DNA of 59,008 nt from positions 1-59,008 of the forward strand of contig JAGCDO010000052.1 in the NCBI GenBank assembly GCA_017651265.1, given 5' to 3'. This DNA is from Prevotella sp. Its GTDB lineage: Bacteria > Bacteroidota > Bacteroidia > Bacteroidales > Bacteroidaceae. Every line of letters begins with the position of its first letter. Position 1 is the first letter of the stretch. The notes beneath the pieces were generated by a model. The model had not been told where the DNA came from, did no database searches, and saw only the letters and a list, made by a program, of their open reading frames with translations. Shown here one piece after another: positions 1 through 59,008 of this stretch. Both the position numbers and the translations under genes were made by a program.

Positions 1-960
1 CTGATCTTCCTCAACGGACACCACCTGAAGGAATGTATCTACCAGTATATCGAACTGTGGAAAGAGGATCTGGGCGATGACTATGAGACGTTTAAGCAGT
101 GGTTCACCAAGTACAACTACGTTTGCGCCACCTTGGTTGACCGTATCGTACCGGGCTTCCCACGTAAGGAAATAGCTGATATTCAGCAGAAAATAGGATA
201 CAAAGACGACCTGGTGGTACAGGCCGAGGCCTTCCATCTCTGGGTGATTGAGAAGCCTGAGAACATGAGTATCGAGGTTTTGCGCGAGGAGTTCCCAGCC
301 GAGAAAGCGGGTCTGCATGTGCTCATCGCCGAGAGCGAGAAACCATATCATGAACGAAAGGTGACCTTGCTGAACGGTCCGCATACCGTGCTCTCCCCTG
401 TTGCCTTCCTCTCGGGCGTAGATATCGTCAGGGATGCCTGCAACCACGAGGTGATAGGCAAGTATATTCATAAGGTGCAGTTCGAGGAACTGATGGAAAC
501 ACTGAACCTGCCCATGGATGAACTGCGCCGCTTTGCCGGTGATGTTCTGGAGCGATTCAACAACCCGTATGTGGATCATCAGGTGACGAGCATCATGTTA
601 AATTCTTTCCCCAAATTCCAGGCTCGCGATTTACCCGGAGTGAAGACCTATCTGGAGCGCAAGGGAACACTGCCCAGCGGACTGGTTTTCGGCTTAGCGG
701 CTATCATTATATACTACAAAGGTGGCAAGCGAAGCGACGGAATAGAGATCATTCCCAACGACGACCCGAAGATTATGAATCTCTTGAAGGTATTATGGGA
801 AACGGGTGATACGCAAAAAGTTACCGATGGTGTTCTTAGCGCAGAATTCATTTGGGGAGAGGATCTCCATCAAGTAAAAGGACTCGCAGATTTGGTAAAG
901 AAATATCTTGACTTAATCCTGGAAAAAGGAATGCTCGAAGCTGTAAAAACTATTCTTTAA
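1..960 (+). CDS. uxaB: Tagaturonate reductase (altronate oxidoreductase), 3' part
   Basis: The reading frame is open from base 1 to the TAA at 958-960, so only the last 319 codons are present and the true start lies upstream. The product resembles the C-terminal half of mannitol dehydrogenase/UxaB-type NAD-dependent polyol dehydrogenases: HLKECIYQYIELWK, LLNGPHTVLSPVAFLSG and the helical region ending near NNPYVDHQVTSIMLNSFPKF are typical. UxaB reduces tagaturonate to altronate in galacturonate (pectin) breakdown. The family assignment is from remembered family sequence. UxaB rather than mannitol or fructuronate dehydrogenase is the best guess, because Bacteroidota UxaB proteins have this long tail. 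No other uronate gene lies in the window. Confidence 0.8.
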   Translation: MIFLNGHHLKECIYQYIELWKEDLGDDYETFKQWFTKYNYVCATLVDRIVPGFPRKEIADIQQKIGYKDDLVVQAEAFHLWVIEKPENMSIEVLREEFPAEKAGLHVLIAESEKPYHERKVTLLNGPHTVLSPVAFLSGVDIVRDACNHEVIGKYIHKVQFEELMETLNLPMDELRRFAGDVLERFNNPYVDHQVTSIMLNSFPKFQARDLPGVKTYLERKGTLPSGLVFGLAAIIIYYKGGKRSDGIEIIPNDDPKIMNLLKVLWETGDTQKVTDGVLSAEFIWGEDLHQVKGLADLVKKYLDLILEKGMLEAVKTIL

Positions 961-986
961 ATAATCCTTTTTAACAACAACTTATT

Positions 987-2558
987 ATGAAAAAATTACT
1001 ATTACCGATCCTGCTCTTTGCAGCCATGTCTGTAAACGCAGCAGAAAACCCCGTGTTAACCATCGAAGGTGGTCAGGTACAAGGCGTATTCGCCGACGAT
1101 CATCCTGACGTGTATGTCTATCGTGGCATTCCGTATGCTGCTCCTCCTATTCGCGAGAACCGTTGGAAAGCTCCGCAGCCCGTTGTGCCCTGGAAGGGTG
1201 TGAAGATCTGCGACACCTTCGGTCGTCCGAGCTATCAGGCCATCCAGTACCCTGGTGGTTACTACACCGAGTGGGGCTATGGTAAGGAGGCTGCCTTCAG
1301 TGAGGACTGTCTGTATCTGAACGTATGGACAAAGGCTCCTGGACAGGTTGGCAAGAAACTGCCTGTAGCTTTGTGGATTCACGGTGGTGGCTATCGTGAA
1401 GGTTTCGGCTCTGAGCCCGAGTTCGACGGTCAGGAATGGGGCGCTAAGGATGTAGTGCTCGTATCCATCAACTACCGTCTGGGTATCTTCGGTTTCCTCA
1501 CCCACCCCTTGCTGGCAGAGGAGAATCCGAACCATGTATCTGGTAACTACGGTATTCTCGACCAGATCGAGGCTTTGAAGTGGATCAAGAAGAACATCGC
1601 ACAGTTCGGTGGCGATCCTAACAACGTAACCATCTTCGGACAGAGTGCCGGTGGCGGTAGCGTGCGTACCCTATGTGAGTCTCCCCTGGCTCGTGGCTTG
1701 TTCCACAAGGCTGTCATCATGAGTGCTCAGGGTCTGAGCATCCCCAACCCCAACGGTGGTGGAATGATGGGTGGCCGCTACGGCGGTGGTTCCATTGAGG
1801 ATGCTGCTAACAATGCCAAGAAGATGTTCGACTGGGCTGGTATGACCGATCTGCAGAAGATGCGTCAGGCTTCTACCGAGACTGTCTTTGCACTGCCTAC
1901 TATCTATGCACAGGCTAACAGCAGCGGACAGCAGCAGGGTGGCTTTGGTATGATGCGTATGGGCATGGGCTATATGCCGATGATCGACGGTTATGTAAGC
2001 GTGAAGAGCTTTGATGATGCTACCCGCGAGGGTACGTTGGCCGACGTTCCTTATATGATTGGCTACACCCTGAACGATATGGGTAATATGGCTCCTAACA
2101 TTGCCGAGTTCTGTAAGGTTCGCGCTGAGAAGGGCGGTAAGGCTTGGGCTTACGAGTTCGCTCGTCCGCTTCCCGATGATGGTTCTCATCCTGAGGTAAC
2201 ACAGCGTCTGCGTGGTGCTTTCCACTCTTCCGACCTCTGGTTCGTATTCAAGAGTCTGAAGCACTGCTGGCGTCCTTGGACCAAGGGCGACTGGGATCTC
2301 TCTGAGAAGATGCTTACTGCATGGACCAACTTCGCCAAGTACAGCGATCCTAACGGACCGAAGGGTGGCGAATGGAAACCTTGCACAGAGAAGAACCCGA
2401 ATTTCATGGTGTTCAAGCTGAACGACAAGGATGCAGAAGCTTCCTTCTTCGGTCAGCCCGAGACTGCTCCTCAGCAGGGCTTCGGTGGCTTCCCCGGTGG
2501 CTTCGGTGGCGCTCCTGGCGGACCAGGTGCCAGACCAGCTGCTCCCAACAGACAGTAA
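987..2558 (+). CDS. Secreted type-B carboxylesterase (para-nitrobenzyl esterase-like)
   Basis: A protein of 523 residues with a signal peptide (MKKLLLPILLFAAMSVNAA). It has the carboxylesterase family signatures: SEDCLYLNVWTK, an oxyanion HGGGY motif, the nucleophile elbow GQSAGGG with Ser about residue 220, and the catalytic His in GAFHSSDLWFVF, about residue 413. The usual acid motif (D-E-G) appears as NDMG, so the Glu is not at its usual place; an Asp next to it may substitute. Two Gly/Met-rich insertions (about residues 255-270 and 312-330) and a Gly/Pro-rich tail are unusual. Starts 26 bp after the upstream gene; probably exported, substrate unknown (acylated sugars are plausible). A hairpin terminator follows. 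Confidence 0.88.
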   Translation: MKKLLLPILLFAAMSVNAAENPVLTIEGGQVQGVFADDHPDVYVYRGIPYAAPPIRENRWKAPQPVVPWKGVKICDTFGRPSYQAIQYPGGYYTEWGYGKEAAFSEDCLYLNVWTKAPGQVGKKLPVALWIHGGGYREGFGSEPEFDGQEWGAKDVVLVSINYRLGIFGFLTHPLLAEENPNHVSGNYGILDQIEALKWIKKNIAQFGGDPNNVTIFGQSAGGGSVRTLCESPLARGLFHKAVIMSAQGLSIPNPNGGGMMGGRYGGGSIEDAANNAKKMFDWAGMTDLQKMRQASTETVFALPTIYAQANSSGQQQGGFGMMRMGMGYMPMIDGYVSVKSFDDATREGTLADVPYMIGYTLNDMGNMAPNIAEFCKVRAEKGGKAWAYEFARPLPDDGSHPEVTQRLRGAFHSSDLWFVFKSLKHCWRPWTKGDWDLSEKMLTAWTNFAKYSDPNGPKGGEWKPCTEKNPNFMVFKLNDKDAEASFFGQPETAPQQGFGGFPGGFGGAPGGPGARPAAPNRQ

Positions 2559-2577
2559 AACATCAAACGCATATCAT

Positions 2578-2606
2578 AAAAGGTCTTCCAAGCGGGAGAC
2601 CTTTTT
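2578..2606 (+). terminator. Intrinsic terminator after the esterase gene
   Basis: AAAAGGTCT (2578-2586) pairs with AGACCTTTT (2597-2605), with TCC/GGG-type pairs extending it to a 4-nt loop, and the 3' arm runs into a T-tract. It separates the esterase from the next promoter. Confidence 0.85.
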
Positions 2607-2662
2607 ATTTTATGTAATAAGTTAAAATATGCTTATTCGTAATTAAATCGGTGTTATTTTAC

Positions 2663-2671
2663 TAATTTTGC
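2663..2671 (+). promoter_or_regulatory. -7 promoter element TAATTTTGC
   Basis: Exact match to the Bacteroidota -7 consensus TAnnTTTGC, 16 bp before the ATG of the DUF4468 gene and after the terminator of the previous gene. Confidence 0.7.
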
Positions 2672-2687
2672 ACTCAAAATAGCGAAT

Positions 2688-3320
2688 ATGAAGAAACTAA
2701 TGATAGCCATCATGCTCTGTCTGCCGATGGCAGGTATGGCACAAAACCAATGGGAGCGTCCTGATATTCAGGAGAAAAAAGCGGTTAAGACGGAAAAGGA
2801 GGTTACGACGGAAGATCCGAAATACCTTGAAGGTGCCGTTCCCGTAGTGAACGGTGAGGTGTGCTGGACACTCGACCTGTCGGTGCCTGGTAAGAATGCG
2901 CAGCAGATCTACGATATCGTGCTGAACTATCTGGCCGATCTTGTCAAGCAGGAGAACCAGCTGGAGGGCAGCAGCGTATCGTTGGTGAACAAGAGTGAAC
3001 ATAAGATTGCTGCGTCCATCAAGGAATGGCTGGTGTTCAAGAACCAGTTCCTGTCGCTCGACCGTGCGAAGCTTTTCTTCAACCTGATTGTGGAGTGCTC
3101 GGACAATCATCTGAAAGCGGATTTGCGACGGATTAACTACCTGTATGAGGAGGACCGCGATGGAGGAGGCAGTCATTACAGGGCAGAGGAATGGATTACC
3201 GACGAGTATGCGCTGAACAAGAAAAAGACCAAGTTCTACAAGGCGCAGGGCAAGTTCCGCAAGAAGACAATCGACCGCAAGGACGAGTTGTTTGAGGCTA
3301 TCAAGAACGTTCTTCAATAA
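2688..3320 (+). CDS. Exported DUF4468-like protein
   Basis: A protein of 210 residues with a clear signal peptide ending MAGMAQ. After a charged linker comes an alpha/beta domain (DLSVPGKNAQQIYDIVLNYLADLV ... ASIKEWLVF ... FFNLIVECSDNHLKADLRRINYLYEE) that looks like the DUF4468 (TBP-like fold) domain common in Prevotella and Bacteroides. Function unknown; periplasmic or cell-surface location inferred from the signal peptide. It heads a likely transcription unit with the small membrane protein and the porin downstream (gaps 11 and 1 bp), so it may be part of the same envelope function. Confidence 0.75.
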   Translation: MKKLMIAIMLCLPMAGMAQNQWERPDIQEKKAVKTEKEVTTEDPKYLEGAVPVVNGEVCWTLDLSVPGKNAQQIYDIVLNYLADLVKQENQLEGSSVSLVNKSEHKIAASIKEWLVFKNQFLSLDRAKLFFNLIVECSDNHLKADLRRINYLYEEDRDGGGSHYRAEEWITDEYALNKKKTKFYKAQGKFRKKTIDRKDELFEAIKNVLQ

Positions 3321-3331
3321 ATTGATAAACA

Positions 3332-3535
3332 ATGCGTTACCGTTCACGATTCGACGAAGACGAGAAGCAGGACAAATACCTGATGCTAAGACAGATTCTG
3401 AACATTATCTTTATGTTGGGAGCTGTTGTTGGTGTACTGTTGTACTTCTATCAGAACAAGACCATTGGTACGATAGTGATTGTCGTGGCCATGCTCTTCA
3501 AGATGGTAGAATGTGTGTTCCGTCTGCTGAAATAA
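3332..3535 (+). CDS. Small two-helix membrane protein, unknown function
   Basis: A protein of 67 residues. A basic/acidic N-terminus (MRYRSRFDEDEKQDKY) is followed by two hydrophobic segments, about residues 21-40 and 45-63, joined by a QNKTIG turn. It lies 11 bp after the DUF4468 gene and its stop is 1 bp before the porin start, which supports a real, co-transcribed gene. Not recognised as a named family. Confidence 0.65.
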   Translation: MRYRSRFDEDEKQDKYLMLRQILNIIFMLGAVVGVLLYFYQNKTIGTIVIVVAMLFKMVECVFRLLK

Positions 3536-3536
3536 C

Positions 3537-5873
3537 ATGAAGAGAGTTTTCATCACCCTATTGTCTGTTGTCTGCCTCGTATCTACGATGCAGGCTCAAC
3601 AGGATTTCAACCAGATCAACGATCGTGGTGAAATAACTCCGGCAGATGACTGGAAGTCATCGCACAAGAAAGACACGACGAAACACGACAAGGAGATTCC
3701 TATTGGTATGAAGGTATGGACCGTTGATGAACGGTTCGGCGACCGTACTGCTGCCATCCCTGATACCATTCCCCACATGTATATGAACTCGGTGTTCACT
3801 ACTGGCCGCCGCGGAGAGTTCAACACAACAGGAAACCTTGGTGCACCACGCATCAACAGAATCTTCATCGACAGAAGTCTACCGGAACAGTTTATGTTTA
3901 CACAGCCGTATGACTTCTTCATTACGCCCGTTGACAAGTTCCATTTCACCAACACCCTCTCCCCTATTACCAATGTGTCGTACGACGAATGCGGTGATAA
4001 GAACGTGGGCGAGGATCACCTCAAGGCATTGTTTGCCGTGAATGCTGGTAAGAAGACGGGATTGGGATTCAAGTTCGACTATATCTACGGACGGGGTTAC
4101 TACCAGAACCAGAGCACCGCCCACTTCAACTATACGATGTATGCATCGCACATGGGCGACCGCTATCAGGCGCACTTGCTGCTCTCTACCAACCATGAGA
4201 AGGTGGCGGAGAATGGCGGTATCACGAACGATGATTACGTGTCGCACCCCGAGATCTTCAGGGAGTCGTTCAGAACGGATGAAATCCCCACCGTACTGAA
4301 TCAGAACTGGAACCGTAACGACAACCAGCATATCTTCCTCACGCACCGCTACAACATCGGTTTCAACCGGAAGGTACCCATGACTGAGGAGGAGATCAAG
4401 GCCAAGAAGTTCGCTATGGAGGCCGAGAAGGAGAAGGCTGAGCGCGAGGCCAAGGAGAAAGAGCGAAAGAAGGCCATGAAGGAAGGAAGACAGTATGATG
4501 AGGACGCTGTGCAGAACACTTATGCCGGCCGACCCGATGATGCGAAGATTGCCGGGGATGAGCCTGCTGGCGATGCAGATGCTGCCTCCGATCGTATTGC
4601 CGTGACCAAGCAGATGGCAGACAGTCTGCTTGCTGCCAACAAGAAAGCTGCCGAGGACACTTCATGGCTGAAGAACGAGTTCGTGCCCGTGACCAGTCTG
4701 ATACATACCTTGAAGGTGGATAACTACCGACGCATCTACCAGGCATATGCCACCCCATCGGCCTATTACCTCAACACTTATCTGAACAATCAGGAATTGC
4801 AGGGCGACAGTATCTTCGACAAGATGCGCCACTATGATATCAAGAACACCCTCGCCCTCTCATTGCTCGAAGGGTTTAACAAATGGGCAAAGGCTGGATT
4901 GAAGGCGTTCATCACTTCCGACCTGCGTAACTTCTCCATGCCAGACACTTGTTTGTCGGGCTACCGTTCATTCCGAGAGCACAACCTGAGTTTCGGCGGA
5001 CAGATCAGTAAGACCGAAGGTACATTGCTTCATTATACGGCTACCTTGGAGACATGGATCACCGGGGAAGATGCAGGACAGCTGAAATTCGACGGCTCGG
5101 CCGACCTGAACTTCAAGCTTTTCGGCGACACGGTACAACTGGCGGCAAGGGGTTATTTCTACCAACTGCAGCCTACGTTCTACCAACGGAACTACCACGC
5201 CAAGCATCTGTGGTGGGACAACGACGGAGAGCGCGGACTTAAACTCTCGAAGGAGATCCGTACCCGTATTGAAGGTCTGTTCACCTACCAAAAGACACGT
5301 ACGAGTGTAAGGGTGGCCGTTGATGACCTGAAAGACCATATCTACTTTGCGCAGCAATATACGATGGTTGGAGAGAACCGCACAGCCAACACCGTGAGCG
5401 TGAAGCAGAATTCTGGCAACATCAGTCTGCTTACCGTGCAAGTAGGGCAAGACTTTACCTTTGGTCCCCTTAACTGGGAGAGTCAGGTGACCTGGCAGAA
5501 TAGCAGTAACAACGAAGTATTACCCGTGCCCGACTTCAATATCTACAGTAACCTGTACCTGCATTTCAAGATTGCAAGGGTACTGAAAGTGGATCTGGGA
5601 GCAGACGTCCGATATTTCACCAAATACTACGTTCCTGACTATAGTCCGATGCTTGCTCAGTTTACAGTACAGGACAATGGTGAGAACAACGTGGAACTGG
5701 GTAACTACCCCATCGTGAACGTTTATGCCAACATGCACTTGAAGCATACGCGCTTCTTCCTGATGATGAGTCATGTAAACGCAGGCGACGGTGGTAACCG
5801 CTTCTTCGTACCCCACTACCCCATGAATGGAATGATACTCAGGTTCGGTGTTTCGTGGAATTTCTTCAATTAA
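3537..5873 (+). CDS. Putative outer-membrane porin (Porin_10 family)
   Basis: A protein of 778 residues with a signal peptide (ending STMQAQ). The N-terminal region (WTVDERFGDRTAAIPDTIPHMYMNSVFTTGRRGEFNTTGNLGAPRINRIF) and the alternating aromatic beta-strands to the C-terminal FGVSWNFFN fit Porin_10 proteins of Bacteroidota. Residues about 283-375 form a Lys/Glu/Ala-rich stretch predicted to be helical (AEKEKAEREAKEKERKKAMKE), which interrupts the strand pattern and is probably an extended loop or plug-like insertion. One base separates its ATG from the stop of the small membrane protein, suggesting coupling. Substrate unknown. Confidence 0.8.
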   Translation: MKRVFITLLSVVCLVSTMQAQQDFNQINDRGEITPADDWKSSHKKDTTKHDKEIPIGMKVWTVDERFGDRTAAIPDTIPHMYMNSVFTTGRRGEFNTTGNLGAPRINRIFIDRSLPEQFMFTQPYDFFITPVDKFHFTNTLSPITNVSYDECGDKNVGEDHLKALFAVNAGKKTGLGFKFDYIYGRGYYQNQSTAHFNYTMYASHMGDRYQAHLLLSTNHEKVAENGGITNDDYVSHPEIFRESFRTDEIPTVLNQNWNRNDNQHIFLTHRYNIGFNRKVPMTEEEIKAKKFAMEAEKEKAEREAKEKERKKAMKEGRQYDEDAVQNTYAGRPDDAKIAGDEPAGDADAASDRIAVTKQMADSLLAANKKAAEDTSWLKNEFVPVTSLIHTLKVDNYRRIYQAYATPSAYYLNTYLNNQELQGDSIFDKMRHYDIKNTLALSLLEGFNKWAKAGLKAFITSDLRNFSMPDTCLSGYRSFREHNLSFGGQISKTEGTLLHYTATLETWITGEDAGQLKFDGSADLNFKLFGDTVQLAARGYFYQLQPTFYQRNYHAKHLWWDNDGERGLKLSKEIRTRIEGLFTYQKTRTSVRVAVDDLKDHIYFAQQYTMVGENRTANTVSVKQNSGNISLLTVQVGQDFTFGPLNWESQVTWQNSSNNEVLPVPDFNIYSNLYLHFKIARVLKVDLGADVRYFTKYYVPDYSPMLAQFTVQDNGENNVELGNYPIVNVYANMHLKHTRFFLMMSHVNAGDGGNRFFVPHYPMNGMILRFGVSWNFFN

Positions 5874-5885
5874 TCAACCTTTTCC

Positions 5886-5902
5886 TTTGTGATTATCACA
5901 AA
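5886..5902. promoter_or_regulatory. 17-bp perfect palindrome upstream of the aminotransferase promoter
   Basis: TTTGTGAT-T-ATCACAAA, ending 6 bp before the -7 element at 5909, so it occupies the -33/-10 interval. It could be an operator, or a weak stem at the end of the porin transcript since no U-tract follows. Confidence 0.5.
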
Positions 5903-5908
5903 ATATCG

Positions 5909-5917
5909 TAATTTTGC
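5909..5917 (+). promoter_or_regulatory. -7 promoter element TAATTTTGC for the aminotransferase
   Basis: Exact TAnnTTTGC match 25 bp before the ATG at 5943. Confidence 0.7.
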
Positions 5918-5942
5918 ACCGAATTAGAAATATCAAGATAAA

Positions 5943-7148
5943 ATGCCTCAAATATCAGTACGCGGAATAGAGATGCCAGAGAGTCCGATCAGGAAGCTCG
6001 CACCACTGGCAGTCGCCGCAAAGAAACGCGGTACCAAAGTGTATCATCTCAATATCGGTCAGCCTGACCTTCCTACTCCGCAGGTAGCCCTCGACGCGAT
6101 CAAGAATGTTGACCGCAAGGTTTTGGAGTATTCACCTTCGCAGGGTTATGCCAGCTATCGTGAGAAGTTGGTTGACTACTATGCCAAGTACGATATTCAT
6201 GTAACGGCGGATGATATCATCATCACCTGCGGCGGATCAGAGGCAGTGCTCTTCGCATTCATGTCGTGTCTGAACCCCGGGGACGAGATTATCGTTCCGG
6301 AACCTGCATACGCCAACTACATGGCGTTCGCCATTTCTGCAGGTGCCAAGATCCGTACCATCGCTACCACGATTGAGGAGGGCTTCTCCTTACCCAAGGT
6401 GGAGAAGTTCGAGGAACTGATCAACGACCGCACCCGCGCCATCTTGATTTGCAATCCCAATAATCCGACCGGTTATCTCTACACAAGACGGGAGATGAAC
6501 CAGATACGCGACTTGGTGAAGAAATACGATTTGTATCTCTTCTCCGATGAGGTATATCGGGAATATATCTATACGGGCTCCCCGTACATCAGTGCCTGTC
6601 ATCTGGAAGGCATTGAGCAGAACGTGGTGCTCATCGACTCTGTTTCCAAACGCTACAGTGAATGCGGTATCCGCATCGGCGCGCTCATCACGAAGAACAA
6701 GGAGATCAGACAGGCTGTGATGAAGTTCTGTCAGGCTCGTCTCTCCCCGCCACTCATTGGACAGCTCATCGCCGAGGCTTCTCTCGACACGCCTGAGGAG
6801 TATCTCAGGGAGGTGTACGACGAGTTTGTGGAACGCAGGAAATGTCTGATCGACGGACTGAACCGTATTCCCGGTGTTTATTCGCCTATCCCCATGGGAG
6901 CGTTCTATACCGTGGCGAAGCTGCCGGTTGACGACAGCGAGAAGTTCTGTCGCTGGTGCTTGGAATCGTTCAACTATGAGGGAGAGACCGTGATGATGGC
7001 TCCTGCCAGCGGTTTCTACACTACTCCTGGCGCTGGTTACAACCAGGTGCGCATCGCCTATGTGCTGAAGAAAGAAGACCTGAACCGTGCGCTCTTCATT
7101 CTTCGCAAGGCCCTTGAGGCTTATCCTGGGAGAGAGGAAAACGTCTGA
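5943..7148 (+). CDS. Class I/II pyridoxal-phosphate aminotransferase (aspartate aminotransferase-like)
   Basis: A protein of 401 residues with the fold-type I pattern: N-terminal LNIGQPDLPTPQ, ICNPNNPTGYLYTRREM, the FSDEVYREYIYTG strand with the PLP-contacting Asp and Tyr, SVSKRYSECGIRIG with the Schiff-base Lys, and a C-terminal VRIAY motif. Likely makes aspartate or another amino acid by transamination; the exact substrate cannot be read from sequence. The downstream permease begins 2 bp after its stop, so the two are co-transcribed. Confidence 0.88.
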   Translation: MPQISVRGIEMPESPIRKLAPLAVAAKKRGTKVYHLNIGQPDLPTPQVALDAIKNVDRKVLEYSPSQGYASYREKLVDYYAKYDIHVTADDIIITCGGSEAVLFAFMSCLNPGDEIIVPEPAYANYMAFAISAGAKIRTIATTIEEGFSLPKVEKFEELINDRTRAILICNPNNPTGYLYTRREMNQIRDLVKKYDLYLFSDEVYREYIYTGSPYISACHLEGIEQNVVLIDSVSKRYSECGIRIGALITKNKEIRQAVMKFCQARLSPPLIGQLIAEASLDTPEEYLREVYDEFVERRKCLIDGLNRIPGVYSPIPMGAFYTVAKLPVDDSEKFCRWCLESFNYEGETVMMAPASGFYTTPGAGYNQVRIAYVLKKEDLNRALFILRKALEAYPGREENV

Positions 7149-7150
7149 AC

Positions 7151-8398
7151 ATGAATTTCCCCCTATACATTGCCCGGAAGATCTATAACGACCAAGGCGA
7201 CAAACGGAAAGTGAGTCGCCCGGTGATTCGTATTGCTACCCTTGGCGTGGCAATAGGACTGGCCGTGATGCTGATCTCCGTCAGTGTAGTACTGGGCTTC
7301 AAGCATACCATCAGGGATAAGGTCATCGGCTTCGGCAGTCATATCACCGTAGGCGACTTCCTGACCATTCAGGGTAGCGACCAATACCCTATCGAGATGG
7401 GCGACAGTATGATGAACGTGCTGAAAAGCATCAAGGGGGTTGACAAGGTACAGCGCTTCGCCATGAAACAGGGTATCCTGAAGACTGATTCCGATTTCTT
7501 AGGAGTGATGTTCAAGGGTATTGCCGAAGAGTATGACACGACCTTCCTACATAATAATATGGTAGAAGGAACTATCCCTGCCTTCAGTAGTGAGGCCAGT
7601 AAGCAGCAGATTGTCATCTCGAAGATGATTGCCGACCAGCTTCATCTGCATGCAGGCGACCGTCTCTTTGCGTATTTCTTCAGTAACAACGGGGTGCGTC
7701 CACGCAAATACACCATCACGGGTATCTACCAGACAAACCTGTCGATGTTCGATAAGGTGATTTGCTATACCGACCTGTATTCGGCCGTGAAACTGAATGG
7801 TTGGGAGAGTGATCAGACCAGCGGAGCGGAGCTCACCGTCAAGGACTTCAACAAACTCGATGACGTGGCGGATATCCTCACTCATCGCGTGAACCGTTCT
7901 TCTGACAAATATGGTGAGACCTACTCGTCGGCTACCATCCAGCAGAACTATCCGCAGATCTTTTCGTGGCTCGACTTGCTCGACCTGAACGTATGGATTA
8001 TCCTGACGCTGATGGTTTGCGTGGCTGGATTCACCATGATCAGCGGTTTGCTGATCATCATCCTCGAGCGTACCAACATGATCGGTGTACTGAAGGCGTT
8101 GGGTGCCAGGAACAAGACCGTACGTCATACCTTCCTTTGGTTTGCAGTGTTCATTATCGGGAAAGGACTGCTGATTGGTAACATCATCGGACTCGGACTG
8201 ATTCTACTTCAGAAATACACAGGACTCATTCATCTGGATCCTGCCACTTACTATGTGAGCACCGTTCCCGTGGAAGTGAACATCCCCATTATTCTGCTCA
8301 TCAATATTGCCACCTTATTGGTAAGTGTCTTCGTACTTATCGCACCCAGTTATTTGATCTCGCATATCCATCCGGCTAAGTCGATGAGATACGAATAG
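7151..8398 (+). CDS. ABC transporter permease, LolC/LolE-FtsX type
   Basis: A protein of 415 residues with one N-terminal transmembrane segment (RIATLGVAIGLAVMLISVSVVLGF), a periplasmic MacB-like domain of about 220 residues, and three C-terminal membrane segments (WIILTLMVCVAGFTMISGLLII, FLWFAVFIIGKGLLIGNIIGLG, INIATLLVSVFVLIAPSYLI). The N-terminal YIARK and the LERTNMIGVLKALGA motif are typical of lipoprotein-releasing permeases. It would work with a separate ATPase that is not in the window. Starts 2 bp after the aminotransferase. Confidence 0.85.
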   Translation: MNFPLYIARKIYNDQGDKRKVSRPVIRIATLGVAIGLAVMLISVSVVLGFKHTIRDKVIGFGSHITVGDFLTIQGSDQYPIEMGDSMMNVLKSIKGVDKVQRFAMKQGILKTDSDFLGVMFKGIAEEYDTTFLHNNMVEGTIPAFSSEASKQQIVISKMIADQLHLHAGDRLFAYFFSNNGVRPRKYTITGIYQTNLSMFDKVICYTDLYSAVKLNGWESDQTSGAELTVKDFNKLDDVADILTHRVNRSSDKYGETYSSATIQQNYPQIFSWLDLLDLNVWIILTLMVCVAGFTMISGLLIIILERTNMIGVLKALGARNKTVRHTFLWFAVFIIGKGLLIGNIIGLGLILLQKYTGLIHLDPATYYVSTVPVEVNIPIILLINIATLLVSVFVLIAPSYLISHIHPAKSMRYE

Positions 8399-8480
8399 AG
8401 ATGTGAGAAATCGCAAAATTTGGTAAGTAAGGGGCAAAAGTGAGAAGTTTCATCAAAAAGGTGTAGTTTTATATAAATTA

Positions 8481-8507
8481 TTGCACAAAAATTTTGGAAA
8501 TGTGCAG
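8481..8507. promoter_or_regulatory. Imperfect inverted repeat upstream of the acyl-CoA synthetase promoter
   Basis: TTGCACA (8481-8487) and TGTGCAG (8501-8507) form an imperfect inverted repeat around the likely -33 TTTG (8493-8496). The half-site is the same as in the perfect repeat at 8522-8548, suggesting two binding sites for one regulator. Confidence 0.5.
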
Positions 8508-8516
8508 ATAAAGCAT

Positions 8517-8548
8517 TACCTTTGCACAATAATTTGAAAATTGTGCAA
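8517..8548 (+). promoter_or_regulatory. Promoter with a perfect 9-9-9 inverted repeat overlapping the start codon
   Basis: The -7 element TACCTTTGC is at 8517-8525. TTGCACAAT (8522-8530) and ATTGTGCAA (8540-8548) are perfect inverted copies separated by 9 bp. The left arm overlaps the -7 element and the right arm ends on the A of the ATG, so a bound regulator, or an RNA stem, could block both transcription and translation. No Shine-Dalgarno is seen. Confidence 0.6.
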
Positions 8549-10206
8549 TGGAATCAATACCCAGCTTTAATTCTTACATTGAGCAATCGATTATCAAGAA
8601 TTGGGATCAGGATGCCCTGACCGACTATAAAGGGGCGACCTTACAATATAAAGATGTGGCCAGAAAGATTGAGAAGATGCATATTCTTTTCGAGAATTGT
8701 GGCGTTAAACCAGGTGACAAGATCGCCCTATGCGGTCGTAACTGTGCCCATTGGGCCGTATCTTTCCTCGCCGTACTGTCGTACGGTGCCGTAGCAGTCC
8801 CCATCCTTCATGAGTTCAATGCCGAACAGATCCATAACATCGTTAACCACAGCGAGTCAAAGCTCTTGTTCGTTGGTGATGTAGTGGCAACGATCATTGA
8901 CGAGAAGGAGATGCCCAACCTGGAAGGAATCGTGTATATCCCCGATTTCTCTCTCGTGGTTTCCAGAACCGAATCGCTGACCTATGCACGAGAGCATTTA
9001 AACGCGATGTTCGGACAGAAGTACCCGAAGTTCTTCAGAAAAGAGCATGTACACTACCATGTGGATCAGGCAGAAGAACTGGCGTTGATCAACTACACCA
9101 GCGGTACAACCGGTTTTTCAAAGGGAGTGATGCTCCCCTACCGTGCCCTTTGGGGAAATCTGGACTTTTGTCTGAGACGACTGGGAATACATATCAAGCC
9201 CAACTCGAACATGCTCGGCATCTTGCCGATGGCGCACATGTACGGTCTGGCCATCGAGTTTATCTTCGGCTTCGTCAACGGCTGTCATATCTTCTACCTG
9301 ACTCGCCTGCCGAGTCCTGCTATCATCGCACAGGCTTTTGCCGATGTGAAACCGGCAGTGGTTATTTCAGTACCGTTGGTCATTGAGAAGATCATGCGCA
9401 AACGGGTGTTCCCCAAGATTCAGAGTAACGCCGTTAGACTGCTCCTCAATATGCCGGTGGTGAACAAGAAAGTGAAGCAGCGTATCTGCGAGCAGGTGTA
9501 TCAGGCCTTCGGCGGACAGGCATATGAGGTGATTGTGGGCGGTGCTGCCTTGAACCAGGAGGTGGAGAAGTTCCTGTACGACATCGACTTCCCGCTGACG
9601 GTGGGTTATGGCGCTACGGAATGTGCGCCACTGATTTCATACAGCGACTATCACGATTTCGTCCCTGGCTCTTGCGGAACTGCGGTTGACCATATGGAGA
9701 TCAAGATCAACAGTCGTGACCAGCAGAACGAGCTGGGTGAGATCCTCACCCGTGGTACGAACGTGATGCTGGGTTACTACAAGAACGAGGAGGCCACACG
9801 ACAGGTGCTCGATGAGGAAGGATGGTATCATACCGGTGATCAGGGCATTTTGAGCAGCGACGGACATCTGTTCATTAAGGGACGTATCAAGAACATGCTG
9901 TTAGGTGCCAACGGACAGAATATTTACCCGGAAGAGATTGAAGACAAGCTCAGCTCTATGGCGCTGGTGTCAGAGTGTATCATCGTTCAGCGTGGGGAGA
10001 AACTTGTGGCTTTGGTTCATCCAGACAGTGACGAGGCTGAGAGCATGGACTTCTCCAGTGAGGATGTCACGACCATCATGGAGCAGAACAGACAGGAGCT
10101 TAACAATGTATTGCCTGCCTATTGCAAGATCTCAGCCATTGAGATCCAAGAAGAGGAGTTCGCCAAGACTCCTAAGAAGAGCATCAAACGATACCTGTAT
10201 CAATAA
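8548..10206 (+). CDS. Long-chain fatty acid-CoA ligase (AMP-binding), copy 1
   Basis: A protein of 552 residues of the adenylate-forming superfamily. The P-loop-like motif NYTSGTTGFSKGVM, the A5-type GYGATECAPLISY, GWYHTGDQG, and the C-terminal hinge KGRIKNMLLGANGQNIYPEEIED are all present, with the catalytic Lys near the end (TPKKSIKRYLY). It activates a carboxylate, probably a fatty acid, to its CoA thioester via an acyl-adenylate. Its 3' neighbour is a close paralogue of almost equal length, so this is a tandem duplication. The start is fixed by the ATG right after the promoter. Confidence 0.9.
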   Translation: MESIPSFNSYIEQSIIKNWDQDALTDYKGATLQYKDVARKIEKMHILFENCGVKPGDKIALCGRNCAHWAVSFLAVLSYGAVAVPILHEFNAEQIHNIVNHSESKLLFVGDVVATIIDEKEMPNLEGIVYIPDFSLVVSRTESLTYAREHLNAMFGQKYPKFFRKEHVHYHVDQAEELALINYTSGTTGFSKGVMLPYRALWGNLDFCLRRLGIHIKPNSNMLGILPMAHMYGLAIEFIFGFVNGCHIFYLTRLPSPAIIAQAFADVKPAVVISVPLVIEKIMRKRVFPKIQSNAVRLLLNMPVVNKKVKQRICEQVYQAFGGQAYEVIVGGAALNQEVEKFLYDIDFPLTVGYGATECAPLISYSDYHDFVPGSCGTAVDHMEIKINSRDQQNELGEILTRGTNVMLGYYKNEEATRQVLDEEGWYHTGDQGILSSDGHLFIKGRIKNMLLGANGQNIYPEEIEDKLSSMALVSECIIVQRGEKLVALVHPDSDEAESMDFSSEDVTTIMEQNRQELNNVLPAYCKISAIEIQEEEFAKTPKKSIKRYLYQ

Positions 10207-10246
10207 AGTCAGCTAAAACAACTCAGAATCTTAAAAAGCGGATCGT

Positions 10247-11908
10247 ATGCAAATACCAAGTTTTAAAGCTATAATCCAGAAAAGCATCATCGATAACTGG
10301 GATCGTGATGCACTCACAGACTATAAGGGAGCAACCCTACAATACCATGATGTGGCGCGGAAGATTGAGAAGTTGCATATCATGTTCGAGAATAGCGGTG
10401 TAGTCAAGGGCGACAAGATTGCCCTGTGCGGACGGAACAGTGCCAACTGGGCCGTTGCCTTCCTTGCTACAATTACATACGGTGCCGTAGCTGTACCGAT
10501 CCTGCATGAGTTTACTGCCGATCAGGTTCACAATATCGTTAATCATAGTGAAGCAAAACTGCTGTTCGTGGGTGATGTGGTGGCTACAACCATTGATGCC
10601 ACCAAGATGCCTCATGTGGAGGGAATTATCTATATACCCGACTACAGTATCGTGGTTTCCAGGACCGATAAGCTGACCTATGCCCGTGAGCACTTGAATG
10701 AGATGTTCGGAAAGAAATACCCGAAGTATTTCAGAAAGGAACATGTAAACTACTGTCTTGACGAGGATCCAAATGAACTGGCTCTCATCAACTACACCAG
10801 TGGTACGACGGGTTTCTCAAAGGGTGTGATGATTCCGTTCCGTGCCATGTGGAGCAATTACGACTTCGCGGAACAGGTGTTGGGTAAGGCTATTAAGAAA
10901 GGTGACAACACCATCAGTATCCTGCCCATGGCGCACATGTATGGTATGGCGTTCGAGTTCGTCTTTGAATTCCTGCACGGCTGTCATATCTTCTACCTGA
11001 CACGTGTGCCCTCTCCTGCCATCATCGCCCAGGCATTTGCCGACATCCGACCTGCTATCATCATTGCTGTTCCTCTCATCATCGAGAAGATCATCAGGAA
11101 GAAGGTGTTCCCGAAGATTCAGAACAACAGGATGCGCCTGCTGCTGAACATGCCGGTTGTTAGTAAAAAGGTACGCGAGAAGATATGCGATCAGGTGGTG
11201 AATGCCTTCGGTGGGAACTTCGAGGAAGTGATCATCGGTGGTGCAGCCTTCAATCAGGAGGTGGAACAGTTCCTGCACCGCATAGAGTTCCCATATACCG
11301 TAGGTTATGGAGCCACTGAATGCGCACCGATTATCTGCTATGAGGACTGGCACAACTTCGTGCCTGGATCATGTGGAAAGGCGGTAGTTCACATGGAAGT
11401 GAAGATTGACAGTCATGACCCGGAGAATGTTCCAGGTGAGATTCTTGCCCGCGGACTCAATGTGATGCTGGGTTACTACAAGAACGAGGAGGCCACTGCA
11501 CAGACGCTCGACAGCGAGGGCTGGTACCATACAGGCGATCTGGGTACGATGGACAGTGAAGGAAACGTGTTTATCAAGGGCCGCTCGAAGAATATGCTGC
11601 TTAGCGCCAACGGACAGAATATCTATCCTGAGGAGATCGAGGACAAGTTGAATTCCATGGCCATGGTGGTGGAGAGCATCGTGATCCAGAAAGAAGACAA
11701 GCTGATAGGACTGGTGTACCCCGACTTCGACGAAGCCAAGAACCTCGGTCTGAGTCATGACGATCTGGTGAAGATCATGGAGCAGAACAAGCAGGAACTC
11801 AATACTGCCCTTCCCGCCTATTGCAAACTCTCTGCCATCCGCATTCACGAGGAGGAGTTTGCCAAGACACCGAAGAAGAGTATCAAGCGTTACCTGTATC
11901 AGGAGTAA
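10247..11908 (+). CDS. Long-chain fatty acid-CoA ligase (AMP-binding), copy 2
   Basis: A protein of 553 residues that aligns along its whole length with the preceding gene: shared DALTDYKGATLQY, AVPILHEF, NYTSGTTGFSKGVM, GYGATECAPI and NIYPEEIEDKL, with most differences in the central cap region. All core adenylation motifs are kept, so both copies look functional and may differ in chain-length preference. It lies 40 bp after copy 1 with no promoter of its own visible, so it is probably in the same operon and under the same inverted-repeat promoter. It converges on the Crp/Fnr gene. Confidence 0.9.
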   Translation: MQIPSFKAIIQKSIIDNWDRDALTDYKGATLQYHDVARKIEKLHIMFENSGVVKGDKIALCGRNSANWAVAFLATITYGAVAVPILHEFTADQVHNIVNHSEAKLLFVGDVVATTIDATKMPHVEGIIYIPDYSIVVSRTDKLTYAREHLNEMFGKKYPKYFRKEHVNYCLDEDPNELALINYTSGTTGFSKGVMIPFRAMWSNYDFAEQVLGKAIKKGDNTISILPMAHMYGMAFEFVFEFLHGCHIFYLTRVPSPAIIAQAFADIRPAIIIAVPLIIEKIIRKKVFPKIQNNRMRLLLNMPVVSKKVREKICDQVVNAFGGNFEEVIIGGAAFNQEVEQFLHRIEFPYTVGYGATECAPIICYEDWHNFVPGSCGKAVVHMEVKIDSHDPENVPGEILARGLNVMLGYYKNEEATAQTLDSEGWYHTGDLGTMDSEGNVFIKGRSKNMLLSANGQNIYPEEIEDKLNSMAMVVESIVIQKEDKLIGLVYPDFDEAKNLGLSHDDLVKIMEQNKQELNTALPAYCKLSAIRIHEEEFAKTPKKSIKRYLYQE

Positions 11909-11936
11909 TCCCTAACGAATAGTTTCTCCTTTTCAA

Positions 11937-12533
11937 CTAGTCGAGTAAGACAGTACTTCTTACACGACTCAAGGTTTCGGGTGTCATCTGCAGGTAGCTG
12001 GCGATGAACAACAAGGGAGCCCTGAGGGCAATCTGCGGAGAGATCTTGCACATCCTGCGGTAACGGTTCTCAGCACTCTCAAAACGCACGAGGTCGGCAT
12101 GTACCTGTGAGACAATCAGTGATTCCTCCAAAATCTTTCTATACAGAATCTGGATGTTGACATTGTGCAACGCCACCTCTTCCAGTCTTTTCTTGGGCAG
12201 CTCATAGACAATGGTTGGTTCAATGGCTTCAATCTGCTGAACGGAGGGAACCTCCTTGAACAGACTCTCGATAGACATCATAATACTACCCTCAACGGCA
12301 AGGTATTCCGTTACCTCCTTACCGTTTTTCAGGTAGAACTGCCGGAGCAATCCTTTATCGATATAGATAATACTGGTACAAATTTCCCCTTCCGACAGCA
12401 CCATCTCACCCTTGGCGTATTTCCTCGGGATCAAGACGCTCTCAAGAATGTCCAGTTCATCGTGCGTCATCGTACTGTATTTGCGTGCCAATTCACGCGC
12501 CACATCTCGTGTTGTGTTTGACATTTCTCTCAT
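11937..12533 (-). CDS. Crp/Fnr-family transcriptional regulator
   Basis: A protein of 198 residues. It has a cyclic-nucleotide-binding-type beta-barrel (YAKGEMVLSEGEICTSIIYIDKGLLRQFYLKNGKEVTEYL, about residues 38-77), a long dimer helix, and a short C-terminal helix-turn-helix (APLLFIASYLQMTPETLSRVRST). The start is chosen at 12533 because an unusually strong Shine-Dalgarno, AAAGGAGG, lies 5 bp before it; a second Met three codons in is less well placed. No Cys cluster for an Fnr-type Fe-S centre is seen. It sits 30 bp downstream of lepA and converges on the acyl-CoA synthetase pair. Confidence 0.88.
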   Translation of the reverse strand: MREMSNTTRDVARELARKYSTMTHDELDILESVLIPRKYAKGEMVLSEGEICTSIIYIDKGLLRQFYLKNGKEVTEYLAVEGSIMMSIESLFKEVPSVQQIEAIEPTIVYELPKKRLEEVALHNVNIQILYRKILEESLIVSQVHADLVRFESAENRYRRMCKISPQIALRAPLLFIASYLQMTPETLSRVRSTVLLD

Positions 12534-12563
12534 TATATCCTCCTTTAGGATTATTAGTTTACA

Positions 12564-14366
12564 TTAGTCAAGTTTCAGAACGGCGAGGAAGGCTTTCTGT
12601 GGAACCTCCACATTACCGATCTGCTTCATACGTTTCTTTCCTTTCTTCTGTTTCTCCAGCAGCTTACGCTTACGACTCACATCACCGCCGTAGCACTTGG
12701 CCGTTACGTCTTTACGCACCTGCTTAACGGTTTCGCGGGCAATGATCTTCGCACCGATGGCTGCCTGAATGGCAATGTCGAACTGCTGTCGTGGAATCAG
12801 TTCCTTCAGCTTCTCACACATCCTTCTTCCAAACGCCACGGCATTATCGGCATGTGTGAGCGTTGACAACGCATCAACCGGTTCACCGTTGAGCAGGATA
12901 TCCAGCTTGATGAGTCGTGAAGGTCTGTAGCTGTCGATATGGTAGTCGAACGACGCATATCCCTTGGAGATGCTCTTCAACTTATCGTAGAAGTCGATTA
13001 CGATCTCTCCCAACGGCAGCATGAAATGCAATTCGATACGGTTACCGCTCACATATTCCTGATTGATCAGTTCACCACGTTTGTCAAGACAGAGCTTCAT
13101 GATCGGTCCGATATACGTACTTGCGGTGATGATACTGGCTCGAATATACGGTTCTTCGATATGATCGATCATGGTCTGGTCGGGTAGTCCTGAAGGATTA
13201 TGCACCTCCTTGCTCCCACCCTGCTTGTCATATACCATATACGACACGTTCGGCACTGTCGTAATCACATCCATGTCAAACTCGCGGTCGAGTCGTTCCT
13301 GTATAATCTCCATGTGCAGGAGTCCGAGGAATCCACAACGGAAACCAAATCCCAATGCCACTGACGACTCCGGTGAGAAGGTCAGAGAGGCATCATTCAG
13401 TTGCAACTTCTCCAGCGACGCACGCAGGTTCTCGTAGTCGGTAGGATCAATGGGATAGACACCGGCGAACACCATGGGCTTCACTTCCTGGAAACCTTCG
13501 ATGGCCTTCTGACAAGGACGGGCTATATGGGTAATCGTATCACCCACCTTCACCTCCTTCGAGTCCTTGATACCACTGATGATATAGCCCACATCACCTG
13601 TACTGAGCTGCTGACGGGGTATCATATCCATCTTCAAAACGCCTACTTCATCCGCATCATATTCCATTCCCGTATTGAAGAACTTCACCTTGTCACCTTT
13701 GCGAATGGAACCGTTCTCAATCTTGAAATAGGCAATGATGCCGCGGAAGGAGTTGAACACAGAGTCGAAGATCAGTGCCTGCAATGGTGCTTCGGGATCG
13801 CCCTTGGGACAAGGGATTCGCTCCACCACAGCATTCAGCACGTCCTCCACGCCTTCTCCGGTTTTACCGCTTGCGCGGATAATATCTTTACGGTCGCACC
13901 CGATCAGTTCTACGATCTCATCCTCCACCTCATCGGGCATAGCGCTGGGCATGTCTATCTTGTTGATGACGGGAATGATCTCCAGGTCATGATCTATGGC
14001 CATGTACAGGTTAGAGATGGTCTGCGCCTGTACTCCCTGAGTAGCATCCACCACGAGCAGTGCTCCTTCGCAGGCAGCAATGCTTCGCGAAACCTCATAC
14101 GAGAAGTCAACATGCCCCGGAGTGTCGATCAGGTTCAGTACATACCTACCCTTCTCAACCCCCTTGTCGCCACCGGGATAGTCATATTCCATCTGAATAG
14201 CATGACTCTTGATGGTAATGCCTCGTTCTTTCTCCAAATCCATATCATCCAGCATCTGTCCCTCCGTAATCTGGATCGTCTTGGTATATTCCAACAAGCG
14301 GTCGGCCAAGGTAGATTTACCATGGTCAATATGCGCGATGATACAGAAATTCCTTATATGTTGCAT
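12564..14366 (-). CDS. lepA: Elongation factor 4 (LepA), ribosomal back-translocating GTPase
   Basis: A protein of 600 residues, the usual LepA length. [26 protein letters not shown] holds the G1 P-loop; [17 protein letters not shown] and NKIDMP are G2-G4, followed by domain II, the EF-G-like domains and the LepA-specific C-terminus ending [10 protein letters not shown]. The longer frame back to 14414 was rejected because a -7 promoter element lies inside it at 14391-14399 and LepA proteins begin at this Met. It probably also transcribes the Crp/Fnr gene behind it. Confidence 0.96.
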
Positions 14367-14390
14367 CAATTGTTTTGTCTGAATTCGAGT

Positions 14391-14399
14391 ACAAAGGTA
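14391..14399 (-). promoter_or_regulatory. lepA: -7 promoter element TACCTTTGT for lepA
   Basis: On the minus strand, about 25 bp before the lepA ATG at 14366. It helps exclude upstream starts. Confidence 0.65.
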
Positions 14400-14421
14400 C
14401 AAAATATTCTTCAAAGATTTT

Positions 14422-14468
14422 CACTTTCAATAGAAAAATGTAGTTGAAAGTGGTTTTCACTTACAACT
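14422..14468. promoter_or_regulatory. Overlapping inverted repeats between lepA and thrA
   Basis: CACTTTCAA (14422-14430) is repeated inverted as TTGAAAGTG (14444-14452). The second arm also pairs with CACTTACAACT (14458-14468) as AGTTGAAAGTG-GTTTT-CACTTACAACT with one mismatch. The cluster lies between the divergent lepA and thrA promoters and could be an operator for either. Confidence 0.45.
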
Positions 14469-14513
14469 GATTATTTTTTTTAGGAATTTGTTGTCTATTC
14501 GGAATATTCTTAC

Positions 14514-14522
14514 TACTTTTGC
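14514..14522 (+). promoter_or_regulatory. thrA: -7 promoter element TACTTTTGC for the thr operon
   Basis: Consensus match 65 bp before the thrA ATG. It implies a leader of about 60 nt that contains the hairpin at 14537-14569. Confidence 0.7.
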
Positions 14523-14536
14523 ATCCGAATTAAATC

Positions 14537-14569
14537 GAGCAACCAACCCTCATCCGTTAGAGGGCGCTC
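14537..14569 (+). promoter_or_regulatory. Hairpin in the thrA leader
   Basis: GAGC (14537-14540) pairs with GCTC (14566-14569), and CCCTC (14547-14551) with GAGGG (14560-14564), leaving an asymmetric internal loop and an 8-nt apical loop. No U-tract follows and no Thr-rich leader peptide is visible, so classical attenuation is not supported. Confidence 0.45.
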
Positions 14570-14587
14570 AAACTTATTAAATCAGAA

Positions 14588-17062
14588 ATGAAAGTTTTGA
14601 AATTTGGCGGAACGTCCGTAGGTTCCGTGAAAAGCATTTTGAGCTTAAAGAGAATTGTAGAGGCAGAGGCTCGGACGCAACCTGTCGTAGTAGTAGTAAG
14701 CGCATTAGACGGCATCACCGACGAGTTGATAGCGACCTCCAAGATTGCCCTCCAAGGTGACGAACGGTGGAAAGACAATTTCGATGCGATGGTCACACGC
14801 CATCATCAGATGATCGACACCATCATCACCGACAACAAAAAACGCGTAGATTTATTTAATAAGGTGGATGCCCTCTTCGAACAGTTGAGGAGTATCTATT
14901 ATGGTGTGTTCCTGATTCACGACCTGAGTGGTAAGACACTGGATGCTATTGTGAGCTATGGTGAACGACTGAGTTCAAACATCGTGGCCTCACTGGTTAA
15001 GAACGGTGTGCGCATGAATGCCCGCGACTTTATCCGCACGGAGAAGAAGAACGGTAAGCATACACTCGATGCAGACCTCACCGTGAAGCTGGTGAAGGAA
15101 GCATTCAGTCAGGTAGACACAACACCCAATAATAAAGCGGTTTACGTAGTTCCAGGATTTATTGCAAGAGACAGGGATAGTCATGAGACCACCAACCTCG
15201 GACGAGGTGGTTCTGACTATACCGCAGCAATCATTGCCGCTTCTTTGGATGCAGAGATCTTGGAGATATGGACGGATGTAGATGGTTTCATGACTGCTGA
15301 TCCGAAGGTGATCAAGTCGGCTTATACCATCAACGAGCTGTCGTACGTGGAGGCGATGGAGCTTTGTAACTTCGGTGCGAAGGTGATCTACCCGCCGACC
15401 ATCTATCCCGTTTGCATCAAGAATATCCCAATCAAGGTTAAGAATACGTTTAATCCCAACCATCCGGGAACGCTGATCAAGGAAAAGATCGACGATGACA
15501 ACAAGCCCATCAAGGGTATCTCCAGTATCAAGGGTACATCACTGATCACTGTCACCGGACTTTCCATGGTGGGTGTGATTGGTGTGAACCGTCGTATCTT
15601 TACCACACTGGCCAACAAGGGTATTTCCGTGTTCATGGTGTCTCAGGCTTCTTCTGAGAACTCCACCTCTATCGGTGTGCGCGACGAGGATGCTGCGGCT
15701 GCAGCAGATGCGCTCAACGCTGAGTTTGCCAAGGAGATTGAGACCGGTGCGATGTTCCCCATGCAGGTGGAAAGCGGTTTGGCAACCATCGCTATTGTGG
15801 GTGAGAACATGAAGCAGACCCCAGGTATTGCGGGTAAGCTGTTCGGTACGTTGGGACGTTCAGGTATCAGCGTGATTGCCTGTGCCCAGGGTGCTTCCGA
15901 AACGAATATCTCTTTTGTGGTAGATGGACGCTTCCTGCGTAAGTCACTCAATGTGCTGCACGACTCGTTCTTCCTGTCAGAATATAAGGTACTGAACCTC
16001 TTCATCTGCGGTATCGGTACGGTAGGTGGTATGTTGCTTGAGCAGATCCGCACCCAGCAGCAGTTCCTGATGCAGTCAAGACGACTGAAACTGAACGTGG
16101 TGGGAATATCAGATGTGGATAACTTCGTGCTCGACCGCGATGGTATCGACCTCGACAACTACGAAAAGATTCTGCGTGCTGGCTTCCCGGCCAATACAGA
16201 TCACATGCGCGACGAGATTGTGAAGATGAACATATTCAACTCTGTATTCGTGGATTGTACCGCCAGTCGACAGATTGCCCAACTCTACCAGACATTCTTA
16301 GAGCATAACATATCAGTTGTTGCAGCCAACAAGATTGCTGCTTCCAGCGACTATAACAGTTATATCAAGCTGCGTCAGACGGCTCGCGACCGTGGTGTAT
16401 GGTTCCGTTATGAGACTAATGTGGGCGCCGGACTGCCTATTATCGGTACAATCAACGACCTGTGTAACTCGGGTGATAAGATCCTGAAGATTGAGGCTAT
16501 CCTTTCTGGTACACTGAACTTCATCTTCAACGAGATTGCAGCCGACGTTCCCTTCTCTGAAACGGTGCGTCGCGCCAAGGAAGAGCGTTACTCTGAGCCC
16601 GACCCGCGTATCGACCTCAGCGGTACGGACGTAATCCGTAAGCTGGTGATTCTTACACGTGAGGCTGGCTATCAGGTGGAACAGGAGGATGTGGAGAAGC
16701 ATCTCTTCGTACCCGACAGCTATTTCGAGGGCAGCATAGAGGACTTCTGGAAGAAACTTCCTGAGCTGGATGCCGACTTCGAGGCTCGCCGCAAGGTGCT
16801 CGAGGCTGAGAACAAGCGCTGGCGCTTCGTGGCTACGATGGAAGCCGACGAGAACAATCCGTCATCCTTCAAGACCAGCGTAGCCCTGAAGGAGGTTCCC
16901 TACGGACATCCGTTCTACGGACTGGAGGGTTCCAACAACATCGTACTGCTCACCACAGAACGCTACAAGGAGTACCCGATGCTGATTCAGGGTTATGGTG
17001 CCGGTGCTGCCGTTACCGCTGCCGGTGTCTTTGCAAACATCATGTCCATCGCTAACATCTAA
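14588..17062 (+). CDS. thrA: Bifunctional aspartate kinase / homoserine dehydrogenase
   Basis: A protein of 824 residues fusing two enzymes of the aspartate pathway. The N-terminal aspartokinase starts MKVLKFGGTSVGS and has the GRGGSDYTAA motif. Two ACT-like regulatory segments follow (SLITVTGLSMVGVIGVNRRIF; ATIAIVGENMKQTPGIAGKLF). The C-terminal homoserine dehydrogenase has the nucleotide-binding FICGIGTVGGMLLEQI and ILSGTLNFIFNEI near the active site. It makes aspartyl phosphate and homoserine and is probably feedback-inhibited by threonine. It stops with TAA-TAG, immediately followed by a 9-bp tandem repeat, and is first in a three-gene threonine operon. Confidence 0.96.
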   Translation: MKVLKFGGTSVGSVKSILSLKRIVEAEARTQPVVVVVSALDGITDELIATSKIALQGDERWKDNFDAMVTRHHQMIDTIITDNKKRVDLFNKVDALFEQLRSIYYGVFLIHDLSGKTLDAIVSYGERLSSNIVASLVKNGVRMNARDFIRTEKKNGKHTLDADLTVKLVKEAFSQVDTTPNNKAVYVVPGFIARDRDSHETTNLGRGGSDYTAAIIAASLDAEILEIWTDVDGFMTADPKVIKSAYTINELSYVEAMELCNFGAKVIYPPTIYPVCIKNIPIKVKNTFNPNHPGTLIKEKIDDDNKPIKGISSIKGTSLITVTGLSMVGVIGVNRRIFTTLANKGISVFMVSQASSENSTSIGVRDEDAAAAADALNAEFAKEIETGAMFPMQVESGLATIAIVGENMKQTPGIAGKLFGTLGRSGISVIACAQGASETNISFVVDGRFLRKSLNVLHDSFFLSEYKVLNLFICGIGTVGGMLLEQIRTQQQFLMQSRRLKLNVVGISDVDNFVLDRDGIDLDNYEKILRAGFPANTDHMRDEIVKMNIFNSVFVDCTASRQIAQLYQTFLEHNISVVAANKIAASSDYNSYIKLRQTARDRGVWFRYETNVGAGLPIIGTINDLCNSGDKILKIEAILSGTLNFIFNEIAADVPFSETVRRAKEERYSEPDPRIDLSGTDVIRKLVILTREAGYQVEQEDVEKHLFVPDSYFEGSIEDFWKKLPELDADFEARRKVLEAENKRWRFVATMEADENNPSSFKTSVALKEVPYGHPFYGLEGSNNIVLLTTERYKEYPMLIQGYGAGAAVTAAGVFANIMSIANI

Positions 17063-17096
17063 TAGGCCCATCAAGCCCAATAAGCCCAATAAGCCC
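17061..17096 (+). repeat. 9-bp tandem repeat between thrA and the presumed homoserine kinase gene
   Basis: Four consecutive nonamers: AATAGGCCC, ATCAAGCCC, AATAAGCCC, AATAAGCCC. The array begins inside the thrA stop codon and ends 6 bp before the next ATG, so it fills the whole intergenic spacer and any ribosome-binding region. Confidence 0.85.
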
Positions 17097-17102
17097 ATTA
17101 CA

Positions 17103-18368
17103 ATGAAACATATTATAGTTTTAGGCGATGGTATGGCAGATCTTCCTGTTGAACGACTCGGCGGGAAGACTCTCTTGCAATACGCCCATAAACCCATGAT
17201 GGATCAGCTGGTAAAAGAAGGTCGATGTGGTCGGCTCATCACTGTGCCCGAGGGATTTCCTCCAGGATCAGAGGTGGCCAACACCGCCATTCTCGGCTAC
17301 GACCTGAATAAGGTATATGAAGGTCGTGGACCCTTGGAGGCTGCATCTATAGGCTATGAGATGGCTGACGATGACTTTGCCATTCGCTGTAATATCATCA
17401 CGTTGCAAGACGGTAAGATCATCACACATAACGGCGGAAACCTGGAAACACAAGATGCTGATATACTTATCAAGTACCTGAACGAAAAACTGGCCAAGCC
17501 CATCAACGAAAGAGAGGGCTGCGAACGGGTGAAGTTCATCACAGGTATTCAGTATCGTCATCTGCTGGTAATCAAAGGTGGAAACAAACACATCGTCTGT
17601 GCCCCACCCCATGATCACCCTAACGAAGAATGGCGCCCGCTGCTGGTGAAACCGGAAGCCGCAGAGAATACGGATTCTGCGAAAAGACTCTCTCCGCAAG
17701 AAACTGCCGATCTCATCAATGAACTCATTCTGAAATCGCAGGAGCTATTAGCTCAGCATCCTTTTAATACCGAGCGGGCCAAGCGTGGTGAGCGTCAGGC
17801 CAACAGCATCTGGCCTTGGAGCGGCGGCTATCGTCCTTCCATGGAAACGCTGATGCAGCAGTATCCTCAGGTGAAATCGGGAACGGTAATCTCTGCCGTT
17901 GATTTGATAAGAGGTATCGGTCATTATGCAGGACTGAAGATTGTTGAGGTGGAAGGAGCCACCGGACTGGCTGACACGAACTACGAGGGAAAGGCTCAGG
18001 CTGCCATTGAGGCACTAAAAACAGACGACTTCGTGTTCGTTCATGTAGAAGCGAGTGACGAGGCAGGACATGATGGTGACCTGGAGTTGAAGCTCAAGAC
18101 CATCGAGTATCTAGACCAGCGTCTTATCGCTCCTATTTATAAAGAGGTGAACACATGGGATGAGCCGGTATGCATTGCCGTTCTGCCCGATCATCTTACC
18201 CCTGTAGAAATGCGTATCCACGTAGGACAGCCCGTTCCGTTCTTGATCTGGCACAGAGGTATCGAGCCCGATAGCGTACAGCAATACGATGAAGTTTCCT
18301 GTGTTACTGGCTCCTACGGTCTTCTCAAACTCAATGAATTCATGGAAGCCCTCATGAACATCTCATAA
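17103..18368 (+). CDS. Phosphoglycerate-mutase-like (AP superfamily) protein, presumed alternative homoserine kinase
   Basis: A protein of 421 residues. MKHIIVLGDGMADLPVERLGG carries the metal-binding Asp of the alkaline-phosphatase/iPGM superfamily, and FVHVEASDEAGHDGD and LPDHLTPVEMRIHVG supply further metal ligands. The family is annotated as cofactor-independent phosphoglycerate mutase (archaeal type). Here it lies between thrA and thrC where thrB is expected, and no GHMP-type homoserine kinase is in the window; such proteins have been proposed to act as homoserine kinase in Bacteroidota. The start at 17103 is chosen over the open frame to 16995, which overlaps thrA and reads through the nonamer repeat. 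Confidence 0.82.
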   Translation: MKHIIVLGDGMADLPVERLGGKTLLQYAHKPMMDQLVKEGRCGRLITVPEGFPPGSEVANTAILGYDLNKVYEGRGPLEAASIGYEMADDDFAIRCNIITLQDGKIITHNGGNLETQDADILIKYLNEKLAKPINEREGCERVKFITGIQYRHLLVIKGGNKHIVCAPPHDHPNEEWRPLLVKPEAAENTDSAKRLSPQETADLINELILKSQELLAQHPFNTERAKRGERQANSIWPWSGGYRPSMETLMQQYPQVKSGTVISAVDLIRGIGHYAGLKIVEVEGATGLADTNYEGKAQAAIEALKTDDFVFVHVEASDEAGHDGDLELKLKTIEYLDQRLIAPIYKEVNTWDEPVCIAVLPDHLTPVEMRIHVGQPVPFLIWHRGIEPDSVQQYDEVSCVTGSYGLLKLNEFMEALMNIS

Positions 18369-18400
18369 AGTCAACGTAGCTAAAGTAAAAGTTAAAGTCT

Positions 18401-19756
18401 ATGCAATATTATAGTACCAACGGGAAAGCCCCCATCGCCGATTTGCAGAAGGCGGTAGTAAAAGGTCTGGCAGAAGACCGCGGTCTGTATATGCCAGAAC
18501 GTATCCATCAAATGCCGAAGGAGTTCTTCGACCATATCCAGGAGATGTCGTTCCGCGACATTGCCTACAATGTGGCCAGTGCCTTCTTTGGAGAGGATGT
18601 TGACTTAGATGCCCTGCAGGAGCTGGTGTATGATACACTGCCGTTCGACTGCCCCGTCGTACAGGTTAAAGAGAATATCTATTCCTTGGAACTGTTCCAC
18701 GGACCAACCCTCGCCTTCAAGGATGTGGGTGCGCGGTTCATGGCACGCTTGCTGAGATATTTTACTAGTAGTACTAGCGATACTAGCAGCACTAGTGATA
18801 CTAGTTCTAAAACTATCAACGTGCTCGTAGCCACCAGTGGCGACACGGGTTCTGCCGTGGCTAATGGCTTCCTTGGCGTTGAAGGCATACATGTATATGT
18901 GTTGTATCCCAAAGGCAAGGTGAGTCCTATTCAGGAATGTCAGTTCACCACCTTGGGTAAGAACATCACTGCCATTGAGGTAGATGGTGTGTTTGATGAC
19001 TGTCAGGCACTGGTAAAAAGCGCCTTTATGGATACAGAACTGAATGCGCACATGCGTCTTACCTCAGCCAACAGCATCAATGTGGCCCGTTTCCTCCCGC
19101 AGGCGTTCTACTATTTCAATGCTTATGCTAGAATGAAGGCATTGGGAAAGACGGATCATCTCGTGATGTGCGTACCTTCAGGTAACTTTGGTAACATCTG
19201 CTCCGCCCTCTTCGGTCATGAGATGGGTCTGCCCGTGCAACGCTTCATCGCGGCCAATAATGCCAATGATGTATTCTACAACTACTTGCAGACCGGGCAG
19301 TATAACCCGAAGGCATCGGTTCAGACGCTCGCCAATGCCATGGATGTAGGCGATCCTTCTAACTTCGCCCGTATTCTCAACCTCTATTCAAAGAACGGAG
19401 CACGTACTCCTGAAGAGACTCATGCTGCCATCACCTCACTCATCAGCGGTGCTACTTACAGTGATGAGCAGATCAAGGAAACGATGCGCCAGTGCTACCA
19501 GGAAACAGGATATATCCTCGATCCGCATGGTGCTTGTGGCTATCAGGCATTGGTTGACGGACTGCAAGAGGGTGAGATCGGTGTGTTCTGCGAAACGGCT
19601 CATCCTGCGAAGTTCAAGGAGAAGGTGGATGATATTCTCGGAATCGACGTGGAGATACCTGCCCGTCTTGCTGCCTTCATGGAGGGAGAGAAGCAGAGCG
19701 TACCGATGTCGAAGGAATTCTCCGACTTCAAATCATTCCTCCTGCAGCAAGCTTAA
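18401..19756 (+). CDS. thrC: Threonine synthase, with an in-frame repeat insertion
   Basis: A protein of 451 residues. It has the threonine synthase N-terminus (MQYYSTNGKAPIADLQKAVVKGLAEDRGLYMPE), the PLP-binding Lys in HGPTLAFKDVGARF, VATSGDTGSAV and CVPSGNFGNICSA. It turns O-phosphohomoserine into threonine, completing the operon. Residues 122-136 (TSSTSDTSSTSDTSS) come from five 9-bp repeats at 18764-18808 and sit between a helix end and the strand before VATSGDTG; relatives remembered from Bacteroides have only a short loop there. The insertion keeps frame and all catalytic motifs, so the enzyme is expected to be active. Confidence 0.95.
   Translation: MQYYSTNGKAPIADLQKAVVKGLAEDRGLYMPERIHQMPKEFFDHIQEMSFRDIAYNVASAFFGEDVDLDALQELVYDTLPFDCPVVQVKENIYSLELFHGPTLAFKDVGARFMARLLRYFTSSTSDTSSTSDTSSKTINVLVATSGDTGSAVANGFLGVEGIHVYVLYPKGKVSPIQECQFTTLGKNITAIEVDGVFDDCQALVKSAFMDTELNAHMRLTSANSINVARFLPQAFYYFNAYARMKALGKTDHLVMCVPSGNFGNICSALFGHEMGLPVQRFIAANNANDVFYNYLQTGQYNPKASVQTLANAMDVGDPSNFARILNLYSKNGARTPEETHAAITSLISGATYSDEQIKETMRQCYQETGYILDPHGACGYQALVDGLQEGEIGVFCETAHPAKFKEKVDDILGIDVEIPARLAAFMEGEKQSVPMSKEFSDFKSFLLQQA
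18764..18808 (+). repeat. In-frame 9-bp tandem repeat inside thrC
   Basis: Five nonamers: ACTAGTAGT, ACTAGCGAT, ACTAGCAGC, ACTAGTGAT, ACTAGTTCT. They are in frame with thrC and encode a Thr/Ser/Asp loop. Two of the units recur identically or nearly so in the RlmD-like gene at 57099-57134. Confidence 0.9.
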
Positions 19757-19772
19757 AAGGAACAAAAGAATA

Positions 19773-19853
19773 TTCCCACCATGGGAACGTTTTATTCCCA
19801 ACTTGGGAACACTTTATTCCCACCATGGGAACTTTTCATTCCCATGGTGGGAA
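19773..19853. repeat. Array of four 22-bp palindromic units (TTCCCA-nnn-TGGGAA)
   Basis: Fifteen-bp cores start at 19773, 19795, 19817 and 19839, exactly 22 bp apart, each TTCCCA-nnn-TGGGAA with central triplets CCA, ACT, CCA, TGG. The 7-bp spacers are T-rich (CGTTTTA, CACTTTA, CTTTTCA). It fills the gap between the convergent thrC and tilS genes. Each core could form a small hairpin in RNA from either side. Confidence 0.9.
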
Positions 19854-19864
19854 AATTATATCAG

Positions 19865-21250
19865 TTAGGGAGTAACGGTAATTTGCAGTACACGTTCCGT
19901 GTTGCGGGTAATGCAAAATTGATTATCTGGTCGTTCATTAACCAACCAGACAATACGGTTTGAGCCATCTGTAACCACGAGTTGCCGACGTTTATCGAAC
20001 AGCGAATACTTACGGTCGGTTAAATAATCGGAAACAAGTTTACTGCCTTTCATACCAAAAGGAACGAAGCGGTCACCCTGTTGTACAGGACGAATCGTCA
20101 GCGGGAAAGACACTGTAGCAGCATCCAGACAGGCTGTGCACTTATCATGAGGGATTTCGCTCATGTTCATCTCCGCAATCGAGAATCGGAAACGCATGGT
20201 AGAATCTTCGTCTGCTTTCATTCCACTGGAGGCGCAATGATAGAGATACGTGCCTGTTTCTGGAATCCGCATCGGCTTAGCCGACTTATACAATGGTTCA
20301 ATAATCAGTTCCTCACGGTCGATCAGCACTTCATGCGTAGTCGAACAAAACACCGTTCCCGACTCAGCATCCAGTCTTTCACCAATCTGCTCCACCTGCG
20401 GAGACGAGAAACCGTAATCTTTCAGAATCGTATATAAGACATATTCCGGCGACGGCGTGGTATTCAGTAACTTGATAGAGATACGATTGCCGTTCATCAC
20501 CTTGGCAACATGTTCTTTCATAGCCTCATCAAACACCTTCGCTGCCTCTTGGATATACAGAGCAGACTGGGCGATGTTTTCCTTGGCCGATGGTGTTACC
20601 TGTTGAAGAAGCGGAATTACCTCCAAGCGAAGTTTGTTTCTGAGGGTCTCATCTGCATTCAGATTGGTACTGTCAGTCATGTACGACTGTCCGATTTTTT
20701 CCAAGTACTGCTCAATATCTGCACGAGAAAGACAAAGTAAGGGGCGTACCACAGTGAGAGGAGCAGGAAAAGGCTTCGACATAGTCTTTAGGTAACTTAC
20801 CGGTTGAATACCTGCAAGACCGTGAATGCCTGTTCCTCGCAAAAGATTCATCAGAACGGTTTCCACCGTATCATCCTGATGATGCGCCACACAGACTGCG
20901 GCTGCTGAGAGATCCTGACACAGCTGTGCGAAATAGGGGTAGCGCAGCTCACGAGCCGCCATCTCCACACTGACGTGATGCGACGATGCATATTCACGTG
21001 TATCAAAGTGAATACGGTGCAAGGGAATATGCTGCTCTTCGCAAAGAGACACGCAGAACAGTTCATCACGTTCAGCCTCCTCGCCACGCAGGTTGAAGTT
21101 ACAATGAACTGCTTCAACGGAATAACCTAATTGTTTGAGTATCAAAAGAAGACAAACGCTATCTGCACCTCCTGACAAAGCCACGAGGTAATGCTCTTCT
21201 TGTTGGAGCAACTGGTGCTTTTTAATGAAGTCTGCAACGCGTTTGTTCAT
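19865..21250 (-). CDS. tilS: tRNA(Ile)-lysidine synthase
   Basis: A protein of 461 residues. VALSGGADSVCLLLIL holds the PP-loop (SGGADS) ATP site near the N-terminus, followed by VCVAHHQDDTVETVLMNLLRGTGIHGLAG typical of TilS, and a C-terminal tRNA-binding domain. It modifies C34 of tRNA-Ile(CAU) to lysidine using ATP and lysine. The ATG at 21250 is chosen; a TTG three codons upstream would abut the rlmI-like stop directly (TAG-TTG) and is a possible alternative. Last gene of a three-gene minus-strand operon. Confidence 0.93.
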   Translation of the reverse strand: MNKRVADFIKKHQLLQQEEHYLVALSGGADSVCLLLILKQLGYSVEAVHCNFNLRGEEAERDELFCVSLCEEQHIPLHRIHFDTREYASSHHVSVEMAARELRYPYFAQLCQDLSAAAVCVAHHQDDTVETVLMNLLRGTGIHGLAGIQPVSYLKTMSKPFPAPLTVVRPLLCLSRADIEQYLEKIGQSYMTDSTNLNADETLRNKLRLEVIPLLQQVTPSAKENIAQSALYIQEAAKVFDEAMKEHVAKVMNGNRISIKLLNTTPSPEYVLYTILKDYGFSSPQVEQIGERLDAESGTVFCSTTHEVLIDREELIIEPLYKSAKPMRIPETGTYLYHCASSGMKADEDSTMRFRFSIAEMNMSEIPHDKCTACLDAATVSFPLTIRPVQQGDRFVPFGMKGSKLVSDYLTDRKYSLFDKRRQLVVTDGSNRIVWLVNERPDNQFCITRNTERVLQITVTP

Positions 21251-21259
21251 ATCACTCAA

Positions 21260-22444
21260 CTATTCCACGTACAATACCAACCCCTTCAGATACTCCCCTT
21301 CAGGATGATAGATGTTAATGGGGTGATCAGCCGGTTGATGAAGCTGGTGAAGAATACGTACCTTCCTACCGCTCATGGCCGCAGCGGTGAACACCGCCTG
21401 ACGGAACTGATCCTTCGTCACGACCTGTGAGCAGCTGAACGTAAAGAGAATACCACCATGACGAATGCGTTGGAATGCCTTCACGTTCAGTCGGGTATAA
21501 CCCTTCAACGCATTATGCAAGGCTCCTCTATGCTTGGCAAACGCAGGAGGATCGAGAATAATCAGGTCATAGATATCATCGGAATTGTCAAGGAATTTGA
21601 AAGCATCATCGCAGAACGCCTGGTGACGTTCATCACCTGGGAAGTTCAGTTCCACATTGGCATTAGTGAGTTCAATGGCCTTGGCGCTGCTATCCACGGA
21701 ATGAACCAGCTGTGCCCCACCACGCATGGCATAGAAAGAAAAACCACCAGTATAACAGAACATGTTCAATACCCGCTTGTCCTTGGCATACCGTTCCAGC
21801 AACGAACGGTTCTCCCGCTGATCCACAAAGAAGCCCGTCTTCTGTCCACGCAGCCAATCCACATGGAACAGCAGACCGTTCTCCATCGCTGTATTATCGT
21901 TGGAGCCACCGATAATGAACCCGTTCTCTTGTCCGAGTTCCGCTTTATAGGGCAGAGTCGTCTCACTCTTATAGAACACATTCTTGATCGTTCCCTCCAT
22001 TACCTTCACCAACATCTCGGCAATCACCTTCCTGCAGACATGTATACCCACCGAATGGGCCTGCATCACAGCCGTATCGCCGTAGCAGTCGATCACCAGT
22101 CCGGGCATATTGTCCCCCTCACCATGCACCAGTCGGTAGGTATTATTCAAGGGATTCCCGGCAATGCCTATGCTGAGACGCATCTCATAGGCTGCTTTGA
22201 GACGGGCATACCAGAACGCCTCGTCGATCTCCACATCGCGGAACGACAGGATTCTGACGGCAATGGTGCCCACTTGGTAATGACCAACGGCAAGGAAAGT
22301 GTTGTCTGCCCCTATCACCCGTACCGTTTCTCCTTCAGTGATACCGCTGTCGGCATGATGGATAGCACCCGAAAACACCCAGGGATGGAAGCGTTTAAGA
22401 CTCTCCTCCTTGCCCCGTTTGAGGTAAATTCTCTTGTATTCCAT
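21260..22444 (-). CDS. RlmI-like 23S rRNA (cytosine-C5) methyltransferase
   Basis: A protein of 394 residues. An N-terminal PUA-like domain (IYLKRGKEESLKRFHPWVFSGAI) is followed by a Rossmann-type methyltransferase: VLNMFCYTGGFSFYAM (SAM motif I), DLIILDPPAFAKHRGA (motif IV DPP) and FSCSQVV with the motif VI Cys. This is the class I rRNA methyltransferase family that includes E. coli RlmI (m5C1962). Its first 50 bp overlap the end of the exonuclease gene, and tilS follows closely, indicating one transcript. Confidence 0.88.
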   Translation of the reverse strand: MEYKRIYLKRGKEESLKRFHPWVFSGAIHHADSGITEGETVRVIGADNTFLAVGHYQVGTIAVRILSFRDVEIDEAFWYARLKAAYEMRLSIGIAGNPLNNTYRLVHGEGDNMPGLVIDCYGDTAVMQAHSVGIHVCRKVIAEMLVKVMEGTIKNVFYKSETTLPYKAELGQENGFIIGGSNDNTAMENGLLFHVDWLRGQKTGFFVDQRENRSLLERYAKDKRVLNMFCYTGGFSFYAMRGGAQLVHSVDSSAKAIELTNANVELNFPGDERHQAFCDDAFKFLDNSDDIYDLIILDPPAFAKHRGALHNALKGYTRLNVKAFQRIRHGGILFTFSCSQVVTKDQFRQAVFTAAAMSGRKVRILHQLHQPADHPINIYHPEGEYLKGLVLYVE

Positions 22445-23060
22445 TATCTATGATCTCCAATTCGTAATCATGAGTTTTCTCCAAACGCATCAGCTCCTCA
22501 TAAAGCATGATACATGCCCAAGCATCAGTGGCGGCATACACCTTTTGTTTCTCGTCGAGCACATCCCGTTCCCAGTTGCTCAGCTGCTGACGTTTCAGGA
22601 TTTTCTGGTGGAAGAAGTTGGCATAGAGCTTCTGCAGACTCCTATCTTCAATCCCTATCTCCCCCACCAACTGCTGTAGGTCGATGAATCTTCCTGGTGT
22701 GAACTCCGCTCTTTTCCTTAAAGAAAGCAAATCATCATGCCAAGAAAGACCGATTTTGGGAACACGTGTATCCTCCAGGAGTCGAATCAGCGCTGGAGTA
22801 AGTCCGGTATAGTTCAAGCGGAAAAGGAAACAGCAGTTGTGCGTGGCCACCTGCAATAAGGACACAGCATACTGTGCACCTTTCTTGAAGGATGGTCGCG
22901 TCTCGGTATCCACACCAAGAATATCCTGTGAAAGCAGATAATCCACAGCCTTTTCCGTCTCACCAGGAGAGAGAACGACGATGATTCTCCCTTCGAACTG
23001 AACCACCGGCAGATTGTTTATATCCTTCTTATCGAACTTGTTAACAAGTAATTTTTTCAT
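22395..23060 (-). CDS. RNase D-like 3'-5' exonuclease (DEDDy)
   Basis: A protein of 221 residues with a single 3'-5' exonuclease domain. GVDTETRPSF is Exo I (D-x-E), GLSWHDDLLSLRK is Exo II, and YAATDAWACIMLYEEL is Exo III with the Tyr of the DEDDy type. There is no HRDC domain, so it is shorter than E. coli RNase D. The ATG at 23060 is chosen because a -7 promoter element (23080-23088) lies inside the longer frame. Its 3' end overlaps the next gene by 50 bp, which is unusually long for an operon overlap here. Confidence 0.85.
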   Translation of the reverse strand: MKKLLVNKFDKKDINNLPVVQFEGRIIVVLSPGETEKAVDYLLSQDILGVDTETRPSFKKGAQYAVSLLQVATHNCCFLFRLNYTGLTPALIRLLEDTRVPKIGLSWHDDLLSLRKRAEFTPGRFIDLQQLVGEIGIEDRSLQKLYANFFHQKILKRQQLSNWERDVLDEKQKVYAATDAWACIMLYEELMRLEKTHDYELEIIDNGIQENLPQTGQGGES

Positions 23061-23079
23061 CCTAAACTGATAACAAGGT

Positions 23080-23088
23080 GCAAAATTA
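23080..23088 (-). promoter_or_regulatory. -7 promoter element TAATTTTGC for the exonuclease-rlmI-tilS operon
   Basis: Consensus match on the minus strand, 19 bp before the ATG at 23060. Confidence 0.65.
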
Positions 23089-23131
23089 GAAAAAAAATGC
23101 GATTTTTTGGCGAAATGTGGCAAAATTCAAT

Positions 23132-23140
23132 TACTTTTGC
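23132..23140 (+). promoter_or_regulatory. ftsK: -7 promoter element TACTTTTGC for ftsK
   Basis: Consensus match 25 bp before the ftsK ATG, with TTTG at 23106-23109. It is divergent from the exonuclease promoter. Confidence 0.65.
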
Positions 23141-23165
23141 AGATAATTAAACAATGATATAGAGA

Positions 23166-25610
23166 ATGGCAAAGAAAAAGCAAGCAAAAACTGCCAAGAA
23201 TTTCTCGGAAGCTATCGGCTTTGGCAATATATTCAAGAATGATATATTCAACTTCATTTTCGGATTTATCCTGCTGTTGTTGGCAGTATATGTCACCATT
23301 GCGTTCGTCTCGTACTTCTCCACAGGACAGGCCGACCAGAGTCTGTTGCTGGACAGAAGACCTGGTGAGCTGCTGAACACCCATCAGGAATACCAGAACA
23401 GCTGCGGATCAATAGGAGCCGTCATCTCCTACTTCTTCATTTCCCGCTGCTTCGGTCTTTCGGCATTTATCATCCCTGTACTCATGGCGTTAATTGGTCT
23501 GAGGATGATGCATGCCTATAACAATATCAACCTTCTGAAATGGTTCTTGTGTCTGGTGATTCTGATGGTTTGGTGCTCTGTCACCTTCGCCAAGTTCCTT
23601 ACTCCCATCATGGGCGACCAGGTATTCAATCCCGGTGGCGACCATGGAATGTTCTGCTGTCAGTTCCTGGAGAACATCATCGGTTCACCCGGTCTAACGG
23701 CAGTACTCGGACTCATTGCTATTCTGTTCCTGACATATCTCACCACCGAAACCATCACGGTCATCCGCAAGATGCTGAATCCCATAGGATATATCCGTAG
23801 CAAGGTACAGTTCGTGATTACCAACGATCAGCGGAAGGAAGGTCCTACAATAAGCAACGAACCGGCATATGAACCTGTCATGACCTATGATGAACCGGAA
23901 GTTGAAGAGCCGTTGATATCGGAAAAGGAACCTGATATCATCGTTGAGATACCGGAAAAGGATCAGAAGGTGAAGCCGCAAGGAGGACAGAACACCAATG
24001 ACATTGACATCAATGTGGAGGTGGCCGATGCTGAGGAGAAAGCCAACAGTAAGGTTGTTACGACAGAAGTAGATCTGAGTACGCCTATCAATCCCCGTGA
24101 GCCGTGGCTGAAGTATAAGTTCCCCACCCTCGACCTGCTGAAGAAATACGAGGATGGCGACAAGCCTACGATTGATAAGGACGAACAGCAGCGTAACATG
24201 AACCGTATTGTAGAGGTACTGAACAGCTTTGGCGTACAGATTCGTTCCATTCATGCCACCGTCGGTCCTACCATCACCCTGTATGAAATCACTCCAGCAG
24301 AAGGTGTGCGCATCTCCAGAATCCGCAATTTGGAGGATGATATCGCTTTGAGTCTGCGCGCTTTGGGTATTCGTATCATCGCGCCCATTCCTGGTAAGGG
24401 AACCATTGGTATCGAGGTACCCAACGAGAAACCTCAGATTGTCTCTATGGAGAGTATCTTGAACTCCAAGCGGTTCCGTGAGACAACAATGGATCTGCCC
24501 ATTGCATTAGGTAAGACCATTACGAATGATGTGTTCATGGTTGACCTGGCCAAGATACCGCATCTGCTGGTGGCAGGTGCTACCGGTCAAGGTAAATCGG
24601 TTGGACTGAATGCCATCATCACATCCTTGCTTTACAAGAAGCATCCCAACGAATTGAAGTTCGTGCTTATCGACCCGAAGAAGGTGGAGTTTAGTATCTA
24701 TACCCCCATCGTGAACCACTTCATGGCGCAGATACCTACCGAAAATGAGGACGAGGAAGCTATCATCACTGATGTTACAAAGGTTATCAAGACCTTGAAC
24801 TCCCTTTGTAAGTTGATGGATCATCGCTACGACCTGCTGAAGATTGCCGGTGCCCGAAACATCAAGGAGTATAATAAGAAATATGTGGAGCATAAGCTGA
24901 AACCAACCGACGGTCATGACTTCATGCCCTATATCGTGGTCATCATTGATGAGTATGGCGACCTGATTATGACTGCTGGTAAGGAAATCGAATTACCTAT
25001 TGCCCGTATTGCACAGCTGGCCCGTGCAGTAGGTATTCACATGGTGATTGCCACCCAGCGTCCTACCACCAAGATCATCACGGGTACCATCAAGACCAAC
25101 TTCCCCGGTCGTATCGCCTTCCGTACCGCACAGCGCATCGACTCCATGACCATTCTCGACCAGACCGGTTCTAACCAGTTGATCGGACGAGGTGACATGC
25201 TTTACAAGAACGGTGGGGAACCCATCCGTGTACAGTGTGCCTTTGTCGATACGCCAGAGGTAGAGAGAATCAACCGATACGTAGAAGAGCAGCCTGGTCC
25301 GCTGGAACCCTTGGAGTTGCCAGAGCCCTCAACCGATGAGGCAGGCGGCGTAGGTCCTGACGGCAAGGTTGATGTGCATAGTCTTGACCCGTTGTTCGAG
25401 GAAGCAGCGCGCCACATCGTGCTCACCCAGCAGGGTTCCACCAGTATGATCCAGCGCCGTTTCTCCATTGGTTACAACCGCGCCGGTCGTTTGATGGACC
25501 AGCTGCAGGAAGCAGGCATCGTGGGTGAAGCCATGGGCAGTAAGCCTCGCGAAGTGTTAATTACTGATGTAAACCAGCTCGATAACCTCTTCGCTGCGTT
25601 AAGAAGATAA
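23166..25610 (+). CDS. ftsK: FtsK/SpoIIIE DNA translocase
   Basis: A protein of 814 residues. Four membrane segments in the first about 200 residues are followed by an acidic linker, the alpha/beta motor domain with Walker A GATGQGKSVGLN (Lys about residue 477) and Walker B IVVIIDEYGDLI, and a winged-helix gamma domain at the C-terminus (GSTSMIQRRFSIGYNRAGRLMDQLQEAGIVG). It pumps DNA at the division septum and activates XerCD at dif. The LolA-like gene downstream repeats the ftsK-lolA neighbourhood seen in other bacteria. Confidence 0.95.
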   Translation: MAKKKQAKTAKNFSEAIGFGNIFKNDIFNFIFGFILLLLAVYVTIAFVSYFSTGQADQSLLLDRRPGELLNTHQEYQNSCGSIGAVISYFFISRCFGLSAFIIPVLMALIGLRMMHAYNNINLLKWFLCLVILMVWCSVTFAKFLTPIMGDQVFNPGGDHGMFCCQFLENIIGSPGLTAVLGLIAILFLTYLTTETITVIRKMLNPIGYIRSKVQFVITNDQRKEGPTISNEPAYEPVMTYDEPEVEEPLISEKEPDIIVEIPEKDQKVKPQGGQNTNDIDINVEVADAEEKANSKVVTTEVDLSTPINPREPWLKYKFPTLDLLKKYEDGDKPTIDKDEQQRNMNRIVEVLNSFGVQIRSIHATVGPTITLYEITPAEGVRISRIRNLEDDIALSLRALGIRIIAPIPGKGTIGIEVPNEKPQIVSMESILNSKRFRETTMDLPIALGKTITNDVFMVDLAKIPHLLVAGATGQGKSVGLNAIITSLLYKKHPNELKFVLIDPKKVEFSIYTPIVNHFMAQIPTENEDEEAIITDVTKVIKTLNSLCKLMDHRYDLLKIAGARNIKEYNKKYVEHKLKPTDGHDFMPYIVVIIDEYGDLIMTAGKEIELPIARIAQLARAVGIHMVIATQRPTTKIITGTIKTNFPGRIAFRTAQRIDSMTILDQTGSNQLIGRGDMLYKNGGEPIRVQCAFVDTPEVERINRYVEEQPGPLEPLELPEPSTDEAGGVGPDGKVDVHSLDPLFEEAARHIVLTQQGSTSMIQRRFSIGYNRAGRLMDQLQEAGIVGEAMGSKPREVLITDVNQLDNLFAALRR

Positions 25611-25677
25611 AAAAGGAATAAACCCTGTAACGGTGTTATCCGTCAAATCAGGGCAAACCATTTAATCATAATAGAAA

Positions 25678-26280
25678 ATGAAAAAGATTGTTTATATATT
25701 GATGATGCTTGTTATCGCCATCAGTACTCAGGCACAAACAGCCACACAGGCACGACAGATTCTCGACAAGACTGCGGCTGTGGTAGGTAACAAGAACGGC
25801 GCACAAGCCAAGTTCTCCATGAGCGGAAAGTATGGCAATGCCACAGGAACCATCTATGTCAAAGGTAACAAATTCTGTGCTCATACCGAAAAAGCCACGG
25901 TGTGGTACGACGGGAAGACACAGTGGACGCTGAACAAGCAGGCCGAAGAGGTAAGTGTAAGTACTCCTACGGAAGCGCAGCAGCAGGCTATGAACCCCTA
26001 TACCTTTATTAATATATACAAGAACGGCTTTACGATGAGCAGTAAGACCGTTAGCGGGAAGTACGAGGTGCATCTCACCGCACAGAACCAGAAGCGTACC
26101 ATCAAGGAAATGTACCTGACAATCGACAAGAGCTATAAGCCCACACAGGTGAAGATGCGTACAGAGAAAGGCTGGACAGTGATCAACATCTCGAATTTCC
26201 AGACGAAGAAGCTCAGTGATTCATTCTTCGCCTTCCGCTCAAAAGATTATCCCAATGCAGAGGTTATCGACCTCCGTTAA
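25678..26280 (+). CDS. LolA-like outer-membrane lipoprotein carrier
   Basis: A protein of 200 residues with a signal peptide (ending STQAQ). The mature part shows the LolA pattern: QARQILDKTAAVV, a chain of beta strands (AKFSMSGKYGNATGTIYVKGNKF, VWYDGKTQWTLNKQAEEVSVSTPTEAQQ, NPYTFINIYKNGF), then YLTIDKSYKPTQVKMRTEKGWTVINISNFQTKKLSDSFFAF. It would carry lipoproteins across the periplasm. It is 67 bp after ftsK with no -7 element in between, so probably co-transcribed. Confidence 0.85.
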   Translation: MKKIVYILMMLVIAISTQAQTATQARQILDKTAAVVGNKNGAQAKFSMSGKYGNATGTIYVKGNKFCAHTEKATVWYDGKTQWTLNKQAEEVSVSTPTEAQQQAMNPYTFINIYKNGFTMSSKTVSGKYEVHLTAQNQKRTIKEMYLTIDKSYKPTQVKMRTEKGWTVINISNFQTKKLSDSFFAFRSKDYPNAEVIDLR

Positions 26281-26295
26281 TCCATTTATTATTCT

Positions 26296-27795
26296 ATGAA
26301 TCGTTATCAACTATTCAAGGAACTGCGTCGCCATGTGAAACTGAGTGAAAAACGCAGTCCTGTGTATGAGCAGAACAAAACCGCCAAGACCATCATCTAT
26401 CTGATGGGAGGTTTCATGGTGATGTATCTGATCTTTATCTCAGTCATGTTCGCCATGATTGCCAACAGTTCACGTTCTTTCACAGCCTGCGAGTTTATCT
26501 TCGGATTACTGCCCTTCTTTCTTACGGCAGATTTCCTGTTTAGGTTTCTGGGGCAGCAGACACCCGCACAGCTGATTAAGCCCTATATCCTACTCCCCAT
26601 CCCTAAATATGTTTGTGTGGAGAGTTTCATACTTTCAAGTATGATTACACCCAACAACCTGATATGGTTGTGCATCACGATTCCCTACGCCTTCATGTCC
26701 ATCCTCTTCAGTAGCGGATTCTGGGCAGCTTTGGGTTTCATCGTCGGCTTCCAGCTGATTATCATCATCAACAGTCAGAACTACATGCTCTGGCGTACCC
26801 TCATCACGAAGAAGATCTGGTGGTGGATAGCTCCTATCATCATCTATGGAGCCATGTTCCTGCCATGGATCATCAAGGACTTCGATGCGATGTTCGACAG
26901 TTTTGCCCTCATTGGTGAAGGAGTCGCCTCATGGAACATCCTGTATTATCTGGGCATCTTCGCTGTCCTCGCACTGTTCTTCTTCATCAACCGCGAGGTG
27001 CAGTACCATGTTACCTACACCGAGTCAACCGAATCCAAGAACACACAGTTGAAGACCGTCACGGAATTCCGGCTGTTTGAGCGTTTCGGTGAGATGGGCG
27101 AATACCTGAAGCTGGAGATCAAGAGTATCATGCGTAACAAGAACATGCGCAACTCGTTCCTCTATAGTACGATCTTCACCGTCATGCTCAGTCTGGTCAT
27201 TTCCTACACAGAGATATATGACGGCAATTTCACTTCCAAGTTCTTTATGGTATATGTTTTCATCATCAATGGCGGTATGCTGTTGGTGAGAATCATGGGA
27301 GCAGAAGGAAACTATATCGACGGACTGATGATTCACAAGGAGAATATCTTGCAACTGCTGCATGCCAAGTATTATTTCTACTGTGCTTTGCTACTGTTGC
27401 CGTTTATCATCATGATACCCACCTTGTTCATGGGTAAATATACCCTCCTGATGCTCATCGCCATGATGGCATTCGCAGCCGGACCGGTATTCTTTATGCT
27501 CATGCAAATGGCGGTATGGAACAAGCAGACCGTTCCTTTGAACAGTAAGCTGGTTAGTAAGGGAAATGTAGAGAGTAACTGGTTTGCCTTTGGTGTGGAG
27601 ATGGCCGCGATGTTTGCACCCGTAGCCATCATCAGTATCCTGCAAGCGTTCATGAGCGAGACAGCCACCTATGCCACTATGTTGATCATCGGTCTGCTCT
27701 TCATCGCCACGCACAACATCTGGCTGCGCAATATCTACCAGCGGTTTATGGTAAGGCGATATGAGAACATGGAAAGCTTCAGGGCCACCAGATAA
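26296..27795 (+). CDS. DUF5687-family membrane protein (ABC-2-like permease)
   Basis: A protein of 499 residues, almost entirely membrane-embedded, with about twelve hydrophobic segments and a soluble region near residues 235-285 (TESTESKNTQLKTVTEFRLFERFGEMGEYLKLEIKSIMRNKNMRNSF). This matches DUF5687 proteins of Bacteroidota, usually paired with an ABC ATPase. No ATPase gene is adjacent here: the LolA-like gene is 15 bp upstream and a tRNA is downstream. Substrate unknown. Confidence 0.75.
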   Translation: MNRYQLFKELRRHVKLSEKRSPVYEQNKTAKTIIYLMGGFMVMYLIFISVMFAMIANSSRSFTACEFIFGLLPFFLTADFLFRFLGQQTPAQLIKPYILLPIPKYVCVESFILSSMITPNNLIWLCITIPYAFMSILFSSGFWAALGFIVGFQLIIIINSQNYMLWRTLITKKIWWWIAPIIIYGAMFLPWIIKDFDAMFDSFALIGEGVASWNILYYLGIFAVLALFFFINREVQYHVTYTESTESKNTQLKTVTEFRLFERFGEMGEYLKLEIKSIMRNKNMRNSFLYSTIFTVMLSLVISYTEIYDGNFTSKFFMVYVFIINGGMLLVRIMGAEGNYIDGLMIHKENILQLLHAKYYFYCALLLLPFIIMIPTLFMGKYTLLMLIAMMAFAAGPVFFMLMQMAVWNKQTVPLNSKLVSKGNVESNWFAFGVEMAAMFAPVAIISILQAFMSETATYATMLIIGLLFIATHNIWLRNIYQRFMVRRYENMESFRATR

Positions 27796-27870
27796 GAGAT
27801 GAAAGATAGAGATAAATAGACTTTTTTGAAAAAAGTTCAGAAAATATTTGGTGGTTTCAGAAAAAGGCAG

Positions 27871-27879
27871 TACCTTTGC
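27871..27879 (+). promoter_or_regulatory. Promoter for tRNA-Lys: -33 TTTG and -7 TACCTTTGC
   Basis: TTTG at 27847-27850 and TACCTTTGC at 27871-27879, separated by 20 bp, place transcription start about 40 bp before the tRNA. An A/T-rich perfect palindrome (27820-27836) upstream may end the DUF5687 transcript. Confidence 0.7.
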
Positions 27880-27921
27880 ACACGCAATTCGGGAAGCATC
27901 CCCATTGCACCCGACAAAGAT

Positions 27922-27994
27922 GCGCTTGTAGCTCAGTTGGTAGAGCACCTGACTCTTAATCAGGGTGTCCAGGGTTCGACCCCCTGCAGGCGTA
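27922..27994 (+). tRNA. tRNA-Lys, anticodon CTT
   Basis: A 73-nt cloverleaf: acceptor GCGCTTG/CAGGCGT (with two G-U pairs), D arm GCTC-AGTTGGTA-GAGC, anticodon arm CCTGA-CTCTTAA-TCAGG with anticodon CTT, variable loop GTGTC, T arm CAGGG-TTCGACC-CCCTG, discriminator A. CCA is not encoded. Flanked by its own promoter and terminator, so it is a single-gene unit. Confidence 0.95.
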
Positions 27995-28028
27995 CGAAGG
28001 CAACCATTTAGGTTGCCTTTTTTCGTAC
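27992..28028 (+). terminator. Intrinsic terminator after tRNA-Lys
   Basis: AAGGCAACC-ATTTA-GGTTGCCTT followed by a T-run. The outer bases GTACGA and TCGTAC extend the stem, so the whole element is nearly symmetrical and its 5' arm begins inside the last bases of the tRNA. Confidence 0.85.
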
Positions 28029-28132
28029 CTAAAAATAACGATTAGAGAAAGAACCATGGCCTTTTATCATCATTTCTAGGTATTTTCTCTTCCTTTTATT
28101 GTTCTGCAACCCAGTTGCATCAAAAAAATGTG

Positions 28133-28141
28133 TACCTTTGC
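28133..28141 (+). promoter_or_regulatory. -7 promoter element TACCTTTGC for feoAB
   Basis: Consensus match 19 bp before the ATG at 28160. A small perfect palindrome GCAAC-CCA-GTTGC (28106-28118) lies in the -33 region and could be an operator; it does not look like a Fur box. Confidence 0.65.
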
Positions 28142-28159
28142 AGAAAAATAGAACAGGCG

Positions 28160-30559
28160 ATGAAGTTATCTGAACTAAACACCGGTGAAAAAGGTGTCAT
28201 TGTAAAAGTATCCGGACATGGTGGTTTCCGTAAGCGTATCATCGAGATGGGATTCATCAAAGGTAAGATGGTGGAAGTCTTACAGAACGCACCGTTGCAA
28301 GACCCCGTGAAATACAAGATCATGGGTTACGAGCTATCATTACGTCATAGCGAGGCCCGTCAGATAGAGGTCGTCTCTGAGAAGGAATTCCTGAAGGAAC
28401 AGGAAGGAAAAGAAGAGAGTCTGCAGGTGGAATACGAGGAGAAGCAGATGGAGAAGCAGTTACATTCGGCTGCCCTGAAACGTCGTCGTACCATCAACAT
28501 CGCCTTGGTAGGTAATCCCAACTGTGGAAAGACCTCCCTGTTCAACTTCGCCTCTGGTGCTCACGAACGAGTGGGAAACTACAGTGGCGTGACGGTAGAT
28601 GCAAAGGAAGGTGTTGCCGAGTATAAGGGTTATCGTTTCAATATCGTCGACCTCCCCGGCACCTACTCCCTAAGCGCCTACAGTCCGGAGGAGTTATATG
28701 TCCGTAAACAGATTGTAGAGAAGACCCCCGATATCATCATCAACGTCATCGACTCCAGTAACCTGGAGCGCAACCTGTATCTCACTACGCAGCTCATCGA
28801 TATGAACCTACGCATTGTCGGGGCATTAAATATGTTTGATGAGATGGAAGACCGAGGCGACCAGTTGGATCCCAACCAGTTGGGAGAGTTGCTGGGATTC
28901 CCCATGGTGCCTACCGTGTTTAAGAGCGGTCGAGGTGTGGACCAGTTGTTCCAGACCATCATCCAAGTGTATGAAGGCAAGTTCCGTCAGCACAAGATTC
29001 GTCACTTGCATATCAATCACGGTACCTATATAGAACAAGGTATAGAAGCCATCCAGAAATACTTGAAGAGCGACCACGATATCCGTCTGCGCTTCTCCAC
29101 CCGTTATCTTGCCATTAAGTTGTTAGAGATGGACAAGGACATTGAGCGCATCATTGCCGACATGCCCCAGAAGGAGCAGATCCTGAAGACCCGCGATAAG
29201 GCAGCAGCCATCATCAAGGAAGAGACAAAGGAAGACAGTGAGACAGCCATTATGAATGCGAAGTATGGCTTCATCCATGGTGCCTTGGAAGAGGTGGGTT
29301 ATCAGGAAGGACATAAAAAGGACACTTATGAGATGACCCACGCCCTTGATGCAATCATTACCCATAAATGGTTGGGATTCCCGTTGTTCTTCCTTTTCCT
29401 CTATCTGATGTTCGAGGTGACCTTCACCATCGGTCAGTACCCTATGGACTGGATTGACGCTGGTGTAGGCATGTTATCCGACTGGCTGAACAACGTCTTG
29501 CCCGACGGTCCGGTGAAAGCCATGATCGTGGATGGTGCCATAGCAGGTGTCGGTGCCGTCATCATCTTCCTGCCGCAGATCCTGATCCTCTATACCTTCA
29601 TCTCCTTCATGGAAGACTCCGGTTATATGGCGCGTGCCGCCTTTATCATGGATAAGATCATGCACAAGATGGGCATTCACGGTAAGTCGTTCATCCCTTT
29701 AATCATGGGCTTCGGCTGTAATGTCCCTGCGGTGATGGCCACAAGGACCATTGAGAGCAGACGCAGCCGACTCATCACCATGCTCGTTCTTCCGCTGATG
29801 AGCTGTTCTGCCCGATTACCCATCTATATCATGATTGTCGGCACCTTCTTTGCCGTGAAATACCAGAGTGCCATCATGATTGCGCTCTATGCCATCGGTA
29901 TCCTACTGGCCGTTGTCATGAGTCGTGTATTCAGTCGTTGGGTGGTGAAAGGTGAAGACACCCCGTTTGTGATGGAGCTCCCACCCTATCGTTTCCCCAC
30001 GGTGAAAGCCATCACCCGTCATACATGGGAGAAAGGAAAGCAGTATCTGAAGAAGATGGGAGGTATCATCCTCGTGGCCAGCATCATCGTATGGGCATTA
30101 GGTTACTTCCCCCATCACGAAGAGTTGCCACAACAGCAGCAACAGGAGCAGAGCTATATCGGAAGGATAGGTAAAACCATTGAACCTATCTTCCGTCCTC
30201 AAGGTTTCGACTGGAAACTCGACGTGAGTCTGATTGCCGGTGTTGGCGCCAAGGAGATCGTTGCCTCAACGATGGGTGTGCTCTATGCCGACGATGAAGA
30301 AGTAGCTGATGAGAATGTCGATAACAAGAGTGAACGTTATGCGAACCTCCGTCAGAAGATGGAAGCCGACGGTATCACCCCGTTGATAGCCTTTGCCTAC
30401 CTGCTGTTCGTCCTGATCTATTTCCCCTGTATCGCCACCATTGCGGCCATCAAGGGAGAGACAGGCTCATGGAAGTGGGCCCTGTTTGCAGCGTGCTACA
30501 CCACCGCCTTGGCATGGGTGGTATCTGCAGTAGTCTATCAAGTGGGAAGTCTTTTTTAA
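28160..30559 (+). CDS. feoB: Ferrous iron transporter, FeoA-FeoB fusion
   Basis: A protein of 799 residues. Residues 1-75 are a FeoA SH3-like domain (MKLSELNTGEKGVIVKVSGHGGFRKRIIEMGF). After a charged linker comes the FeoB G-domain with G1 GNPNCGKTSLFN, VTVDAKEGVAEY and DLPGTYSLSAYSPEE. The membrane part has two Gate regions (FGCNVPAVMATRTIESRRSRLITMLVLPLMSCSARLPIY; VASIIVWALGYFP). It imports Fe2+ at the inner membrane. The ATG at 28160 is chosen because the promoter lies inside the longer frame. The FeoA fusion is common in Bacteroidota. Confidence 0.95.
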   Translation: MKLSELNTGEKGVIVKVSGHGGFRKRIIEMGFIKGKMVEVLQNAPLQDPVKYKIMGYELSLRHSEARQIEVVSEKEFLKEQEGKEESLQVEYEEKQMEKQLHSAALKRRRTINIALVGNPNCGKTSLFNFASGAHERVGNYSGVTVDAKEGVAEYKGYRFNIVDLPGTYSLSAYSPEELYVRKQIVEKTPDIIINVIDSSNLERNLYLTTQLIDMNLRIVGALNMFDEMEDRGDQLDPNQLGELLGFPMVPTVFKSGRGVDQLFQTIIQVYEGKFRQHKIRHLHINHGTYIEQGIEAIQKYLKSDHDIRLRFSTRYLAIKLLEMDKDIERIIADMPQKEQILKTRDKAAAIIKEETKEDSETAIMNAKYGFIHGALEEVGYQEGHKKDTYEMTHALDAIITHKWLGFPLFFLFLYLMFEVTFTIGQYPMDWIDAGVGMLSDWLNNVLPDGPVKAMIVDGAIAGVGAVIIFLPQILILYTFISFMEDSGYMARAAFIMDKIMHKMGIHGKSFIPLIMGFGCNVPAVMATRTIESRRSRLITMLVLPLMSCSARLPIYIMIVGTFFAVKYQSAIMIALYAIGILLAVVMSRVFSRWVVKGEDTPFVMELPPYRFPTVKAITRHTWEKGKQYLKKMGGIILVASIIVWALGYFPHHEELPQQQQQEQSYIGRIGKTIEPIFRPQGFDWKLDVSLIAGVGAKEIVASTMGVLYADDEEVADENVDNKSERYANLRQKMEADGITPLIAFAYLLFVLIYFPCIATIAAIKGETGSWKWALFAACYTTALAWVVSAVVYQVGSLF

Positions 30560-30592
30560 GTGAGAAGTGATAAGTATGATTACTTCTCACTT
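30558..30592. terminator. Inverted repeat spanning the stop codons of feoB and the YkvA-like gene
   Basis: AAGTGAGAAGT (30558-30568) and ACTTCTCACTT (30582-30592) are perfect 11-bp inverted copies with a 13-nt loop. The left arm starts in the feoB stop codon and the right arm encodes the last residues of the YkvA-like protein. It may end transcripts from both sides, although neither side has a good U-tract. Confidence 0.5.
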
Positions 30593-30972
30593 TCAAACAG
30601 TCCGTCAATCTCTTCGATCTCGTCCTCGTCGAACCATTTGCTCAGACGTTCACGGGCTTTGGTCTTGACATCGTCGCTGACATTGCCCCACACCTTCTGT
30701 AACACATAGACCAAAACGCCGAGGTCGTCACCAAGACCTACAATAGGAATAGCATCGGGCACCACGTCCAGCGGACTGATCAGGTAGCCCAGTGCACCGA
30801 TGATAATGGCTTTATCCTTTACCGATACCGAATCGCTCTGAAGGGTATAGTACAGTATCAGCGCAGCATATACCAGCTTTGCGCCTGCCCTTTTAGCTAT
30901 TCTCGATATCTTCTCTACAAACGCCGTCTTCGAGAATCTGTTCGAATACTGCATGAAATCAGGTAACTCCAT
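30580..30972 (-). CDS. YkvA/DUF1232-family membrane-associated protein
   Basis: A protein of 130 residues. The DUF1232 core is clear: KLVYAALILYYTLQSDSVSVKDKAIIIGALGYLISPLDVVPDAIPIVGLGDDLGVLVYVLQKVW, with the hydrophobic region and conserved SPLDxxPDxIPxxGxxDD motif. Function unknown. The ATG at 30972 is chosen: the longer frame begins with a TTG at 31011 that lies inside a -7 promoter element. Confidence 0.8.
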   Translation of the reverse strand: MELPDFMQYSNRFSKTAFVEKISRIAKRAGAKLVYAALILYYTLQSDSVSVKDKAIIIGALGYLISPLDVVPDAIPIVGLGDDLGVLVYVLQKVWGNVSDDVKTKARERLSKWFDEDEIEEIDGLFESEK

Positions 30973-31007
30973 ATCTATCGGTTTTGATGGTTCATACTTT
31001 TGAGACG

Positions 31008-31016
31008 ACAAAAGTA
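31008..31016 (-). promoter_or_regulatory. -7 promoter element TACTTTTGT for the YkvA-like gene
   Basis: Minus-strand match to TAnnTTTG, about 36 bp before the ATG at 30972. Confidence 0.6.
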
Positions 31017-31110
31017 ATAAAAAGATTAAAACCTTGCAAATGATTTGGCAAATATCAAGAAAAACATGCGAATTTCATCAAAAAAGTTTGGAACTTATGG
31101 TTATTTTTCC

Positions 31111-31119
31111 TATCTTTGC
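31111..31119 (+). promoter_or_regulatory. ribE: Promoter for ribE: -33 TTTG and -7 TATCTTTGC
   Basis: TTTG (31087-31090) and TATCTTTGC (31111-31119) are 20 bp apart, an ideal Bacteroidota promoter. The ATG is 221 bp further on, leaving a long leader. Confidence 0.75.
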
Positions 31120-31125
31120 AATAGA

Positions 31126-31320
31126 AAAAGGGCCGTATCGGTTCGATCGGGATACTCATCAAATAACATCGAAAACCGAGAAGGTTTCTCTTGCTAATGG
31201 CGGGCCATATAAAGCGCGAAAGCGGCTAAGCTGTAAAGCCGGTGGATTACAAAGGCGGAGAGCACTCAAATCATTTCTACTCGGAGTTTCATCACATCAT
31301 CGATACGGCTTCCTTTTTTT
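31126..31320 (+). ncRNA. Structured leader RNA upstream of ribE (possible cis-regulatory RNA)
   Basis: GCCGTATCG (31132-31140) and CGATACGGC (31301-31309) are perfect complements 160 nt apart and would close the whole domain. Within it are GTTCGAT/ATCG-AA-AACC, GAGAA-GGT-TTCTC (31178-31190), a CGC-GAAA-GCG tetraloop (31215-31224) and GGCT/AGCC. A run of seven T follows the closing helix by 4 nt (31314-31320), so the closing helix could also act as a terminator stem. It does not match the FMN (RFN) riboswitch or other classes I could recall. Confidence 0.5.
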
Positions 31321-31340
31321 CCACTTTATCATTAATAGTT

Positions 31341-31943
31341 ATGTTTTCCGGTATCATAGAAGAATTTGCAACGGTTGTGGCCATCAGGCACGACCAAGAG
31401 AATATTGACTTTACACTGACCTGTTCGTTCGTAGATGAACTGGGCATCGATCAGAGTGTGGCGCATAACGGGGTTTGTCTGACCGTCGTGAAGATCGAAG
31501 ACAACACCTATACGGTAACTGCCATGAAGGAAACGCTGGAGCGTTCAAACCTTGGACTTCTTCAAATAGGTGATAAAGTCAATGTGGAACGGTCGATGCT
31601 CATGAACGGCCGACTTGACGGACATATCGTTCAAGGTCATGTGGATATGACCGCCGAGTGCGTGCAAGTTGAAGACGCCGAAGGTAGTACCTACTTCACA
31701 TTCAAGTATGTCTATGATAAGGAGATGGCCAAACGCGGGTATTTCACGGTTGACAAAGGAAGTGTCACGGTCAATGGCGTCTCGCTTACCGTCTGCAACC
31801 CCACCGAAGACACCTTTCAGGTGGCCATCATCCCCTACACCTTTGAGCACACCAACTTCTGCGATATCCGTGTCGGCACAAAGGTAAACCTGGAGTTTGA
31901 CATTCTTGGTAAGTACATTGCCCGACTGCAATCGCTGGTATAA
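31341..31943 (+). CDS. ribE: Riboflavin synthase, alpha subunit
   Basis: A protein of 200 residues starting at the conserved MFSGIIEEFATVVAI. Two lumazine-binding repeats are visible: SVAHNGVCLTVV...GDKVNVERSMLMNGRLDGHIVQGHVD and KGSVTVNGVSLTVCN...GTKVNLEFDILGKYIARL. It disproportionates two molecules of 6,7-dimethyl-8-ribityllumazine to riboflavin. The longer frame (from 31242) was rejected since it reads the structured leader. It directly abuts the convergent phosphatase gene with no spacer. Confidence 0.95.
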   Translation: MFSGIIEEFATVVAIRHDQENIDFTLTCSFVDELGIDQSVAHNGVCLTVVKIEDNTYTVTAMKETLERSNLGLLQIGDKVNVERSMLMNGRLDGHIVQGHVDMTAECVQVEDAEGSTYFTFKYVYDKEMAKRGYFTVDKGSVTVNGVSLTVCNPTEDTFQVAIIPYTFEHTNFCDIRVGTKVNLEFDILGKYIARLQSLV

Positions 31944-32585
31944 TCAGATATCAAGCAGTTCGTGCGGTGTTGTGACAAATGTCGTAGCACCATGCGCCAG
32001 CAGAAAATCCTTATCACGGAATCCCCACAGCACACTGATACAAGGCAGACCGCTATTCATGGCGGTCTGTATATCTACATCGCTGTCACCCACATATACG
32101 GCATGGCTGCAATCAGCCTTTAGTCTGCGTAACGCCTCCTCCACCGTATCGGGTGCCGGTTTCTTTCGAATATCCTCCCGCTCTCCGATAGCCACGTCAA
32201 CCAGACCAGCGAAGAAATGACTGCACAGATCCTCGGTGGCCTTATAGAACTTGTTGCTGACCACCGCTATCAGCTTTCCTTCATCCTTCAGGGCACGAAG
32301 CATATCCATGATTCCCGGATAAGGTTCCGTCGTATCCAAGCCATGATGAAGATAATGATTGCGAAACTCCTGATACACTTCTGCAAACCGCGGATTATCG
32401 GTACCCTCAGGAACAGCCCGTTCCATGAGCTTCTTCACGCCGTTTCCCACGAACCATCGCACCTCCTCAATCGTTCTTTCCGGCATCTCCGCCCAGCGAA
32501 GAGCATGGTTCACGCTGGCTGTCAGATCTCTCAAGGTATCCAACAACGTACCGTCCAGGTCGAATACATATACGTCGTAACTCAT
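31944..32585 (-). CDS. HAD-superfamily phosphatase (phosphoglycolate phosphatase-like)
   Basis: A protein of 213 residues. Motif I DLDGTLLDTL gives the nucleophile Asp, VVSNKFYKATEDL is motif II, the Lys of KKPAPDTVEEAL is motif III and GDSDVDIQTAMNSG is motif IV. A helical cap follows motif I. The substrate is probably a small phosphorylated metabolite such as phosphoglycolate. Its ATG overlaps the stop of the GH77-like gene (ATGA), so the two are translationally coupled. Confidence 0.85.
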   Translation of the reverse strand: MSYDVYVFDLDGTLLDTLRDLTASVNHALRWAEMPERTIEEVRWFVGNGVKKLMERAVPEGTDNPRFAEVYQEFRNHYLHHGLDTTEPYPGIMDMLRALKDEGKLIAVVSNKFYKATEDLCSHFFAGLVDVAIGEREDIRKKPAPDTVEEALRRLKADCSHAVYVGDSDVDIQTAMNSGLPCISVLWGFRDKDFLLAHGATTFVTTPHELLDI

Positions 32586-34372
32586 CGTTTGCTTCGGTTT
32601 ATCAAGGTTTTTATCTTTGTGTTCAGACGTTTTGCTTTCATCAGTTCCTCTATCGTCACCTGTTCCGGTAACGCACGGTCCATGGCGAGCCAGTCGTGCA
32701 AGCGCTTGATACTGATTGTAAACGGACTGTCCTCCTGACGGGGAATGCGCAGATCGTCAAGCACCTTATACACAGCTGCGGGCTGCATTCCCTCATCCTC
32801 CACACACAACAGCATGTTCGTGTTACTTAGGATATCGGAGAGCTTACTGGTAACCACCTTATCCTCAACGATAACCCACGAACGGAAGAAGTCGATGATA
32901 TGGTTGATCTGTACCGCATCAAAGAACTGCTCCATCCATTGCAGGTACTGTCGCCACCATTCGTAGATTCCATGTTCCTCATCCCAACGATAGGTAGGTT
33001 GTGCCAGTTGCGGGTTCATTCTCATCTCCACGCTGTCGCGAGAGACGCCAAAGGGCAGGTCGCCTTTCAGCGCCACACCCTTGCTATGGGCATAGTCGAC
33101 CGCCTTTTTCAGCTGACGGTAGAGATGGTACTGTACAAAACACACCTTCCTTATATCATTATAATAAGGTGAGGATTCCTGACAGAATGCCGCATACGGA
33201 AGCAGCCACGACTTGTTTGCTTCGTGAAACACCAGATAGCTGTCAGACGATAGCGTCTCCTCGCCTATCTCCGCGAAGATGTCATCCACATAAGCATTCT
33301 TCACCCGCTCAACTGTGGGGTAATCAATGCTGGTCATCGAGTTCAGCTCCCTTCGTTGTCGCAGATAGCTTTTCATCTTCTCCTTATCCGTCAGTTCTCC
33401 CAACTGTTCAAGGTCAAGGTAATGAGGATGCAGGGCTGAATTGGAGATGATATGATACGGATGACTCTCGTTCCATGAGGAAGTACCTGTTGTATCGTTC
33501 ACCGGCATCAACTCAATCATCTGCATGCCTGTCATTGCCACCCAGTCAACCATCCGCTGCAGATCACCGAAGTCACCTACGCCATAAGAGTGCTTTGAAC
33601 GCAGGGCAAAGACAGGTACGGCCACGCCCGTCACCTTCCATGGTTTCTCCTTGAGATGCAGTGAACCACCGTCGAGTACAATTACCTCACCATCGTTAAC
33701 CTCCCCATGCTGCGTCATCCTGTTCGCACCTTCCTCCCAGGTCAGCAGTTGGTTGGTCTTCTCGTCGATCACCACATACTTGTATTCCAGCGGCAACTGC
33801 ATACCATCCATGTTCACACTGAGTCGCCATTCAAAGTCACCCTGATACACCATGCGCAGATAACGAGTGGGATTCCAGCTGCCGATGGCAGGATGACTGC
33901 CCACCAAGGCCACCCGCTCGCCCTTGGTAAGCTGTGGAGCCAGCACGCGGAAGATCACGGTCTTACGAAACAGCGGCAACGATGGGTGCTGGCCATTCCT
34001 TTCCACTGGATCTGTCCGCCCCACGTTCCTTGCCTTACTGTACAGATAAGCATGTAGTGGAACATCCCGCCACTGATCGGGAAACACAAAACTCTTCGTA
34101 TCATCGGCCTGATAGGTCCTGGGCACTCGGTTCCATTCGCAACGCAACACCTTTCCATCCTGGTCCTTTAGCTGATACTCATAAGTGAAAGAGATCACTG
34201 TGCGCTGTCGTGACTCCATCAGTGCCGTCTCCAGAAACCACCATTCACCATCCTGCGTTTGCATAACCCAGTCGTTGACATGCTCACGCAGATCATTGGT
34301 ACGGTAACGGATGTGCACATATATACACTGTCCCCATTCCGTCTTGTATTGTATGCTGAACTTCAGTTTCAT
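32582..34372 (-). CDS. CBM20-GH77 protein, catalytically degenerate 4-alpha-glucanotransferase homologue
   Basis: A protein of 596 residues; Bacteroidota MalQ/DPE2-type enzymes are usually near 900. Two N-terminal CBM20-like starch-binding domains (about 1-115 and 118-240) are followed by a GH77 barrel start (VAVPVFALRSKHSYGVGDFGDLQRMVDW). The nucleophile motif, normally R-x-D-H, reads Q-I-N-H (Asn about residue 490). The ED pair of the acid/base segment remains (CVEDEG), but the loop before FPTY and the third catalytic T-H-D-N segment are missing. Probably a non-catalytic alpha-glucan-binding protein. The start follows the family's MKLKFSIQY. Coupled to the HAD gene. Confidence 0.75.
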   Translation of the reverse strand: MKLKFSIQYKTEWGQCIYVHIRYRTNDLREHVNDWVMQTQDGEWWFLETALMESRQRTVISFTYEYQLKDQDGKVLRCEWNRVPRTYQADDTKSFVFPDQWRDVPLHAYLYSKARNVGRTDPVERNGQHPSLPLFRKTVIFRVLAPQLTKGERVALVGSHPAIGSWNPTRYLRMVYQGDFEWRLSVNMDGMQLPLEYKYVVIDEKTNQLLTWEEGANRMTQHGEVNDGEVIVLDGGSLHLKEKPWKVTGVAVPVFALRSKHSYGVGDFGDLQRMVDWVAMTGMQMIELMPVNDTTGTSSWNESHPYHIISNSALHPHYLDLEQLGELTDKEKMKSYLRQRRELNSMTSIDYPTVERVKNAYVDDIFAEIGEETLSSDSYLVFHEANKSWLLPYAAFCQESSPYYNDIRKVCFVQYHLYRQLKKAVDYAHSKGVALKGDLPFGVSRDSVEMRMNPQLAQPTYRWDEEHGIYEWWRQYLQWMEQFFDAVQINHIIDFFRSWVIVEDKVVTSKLSDILSNTNMLLCVEDEGMQPAAVYKVLDDLRIPRQEDSPFTISIKRLHDWLAMDRALPEQVTIEELMKAKRLNTKIKTLINRSKR

Positions 34373-34431
34373 GCTGCGAAGATACGGAAAAACGAGCATA
34401 ACACAAAACATAACTCAAATATATTTGTTTA

Positions 34432-34538
34432 TTTGCTCATTAAATCGTACCTTTGGCTTCGCCGAAAGTACTTACACTCGAAAATGAAAAGAAAAGTCAG
34501 CTTTTCTTTTGCATTTTGCTCATTAAATCGTACCTTTG
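34432..34538 (+). promoter_or_regulatory. mltG: Two tandem promoters for mltG made by a 24-bp duplication
   Basis: An exact 24-bp block occurs at 34432-34455 and 34515-34538; each ends in the -7 element TACCTTTG (34448-34455 and 34531-34538). Upstream TTTG sequences at 34424-34427 and 34508-34511 give correct spacings of 20 and 19 bp. Promoter 1 transcripts would contain a hairpin (AAAAGAAAAG-TCAG-CTTTTCTTTT, 34487-34510) and a short ORF; promoter 2 transcripts would not. Confidence 0.7.
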
Positions 34539-34567
34539 TAACCATAAAACGAAACAAAAGGAAATGA
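34484..34567 (+). CDS. Possible upstream ORF, 27 codons, overlapping the mltG start
   Basis: ATG at 34484 opens a 27-codon frame (MKRKVSFSFAFCSLNR...) that stops at TGA 34565-34567, overlapping the mltG ATG as ATGA. It would be translated only from promoter 1 transcripts. Very basic, no recognisable family; its reading frame crosses the second promoter copy. Chance is possible. Confidence 0.3.
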   Translation: MKRKVSFSFAFCSLNRTFVTIKRNKRK

Positions 34568-35589
34568 AATACTTTACTTCACGTAAATACGCCATCGGTA
34601 CAGGAGTCTGTCTGCTGGTGATTCTTGGCATCGTCTATTATTTCTTCTTCTCCAGTCTGTCGGCTAAGGAAGAGACGTGTTATCTCTATATCGATGAAGA
34701 CGACACCATCGACAGTGTGTTCGCCAAGGTAAAACCCATGGCCAACGATGCAGGTATGACAGGCTTCTCCACCCTGATTCGTCACAGCTCATATGATGAG
34801 CATATCCGCACGGGCCGCTATGAGATAGCTCCCGGCGATGGGGCCTTTACGGTGTTCCGCCGCATCAAGAACGGATTACAGACTCCCCTGAACCTCACCA
34901 TTCCATCAGTACGCACACTCGACCGCCTCACTGGTTATCTGGGCAACAAACTGATGCTTGACAGTACAGAGTTGTATCGCACCCTGACCAACGAGGAGGA
35001 ATGTAGGAAACTGGGGTACGACACGCTTACCGTTATCAGCATGTTCATTCCTAACACCTACGACATGTACTGGAACATCTCTCAGGACAAGTTCCTGGAG
35101 CGCATGAAGAAGGAAAGTGAGAAATTCTGGAACGATGAGCGTCTCGACAAGGCAGAGGAGATGCATTTCACCCCTGTACAGGTCATCACCCTTGCCAGCA
35201 TCGTCGACGAGGAGACGTCCAACGATGAAGAGAAGCCCATGGTGGCCGGAATGTATGTCAACCGACTGAATGTAAATATGCCTCTTCAGGCAGATCCTAC
35301 TATTAAGTTCGCCCTGAAGGATTTCTCCCTGAAGCGTATCTATAACAACATGCTTTCGGTGAACAGTCCGTATAACACCTATAAGAATATAGGTCTGCCC
35401 CCTGGTCCTATCCGCATCCCCACCGTTGCAGGCATTGATGCGGTGCTCGATCATGTCCACCACAACTATTTATATATGTGTGCCAAGGAGGATTTCAGTG
35501 GCACCCATAACTTCGCCCGTACCTATCAGGAGCATATGATTAATGCTGCCAAGTATGCTGCAGCCCTGAATCATCGCGGAATCAAGTAA
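34564..35589 (+). CDS. mltG: Endolytic murein transglycosylase MltG
   Basis: A protein of 341 residues. One N-terminal membrane segment (YAIGTGVCLLVILGIVYYFFFSSL) anchors a periplasmic domain with a LysM-like part and the YceG catalytic signature: ITLASIVDEETSNDEEKPMVAGMYVNRLNVNMPLQADPTIKFAL, where the second Glu of DEET aligns with the catalytic Glu of E. coli MltG. The end YNTYKNIGLPPGPIRIPTVAGIDAVL is diagnostic. It cleaves nascent glycan strands. The ATG at 34564 is taken as the start because both promoters precede it. Confidence 0.93.
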   Translation: MKYFTSRKYAIGTGVCLLVILGIVYYFFFSSLSAKEETCYLYIDEDDTIDSVFAKVKPMANDAGMTGFSTLIRHSSYDEHIRTGRYEIAPGDGAFTVFRRIKNGLQTPLNLTIPSVRTLDRLTGYLGNKLMLDSTELYRTLTNEEECRKLGYDTLTVISMFIPNTYDMYWNISQDKFLERMKKESEKFWNDERLDKAEEMHFTPVQVITLASIVDEETSNDEEKPMVAGMYVNRLNVNMPLQADPTIKFALKDFSLKRIYNNMLSVNSPYNTYKNIGLPPGPIRIPTVAGIDAVLDHVHHNYLYMCAKEDFSGTHNFARTYQEHMINAAKYAAALNHRGIK

Positions 35590-35646
35590 ATAGTAAGAGG
35601 TAAAAGCGAAAGACATCAACCATTTGATTTTTATGATACGTTTCAA

Positions 35647-35734
35647 ATCGGGTATAGGCACACGATCGTTTGCCTATAGCCGTTCAATCGTTTGCGTATA
35701 GGCGTCAGATCGTTTGCGTATAGGCAATCGATAA
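35647..35734. repeat. Array of four 22-bp units with a GCcTATAgGC palindrome
   Basis: Units start at 35647, 35669, 35691 and 35713, exactly 22 bp apart. Three begin TTTGC(C/G)TATAG(G/C)C and most end in ATCG. The consensus core TTGCCTATAGGCAA is a perfect palindrome, though each copy has one or two changes; the first unit is the most diverged. It follows mltG. Confidence 0.85.
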
Positions 35735-36022
35735 TAAAGCGGCTGTTTTGTACCTCATTTCTTATGGATTCTCCCCGCTTTTCTTGCAGTTTTGCCCTTT
35801 CAGATATACCTTCACTCAATTCTTTTCTACATGATGATGAGTGTGAAGAATTGTATGAATAATGTATACTGGGTGCGCAAACAACAGGGTAAAAGCAGTC
35901 AAATGTGGATAAAAATACGGGAAAAGCACCAAATAAGGGGTACAAACTGACCTAAAAATGACTTTTTTCTATCTTTTTCAAAAAAAATATTGCAAAATGT
36001 TTGGTAATTCGTAAAAATGATG
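35735..36022. other. Gene-free stretch between the 22-bp array and the gdhA promoter
   Basis: No open frame of note and no clear promoter. The one structure seen is an inverted repeat CAATTCTT (35817-35824) / AAGAATTG (35846-35853). The final part is A/T-rich and leads into the gdhA promoter. Confidence 0.4.
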
Positions 36023-36031
36023 TAATTTTGC
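36023..36031 (+). promoter_or_regulatory. gdhA: -7 promoter element TAATTTTGC for gdhA
   Basis: Consensus match with TTTG at 36000-36003, about 20 bp upstream. It leaves a 70-nt A-rich leader before the ATG at 36102. Confidence 0.7.
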
Positions 36032-36101
36032 AAGCAAATTTTGAAAATAGAGGTAAAAAGGTAAAATTACAAACAATAACAACCAATTAAAAGAATTGAT
36101 T

Positions 36102-37439
36102 ATGAATGCAGCAAAAGTTGTAGAAGATCTCAAACAGAGATTCCCCAATGAGCCGGAGTACATCCAGGCAGTTTCTCAGGTACTTCCTACGATCGAGGAA
36201 GAGTATAACAAGCACCCTGAGTTCGAGAAGGCTAACCTGATCGAGCGTCTGTGCATCCCCGATCGTATTTGTGAGTTCCGCATTACTTGGGTGGATGACA
36301 AGGGTAACGTGCAGACAAACATGGGTTACCGTATTCAGCACAACAACGCCATTGGTCCGTACAAAGGTGGTCTTCGCTATCACAAGAGTGTGAACCTCGG
36401 TATTCTGAAGTTCCTTGCTTTCGAGCAGACCTTCAAGAACTCACTGACAACACTGCCGATGGGTGGTGCAAAGGGTGGTTCCGACTTCTCTCCCCGTGGT
36501 AAGAGCGATGCAGAGGTGATGCGCTTCTGCCAGGCATTCATGAACGAGCTGTACCGTGTGATTGGTCCGGATGAGGACGTTCCCGCTGGTGATATCGGTG
36601 TAGGTGGCCGTGAGGTTGGCTATCTGTTCGGACAGTACAAGAAGCTCACTCATCAGTTCCAGGGCGTGCTGACCGGTAAGGGAATCCCCTTCGGTGGTTC
36701 ACTGATCCGTCCTGAGGCAACCGGTTACGGTACTGTTTACTTCCTGACTTCTATGCTTGCAACCCGCAACATCGACATCAAGGGTAAGAAGGTGCTGATC
36801 TCTGGTGCTGGTAACGTGGCTCAGTATGCTGCTGAGAAGTGTCTGCAACTGGGTGCTATCCCCATGACCATGTCTGACTCTGACGGTTACATCTTTGATC
36901 CGGACGGAATCGATCGTGCAAAGCTCGACTATATCATGGAGCTGAAGAACGTAGAGCGTGGACGTATCAAGGAGTATGTTGAGGAGTATCCTACAGCTAA
37001 GTACTACGAGGGCAAGCGTCCTTGGTATGAGAAGGCTGATATTGCTCTGCCTTGCGCTACACAGAACGAGATCAACGGTGACGAGGCTGCAGCCCTCGTG
37101 AAGAACGGTGTGATTGCTGTGGCTGAGGGTGCTAACATGCCTTCACTGCCTGAGGCTATCAAGATCTTCCAGGATGCTAAGATCCTCTACTCTCCGGGTA
37201 AGGCTTCTAACGCCGGTGGTGTATCTGTATCTGGTCTTGAGATGTCACAGAACTCTGAGCGTCTGAGCTGGACAGCAGAGGAAGTTGACAACTACCTGAA
37301 GCGTATCATGAACGACATTCACGAGAACTGCGTGAAGTACGGTACAGAGAAGGATGGTTACATCAACTATGTGAAGGGTGCTAACGTAGCAGGCTTCATG
37401 AAGGTTGCCAAGGCCATGATGGCTCAGGGAATCGTATAA
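36102..37439 (+). CDS. gdhA: NADP-type glutamate dehydrogenase
   Basis: A protein of 445 residues, the standard length of hexameric bacterial GDH. NNAIGPYKGGLRYHKSVN, LPMGGAKGGSDFSPRGKS with the catalytic Lys, PAGDIGVGGREVGYLFGQYKKL and the nucleotide-binding VLISGAGNVAQYAAEKC are all intact. It assimilates ammonia into glutamate. The ATG at 36102 is preferred to a TTG two codons upstream. Codon use is strongly biased, consistent with high expression, and a strong bidirectional terminator follows. Confidence 0.96.
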   Translation: MNAAKVVEDLKQRFPNEPEYIQAVSQVLPTIEEEYNKHPEFEKANLIERLCIPDRICEFRITWVDDKGNVQTNMGYRIQHNNAIGPYKGGLRYHKSVNLGILKFLAFEQTFKNSLTTLPMGGAKGGSDFSPRGKSDAEVMRFCQAFMNELYRVIGPDEDVPAGDIGVGGREVGYLFGQYKKLTHQFQGVLTGKGIPFGGSLIRPEATGYGTVYFLTSMLATRNIDIKGKKVLISGAGNVAQYAAEKCLQLGAIPMTMSDSDGYIFDPDGIDRAKLDYIMELKNVERGRIKEYVEEYPTAKYYEGKRPWYEKADIALPCATQNEINGDEAAALVKNGVIAVAEGANMPSLPEAIKIFQDAKILYSPGKASNAGGVSVSGLEMSQNSERLSWTAEEVDNYLKRIMNDIHENCVKYGTEKDGYINYVKGANVAGFMKVAKAMMAQGIV

Positions 37440-37465
37440 GAAGTGATTAGCAATAAATAATAAGC

Positions 37466-37506
37466 AAAAAGAAGGGTGAGGATTTCTCCTCACCCTTCTT
37501 TTTTTT
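37466..37506. terminator. Strong bidirectional terminator between gdhA and the DUF4296 gene
   Basis: GAAGGGTGAGGA (37471-37482), loop TTTC, TCCTCACCCTTC (37487-37498) form a perfect 12-bp stem flanked by an A-run on the left and a T-run on the right, so it can stop transcription from both convergent genes. Confidence 0.92.
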
Positions 37507-37512
37507 ATCGAC

Positions 37513-38409
37513 TTACTCTTTATTGATTATTTGAATATTCTCTCTCTTACCATCCTCAACTCTCATGGAATCCTGTCGTATGGAATCTTTCTTCACCGAG
37601 TCTTGCTTTGCTGCAGCTTCCTTTTCTTGCTGTTGCTGTATTTTTTCTTTCTCGTGCAAACGCATAAGTCGGATATGATTAAGAATCATAACCTTCGTAG
37701 TAGTAAGCGTGGCATTGCGATCTCGATTCAGGTAGAAGAGTCCACGTATGTCTTTAATACCCACCATCTTGTCATCAAACACCTCAAGAGAATAATGAAT
37801 GTTAGAAGACATATGCATAGTGCGAGTAATCACACTATCATTAGAAAGTCTTGTAGCAAGAATGGCAATACCGTCGCGCACTCCTTCCTGATACAGGAAC
37901 TGGGCATCAAACTCCAAGATGAGTCTGTCACCCTTATGGTAGGATGAGTCAACAGGGATGACGAATGCCTGCTTATTGAACGGAGCCTTTGGGATGAAGG
38001 CATAACAACGTTCACCTGTCCAGACATTAGCAGCCTCACCCGTCTCCATACTGTATCTGTTAAGACCGTCATCAGTAGTCTCTGATTCGGGTACACCGCC
38101 GATACGCTTGGCCAATTGCTCATAGATAGCATAAAGCTTTTCCGTATGACGGGTGTAATACACCATCGAGGAATCAAACTGCGCTTCCGTCACACCATGC
38201 TTCTTCAACACAGCCAACTGGTAAAGACGAGCATTGTAGAAACGCGTACTATCGCTATTCAGGTTGGCAGCAGCATCCGCCAGATGGTAGTCGTATAAGA
38301 TATCTACCATGTCATCAGGATCGATGACATCACGAGGAATGGACGGTTTACAAGAACAGAGAACCGCCAATCCGCCCACCAGAAGTATCCTAATCAGTTT
38401 CCTACTCAT
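37513..38409 (-). CDS. DUF4296-family lipoprotein
   Basis: A protein of 298 residues with a lipoprotein signal (MSRKLIRILLVGGLAVLCSC, Cys 20 acylated). The DUF4296 domain follows: DPDDMVDILYDYHLADAAANLNSDSTRFYNARLYQLAVLKKHGVTEAQFDSSMVYYTRHTEKLYAIYEQLAKRI. The C-terminal third is unassigned and ends in a Lys/Gln-rich tail. Function unknown. Its start overlaps the end of lspA by 8 bp, so the lipoprotein and its signal peptidase are co-expressed. Confidence 0.82.
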   Translation of the reverse strand: MSRKLIRILLVGGLAVLCSCKPSIPRDVIDPDDMVDILYDYHLADAAANLNSDSTRFYNARLYQLAVLKKHGVTEAQFDSSMVYYTRHTEKLYAIYEQLAKRIGGVPESETTDDGLNRYSMETGEAANVWTGERCYAFIPKAPFNKQAFVIPVDSSYHKGDRLILEFDAQFLYQEGVRDGIAILATRLSNDSVITRTMHMSSNIHYSLEVFDDKMVGIKDIRGLFYLNRDRNATLTTTKVMILNHIRLMRLHEKEKIQQQQEKEAAAKQDSVKKDSIRQDSMRVEDGKRENIQIINKE

Positions 38410-39073
38410 CGGTTTCCTTTTCGTCCGCTATATCTTCATCCGTTTTCACTGGTTTCGCTTTCAGCGTAAGCGTACTCAGTTCTTTGCGGTAGAGCAGCAA
38501 CAGCAGAACCACACCTACGGAGATGCAGGCATCTGCGAAATTGAATACAGGACTGAAGAACACGTACGGCTGACCGCCCCATATCGGAAGCCAGTCGGGC
38601 AACGTGGTTTCAATCAGCGGGAAATAGAACATATCCACCACCTTACCCTGAAGGAACGGAGCATAGCCCTCGCCAAGAGCCACCAGGTACGACGGTTCGT
38701 AGAGGGTTGACTTCGTGAAGAACAGTCCGTAGAACATGCAATCGAAGATATTACCTGCAGCACCTGCCATGATCATGGCCAGACAGATGATATAGCCCCG
38801 TCGTGCATTCTCCTTTACCTGCAGCCAGATATAGTAGCCGATAACCGACACGGCCACGATACGGAACAGACTCAGCACGATTTTGTTGATGAAGGTCATT
38901 CCGTAGGCCATGCCGCTGTTCTCAACGAAGCTAATGAAGAACCACGGTGTGATCTCGATGCTGTCGTGCAGACACATATTGGTCTTGACCAGGATCTTGA
39001 TAACCTGATCAATCACCAATATGGCAATGACAATACAAACGGCCATCAGGCCTTTGTCTCCGCGATTATTCAT
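38402..39073 (-). CDS. lspA: Lipoprotein signal peptidase (signal peptidase II)
   Basis: A protein of 223 residues, longer than the usual about 165. It has four membrane segments. The N-terminal IDQVIKILVKTNM matches the family, and the catalytic Asp residues lie in GAAGNIFDCMFYG and FNFADACISVG. The extra length is in the loop between the two (about 45 residues) and in the charged C-terminal tail, a pattern I recall from Bacteroidota. It cleaves prolipoprotein signal peptides. Its ATG overlaps the DksA-like stop by 1 nt (TAATG). Confidence 0.92.
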   Translation of the reverse strand: MNNRGDKGLMAVCIVIAILVIDQVIKILVKTNMCLHDSIEITPWFFISFVENSGMAYGMTFINKIVLSLFRIVAVSVIGYYIWLQVKENARRGYIICLAMIMAGAAGNIFDCMFYGLFFTKSTLYEPSYLVALGEGYAPFLQGKVVDMFYFPLIETTLPDWLPIWGGQPYVFFSPVFNFADACISVGVVLLLLLYRKELSTLTLKAKPVKTDEDIADEKETDE

Positions 39074-39453
39074 TAGTGCTTCTTCCCCATCTTACTCTGT
39101 ACGCTGAGGGTAGCATGTGGAACAGCGCGCAGACGCTCCTTCGGAATCAGCTCGCCCGTCATACGGTCGATACCATAGGTCTTGTTCTGCACCCTTACCA
39201 ACGCAGCCTCCAATCCCTGGATGAACTTTTGCAGACGGGAAGCCTGCATGATCAGTTCCTCCTTGGTTTGTGTGGCACTTCCCTCTTCCAGTACTTTGTA
39301 AGTTGGTGATGTGTCGTCCACGTCATTGCCGTCGGCATTCATCAACTGGCGCATCATCTGATTGTAGTCATGACGCGCTGTGGCTAATTTCTCATTGATA
39401 ATGACTTTGAACTCCTCGAGTTCCTCGTCACTGTAGCGTGTCTTTTCTGCCAT
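39073..39453 (-). CDS. DksA/TraR-like protein lacking the zinc-finger cysteines
   Basis: A protein of 126 residues. YSDEELEEFKVIINEKLATARHDYNQMM, TSPTYKVLEEGSATQTKEE and the C-terminal NKTYGIDRMTGELIPKERLRAVPHATLSVQSK match the Bacteroidota DksA/TraR family. In relatives the fold is YGIC-x2-TGKLI; here the Cys is Asp and the protein has no Cys at all. It may still bind RNA polymerase through the secondary channel as a non-zinc DksA. It is 24 bp after ileS and overlaps lspA by 1 nt. Confidence 0.83.
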   Translation of the reverse strand: MAEKTRYSDEELEEFKVIINEKLATARHDYNQMMRQLMNADGNDVDDTSPTYKVLEEGSATQTKEELIMQASRLQKFIQGLEAALVRVQNKTYGIDRMTGELIPKERLRAVPHATLSVQSKMGKKH

Positions 39454-39477
39454 ATTCTTGTTATTCGTTTTTAGGAT

Positions 39478-42400
39478 CTAAAGAGATTTTGTTACTGTTA
39501 TATTCAAGTCGAAATCATCAAACTCCACTACTGCGCCATCATTCGGTTGGATGCTGATCGTGTCGGCCAGCACCTGTGTCTTGATATAATCTTCATAGGC
39601 TTTGATGGCCTCATCAGTCTGCTCATTGGGAGAGATGACAATATGGATACGGTCGGTAATCTCCAGACCACCGTCCTTGCGCATATTCTGGATTCGGTTA
39701 ATCAGTTCGCGAGCCATGCCTTCCTTACGCAGTTCATCGGTCAGCTCGATTTCCAGAGCTACTGTCAGGTTTCCTTCGTTAGCTACGAGCCATCCGGGAA
39801 TATCCTCACTGATAATCTCCACGTCGGCAGCCTCAACCACAGCCTCCTGTCCTTCCACATTCAGCGTGATAGAACCATTCTTCTCCAAGGCATTGATCTC
39901 CTCCTGTGAAAGCGAAGACATCTGTGCGGCAATGCCCTTCATGAGCTTACCGAACTTCTTTCCCATAGTACGGAAGTTACACTTCACTTTCTTCACGAGG
40001 ATGCCACTACCCTCCACGAACTTCAATTCCTTGACGTTCACCTCGCTCATAATCAGGGCTTTTACAGCTTCGATATGGGCTTTCTGTGCCTCGTCCACTG
40101 CGGGAACCATGATGCTCTGCAGCGGCTGGCGCACTTTGATGTTCACCTTCCTACGGAGAGCCAGTACCATGGATGTAATCTTCTGAGCCATATCCATGCG
40201 AGCCTCAAGGTCGAGATCGATCATTGATTCTTTGCATGACGGGAATGAGACAAGATGCACGCTATCGTGCACGCCACCCAAGTCCTTGTATAGCTGATCG
40301 GCATAGAACGGAGCAAATGGAGCGAGTAGTTTGGATACGGTCTTCAGACAGAAATAGAGTGTCTGGTAAGCACTCAGCTTATCCGTACTCATCTCCTTGC
40401 CCCAGAAACGTTTACGGTTCAGACGAACATACCAGTTACTGAGGTCGTCGTTCACAAACGTATCGATCAAACGTCCAGCCTTGGTCGGTTCGAAGTCGGA
40501 CAAAGCCTCATCCACACCCTTGATCAGTGAGTTCACCTTTGAGAGGATCCAACGGTCGATCTCGGGTCTGTCCTCCATATTCACCTGTGCAGCCTTGGGA
40601 TTGAAGCCATCGACATTGGCATAGAGGGCGAAGAAGCTATAAGTATTATATAAGGTACCGAAGAACTTGCGACGAATCTCGTCGGCTCCGGCAGGATCGT
40701 ACTTCAGATTATCCCACGGCTGAGTATTGGTGAGCATATAGAAGCGTACTGCGTCGGCACCGTTGCGTTCAATCTCGGCAAACGGGTTCACCACGTTACC
40801 CAGGTGCTTCGACATCTTGATACCTTTGGCATCAAGCACCAGTCCTGTTGAAATCACGTTCTTGAAGGCCACACTGTCGAAGATCATCGTTGCGATAGCA
40901 TGGAGTGTGAAGAACCAACCACGTGTCTGGTCAACACCCTCGTTGATGAAATCGGCGGGATAAGCCAAGCCTTTGTCGATAGCATCCTTGTTCTCGAACG
41001 GATAGTGCACCTGTGCATAGGGCATGGAACCGGAATCAAACCACACATCGATGAGGTCGGTCTCACGGTGCAGCGGCTCTCCGCTTTTACCAACGAGTAC
41101 GATATCATCCACATACGGACGGTGTACATCGATCTTGTCGTAGTTTTCCTGTGAGTAGTCGCAAGGCACAAAACCTTTCTCCTTCAACGGATTGGCGTTC
41201 ATCACACCAGCCTTGACAGCCTTCTCGATCTCATTATACAGTTCTTCCAACGAACCGATGCAGATTTCCTCACGGGTATCTTTGTTGCGCCAGATCGGCA
41301 GCGGTGTTCCCCAGAAACGAGAACGCGATAAGTTCCAGTCGTTCAAGTTCTCCAGCCAGTTACCGAAACGACCTGTTCCTGTGCTTTCAGGCTTCCAGTT
41401 GATGGTCTTATTCAGTTCCACCATCCTTTCCTTGCAGGCTGTTGAGCGGATGAACCAAGAGTCGAGCGGATAGTACAACACCGGTTTATCGGTACGCCAG
41501 CAGTGCGGATAGTTATGCACATGCTTCTCGATTTTGAAGGCACTACCTTCTTGTTTCAGCTCCAAAGAGAGCACGATGTTCAGGTCCTCTGCCTTGGCAG
41601 CTGCCTTCTCATCATATTTACCATCGACATTAAACTCAGGAGCATACGCATTCTTTACATAGTCGCCTGCATGACGACTGTAGAGGTCGAGATTCACACA
41701 CTTATCAATGAACGACTCTGCCAGTTCCTGCACCATATAGTACTTACCCTGGAGGTCAACCATCGGTCGTGTTTCTCCACCTTTATTGATCATGAACAGT
41801 GAGGGAATACCAGCATCCTTGGCCACCTTCGCGTCGTCAGCACCGAAGGTCGGAGCGATATGTACGATACCTGTACCATCGTCGGTGGTTACATAGTCGC
41901 CAGGGATGACACGGAAAGCCAGATCGCTCATCTCCACGAACTGGTCGTTTCCTACCGTGAAGCACTTGTCAGCATGCTCCTTCGCATATTCCTTCACGAA
42001 GTCGGCACTGTTAACTTCCACCTTCTCGCACGGCTTCACCCACGGCATCAGCTGTTCAAAGCGCATTCCGACAAGGTCGGAACCCTTGTAGTTGCCCACA
42101 ATGCGGTACGGCACCACCTTATCACCCTGCTTGTATTCCTCCATCGAGGCGAACTCGCCTTCGGGCTTCAGGTACGAATCAACCAAGGCTGCAGCCATCA
42201 CGGCACTGATTTTCTCTCCGCTATAGGGATTGAAGGTCTGCACACAGACATAGTCGATCTTCGGTCCTACGCAGAGTGCCGTATTGGAAGGCAGTGTCCA
42301 CGGTGTGGTTGTCCAAGCCAGGAACACAGGTGTTCCCCACCCTTTCATCTCGGGTCGCGGATCAACAATCTTGAACTGCACGGTAGCAGTTGTATCCTTT

Positions 42401-43029
42401 ACGTCACGGTAGCAGCCGGGCTGGTTGAGCTCATGACTCGACAAGCCTGTACCTGCAGCGGGTGAATACGGCTGGATGGTATAGCCCTTATAGAGCAATC
42501 CTTTGTTGTAGAACTGCTTCAGCAGCCACCACAGCGTTTCAATATACTTGTTATCGTAAGTGATATACGGATGGTCGAGGTCAACAAAGTAACCCATCTT
42601 CTCCGTCAGGTCACGCCATTCCTGCGTGAACATCATCACGTTCTCGCGACACTTGCGGTTATAGTCTTCTGTAGAGATATAACGCGGACTCTCATGGTTA
42701 TCAATATCAGCCTTCGTAATACCCAGTTCCTTCTCCACGCCCAGCTCTACGGGCAGACCGTGGGTGTCCCATCCAGCCTTGCGGTGTACCTGATAACCCT
42801 TCATGGTCTTATAACGGTTGAAGGTATCCTTGATGGTACGGGCAAGCACATGATGAATGCCCGGGTGACCGTTAGCCGAGGGAGGACCTTCGAAGAATAC
42901 GAACTGTGGACATCCCTCACGCTCTGTGATGGAGCGGTGGAAGATATCTTTCTCATTCCATGTATCGAGTACGCTCTTGTTGGTCTCAGTCAGATTCAAG
43001 CCATGATGTTCGGCGAATTTCTTTGCCAT
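39478..43029 (-). CDS. ileS: Isoleucyl-tRNA synthetase
   Basis: A protein of 1183 residues, class Ia. The HIGH-type motif is HPGIHH in FFEGPPSANGHPGIHHVLART, the KMSKS-type motif is GIKMSKHLGN, and the CP1 editing domain (AWTTTPWTLPSNTALCVG; DDGTGIVHIAPTFGADD) is complete. A long C-terminal domain is typical of this bacterial clade. It charges tRNA-Ile and edits Val. First gene of the ileS-DksA-lspA-DUF4296 operon; its own promoter is at 43068-43076. Confidence 0.97.
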   Translation of the reverse strand: MAKKFAEHHGLNLTETNKSVLDTWNEKDIFHRSITEREGCPQFVFFEGPPSANGHPGIHHVLARTIKDTFNRYKTMKGYQVHRKAGWDTHGLPVELGVEKELGITKADIDNHESPRYISTEDYNRKCRENVMMFTQEWRDLTEKMGYFVDLDHPYITYDNKYIETLWWLLKQFYNKGLLYKGYTIQPYSPAAGTGLSSHELNQPGCYRDVKDTTATVQFKIVDPRPEMKGWGTPVFLAWTTTPWTLPSNTALCVGPKIDYVCVQTFNPYSGEKISAVMAAALVDSYLKPEGEFASMEEYKQGDKVVPYRIVGNYKGSDLVGMRFEQLMPWVKPCEKVEVNSADFVKEYAKEHADKCFTVGNDQFVEMSDLAFRVIPGDYVTTDDGTGIVHIAPTFGADDAKVAKDAGIPSLFMINKGGETRPMVDLQGKYYMVQELAESFIDKCVNLDLYSRHAGDYVKNAYAPEFNVDGKYDEKAAAKAEDLNIVLSLELKQEGSAFKIEKHVHNYPHCWRTDKPVLYYPLDSWFIRSTACKERMVELNKTINWKPESTGTGRFGNWLENLNDWNLSRSRFWGTPLPIWRNKDTREEICIGSLEELYNEIEKAVKAGVMNANPLKEKGFVPCDYSQENYDKIDVHRPYVDDIVLVGKSGEPLHRETDLIDVWFDSGSMPYAQVHYPFENKDAIDKGLAYPADFINEGVDQTRGWFFTLHAIATMIFDSVAFKNVISTGLVLDAKGIKMSKHLGNVVNPFAEIERNGADAVRFYMLTNTQPWDNLKYDPAGADEIRRKFFGTLYNTYSFFALYANVDGFNPKAAQVNMEDRPEIDRWILSKVNSLIKGVDEALSDFEPTKAGRLIDTFVNDDLSNWYVRLNRKRFWGKEMSTDKLSAYQTLYFCLKTVSKLLAPFAPFYADQLYKDLGGVHDSVHLVSFPSCKESMIDLDLEARMDMAQKITSMVLALRRKVNIKVRQPLQSIMVPAVDEAQKAHIEAVKALIMSEVNVKELKFVEGSGILVKKVKCNFRTMGKKFGKLMKGIAAQMSSLSQEEINALEKNGSITLNVEGQEAVVEAADVEIISEDIPGWLVANEGNLTVALEIELTDELRKEGMARELINRIQNMRKDGGLEITDRIHIVISPNEQTDEAIKAYEDYIKTQVLADTISIQPNDGAVVEFDDFDLNITVTKSL

Positions 43030-43067
43030 AATCTTACCTTATTTATAATAGTTTTATTTTTTAGGGC

Positions 43068-43076
43068 ACAAAGGTA
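43068..43076 (-). promoter_or_regulatory. ileS: -7 promoter element TACCTTTGT for ileS
   Basis: Minus-strand match about 39 bp before the ileS ATG at 43029. It shows that ileS does not need the upstream promoter at 43311-43319. Confidence 0.65.
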
Positions 43077-43141
43077 TATAAAAAATTCCTATCCTCAAAG
43101 AAATTATCATCTTTTAATTAACTTTCGCAAGTTACGGCAAA

Positions 43142-43308
43142 CAAAAAAGCGGCTGCATTCACTGCGCCGCTAACTCTTATTCTATGCTAATTCTCTCAAA
43201 ACTTTCACTTGAGTCGTATAAACTATCCTGAATAATCTTTTACCTGTAAAAGCCAAGCCTATCTGGATGTTGTACTTCTTGTTATTTGACGATGTGATTC
43301 AAATCACA
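43142..43308 (-). ncRNA. Candidate small RNA, about 165 nt, between ileS and the dcu gene
   Basis: On the minus strand a -7 element TACCTTTGC (43311-43319) would start RNA near 43308. The RNA would begin with a perfect hairpin TGTGAT-TTGA-ATCACA. It would end at an intrinsic terminator formed by AGCGGC/GCCGCT with an inner GCA/TGC and a run of six U (43171-43142). No open frame of note lies between. This is a complete promoter-RNA-terminator unit; conservation and expression are unknown. Confidence 0.55.
43293..43308. promoter_or_regulatory. Canonical Crp-type palindrome TGTGA-N6-TCACA
   Basis: TGTGATTCAAATCACA is a perfect 16-bp palindrome matching the TGTGA-N6-TCACA site of Crp/Fnr-family proteins. 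It lies at the start point of the candidate small RNA and about 210 bp upstream of the dcu -7 element. Confidence 0.55.
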
Positions 43309-43501
43309 CTGCAAAGGTAAGGCAATTCATCCGTCCGACCATCACAGGAGCATGGGAAATCATGAAAAAGGGCGCAATAATTGACGTATATCAAAAAAGT
43401 GTGTCCGCACACGTTTCCTTATAAAACATCAGAAACCAAGATAAATCAATCTTTAAAAGAAAAAAAACAAGGAAAAAGCGGGAAACATCAAAAATAATTA
43501 T
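43309..43501. other. Regulatory interval upstream of the dcu gene
   Basis: No gene is seen. Apart from the minus-strand -7 element at 43311-43319, the interval holds a small inverted repeat GTGTG-TCCG-CACAC (43399-43412) about 90 bp before the dcu -7 element, followed by an A-rich stretch. Confidence 0.4.
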
Positions 43502-43510
43502 TATATTTGC
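43502..43510 (+). promoter_or_regulatory. -7 promoter element TATATTTGC for the dcu gene
   Basis: Consensus match 51 bp before the ATG at 43562. Confidence 0.65.
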
Positions 43511-43561
43511 AAATAAATCCAACAAAATCGTACAAACTATTAATCTATAAATTATTACATT

Positions 43562-45037
43562 ATGACGTTTACAATGGTAATCCAGCTTCTCATCGTATTG
43601 CTGGCTCTTTGGGTAGGATCCCGTTATGGTAGTCTTGCCTTGGGTGCAATCTCCGGTATTGGTCTGGCCATCCTGGTCTTCGGCTTCGGCTTGAAACCTG
43701 GTACGCCTCCTACCGACGTAATTTACATCATCATCGCAGCCGTTACCTGTGCCGGCGTGCTTCAGGCATCAGGCGGTATGGACTGGATGATTCAGATTGC
43801 AGAGAAGATGCTACGTAAGCATCCCGACCGCATCACGTTTATGGCTCCGCTCACCACGTTCTTCCTCACCGTACTGGTGGGAACGGGTCATGTGGTCTAT
43901 ACGTTGATGCCGATTATCTGCGACATTGCCCTGAAGAAAGGCATTCGTCCGGAACGTCCCTGTGGTGTGGCCAGTATTGCCTCTCAGGTGGGTATTACCT
44001 GTTCACCGATTGCCGCTGCCGTAGTAGCATTTGCTTCCATCTCAGCAGCAAACGGTTTCCATGTGAACAACCTGCAGATTATCATGATTACCATCCCTGC
44101 CTGTGTTTGCGGACTGATGGCTGCAGCAGCAGCCTCCTATCGTCGTGGTAAGGATCTCGACAAGGACCCGAAGTTCCAGGAGCGTCTGAAGGATCCGGCA
44201 CAGTATCAGTATATCTATGGTAGTAATGCTACCACCCTCGACAAGAAGATCGGTCAGGATTCCAAGAATGCTGTGTATATCTTCCTCGCAGCACTCGCCA
44301 TCATCGTTGTATTCTCTATCGCACAGATGTTCGGCGGTAACCTTCTGCCTACATACGACACCGTTCAAGCTGTGAAGGATGGCCCTGCCTCTATTACCTT
44401 AGCAGATGGTATTACCGAAACGGCTAAGCAGCTGGCCAGTGCAGGTATTGTGATGGAAGGTGTTACCGAGACCGTGAAGAAGCCATTGGCTATGAACCTT
44501 GTCATTCAGATTGTCATGATCTCTGCTGCAGCACTGATGATCATCGTCTGCAAGGCCAAGCCCAAGAAAGCCGTTGGCGGCGCTGTTTGGCAATCTGGTA
44601 TGGTAGCTGTGGTAGCTATCTACGGTATCGCTTGGATGGCCGACACCTATTTCGGCAACTACATGAAAGAGATACAGGTGATGCTTAACGACCTTGTTTC
44701 GGCTTACCCGTGGACCATCGCCATTGCTTTCTTCCTGGTATCTGTGCTTATCAACTCACAAGGTGCAGTGGTCGTTGCCATGCTGCCGTTGGCCTACACC
44801 TTAGGAATTGAAGGTTGGGTACTTTTGGGTGTGCTCCCATCGGTTTACGGTTACTTCTTCATCCCGAACTATCCGTCGGATATCGCTACGGTGAACTTCG
44901 ACCGATCAGGTACCACGGTAATCGGTAAATACCTGCTGAACCACTCATTCATGATGCCTGGTTTGATCAGTGTGATTACCAGCACCATTGTGGCCTATAT
45001 CATTTCTTATCTGTGCCATAGTGCAGGAATATTCTGA
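43562..45037 (+). CDS. Anaerobic C4-dicarboxylate transporter, DcuA/DcuB family
   Basis: A protein of 491 residues with about twelve membrane segments. The family pattern is clear in the first 150 residues: WVGSRYGSLALGAISGIGLAILVFGFGLKPGTPPTDV, AAVTCAGVLQASGGMDWMI, TFFLTVLVGTGHVVYTLMPIICDIA and GVASIASQVGITCSPIAAAVVAF. Dcu proteins exchange fumarate, succinate, malate or aspartate, and in fumarate-respiring Bacteroidota likely export succinate. DcuA and DcuB cannot be separated by eye. The long upstream region with a Crp-type palindrome suggests regulation by carbon or redox status. Confidence 0.88.
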   Translation: MTFTMVIQLLIVLLALWVGSRYGSLALGAISGIGLAILVFGFGLKPGTPPTDVIYIIIAAVTCAGVLQASGGMDWMIQIAEKMLRKHPDRITFMAPLTTFFLTVLVGTGHVVYTLMPIICDIALKKGIRPERPCGVASIASQVGITCSPIAAAVVAFASISAANGFHVNNLQIIMITIPACVCGLMAAAAASYRRGKDLDKDPKFQERLKDPAQYQYIYGSNATTLDKKIGQDSKNAVYIFLAALAIIVVFSIAQMFGGNLLPTYDTVQAVKDGPASITLADGITETAKQLASAGIVMEGVTETVKKPLAMNLVIQIVMISAAALMIIVCKAKPKKAVGGAVWQSGMVAVVAIYGIAWMADTYFGNYMKEIQVMLNDLVSAYPWTIAIAFFLVSVLINSQGAVVVAMLPLAYTLGIEGWVLLGVLPSVYGYFFIPNYPSDIATVNFDRSGTTVIGKYLLNHSFMMPGLISVITSTIVAYIISYLCHSAGIF

Positions 45038-45043
45038 TTAAAT

Positions 45044-45123
45044 GTGGAGTGAGGAGTGTGGAGTGAGGAGTGAGAAATGCACCATGACAAGTTCATAGTA
45101 GTAATCTCACTCCACACTCCTCA
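45044..45123. repeat. Heptad-built inverted repeat after the dcu gene
   Basis: The left side is a run of heptads, GTGGAGT, GAGGAGT, GTGGAGT, GAGGAGT (45044-45071). Eighteen bp of it (45050-45067) are perfectly inverted at 45106-45123, across a 38-nt loop. The right arm and the bases before it closely match the element inside the RlmD-like gene at 56444-56540. Confidence 0.85.
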
Positions 45124-45194
45124 TATTTTAGTTAGTTTTACTTAAAAAACACACACGGAACGCTGAAATATTTTGGTAGTATATAAATAATGTG

Positions 45195-45203
45195 TACTTT
45201 TGC
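45195..45203 (+). promoter_or_regulatory. Promoter for the EFR1 gene: -33 TTTG and -7 TACTTTTGC
   Basis: TTTG (45172-45175) and TACTTTTGC (45195-45203) are 19 bp apart. It excludes translation starts before about 45207. Confidence 0.7.
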
Positions 45204-45235
45204 ACCGAAATATTTCAAAAAGTCGTTTAAGACAC

Positions 45236-46030
45236 ATGATTTTTTATTTCTCGGGAACGGGAAACACCCGATGGGCTGCTGAGGAGATCAGCAGAGCTAC
45301 AGGTGAGCGGTTACTTAACATGGCAGAGGAGATCAACGGCGAATGCCGATATCAGCCTGCTGCAGGAGAGTGTATCGGTTTCTGTTTTCCCGTGCATGGA
45401 TGGCGACCGCCGCTACTGGTGCGCTCGTTCATCAACAAGATTTGTATGGAAATACCTGCGAACGAGCAACCGTATTGCTGGGCACTGTGTTCGGCGGGCG
45501 ATGATATCGGACTGAGCATGGAATACCTCAACCACGATCTTGCCCCGTTGAATCTGAGGGCAGAGAGTGTTTTCTCACTCATCATGCCTGAGAGCTATGT
45601 GGGTCTGCCCTTCATGGATGTGGACAAGCCCGACAAGGAACGTGCCAAGAAAGAAACGGCACGCAAACAGTTGGAGGAGATCAAGCAGTTCATCCTCAGA
45701 CGGGAACGGGGTGTTACCATGACCTACAAAGGGCATTGGCCGCGCATCAACAGTAAGGTGTTGGGTGCTGCCTTCGTGAAATGGCTCATCACCGACAAGC
45801 CTTTCCGAGTGAAAGCAGAAGACTGTCTGCAATGCGGTACTTGTGCACAGGTCTGTCCTGTGGACAACATCGCTGGAGGACATCAACAGCTGCCGCAATG
45901 GAAGCACAACGGACAATGTCTTACGTGCTTTGCGTGCTACCACCACTGTCCTGTCCATGCCATAGAGTTCGGGAACCGGACGAAGCATAAAGGACAGTAC
46001 TATTTTAAAAAGGATCATTCGACAAATTAG
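45236..46030 (+). CDS. EFR1-family ferredoxin (flavodoxin-like plus two 4Fe-4S clusters)
   Basis: A protein of 264 residues. MIFYFSGTGNTRWAAEEIS is a flavodoxin-type FMN phosphate loop. The C-terminus has two CxxCxxCxxxCP sets, CLQCGTCAQVCP and CLTCFACYHHCP, that would bind two 4Fe-4S clusters. Such proteins are electron carriers; the partner is not evident from neighbours. The ATG at 45236 is chosen over the longer frame from 45200, which overlaps the promoter. Confidence 0.87.
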   Translation: MIFYFSGTGNTRWAAEEISRATGERLLNMAEEINGECRYQPAAGECIGFCFPVHGWRPPLLVRSFINKICMEIPANEQPYCWALCSAGDDIGLSMEYLNHDLAPLNLRAESVFSLIMPESYVGLPFMDVDKPDKERAKKETARKQLEEIKQFILRRERGVTMTYKGHWPRINSKVLGAAFVKWLITDKPFRVKAEDCLQCGTCAQVCPVDNIAGGHQQLPQWKHNGQCLTCFACYHHCPVHAIEFGNRTKHKGQYYFKKDHSTN

Positions 46031-46053
46031 TGTAATTCGTAGAGTAAATAAAA

Positions 46054-47982
46054 ATGAAGAAACTGATAGCAATACTGATCGGAGTTCTGACAACCATCAA
46101 TATCTGGGGAGCAAAAGCGTTCTCGGAACCGCTCACAATTACGCAGAAGGATGGGAAACTGCTTACTTTCCAACTTCATGGTGATGAGCATTTCAACTAC
46201 ATCGCTACCACAGATGGGGTGTTGCTCTGTCGGGTGGGTAAGGATTATTATATTGCCGCGATAGATGAAAATGGTAAGATGTCGTCAAGTGGTGTACTGG
46301 CACATAACGCTGGCCAACGCACAGAAGAGGAGATCGTACTGATCGGGAAGCAGGACAAAGACAAGTTCTTTGCTTGCCAGAAGGCCATAGAAACGGAAGA
46401 AGTTAAAAGGGGAATGAAAAGAATCAGTATGCCCAATGGGAATTCTACCCTATTTCCTCATACGGGATCCCCTACTGCCTTGGTACTCTTAGCCGATTTT
46501 AAAGACGTGCCGTTCAAACATGACGATGCCACGACCAAGGAGATTTTCAACCAATATCTGAATGCGATGGATACCAGACCCACGCATGCCAGTGATGCGA
46601 CGCTCAGCAAGAACATCGGTAGCGTGGCAAAATACTTCTATGACATGAGTTATGGTTCATTCACTCCCCAATTCGATGTAGCAGCTGTTGTTCACCTGTC
46701 AGAAAACATGAGTGTCTATGGTGAAGACTGGGAAGATACCTATGGACGCTCGCATTCCAGCAGAATGGATCTGTTCATTCCAGAAGTTTGTCAATTGGCA
46801 CATGATGCTGGCGTGGATTTCTCTCAATATGATGAGAATGATGACGGCTACGTGGATCTTGTCTATGTAATCTTTGCTGGCTACGGAACGAGTACAGGAG
46901 CCGATGAGGATACCATTTGGCCTCAAAGTGGTACCCCGATTGTGTATCCTTCTGGTAGCCAAACAACTTGTTTCTGTAAGATAGATGGAAAGATGGTCTT
47001 TCGCTACGGTGTGCATTCAGAACTGAACTTCAATCCTACCATGACAACAAATTATTTCAATGAAGATCCCCAGATCAATGGCATTGGACTGTTTTGTCAC
47101 GAGTTCTCGCACTGTATGGGGCTTCCTGATTTCTATCCCACGACAAAAACTGCACAGGATGCAGGTAACCCAGCCATGGAGTTCTGGGACCTGATGGATG
47201 GCGGGGAGTATTCAGGTTTTATTACCGTCACCATTAACGGTACTGAGCGCAAACAACCAGGATCTGGCTACAATCCTACCGCCTACACTGCCTGGGAAAG
47301 GGAGTATTTGGGATGGAAAGAAATGGAGGTGTTAAAAGATGAGGACAGCGGACAGCGAATTGAACTGGTCAGCATTGACAAGTCTGTTGATGGTACTGCC
47401 TATAAGATATTCCCTGACGATGACGAGAATGGCAGTGAGTATGTGTTTATCCAAAATATCCAACCTTATGGATGGAACAGCTGGTTAGCAAACAACATGG
47501 GACACGGTATGCTCGTTACCTATGTGAATTATGATGCCACGGCTTTTTCGCTTTCTTACAATCGTGTGAATAATACTGTTGGACAGTCGCGAATGACTAT
47601 CGTGCCTGCAGACGGACAACTCATCAGTTCCTATTTGTCGGGGAGCAACAAAACTTACACCAAAAATGAATATTATGCTTCATTTCTGGGCGATCCCTTC
47701 CCTGGCTCCCAGAATATAAACGAACTCCTTAGCATCCCTATGATCTGGAGTGGAACGAATATGGAGAAGCCTCTGTTGAAAATCAAGGAAGAGAATAATA
47801 TCATCTCTTTCTACTATCAGACATTGCCTCAGATAACTACAGGCATCAGCGAAACAGACAAGACAGACGATTCTGGTACACTCCGCATCTACACCCTGGA
47901 TGGTCGTTACGTTGGCAAGAGCACTCGCGGCCTTGCCAAGGGCGTATATGTCATCAACGGGAAAAAGACAGTGATTCGATGA
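46054..47982 (+). CDS. Secreted M6-family metalloprotease with T9SS-like C-terminus, copy 1
   Basis: A protein of 642 residues with a signal peptide (MKKLIAILIGVLTTINIWGAKA). The N-terminal propeptide-like region is followed by the M6 catalytic domain: DENDDGYVDLVYVIFAGYG, then the zinc motif FCHEFSHCMGLPDFYP (HExxHxxGxxD). The C-terminus (LRIYTLDGRYVGKSTRGLAKGVYVINGKKTVIR) looks like a short type-A T9SS sorting domain, so the enzyme is probably exported to the surface or medium by the type IX system. Its stop overlaps the start of a paralogue by 4 nt. Confidence 0.88.
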   Translation: MKKLIAILIGVLTTINIWGAKAFSEPLTITQKDGKLLTFQLHGDEHFNYIATTDGVLLCRVGKDYYIAAIDENGKMSSSGVLAHNAGQRTEEEIVLIGKQDKDKFFACQKAIETEEVKRGMKRISMPNGNSTLFPHTGSPTALVLLADFKDVPFKHDDATTKEIFNQYLNAMDTRPTHASDATLSKNIGSVAKYFYDMSYGSFTPQFDVAAVVHLSENMSVYGEDWEDTYGRSHSSRMDLFIPEVCQLAHDAGVDFSQYDENDDGYVDLVYVIFAGYGTSTGADEDTIWPQSGTPIVYPSGSQTTCFCKIDGKMVFRYGVHSELNFNPTMTTNYFNEDPQINGIGLFCHEFSHCMGLPDFYPTTKTAQDAGNPAMEFWDLMDGGEYSGFITVTINGTERKQPGSGYNPTAYTAWEREYLGWKEMEVLKDEDSGQRIELVSIDKSVDGTAYKIFPDDDENGSEYVFIQNIQPYGWNSWLANNMGHGMLVTYVNYDATAFSLSYNRVNNTVGQSRMTIVPADGQLISSYLSGSNKTYTKNEYYASFLGDPFPGSQNINELLSIPMIWSGTNMEKPLLKIKEENNIISFYYQTLPQITTGISETDKTDDSGTLRIYTLDGRYVGKSTRGLAKGVYVINGKKTVIR

Positions 47983-49733
47983 GATTGTTCTTGTGCTTTA
48001 TCCTGTTCTGCCTTACAACTATTGAAGGACAGGCCGCAAAGGCCTACCCTCATCCCGTCAAAACCATTCAATCAGATGGAACAACACTCATCGTCGTAGC
48101 TCGCGGCGATGAGTCGTTTCATTATTATATGACCACCGATAGTGTGTTGTTGTACCATGAGGGGAAAGATTTCTTCATTGCTCAGGTAAACGATGATGGT
48201 TCATTATCGCCCACTTCTCAGTTGGCTCATGAGAAAGGCAACAGAAAGGTGACAGAGGAACATTTGGTACAAGTACAAGACCGGCACTTGTTTTTTCAGT
48301 TCCTGACAAAACAGACGCAGAAGCGGGTGATGCAAAGGGAACCTATCAAGGTGGATCATACGTATTTGCCACATACTGGTCAGCCACGCATTGCTGTTAT
48401 CCTTGCGCAGTTTACCGATGACACATTCATGGATGAAGACCCCAAAAGTGTCTTTGAGCAGTATTTGAATGCTGAGGAAATAGATAATCAGGTGGGAAAC
48501 CAAACCGTTGGCAGAAACTACGGTAGCGTAAGGCGCTATTTCAAGGATATGAGCTTCGGATTGTTTGAACCCCAGTTCGACCTTTATGGACCTGTCACCC
48601 TCTCTCATCCCACCTCCTATTATGGTGCAGGTAAGGACCGCATGGACCTGTTTATACCAGAAGTATGCGAATTAGCTGAGGAACAAGGATTGAAGTTCTC
48701 TGAATATGATAGCAATGACGACGGTTACGTGGATCTGGTCTATGTAATCTATGCTGGCTATTCTGAGTGTTTTACAGGAACACCCACAACATGCATCTGG
48801 CCCAAATCGGGAATCATCAGTGCCTTTGAGATGGATGGGAAATACATCTACCGCTATGGTGTGAATTCTGAACTTAACGCCTTTCCTGGTGCATGGGAGA
48901 ACCCGCCATACGAACGCATCAACGGTATTGGACTGTTCTGTCATGAGTTCTCTCATTGCATGGGAATGCCCGACTTCTACCCCACCTCAACAACTGCGCA
49001 GAATGCTTTTAATCCAGGAATGGAACGATGGAGCTTGATGGACGACGGCGAGTATGTGGATAATGGATATACACCTACTGAATATACAGCATGGGAACGG
49101 GAGGCCATGGGTTGGTTCAAGATAGATACACTGAACACATCTGGTTTCTATACGATGACTAACATCAATGAAGAAGGAGGAAAAGCTTATAGGATCATTA
49201 ACAGTGAGGATTCCAGCGAGTGCTTCATCCTGCAAAACATTCAGCTAACCGGTTGGAACAGTAAACTCGACGGTCATGGAATGCTTGTAACGCATGTGGA
49301 TTTCAGTCCTTCCATATTCAGAAACAACACGGTAAACAACACCATCGGTCATTCAAGGATGACCTTCATTCCTGCCGACGAAGAGTATATCAGCGCTTTC
49401 CAGATTGATGCAGAAACCATTACCCGACAGATGTATTGCGACAATCATGCGGGGGATCCCTTCCCAGGCACAAAAGATGTCACAGCCATCAATGAGTTTC
49501 CTGCCTATACCGGAATAATGAAAGAACGGGTGTATGACATTACGGAGCATCAAGAAAGGGTATCGTTCTACTTTGATGACGGAACAACGGGCATCAAACA
49601 GACCATCATCTCACAAAAAGAGAATGGGAAACACGAAATATTTACCCTTGACGGACGGAGCATGGGTTACAACATCGCCACACTACCTAAAGGAATATAT
49701 ATCGTCAACGGACAGAAAACCGTTATTCGTTAG
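47979..49733 (+). CDS. Secreted M6-family metalloprotease with T9SS-like C-terminus, copy 2
   Basis: A protein of 584 residues, a tandem paralogue of the preceding gene (ATGA overlap). It shares the propeptide pattern, DSNDDGYVDLVYVIYAGYS, the zinc motif FCHEFSHCMGMPDFYP and the same C-terminal ending (FTLDGRSMGYNIATLPKGIYIVNGQKTVIR). It lacks a stretch of about 20 residues after the MDGGEYS-type sequence and has a shorter signal peptide (MRLFLCFILFCLTTIEGQAAKA). The two proteases are probably made and secreted together. Its 3' end overlaps the convergent DUF4738 gene by 11 bp. Confidence 0.88.
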   Translation: MRLFLCFILFCLTTIEGQAAKAYPHPVKTIQSDGTTLIVVARGDESFHYYMTTDSVLLYHEGKDFFIAQVNDDGSLSPTSQLAHEKGNRKVTEEHLVQVQDRHLFFQFLTKQTQKRVMQREPIKVDHTYLPHTGQPRIAVILAQFTDDTFMDEDPKSVFEQYLNAEEIDNQVGNQTVGRNYGSVRRYFKDMSFGLFEPQFDLYGPVTLSHPTSYYGAGKDRMDLFIPEVCELAEEQGLKFSEYDSNDDGYVDLVYVIYAGYSECFTGTPTTCIWPKSGIISAFEMDGKYIYRYGVNSELNAFPGAWENPPYERINGIGLFCHEFSHCMGMPDFYPTSTTAQNAFNPGMERWSLMDDGEYVDNGYTPTEYTAWEREAMGWFKIDTLNTSGFYTMTNINEEGGKAYRIINSEDSSECFILQNIQLTGWNSKLDGHGMLVTHVDFSPSIFRNNTVNNTIGHSRMTFIPADEEYISAFQIDAETITRQMYCDNHAGDPFPGTKDVTAINEFPAYTGIMKERVYDITEHQERVSFYFDDGTTGIKQTIISQKENGKHEIFTLDGRSMGYNIATLPKGIYIVNGQKTVIR

Positions 49734-50529
49734 GAACCTCCTTCATCACCATCTTCCCGTCAGCTGACACAACCACATCTATTACATAACTGCTGGGCGA
49801 ATCAGGAACACAAAGTTGTGCTTGATGATGGAAGCCTTCAGCATCGGTCTTCATCAGAATCATGTCACTGAGGATTACCTGATTGATGCGGTCCTTGGGA
49901 ACAAACTGTACGAACTCGTGCTTCTTGAAATCATGCGAGTATTTCTTCACGGCTCCCTTGAACACGGCCACATGAATGGTGTTATCGTAATAGACATTTC
50001 CTACTTCCATACCCTCGTCTGTATTGGCCGATTTGATGACCTTATATGTGGTAGGATTAACCTGCACATAACAATGATAACGTTCACCATTATAGGCTAT
50101 TACGGTATCTCGCTTAATGGTTCTGTTCTGGTTCAGAACTACAGGATGCTTCGTCTCGAAATAGGTAATATCGTCTTCAGTATTATCACTCTTCACCAAT
50201 TCCACTGTCTCCCCATTGGGATTCTTGAAGTCGAGCACATGTTCGCTCTGACGGATAATCGGGTACTTCACCACCGTACCGCCCTCAACGATGAGCGTAT
50301 CGGCAATAATCATGAAATGAGCTGGCATACTGGTGGAGTCAGGATAATAGATGCTATCCCCTTCCACCCGAAAAGCAGGTTCCTCGTCAACAGTGTTTAC
50401 CCAGATGCCTTGCAATAGCTGCTTGGCCTGACGGTCCTCTTCCACCACAGGCAACGTGCTATCCTGCTTCTTTCCTCCACAAGCGGAAAAAAGAATCACG
50501 ATCATGATGATATATAAGAACCGTCGCAT
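49723..50529 (-). CDS. DUF4738-like lipoprotein
   Basis: A protein of 268 residues. MRRFLYIIMIVILFSACGGKKQD is a lipoprotein signal with lipobox FSAC. The rest is beta-rich (IWVNTVDEEPAFRVEGDSIYYPDSTSMPAHFMIIADTLIVEGGTVVKYPI) and resembles DUF4738 proteins of Bacteroidota. Function unknown. The ATG at 50529 is chosen because the lipobox then falls at residue 17. It is 16 bp downstream of rfbC and likely co-transcribed. Confidence 0.75.
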   Translation of the reverse strand: MRRFLYIIMIVILFSACGGKKQDSTLPVVEEDRQAKQLLQGIWVNTVDEEPAFRVEGDSIYYPDSTSMPAHFMIIADTLIVEGGTVVKYPIIRQSEHVLDFKNPNGETVELVKSDNTEDDITYFETKHPVVLNQNRTIKRDTVIAYNGERYHCYVQVNPTTYKVIKSANTDEGMEVGNVYYDNTIHVAVFKGAVKKYSHDFKKHEFVQFVPKDRINQVILSDMILMKTDAEGFHHQAQLCVPDSPSSYVIDVVVSADGKMVMKEVPNE

Positions 50530-50545
50530 AAAAATGCTAATATGT

Positions 50546-51094
50546 TTATTCAAAATACTCCGCATCGCGGAATGCATTGGCTTTTAAATCCTTTTCACTT
50601 GTTAGTACGTCCTGTTGGTTAATTGGCCAGACAATACCTAAGTCGGGATCATCAAATCGTATCGCTGCCTCAGCCTGAGGTGCATACACATTATCCACCT
50701 TGTAGGTAAAGATAGCTTCATCGCTCAGTACCAGGAAGCCATGGGCAAAACCTCGCGGGATGAAGAACTGTCGTTTGTTCTCGTCGCTAAGTTCTACCAT
50801 GACATGCTTACCGAAGGTTGGCGAGCTCTTGCGGATATCCACGGCTACATCCAATACACGACCCTTGATTACTCGTACTAACTTCGCTTGCGACAGGTCG
50901 CCTTTCTGGTAATGCAGGCCTCTGAGAACACCATAACCCGACTTCGACTCATTGTCCTGAATGAAGTTCACCTTACCGATGTGCTCCTCAAACTCCGACT
51001 GCTTGAATGCTTCAAAGAAATACCCACGGGCATCGTTGAATACCCGCGGCTCGATGATATAGACACCTTCGATTTCTGTAGCTTTGTATTCCAT
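50546..51094 (-). CDS. rfbC: dTDP-4-dehydrorhamnose 3,5-epimerase
   Basis: A protein of 182 residues. GVYIIEPRVFNDARGYFFEAFKQSEF, NESKSGYGVLRGLHYQ with the catalytic His, AKLVRVIKGRVLDVAVDIRKSSPTFGKH and FFIPRGFAHGFLVLSDEAIFTYKVDNVYAP are the RmlC signatures. It makes dTDP-L-rhamnose precursor for surface polysaccharide. The start at 51094 aligns with family proteins, but the -7 element ends only about 5 bp before it, so the mRNA must be almost leaderless. Other rml genes are not in the window. Confidence 0.94.
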   Translation of the reverse strand: MEYKATEIEGVYIIEPRVFNDARGYFFEAFKQSEFEEHIGKVNFIQDNESKSGYGVLRGLHYQKGDLSQAKLVRVIKGRVLDVAVDIRKSSPTFGKHVMVELSDENKRQFFIPRGFAHGFLVLSDEAIFTYKVDNVYAPQAEAAIRFDDPDLGIVWPINQQDVLTSEKDLKANAFRDAEYFE

Positions 51095-51098
51095 ACGT

Positions 51099-51107
51099 GC
51101 AAAAGTA
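51099..51107 (-). promoter_or_regulatory. rfbC: -7 promoter element TACTTTTGC for rfbC, almost touching the start codon
   Basis: Only 4 bp separate the element from the ATG, so transcription should start within about 3 nt of the start codon. Confidence 0.65.
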
Positions 51108-51191
51108 ATCATAAAATTTTGATTATGGAAGATAATAGTTGTTTTTTTTGTTTTTAACATCCATTTCTTTGGTAATTCAGAAGAAAACGAG

Positions 51192-51200
51192 TAAATTTGC
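51192..51200 (+). promoter_or_regulatory. -7 promoter element TAAATTTGC for the HU/SPOR gene, almost touching the start codon
   Basis: The ATG at 51204 is 3 bp after the element, again predicting a leaderless or near-leaderless mRNA. It is divergent from the rfbC promoter. Confidence 0.65.
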
Positions 51201-51203
51201 AGC

Positions 51204-52301
51204 ATGATTGAACTCGAAAGACATATAGAGATTCTTCTTTTGAACAACGACTGCGTAATCGTCCCAAATCTGGGAGGATTCGTTGCGCATCATAGGGAGG
51301 CTCACTACGACGGGAACGACCAACTGTTCCTGCCGCCATTGCGTACCATAGGGTTCAATCCGAAACTCCACCTGAATGATTCACTTCTTGCCCAATCATA
51401 TATTGAGGCATACGACATCAGCTATCCTGATGCCATGAACAGGATTGAAGGAGAAGTGAACGAACTGAAGCAGACACTGGAGAATGAAGGCTACTATGAA
51501 CTGAATGATATCGGTACGCTCTCGCTGAACGAGGACGGCCATTATGAGTTCATGCCCTGCGAAGCAGGTATTCTTACACCTTCACTCTACGGTCTGAGTT
51601 CTTTCGACATGACTTGCGTGAACACCTCTGAGGATTCTGCTACTGATTCTGCCACCATTATTAATATGGAGACGGAAGAAAAGAGCAAGACTGTCGATGA
51701 GGACAACGAAGCAGTTGCTGTTGCCTTGAAAGAGGAAGAAGCGGAAGAGAAACAGCCGCGCACCATCACCATTCGTGTCAGCACGCTCCGTAATGCTGCT
51801 GCCATTGCAGCCGCAGTCCTCGCTCTCTTCCTCATCACCACACCATTTGGAAGAGATGCACAAGCAGGGTTCAAGTTCTCTGACTTTGAGAAGACCTGGC
51901 TCTATCGGATCATGCCGAAGGAGAAGACAACCACCACGACTGATGTTAAACTTCAGCCTGAGCAGACTGCCAAGGCAGAAGTAAAGGCAGAGGCTCCGGC
52001 CGTTAAGCCTGAGCAGACGGTTGTTAAGGAACAGGTAAGCGAGGAGGTGCAAGCACCTGCAGCACCCCAGCATTACTGGTCGATCGTTCTGGCCAGTAAG
52101 GTAAGCATGAAGAATGCAAAAGCATTCGTTGAACAGCTCACCAACGACGGATTCAGTCTTGCAGAGGTTCTCGTTCAGAAAAGCGGAAACCGTGTAATCT
52201 ATGGTAAATACGCCACAGAGAAAGAAGCCTATACCAACTTAGGACAGTTGCGCCACAACGAGCAATTCCGTGAGGCATGGGTTTATGAGGTGAAGAGATA
52301 A
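51204..52301 (+). CDS. HU-CCDC81-like and SPOR-domain membrane protein
   Basis: A protein of 365 residues. Residues about 1-130 (MIELERHIEILLLNNDCVIVPNLGGFVAHHREA ... LNDIGTLSLNEDGHYEF) match the two bacterial HU-CCDC81 modules. An acidic linker leads to one membrane segment (NAAAIAAAVLALFLITTPF). The periplasmic part is Lys/Glu/Ala/Pro-rich and ends in a SPOR domain (HYWSIVLASKVSMKNAKAFVEQLTNDGFSLAEVLVQKSGNRVIYGKYATEKEAYTNLGQLR), which binds denuded septal peptidoglycan. Likely links cytoplasmic DNA or protein binding to the division site. Confidence 0.87.
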   Translation: MIELERHIEILLLNNDCVIVPNLGGFVAHHREAHYDGNDQLFLPPLRTIGFNPKLHLNDSLLAQSYIEAYDISYPDAMNRIEGEVNELKQTLENEGYYELNDIGTLSLNEDGHYEFMPCEAGILTPSLYGLSSFDMTCVNTSEDSATDSATIINMETEEKSKTVDEDNEAVAVALKEEEAEEKQPRTITIRVSTLRNAAAIAAAVLALFLITTPFGRDAQAGFKFSDFEKTWLYRIMPKEKTTTTTDVKLQPEQTAKAEVKAEAPAVKPEQTVVKEQVSEEVQAPAAPQHYWSIVLASKVSMKNAKAFVEQLTNDGFSLAEVLVQKSGNRVIYGKYATEKEAYTNLGQLRHNEQFREAWVYEVKR

Positions 52302-52333
52302 GCCGTACGCACACACCAAAACGTATTTGAAAC

Positions 52334-52867
52334 ATGAAGCGAGTAAGATGTCCTAAATGCGACCATTACATTACTTTTGATGAAACCCAGTACCAGGAAG
52401 GTCAGCGACTGATCTTTCAGTGTCCTGAATGCAGTAAACAGTTTGGTATTCGAATTGGTGTGTCCAAGCTCAGCGATCGTCAGAAGGACGAGAACCCGGA
52501 TGAGAATGCCAACGAGAAAGGTTTCGGCTCCATCATCGTCATCGAAAATGTGTTTCATTACAAGCAGGTCATCCCTCTGCAATTAGGCAATAACGTGATC
52601 GGGCGCTATCAGAAAGGCAATTCTATCAATACTCCTTTCGAGACTGTTGATCCCAGCGTAGATCTCAACCATTGCACCATCAACGTTAAACGCGATAAGC
52701 ATGGTAATATCTGTTATACACTTTCTGACAACAACAGTAATACCGGCACGTTCGTTGACAATGTGGAGTTAAAGCCCAATGAACGTCGAAGAATAGAAGA
52801 CGGTACTTTGTTCACTATTGGAGCAACGAGCATCATTCTAAGAGGGGCGAATAATGAGGAAGAATAG
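52334..52867 (+). CDS. Zinc-ribbon and FHA-domain protein
   Basis: A protein of 177 residues. An N-terminal zinc ribbon has CPKC (Cys 6, 9) and CPEC. A C-terminal FHA domain follows (VIGRYQKGNSINTPFETVDPSVDLNHCTINVKRDKHGNICYTLSDNNSNTGTFVDNVELKPNERRRIEDGTLFTIG), with the conserved GR and N-x-GT elements that recognise phosphothreonine, although the usual S-x-x-H is N-H. No Ser/Thr kinase is nearby. It is 32 bp after the HU/SPOR gene and may share its transcript. Confidence 0.85.
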   Translation: MKRVRCPKCDHYITFDETQYQEGQRLIFQCPECSKQFGIRIGVSKLSDRQKDENPDENANEKGFGSIIVIENVFHYKQVIPLQLGNNVIGRYQKGNSINTPFETVDPSVDLNHCTINVKRDKHGNICYTLSDNNSNTGTFVDNVELKPNERRRIEDGTLFTIGATSIILRGANNEEE

Positions 52868-52887
52868 GCATTTTTAAGCCCTTTTCC

Positions 52888-52968
52888 AAAACCTATGGTT
52901 TTACGATGCAAAAGCATAGGTTTTAGCGCCTAAAACCATAGGTATTGGAAGGCAAAACCGCAGGTATT
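52888..52968. repeat. Array of four 22-bp palindromic units (AAAACC-nnn-GGTTTT)
   Basis: Fifteen-bp cores start at 52888, 52910, 52932 and 52954, exactly 22 bp apart. The first is a near-perfect palindrome AAAACC-TAT-GGTTTT; later ones diverge at the ends (GGTATT). The 7-bp spacers are ACGATGC, AGCGCCT and GGAAGGC. It lies between the convergent FHA and ppdK genes. Confidence 0.9.
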
Positions 52969-52984
52969 CTTTTTCATAAAATAA

Positions 52985-53010
52985 GAGGGTGTGTCAATCG
53001 ACACACCCTC
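52985..53010 (-). terminator. Terminator-like hairpin at the end of ppdK
   Basis: GAGGGTGTGTC (52985-52995) and GACACACCCTC (53000-53010) form a perfect 11-bp stem with a 4-nt loop. On the minus strand it is followed by a U-rich stretch, as expected for ppdK, whose stop is 24 bp before it. Confidence 0.8.
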
Positions 53011-53033
53011 AACTCTTTGTCAGGTTAATCAGA

Positions 53034-55754
53034 CTACTCCTCTACAGCTGCCTGGGCGGCGGCAAGACGTGCGATAGGTACACGGAACGGAGAGCAAGAA
53101 GCGTAGTTCATACCGATCTTGGCACAGAACTTCACTGAACTTGGCTCACCACCATGCTCACCGCAGATACCGCAACGGAGATCAGGACGAACCTCGCGAC
53201 CCTGCTTCACGGCATACTTAATCAGCTTACCAACACCCTTCTGGTCGAGTACCTGGAACGGGTCAACCTTCAGGATCTTCTTGTCGAGGTAAACAGGCAA
53301 GAATGAAGCGATGTCATCACGGCTGTAACCGAAGGTCATCTGAGTAAGGTCATTTGTACCGAATGAGAAGTACTGAGCCTCTGAAGCAATCAAATCAGCT
53401 GTCAGAGCAGCACGCGGGATCTCGATCATTGTACCGATCTCGAACTCAACCTCGACACCATACTCCATGAATACTTCCTTAGCGGCATACTGGATAATCT
53501 CCTTCTGCTGCTTCAACTCGTGTACAGTACCAATCAGCGGAACCATGATTTCCGGCATCGGGTTCTTACCCTCCTGCTTCAGCTCGCAAGCTGCAGAGAG
53601 GATGGCCTTGGTCTGCATAGCGGTGATCTCTGGGAATGTGATACCCAGACGACAACCACGGTGACCCAACATGGGGTTGTTCTCAGCCAGAGAGTCAACA
53701 CGACGCTTGATCTCATCCAGACTTACGCCCATCTCCTTAGCCATGATCTCCTGACCAGCCTGATCGTGTGGTACGAACTCGTGGAGAGGAGGATCGAGCA
53801 GACGGATGTTCACGGGCAGACCATCCATAGCCTCGAGGATACCCTTGAAGTCGGCCTTCTGATAAGGCAGCAGCTTAGCCAATGCCTTCTCACGTCCGGC
53901 AACGCTATCAGCAAGAATCATCTCACGCATAGCAACGATCTTCTGATCCTCGAAGAACATGTGCTCGGTACGTGTCAAACCGATACCCTTAGCACCAAAG
54001 GCGCGAGCCACCTGTGCATCATGCGGAGTATCAGCGTTTGTACGAACCTGCAGCTTCGTGTACTTGTCACAGAGGTCCATCAGTTCCTTGAAGTCACCAC
54101 TCAGCTCAGCAGCCTTTGTGGGAACCTCGCCAGCATAAACCTGACCGGTTGTACCGTTCAGAGAGATGTAATCACCCTCCTTATAAACGATACCGTCGAT
54201 CTCTACGGTCTTGTCCTTGTAGCTTACGTTCAGTGCACCTACACCAGATACGCAGCACTTACCCATACCACGTGCAACCACAGCAGCGTGAGAGGTCATA
54301 CCACCGCGAGCGGTGAGGATACCCTCAGCAGCAGCCATACCAGCAAGATCCTCAGGAGAGGTCTCAATACGTACGAGTACTACCTTATGACCATTCTCGT
54401 GCCATTCCTTGGCATCGTCAGCATGGAACACGATCTGTCCGCAGGCTGCACCGGGAGAAGCGGGAAGACCTTGAGCAATCACCTTTGCAGCAGAGAGCGC
54501 CTTCTTGTCAAAGACAGGGTGCAACAGCTCGTCAAGCTTCTGAGGCTCGCAGCGGTTGATGGCGGTCTTCTCATCAATCATGCCCTCGTGGAGCAGGTCG
54601 ATGGCAATCTTCACCATAGCAGCACCTGTACGCTTACCGTTACGTGTCTGGAGGAACCACAACTTACCTTCCTGAACGGTGAACTCCATATCCTGCATGT
54701 CATGATAGTGGTGCTCCAGCTTGTCCTGGATGCCGTTCAGTTCATTGTAAATCTCAGGCATAGCCTCTTCCATAGAAGGATACTTGGCTACGCGCTCCTC
54801 TTCAGAGATACCGGCACGCTCTGCCCAGCGCTGAGAACCGATCTTTGTGATCTGCTGCGGGGTACGAATACCTGCAACCACGTCCTCACCCTGAGCGTTC
54901 ACCAGATACTCACCGTTGAACAGGTTCTCACCATTAGCGGCGTCACGGCTGAAGCATACACCAGTAGCAGAGGTATCACCCATGTTACCGAATACCATAG
55001 CCATTACCGATACGGCAGTACCCCACTCATCAGGAATACCTTCCATCTTACGATAGAGGATAGCGCGCTCGTTCATCCAAGAACGGAATACAGCGCAGAT
55101 AGCGCCCCAGAGCTGCTCGATAGGATCATCTGGGAATTCCTTGCCTGTACGCTCCTTGATGGCTGCCTTGAACAGCTTCACCAGTTTCTTCAGGTCATCT
55201 ACAGAGAGGTCCTTGTCAAGCACCACTCCGCTCTCCTTCTTCACACCCTCGATGATTTCCTCGAACGGATCGATGTCGGTCTTGTTCACGGGTTTCATCT
55301 CGAGCACAACGTCACCGTACATCTGTACGAAACGGCGGTAGCTGTCATACACGAAGTGAGGATTGTTGGTCTTCTTCACCATACCCTCAGCCACTTCGTC
55401 GTTCAGACCCAGGTTCAGGATGGTGTCCATCATACCCGGCATGGAAGCACGTGCTCCAGAACGAACAGATACCAGCAGCGGATTCTCCTTGTCACCGAAC
55501 TTGCTATTCATCAGTACCTCGATGTGCTTTACGGCGTTCATCACGTCATCGTTCAAGATCTCCATAATCTTGGACTGACCCACCTGATAGTACTCATTAC
55601 AGCAATCGGTTGTAATTGTGAAACCTGGAGGAACCGGTACACCAATGAGGTTCATTTCAGCAAGGTTAGCACCCTTGCCACCCAGTGCCTCGCGCATTTG
55701 TGCATTACCTTCGGCTTTCCCATTACCGAAGAGATAAACTCTTTTTTCGCTCAT
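53034..55754 (-). CDS. ppdK: Pyruvate, phosphate dikinase
   Basis: A protein of 906 residues, the family's usual size. The N-terminal ATP-grasp part begins VYLFGNGKAEGNAQMREALGGKGANLAEMNLIGVPVPPGFTITT. The central swivelling domain has the phospho-His in GGMTSHAAVVARGMGKCC. The C-terminal PEP/pyruvate domain includes the active-site CGICGEHGGEPSS. It interconverts pyruvate, ATP and Pi with PEP, AMP and PPi, which fits the pyrophosphate-driven pump HppA encoded at the end of the window. Codon use is strongly biased, indicating high expression. Confidence 0.97.
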   Translation of the reverse strand: MSEKRVYLFGNGKAEGNAQMREALGGKGANLAEMNLIGVPVPPGFTITTDCCNEYYQVGQSKIMEILNDDVMNAVKHIEVLMNSKFGDKENPLLVSVRSGARASMPGMMDTILNLGLNDEVAEGMVKKTNNPHFVYDSYRRFVQMYGDVVLEMKPVNKTDIDPFEEIIEGVKKESGVVLDKDLSVDDLKKLVKLFKAAIKERTGKEFPDDPIEQLWGAICAVFRSWMNERAILYRKMEGIPDEWGTAVSVMAMVFGNMGDTSATGVCFSRDAANGENLFNGEYLVNAQGEDVVAGIRTPQQITKIGSQRWAERAGISEEERVAKYPSMEEAMPEIYNELNGIQDKLEHHYHDMQDMEFTVQEGKLWFLQTRNGKRTGAAMVKIAIDLLHEGMIDEKTAINRCEPQKLDELLHPVFDKKALSAAKVIAQGLPASPGAACGQIVFHADDAKEWHENGHKVVLVRIETSPEDLAGMAAAEGILTARGGMTSHAAVVARGMGKCCVSGVGALNVSYKDKTVEIDGIVYKEGDYISLNGTTGQVYAGEVPTKAAELSGDFKELMDLCDKYTKLQVRTNADTPHDAQVARAFGAKGIGLTRTEHMFFEDQKIVAMREMILADSVAGREKALAKLLPYQKADFKGILEAMDGLPVNIRLLDPPLHEFVPHDQAGQEIMAKEMGVSLDEIKRRVDSLAENNPMLGHRGCRLGITFPEITAMQTKAILSAACELKQEGKNPMPEIMVPLIGTVHELKQQKEIIQYAAKEVFMEYGVEVEFEIGTMIEIPRAALTADLIASEAQYFSFGTNDLTQMTFGYSRDDIASFLPVYLDKKILKVDPFQVLDQKGVGKLIKYAVKQGREVRPDLRCGICGEHGGEPSSVKFCAKIGMNYASCSPFRVPIARLAAAQAAVEE

Positions 55755-55803
55755 ACTTTATAGTTATTATAAATGTAAATCTGTGTTTCAATTTTTATAT
55801 TGT

Positions 55804-55812
55804 GCAAATATA
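55804..55812 (-). promoter_or_regulatory. ppdK: -7 promoter element TATATTTGC for ppdK
   Basis: Minus-strand consensus match 49 bp before the ppdK ATG. Confidence 0.65.
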
Positions 55813-55961
55813 CAAAAGAAATTTGATTCTTCCAAATATTTAAACTTTTTTTGGAACATTATTTTGATAGTATAGTAGCAATCATTGGAGTCGCTATTCA
55901 CCGAATTTACTCCTTCTCGGCAAAAAAAGAACAAGTTCTTTGTTTTGCTCTCGTTTTTTCG

Positions 55962-55970
55962 TAACTTTGC
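55962..55970 (+). promoter_or_regulatory. -7 promoter element TAACTTTGC for the RlmD-like gene
   Basis: Consensus match 24 bp before the ATG at 55995. Confidence 0.65.
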
Positions 55971-55994
55971 AAAAGAAAAAAACAGTTATAATCA

Positions 55995-57578
55995 ATGAGC
56001 AGAAAAAAGAAACCATTACCGATATTGGAACAGGTGGAGATTGAAGCATGTGCCGCCGAAGGAAAGTCGTTGTTCCACTGGGATGACCTGGTTGTATTCG
56101 TACCCTTTTGCGTGCCTGGCGATATCGTTGACGTACAGATCAGAAGAAAGAAGCACAGCTTTGCCGAGGGTGAAGTGGTGAGGTATATACAATATAGTAA
56201 GGTACGCGAAGAACCGCGCTGTAAGCACTTCGGTATCTGCGGCGGCTGCAAATGGCAGAACCTGCCCTACTCCGAGCAGCTTAAGATGAAGGAACAGCAG
56301 GTAAAGGACCAGTTGACGCGTATCGGAAAGATTGAACTGCCTGAGTTCCGCCCTATCCTAGGTTCCGTCAAGCAATGGGAATATCGCAACAAAATGGACT
56401 ATGGTTGCGCCAACAAGCGATGGTTGACGAAGGAAGAGTGCCAAATGTGGAATGAGGAATGTGGAATGTTAAATGAGAATACTTCTCCTACAGATTCTGA
56501 ACATGATGGTAATCTCATTCCACATTCCTCATTCCACATTCCACAAAAGAATATCCCGGCCATCGGTTTCCACATCACGGGTGCCTTCGACAAAATTTTA
56601 CCCATAGAGAAATGCTGGCTGATGGATGATCTCCATAACCAGATACGTAACGAGATCTATGATTTCGCGATGCAGAACGACATCAGTTTCTTCGACCTGA
56701 GAGCACAGGTGGGCTTGCTTCGTGACATCATTATACGCAACTCAAACACGGGCGAATGGATGGTGATTATTCAGTTCCATCTGGATATTTCTGATGCTAA
56801 AGATAAGGGTAACCGTTGGGATAGCGAGGACGGAAAGAAAGCCTTAGCATTGCTTCAATTTGTTGCTGATAAATTCCCGCAAATCAGTTCGTTACTCTAT
56901 CTTGATAATCAAAAGTGTAATGATACTATTGGCGATCAGGACATCCTCGTATTCAAAGGCGAAGACCATATCTTCGAGACCATGGAGGACCTCAAATTCA
57001 AGGTGGGACCGAAATCATTCTATCAGACAAATACAGATCAGGCGTATCATCTTTATAGCGTTGCAAGAAAGTTTGCGTTTGATAGTATTTCTAGTTTTAC
57101 TAATGACACTAATAGTACTAGCGATACTAGCAAGCTACCCCTTGTATATGATCTTTACACGGGCACGGGCACCATTGCCAACTTCGTGGCCCGTAAGGCC
57201 CGTAAGGTGATTGGCATTGAATATGTACCTGAGGCCATCGAGGATGCAAAGGTGAACTCACAGATCAACCATATCGACAACACCTTGTTCTTTGCCGGTG
57301 ACATGAAGGATGTGCTCAATGATGCGTTTATTGAGGAACACGGAAGGCCTGATATCATCATCACGGATCCTCCTCGTGCCGGCATGCATCCTGATGTGGT
57401 GCAGACCATCCTGCGCACCTCGCCCAAGCGTATCGTGTACGTCAGCTGCAACCCTGCTACGCAAGCCCGTGATCTGCAAATGCTCGACTGCGACTATCGG
57501 GTGGTGGCTGTGCAGCCTGTGGATATGTTCCCGCATACGCCGCATGTAGAGAATGTCGTGCTGTTAGAGAAAAAGTAA
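55995..57578 (+). CDS. rlmD: RlmD/TrmA-family 23S rRNA (uracil-5) methyltransferase with two repeat insertions
   Basis: A protein of 527 residues; Bacteroides relatives recalled are about 480. A TRAM-like N-terminus is followed by a CxxxxxCGGCKWQ Fe-S motif, VYDLYTGTGTIANFVARKA (SAM motif), IITDPPRAGMHPDV (DPPR) and YVSCNPATQARDL with the catalytic Cys. Two in-frame insertions are visible: about residues 151-184, encoded by the inverted repeat at 56444-56540, and residues 369-380 (TNDTNSTSDTSK), encoded by 9-bp repeats at 57099-57134. Both lie in loops between conserved blocks, so activity is probably kept. The assignment to RlmD rather than another m5U enzyme of this family is tentative. Confidence 0.88.
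   Translation: MSRKKKPLPILEQVEIEACAAEGKSLFHWDDLVVFVPFCVPGDIVDVQIRRKKHSFAEGEVVRYIQYSKVREEPRCKHFGICGGCKWQNLPYSEQLKMKEQQVKDQLTRIGKIELPEFRPILGSVKQWEYRNKMDYGCANKRWLTKEECQMWNEECGMLNENTSPTDSEHDGNLIPHSSFHIPQKNIPAIGFHITGAFDKILPIEKCWLMDDLHNQIRNEIYDFAMQNDISFFDLRAQVGLLRDIIIRNSNTGEWMVIIQFHLDISDAKDKGNRWDSEDGKKALALLQFVADKFPQISSLLYLDNQKCNDTIGDQDILVFKGEDHIFETMEDLKFKVGPKSFYQTNTDQAYHLYSVARKFAFDSISSFTNDTNSTSDTSKLPLVYDLYTGTGTIANFVARKARKVIGIEYVPEAIEDAKVNSQINHIDNTLFFAGDMKDVLNDAFIEEHGRPDIIITDPPRAGMHPDVVQTILRTSPKRIVYVSCNPATQARDLQMLDCDYRVVAVQPVDMFPHTPHVENVVLLEKK
56444..56540. repeat. 25-bp inverted repeat inside the RlmD-like gene, in frame
   Basis: A 25-bp arm (56444-56468) is perfectly inverted at 56516-56540 across a 47-nt loop. 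The arm is made of heptads of the type GTGGAAT, GAGGAAT, GTGGAAT. The right arm with the bases before it (GTAATCTCA-Y-TCCACA-Y-TCCTCAT) matches the intergenic element at 45044-45123 except for C/T changes. It is translated without a stop. Confidence 0.9.
57099..57134 (+). repeat. In-frame 9-bp tandem repeat inside the RlmD-like gene
   Basis: Four nonamers: ACTAATGAC, ACTAATAGT, ACTAGCGAT, ACTAGCAAG, encoding TNDTNSTSDTSK. ACTAGCGAT is identical to a unit in thrC. Confidence 0.88.
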
Positions 57579-57608
57579 AGATAATTTGGAAGTATCGGAA
57601 AAATTATT

Positions 57609-57617
57609 TATATTTGC
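57609..57617 (+). promoter_or_regulatory. -7 promoter element TATATTTGC for the porin gene
   Basis: Consensus match 41 bp before the ATG at 57659. Confidence 0.65.
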
Positions 57618-57658
57618 AATCAATTACAAATTTTCTATTAACTTTAACAGAATAAGCC

Positions 57659-58804
57659 ATGACTAAAAAGATCACGCTAATGCTACTTATGGCTTTTGTT
57701 GCCATAACCGTCAGCGCAGAAACAACTACCGAAACAGAGGAGGTACAGAATACCTCACAGACATCTACTAACGATGTGCCAGCATGGGTGAAGAACATCA
57801 AGTTCAGCGGATACGCCATGTTGCAGTACCAAGGGCAGGACAAGGAAGGTGCACACACCAATTCCTTCAATCTCCGTCTGGCTCGTTTTATTCTCGATGG
57901 TAAAATCGGCGACTTCGACTGGCGCGCCCAGATTCAGGGAACCAATGCCAAGGGTCCCGGCGAGCCTACCGTACAACTTGTTGACCTCTATACAGAATGG
58001 CGCAAATACCCGGAGTTCAAGATTCGTGCAGGACAGTTCAAACGTGCTTTCACTTTTGAGAACCCCACCCACCCCATCACACAGGGATGGAGAGGTTACG
58101 CTGATGTAATTAACCGTCTGTCGGGCTTCGGTGACCGTGCCGGTGAGAAATCCAGCGGTGGACGCGATATCGGTGTACAACTCTCAGGTGACATCCTCCC
58201 GAACGCCAGCGGACGAAAGTTACTTCACTATCAGGTAGGCGTCTATAACGGTGAAGGTATAAACCGCAGTGACAAGAACAACCAGAAGGATATTATCGGC
58301 GGTATCTGGATAATGCCCATGAAGGGTGTCCGCATCGGTGCCTTCGGATGGCACGGTAGTCACGGCGATATGGTGGTTGGATATACCCCTGCTGGTACAG
58401 CCATTACAGACAATGTGCCCCTGAACCGTTACGCCATCTCTGCCGAGTACGACAAGGACGAATACACATTCCGTGCTGAGTACCTGCATTCTCAGGGTTG
58501 GGGAACTGGAGTCGTTGGCAACAATGTCATCAACTACAACTTAGGCGACAAGGCTGATGGTTGGTACGCATTCGGTATCGTTCCAATCATCAAGTCGAAA
58601 CTCCACGCCAAGGCTCGTTACCAGACCTATCGTGTTGCGAAGGAATGGAGCAGCTCAGTAAACCAGGTAGAATGTGGTTTGAACTATTTCTTCACCAAGA
58701 ACCTGGAGATGCATCTGGAGTATTCTCATGTTAACGACCGTAATCTTGCACCCGACAATCACAACTATAACTTAGTGGATGTAGAACTCGATTTCCGATT
58801 CTAA
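57659..58804 (+). CDS. Outer-membrane porin, phosphate-selective (OprO/OprP) type
   Basis: A protein of 381 residues with a signal peptide (ending VSAE) and a Thr/Glu-rich segment. The barrel is made of strands such as IKFSGYAMLQYQGQD, FNLRLARFILDGKIGDFDWRAQIQG, KIRAGQFKRAFTFENPTHP and RDIGVQLSGDIL, and ends with VDVELDFRF (terminal Phe). This fits the phosphate-selective porin O/P family. Such a porin could supply phosphate, in line with the phosphate-using PpdK and HppA nearby, but specificity cannot be read. Confidence 0.85.
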   Translation: MTKKITLMLLMAFVAITVSAETTTETEEVQNTSQTSTNDVPAWVKNIKFSGYAMLQYQGQDKEGAHTNSFNLRLARFILDGKIGDFDWRAQIQGTNAKGPGEPTVQLVDLYTEWRKYPEFKIRAGQFKRAFTFENPTHPITQGWRGYADVINRLSGFGDRAGEKSSGGRDIGVQLSGDILPNASGRKLLHYQVGVYNGEGINRSDKNNQKDIIGGIWIMPMKGVRIGAFGWHGSHGDMVVGYTPAGTAITDNVPLNRYAISAEYDKDEYTFRAEYLHSQGWGTGVVGNNVINYNLGDKADGWYAFGIVPIIKSKLHAKARYQTYRVAKEWSSSVNQVECGLNYFFTKNLEMHLEYSHVNDRNLAPDNHNYNLVDVELDFRF

Positions 58805-58822
58805 TTCTTTTTATAAAAACCT

Positions 58823-59008
58823 ATGAATATACCTACAGTATTTTGGCTCGTGCCGATCGCATCACTAGTAGCCCTCGGCATGGCGTGGTTCTTCTTCAAG
58901 AGTATGATGAAGGCCGACGAGGGAACACCTCGTATGAGAGAGATTGCACTTTATGTGCGTAAAGGTGCTATGGCTTATTTGAAGCAGCAGTACAAAGTAG
59001 TATGTATC
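58823..59008 (+). CDS. hppA: Membrane-bound ion-translocating pyrophosphatase, 5' part
   Basis: The first 62 codons, cut by the window end. MNIPTVFWLVPIASLVALGMAWFFFKSMMK is the first membrane helix, and GTPRMREIALYVRKGAMAYLKQQYKVV is the conserved N-terminal stretch of H+/Na+-pumping pyrophosphatases. It uses PPi, including that made by PpdK, to export H+ or Na+. It begins 18 bp after the porin stop. Confidence 0.88.
   Translation, partial: MNIPTVFWLVPIASLVALGMAWFFFKSMMKADEGTPRMREIALYVRKGAMAYLKQQYKVVCI

Follow-up and report, generated by a model that had tools for sequence, protein, structure and literature searches.

Three intergenic arrays with a 22-bp period

The window, a stretch of 59,008 nt from a Prevotella sp. 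contig, carries three tandem arrays with a period of 22 bp, all of them real and at the coordinates given by the first-pass annotation. Genes were called by our own hexamer script and left uncurated. On these calls all three arrays are intergenic and their unit sequences are mutually unrelated, as had been proposed, with arrays 1 and 3 lying between convergent genes and array 2 between two plus-strand genes. Array 1 (19773..19853, no strand assigned) comprises four TTCCCA-nnn-TGGGAA units with the centres CCA, ACT, CCA and TGG in order, the core of the fourth being the exact inverse of those of the first and third. It is preceded by a threonine synthase-like gene (18401..19756, plus strand; Pfam Thr_synth_N and PALP) that stops 16 bp before it, and a PP-loop gene (19865..21259, minus strand; Pfam ATP_bind_3) converges on it. 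Array 2 (about 35647..35734, plus strand) has three to four units of a TATAGGC family and lies downstream of a YceG-like gene (34564..35589, plus strand) and upstream of a Glu/Leu/Phe/Val dehydrogenase-family gene (36102..37439, plus strand). Array 3 (52888..52968, minus strand) has four units of an AAAACC family, each AATACCTATGGTTTT followed by a 7-bp spacer, and is identical in the two closest relatives. An FHA-domain gene (52334..52867, plus strand) ends 20 bp before array 3, and the gene for pyruvate phosphate dikinase (PPDK; 53034..55754, minus strand) converges on it.

Arrays 1 and 3 share a 6-3-6-7 layout: two 6-bp arms around a centre of 3 bp, then a spacer of 7 bp. The palindromic core claimed for every unit stood for array 1, whereas array 2 forms a weak dyad that the palindrome scan missed and the arms of array 3 are imperfect. 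An Rfam search of the window returned two matches, neither at any array.

Dispersed families sharing one period

Each window array belongs to a family dispersed in the source genome, and all three families have a period of 22 bp. Their context was read from the window and 66 fetched stretches (733,555 bp), many of them picked for holding arrays; unselected stretches of the same genome (352 kb) held two palindromic arrays of at least three units, one at 22 bp. The family of array 1, TTCCCAnnnTGGGAA, occurs in 83 unit pairs against none for a reversed-pattern control, and the spacing is 22 bp in 83 of 84 TTCCCA unit pairs. Its consensus is TTCCCARCRTGGGAA followed by YAWWWTR, with semi-conserved 7-bp spacers and an extended unit RTTCCCA-N3-TGGGAAY, and the arms are alike at dozens of loci. 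None of the 35 TTCCCA arrays was called genic. Among the 34 found with two to six units, two being the commonest size (16/34), orientation was single in 25 and mixed in nine. The TATAGGC family (9 loci) is built on a conserved 17-mer, ATCGTTTGSGTATAGGC, followed by five variable bases, and the AAAACC family (13 loci) shows perfect 6-bp palindromes in 40 of 210 units across three genomes. Several arrays sit within a dispersed composite repeat of about 500 bp, inside which some of them did spread.

The period extends beyond the source genome. The cultured Prevotella strain P3-122, for instance, has a period-22 array of its own (L059). A TTCCCA pair was present in 38 of 199 other genomes of the genus, and 466 of the 496 unit pairs lying within 30 bp in 200 genus genomes were spaced 22 bp. 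At 80 loci of relatives, fetched through the PPDK gene and not by array content, the periods of intergenic tandem repeats peaked at 22 bp (19/58) in arrays that were mostly unrelated; one of these loci (L026) is the close relative G094 and supplies 2 of the 17 palindromic arrays. Besides, a blind prediction was borne out in genome G465 of another species, where an array of AAGCGCnnnGCGCTT (the AAGCGC family) seen once recurs in 140 pairs, spaced 22 or 44 bp among the matches listed and with the same 6-3-6-7 layout; 80 of 81 AAGCGC pairs were at 22 bp, in arrays of 2-10 units. With three families here, a fourth predicted in another genome and the peak at the loci of relatives, there is good support for the proposed rule that the geometry is fixed and the sequence free. 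That rule had been made to hang on 22-bp units being commoner than other lengths, and they were. Small controls outside the relatives gave 22-bp arrays in 2 of 8 intergenic arrays elsewhere in the order and 0 of 7 in the phylum.

Palindromy was rejected as a partner of the 22-bp period, as it was no commoner at this period (14/40 arrays) than at others (20/59); at period 22, some palindromic arrays have loops of 0, 1, 4, 5 or 6 bp. The idealised array had no match in plasmids, and among viral contigs the TTCCCA pair occurred in 5 stretches and the AAGCGC pair in 0. At one IMG/VR locus (L341) an array and a Phage_integrase gene are about 1.1 kb apart.

Constrained arms and drifting centres

Orthologous TTCCCA arrays at 12 loci gave 15 pairwise comparisons, not all of them independent, in which changed sites numbered 5/600 in arms, 32/150 in centres and 16/245 in spacers. 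The nine comparisons involving the source genome gave 2/360, 19/90 and 9/147, respectively. Four-fold sites changed at 16.7% (source-G094) and 20.0% (source-G179), a calibration that leaves out G094-G179 (6 of the 15 comparisons). The arms are thus far below the four-fold-site rate, and as the centres are about neutral against the 17-20% at four-fold sites, hypermutable hairpin loops were rejected as a cause of their drift. As the stretches of the source genome, G094 and G179 were mostly fetched for holding arrays, decayed arrays are under-counted and the arm constraint is somewhat overstated; array 1, fetched via its flanking genes, nevertheless gave 0/72 changed in arms and 6/18 in centres. 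The AAAACC comparison (arms 1/132, centres 0/33) is uninformative on constraint.

Of the two causes that the first-pass annotation had offered for the fixed geometry, we favour selection on spacing, since other spacings are rare and the centres drift between arms that are under constraint. A dedicated copying mechanism is the less likely reason for the arms being alike, because the 3 bp between them are not homogenised. The "exactly four units" of the annotation did not hold, as array 1 has four and two units in two close relatives and arrays of the TTCCCA and AAGCGC families have 2-6 and 2-10 units. Copy number, compared between strains in three species, varied in 22-bp steps, and "about four" describes at most a loose tendency. 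Among 20 relatives an array followed the array-1 gene in two, both the closest and both with TTCCCA units, and one further relative had a single TTCCCA unit there. Beyond the two closest relatives, arrays did not keep their positions, and a swapped sequence at the same position of orthologous gene ends was not seen among the 20. One close relative carries an orphan gene together with an array, a pair that the source genome lacks.

Copy number moving in 22-bp steps, the many unrelated period-22 arrays and a share of palindromes like that of other arrays are what ordinary minisatellites would give, arising by slippage that mutation biases towards about 22 bp and having no function. We consider this very unlikely, however, as it has to accommodate the low rate of change in the TTCCCA arms, the recurrence of these arms at dozens of loci and in 38 further genomes of the genus, and the 140 pairs of a single family in G465.

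Position relative to genes

Arrays in tandem gene context lay nearer the 3' end in 14 of 16 cases for the TTCCCA family and 5 of 6 for the AAGCGC family (pooled 19/22, p=0.0009). Seven of 33 TTCCCA arrays lay between convergent genes against 9.6% expected by length (p=0.03), and 10 of 33 lay between divergent genes, about as expected by length with our own gene caller. For AAGCGC arrays the convergent share was 14/22 against 29% expected (p=0.0009), the G465 loci having been chosen at arrays, which inflates the expectation itself. No 3'-end preference was found for the TATAGGC family (3/7 tandem arrays nearer the 3' end) or the AAAACC family (2/4, with 6 of 13 arrays between divergent genes). 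Strand preference was absent as well (7 sense, 8 antisense, 1 mixed; n=16).

The arrays could instead act as RNA, as transcribed 3'-UTR hairpins that end transcription or shield mRNA ends, the palindromes serving both strands. As RNA they folded better than shuffled sequence, with z of -6.7 and -8.7 on the two strands of array 1, -5.5 for array 2 and -4.9 for array 3, and in some cases (window array 1, L322, L334) the array fills nearly the whole convergent gap. Against this, arrays have no consistent strand, and hairpin selection was rejected for the AAAACC family, which shows no pairing covariation and few perfect palindromes. An intrinsic terminator has a GC-rich stem and, after it, a T run on the strand that is transcribed. 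Terminator-like hairpins outside arrays were about equally frequent in convergent gaps with arrays (8/19) and without (24/71). A terminator-like hairpin with an 11-bp stem (52985..53010, no strand assigned) lies beside array 3 and separate from it, and array 3 is therefore not the sole terminator candidate there. A role as RNA appears quite unlikely to us.

Possible spread by mobile elements or role in recombination

REPs are described as short, high-copy intergenic palindromes at convergent genes or 3' ends, differing in sequence by species and in some species clustered with regular spacing (PMC3733652, PMC2817692). The TTCCCA family resembles them as a short extragenic palindrome of high copy number, and the REP niche of 3' ends and convergent genes (PMC3733652) is shared. 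The arrays could then be REP- or BIME-like repeats that a mobile-element enzyme, a domesticated transposase or recombinase, disperses and maintains. Their geometry would be what the enzyme requires, and only intact sites would spread; the arms being alike at dozens of loci and the arrays within the 500-bp composite element are in keeping with this. However, the Y1/RAYT transposase (PF01797), matched in 15 of 28 genus genomes, had no match in the source genome (93.9% complete) or its two closest array-rich relatives, nor in any of G000, G094, G179, G162, G035 and G020, and a RAYT-driven REP is unsupported in the source genome. CGTC REPs are said to have no dedicated transposase (PMC3733652). 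The TTCCCA consensus also lacks a GTAG/CGTC tag by inspection. Besides, spread by itself does not account for the constraint on arms of resident orthologous arrays. Unlike REPs, the arrays here also form a head-to-tail lattice of 22 bp, with a 6-3-6-7 layout common to unrelated sequences; BIMEs differ in their alternating orientation, since the arrays here are regular yet mostly of a single orientation. We regard a mobile origin of this kind as unlikely.

We also considered that the arrays, like those of neisserial dRS3/NIME, might be recombination sites at which genes are gained and lost locally. The extended TTCCCA unit has the same terminal ATTCCC/GGGAAT as dRS3 (PMC3898611), and the orphan gene with its array in the close relative would be in keeping with such a role, but the centre here is 5 bp and not 8. 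Intergenic length differed by at least 100 bp in 4 of 11 comparisons with arrays against 5 of 26 without (gaps of at least 100 bp). This possibility seems highly improbable.

Phased protein-binding sites as the favoured explanation

We favour the explanation that the arrays are helically phased, intergenic tandem sites bound by proteins that recognise specific DNA sequences and are probably dimers, and give it a little less than an even chance; our confidence is lowered because of the array-based selection of loci and the two families without 3'-end preference. Each unit would be a dyad of two 6-bp half-sites flanking a 3-bp centre. A period of 22 bp amounts to about two helical turns and would set adjacent dimers on one face of the helix and allow contact between them. 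Every family, or "dialect", would be read by a protein of its own or by its own variant of a shared one. In TTCCCA and AAGCGC, the two families studied best, arrays are placed preferentially at gene 3' ends, and a bound array might serve as a two-way transcription boundary or roadblock, or as a supercoil or nucleoid anchor between convergent genes. The protein, its cooperativity and the function of the arrays are what we infer from these patterns. The TTCCCA family has the conserved half-sites, tolerant centre and fixed helical spacing by which a cooperative operator array is recognised, and among the window families it is the one for which this was shown, those of TATAGGC and AAAACC not being clean dyads. 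A search covering one transposase family found no gene for a binding protein.

One geometry with free sequence, in which half-sites are nearly fixed and the centre drifts, points to a putative recognition system in bacteria that are common in rumen and gut. In a wider form, which we consider unlikely, a putative DNA-binding protein system would combine a fixed 22-bp lattice with freely drifting, species-specific recognition sequences. It would mark gene 3' ends and the meeting points of convergent genes in many Prevotella-like Bacteroidales, acting as a boundary to transcription from both sides or to supercoiling, with at least one 6-3-6-7 dialect per species. The rule is simple to search in any genome and offers a handle on the separation of convergent genes or on chromosome organisation.

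Comparison with known systems

Our search of the literature found no earlier description of such arrays. CRISPR arrays carry long unique spacers between repeats, whereas the spacers here are 7 bp and semi-conserved, and the arrays do not qualify as CRISPR. Cooperative operator arrays and plasmid iterons are helically phased tandem protein sites as well, but they serve one promoter or origin and adjoin the gene of their own protein, whereas the present arrays are dispersed over the chromosome. The dRS3 repeat, ATTCCC N8 GGGAAT with a variable centre, is described as occurring in hundreds of copies in intergenic arrays (PMC3898611); the likeness lies in the 6-bp inverted termini around a variable centre and the intergenic arrays, and the difference in the shorter centre and the tandem 22-bp lattice. 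The dRS3 repeat is also the target of a phage integrase, of which the arrays here give no more than a hint, at the L341 locus. PINSR of Prevotella intermedia is likewise an amplified intergenic repeat of this genus, with 177 and 184 copies in two strains, but as described it is a single 188-bp sequence, and the account mentions no 22-bp lattice (PMC4755523). BrickBuilt of Porphyromonas gingivalis, also of the Bacteroidales, is a minisatellite MITE of tandem 23-nt repeats at 19 intergenic loci (PMC4596501) and resembles the present arrays in repeat scale (about 22-23 nt), intergenic placement and multiple loci. It differs in being one sequence family with a leader, a tail and terminal inverted repeats and, as described, it has no palindromic unit and no geometry common to several families, while the arrays reported here hold one 22-bp geometry across unrelated sequences.

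The arrays of the window and their dispersed families

Array 1 (19773-19853) consists of four TTCCCA-nnn-TGGGAA units with 7-bp spacers between convergent threonine synthase-like and PP-loop genes, and array 3 (52888-52968) holds four units close to AAAACC-nnn-GGTTTT between a convergent FHA-domain gene and the pyruvate phosphate dikinase (PPDK) gene. Array 2 (about 35647-35734) contains 3-4 units of a weakly palindromic 22-bp repeat and lies downstream of a YceG-like gene and upstream of a Glu/Leu/Phe/Val dehydrogenase-family gene, both on the same strand. The first-pass annotation had described three 22-bp palindromic arrays, two of them between convergent genes; arrays 1 and 3 agree with it in both respects, and the dyad of array 2 is weak. 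The window also carries a Bacteroidales-1 RNA (RF01693, suggested 6S RNA, 145 bits) at 31131-31316 and a tRNA at 27922-27994.

Each window array belongs to a dispersed family. In the genome holding the window (own genome; 3.16 Mb, 69 contigs) the TTCCCA pair pattern of array 1 occurred 83 times and its reversed control 0 times, and 83 of 84 pairs lay at 22 bp when the spacer was left free over 0-30 bp. Allowing up to three mismatches, the AAAACC family of array 3 was found at 27 places (13 loci) and the TATAGGC family of array 2 at 20 places (9 loci). Start-to-start distances below 80 bp in the fetched part of this genome were 22 bp in 65/66 cases for TTCCCA (the remaining one 21), 26/29 for AAAACC (44 in 3/29) and 11/13 for TATAGGC.

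Some arrays are embedded in a dispersed intergenic composite element of about 500 bp, seen at eight loci (L272:2012-2530 on own contig C66, L276, L140, L125, L267, L273, L275 and L257), in which AACATACAC repeats and an inverted GTGTATGTT block are combined with a TTCCCA array of two units and with an array of the AAAACC family. In a mosaic array at L007:12921-13080 (own contig C1), longer in the own genome than in the close relative G094, TTCCCAnnnTGGGAA units give way to TTTGTAGCGTATAAA units with period and spacer kept. Another repeat, GACCTAAC, with periods of 11/12/23 bp, occurs near TTCCCA arrays (L011:8269-8443, L024:8871-8929, L009:6002, L017:1827).

The TTCCCA pair was present in 39/200 genomes of the genus, own genome counted, and in none of 147 genomes from elsewhere in the phylum. 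Leaving the spacer free over 0-30 bp brought the genus count to 496 pairs in 42 genomes, 466 of them at 22 bp; the others, among the matches listed, lay at 44 or 21 bp. No member of the TATAGGC family turned up in 118 further genomes from the order. Near-identical TTCCCA arrays were seen in four IMG/VR viral contigs, L341 (3376-5720), L340, L343 and L344; in L341 a Phage_integrase gene lies about 1.1 kb upstream of the array. The genus member G016, which lacks the TTCCCA pair, carries a 41-bp tandem array of nine palindromic units (L150:17539).

Preference for a period of 22 bp

Tandem Repeats Finder on intergenic DNA assigned period 22 to 21/51 arrays of the own genome, from stretches in part picked for arrays. 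The peak at 22 bp expected by the first-pass annotation was recovered at 80 loci of relatives fetched solely via the PPDK gene, where 19/58 arrays had period 22, against 5 for period 21 and 3 for period 23 (Poisson p ~5e-8 versus a mean of 4); these units mostly bore no sequence relation to one another. Period 22 accounted for 8/19 arrays in G094 (in part picked for arrays), 5/9 in G162, 3/16 in G016 and 1/6 in G042 and G028, all genus members, and for 2/8 and 0/7 in small controls from the order and phylum, respectively.

Among palindromic arrays with three or more units, period 22 was seen in 11/17 of the PPDK set (7 of the 11 with a 3-bp loop), 3/7 in unselected genus stretches, 1/2 in unselected own stretches and 0/1 in the order control; the phylum control and shuffled PPDK-set sequence held no such array. 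Palindromy itself is over-represented equally at other periods (20/59) and at 22 (14/40), compared with about 8% of shuffled units.

A predicted fourth family

A AAGCGCnnnGCGCTT array was first met once, in L088 of an uncultured Bacteroidales (RUG14526), and a search of its genome G465 (3.0 Mb) for the AAGCGCnnnGCGCTT pair with a 0-30 bp spacer was a prediction that could have failed. The outcome was as predicted, with 140 pairs (control 0) and 0 in three other genomes searched. Near-exact units at 21 loci were 22 bp apart in 80/81 cases and 44 in one, and formed 22 arrays of 2-10 units each, most commonly 5. Neither the arms nor the centres nor the spacers show any relation to those of TTCCCA, and both families share the layout of 6-bp arm, 3-bp centre, 6-bp arm and 7-bp spacer. 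A one-sided arm variant, AAGCAC (GTGCTT on the opposite strand), recurs in this AAGCGC family (L088, L320-L339), such changes numbering 36 among 118 units.

Evolution of orthologous arrays

Orthologous arrays were present in two close relatives, G094 and G179. The copy-number variation between strains that the first-pass annotation had suggested looking for was seen at array 1, with conserved flanks and 4, 4 and 2 units in own genome, G179 and G094; its rule of four units holds for array 1 in the first two and breaks down in G094 and in the AAGCGCnnnGCGCTT arrays. Array 3 was identical in all three genomes. Lengths differed by 0, 22 or 44 where the array alone differs, and the remaining loci had indels next to the array too. 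A close relative (L026:8816-9860, compared with window 55897) carries, upstream of PPDK, an additional 295-aa orphan ORF with no Pfam match and, 24 bp after it, a TTCCCA array of three units; both are absent in the window.

In 15 pairwise comparisons covering 12 loci, most of these loci picked for still holding arrays and hence open to selection bias, arms differed at 5/600, centres at 32/150 and spacers at 16/245 sites. Array 1, fetched via its genes, gave the same pattern (arms 0/72, centres 6/18). As four-fold sites differ from the own genome by 16.7% in G094 (77 genes) and 20.0% in G179 (47 genes), the centres change about as fast as neutral sites, with spacers moderately and arms very strongly constrained; this calibration also removed our first suspicion of hypermutable loops. 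Units of different loci differed by 0.3% in arms, 34.5% in centres and 42.5% in spacers, and adjacent units by 36.2% in centres and 20.5% in spacers. Gene conversion or array copying would move centres along with arms, yet the centres differ, and purifying selection on arm sequence fits the pattern better.

Genomic context and possible function

The 35 TTCCCA arrays of the own genome comprised 16 tandem, 10 divergent, 7 convergent and 2 edge cases. Convergent ones exceeded the expectation by length (7/33 versus 9.6%, p=0.03), divergent ones were near it (27.8%), and 14/16 tandem ones lay closer to the upstream gene's 3' end than to the downstream start. This 3'-end preference is not common to TATAGGC (3/7 tandem arrays; 1 convergent) or AAAACC (2/4; 3 convergent, 6 divergent). 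In G465, 14/22 arrays were convergent, where the fetched loci themselves would give 29% (p=0.0009); of the tandem ones, 5/6 were closer to the 3' end.

A function at the RNA level is less likely, since the arrays have no strand preference (7 sense, 8 antisense, 1 mixed), no covariation was found in family 3 (AAAACC) and the palindromes are imperfect, though arrays 1-3 all fold better as RNA than shuffles.

Among the matches listed (titles and abstract starts), we found no account of 22-bp palindromic arrays in Prevotella, which is weak evidence as much subscription literature lies outside reach, and PMC2267715 makes no mention of Bacteroides, Porphyromonas, Prevotella, tandem or convergent. 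REP elements driven by a REP-associated transposase (RAYT) were considered and set aside, being supported in the own genome neither by the tag nor by the transposase. The TTCCCA pattern is consistent with a dyad that would be read by a putative protein dimer, with half-sites fixed, centre tolerant, phase fixed and orientation free.
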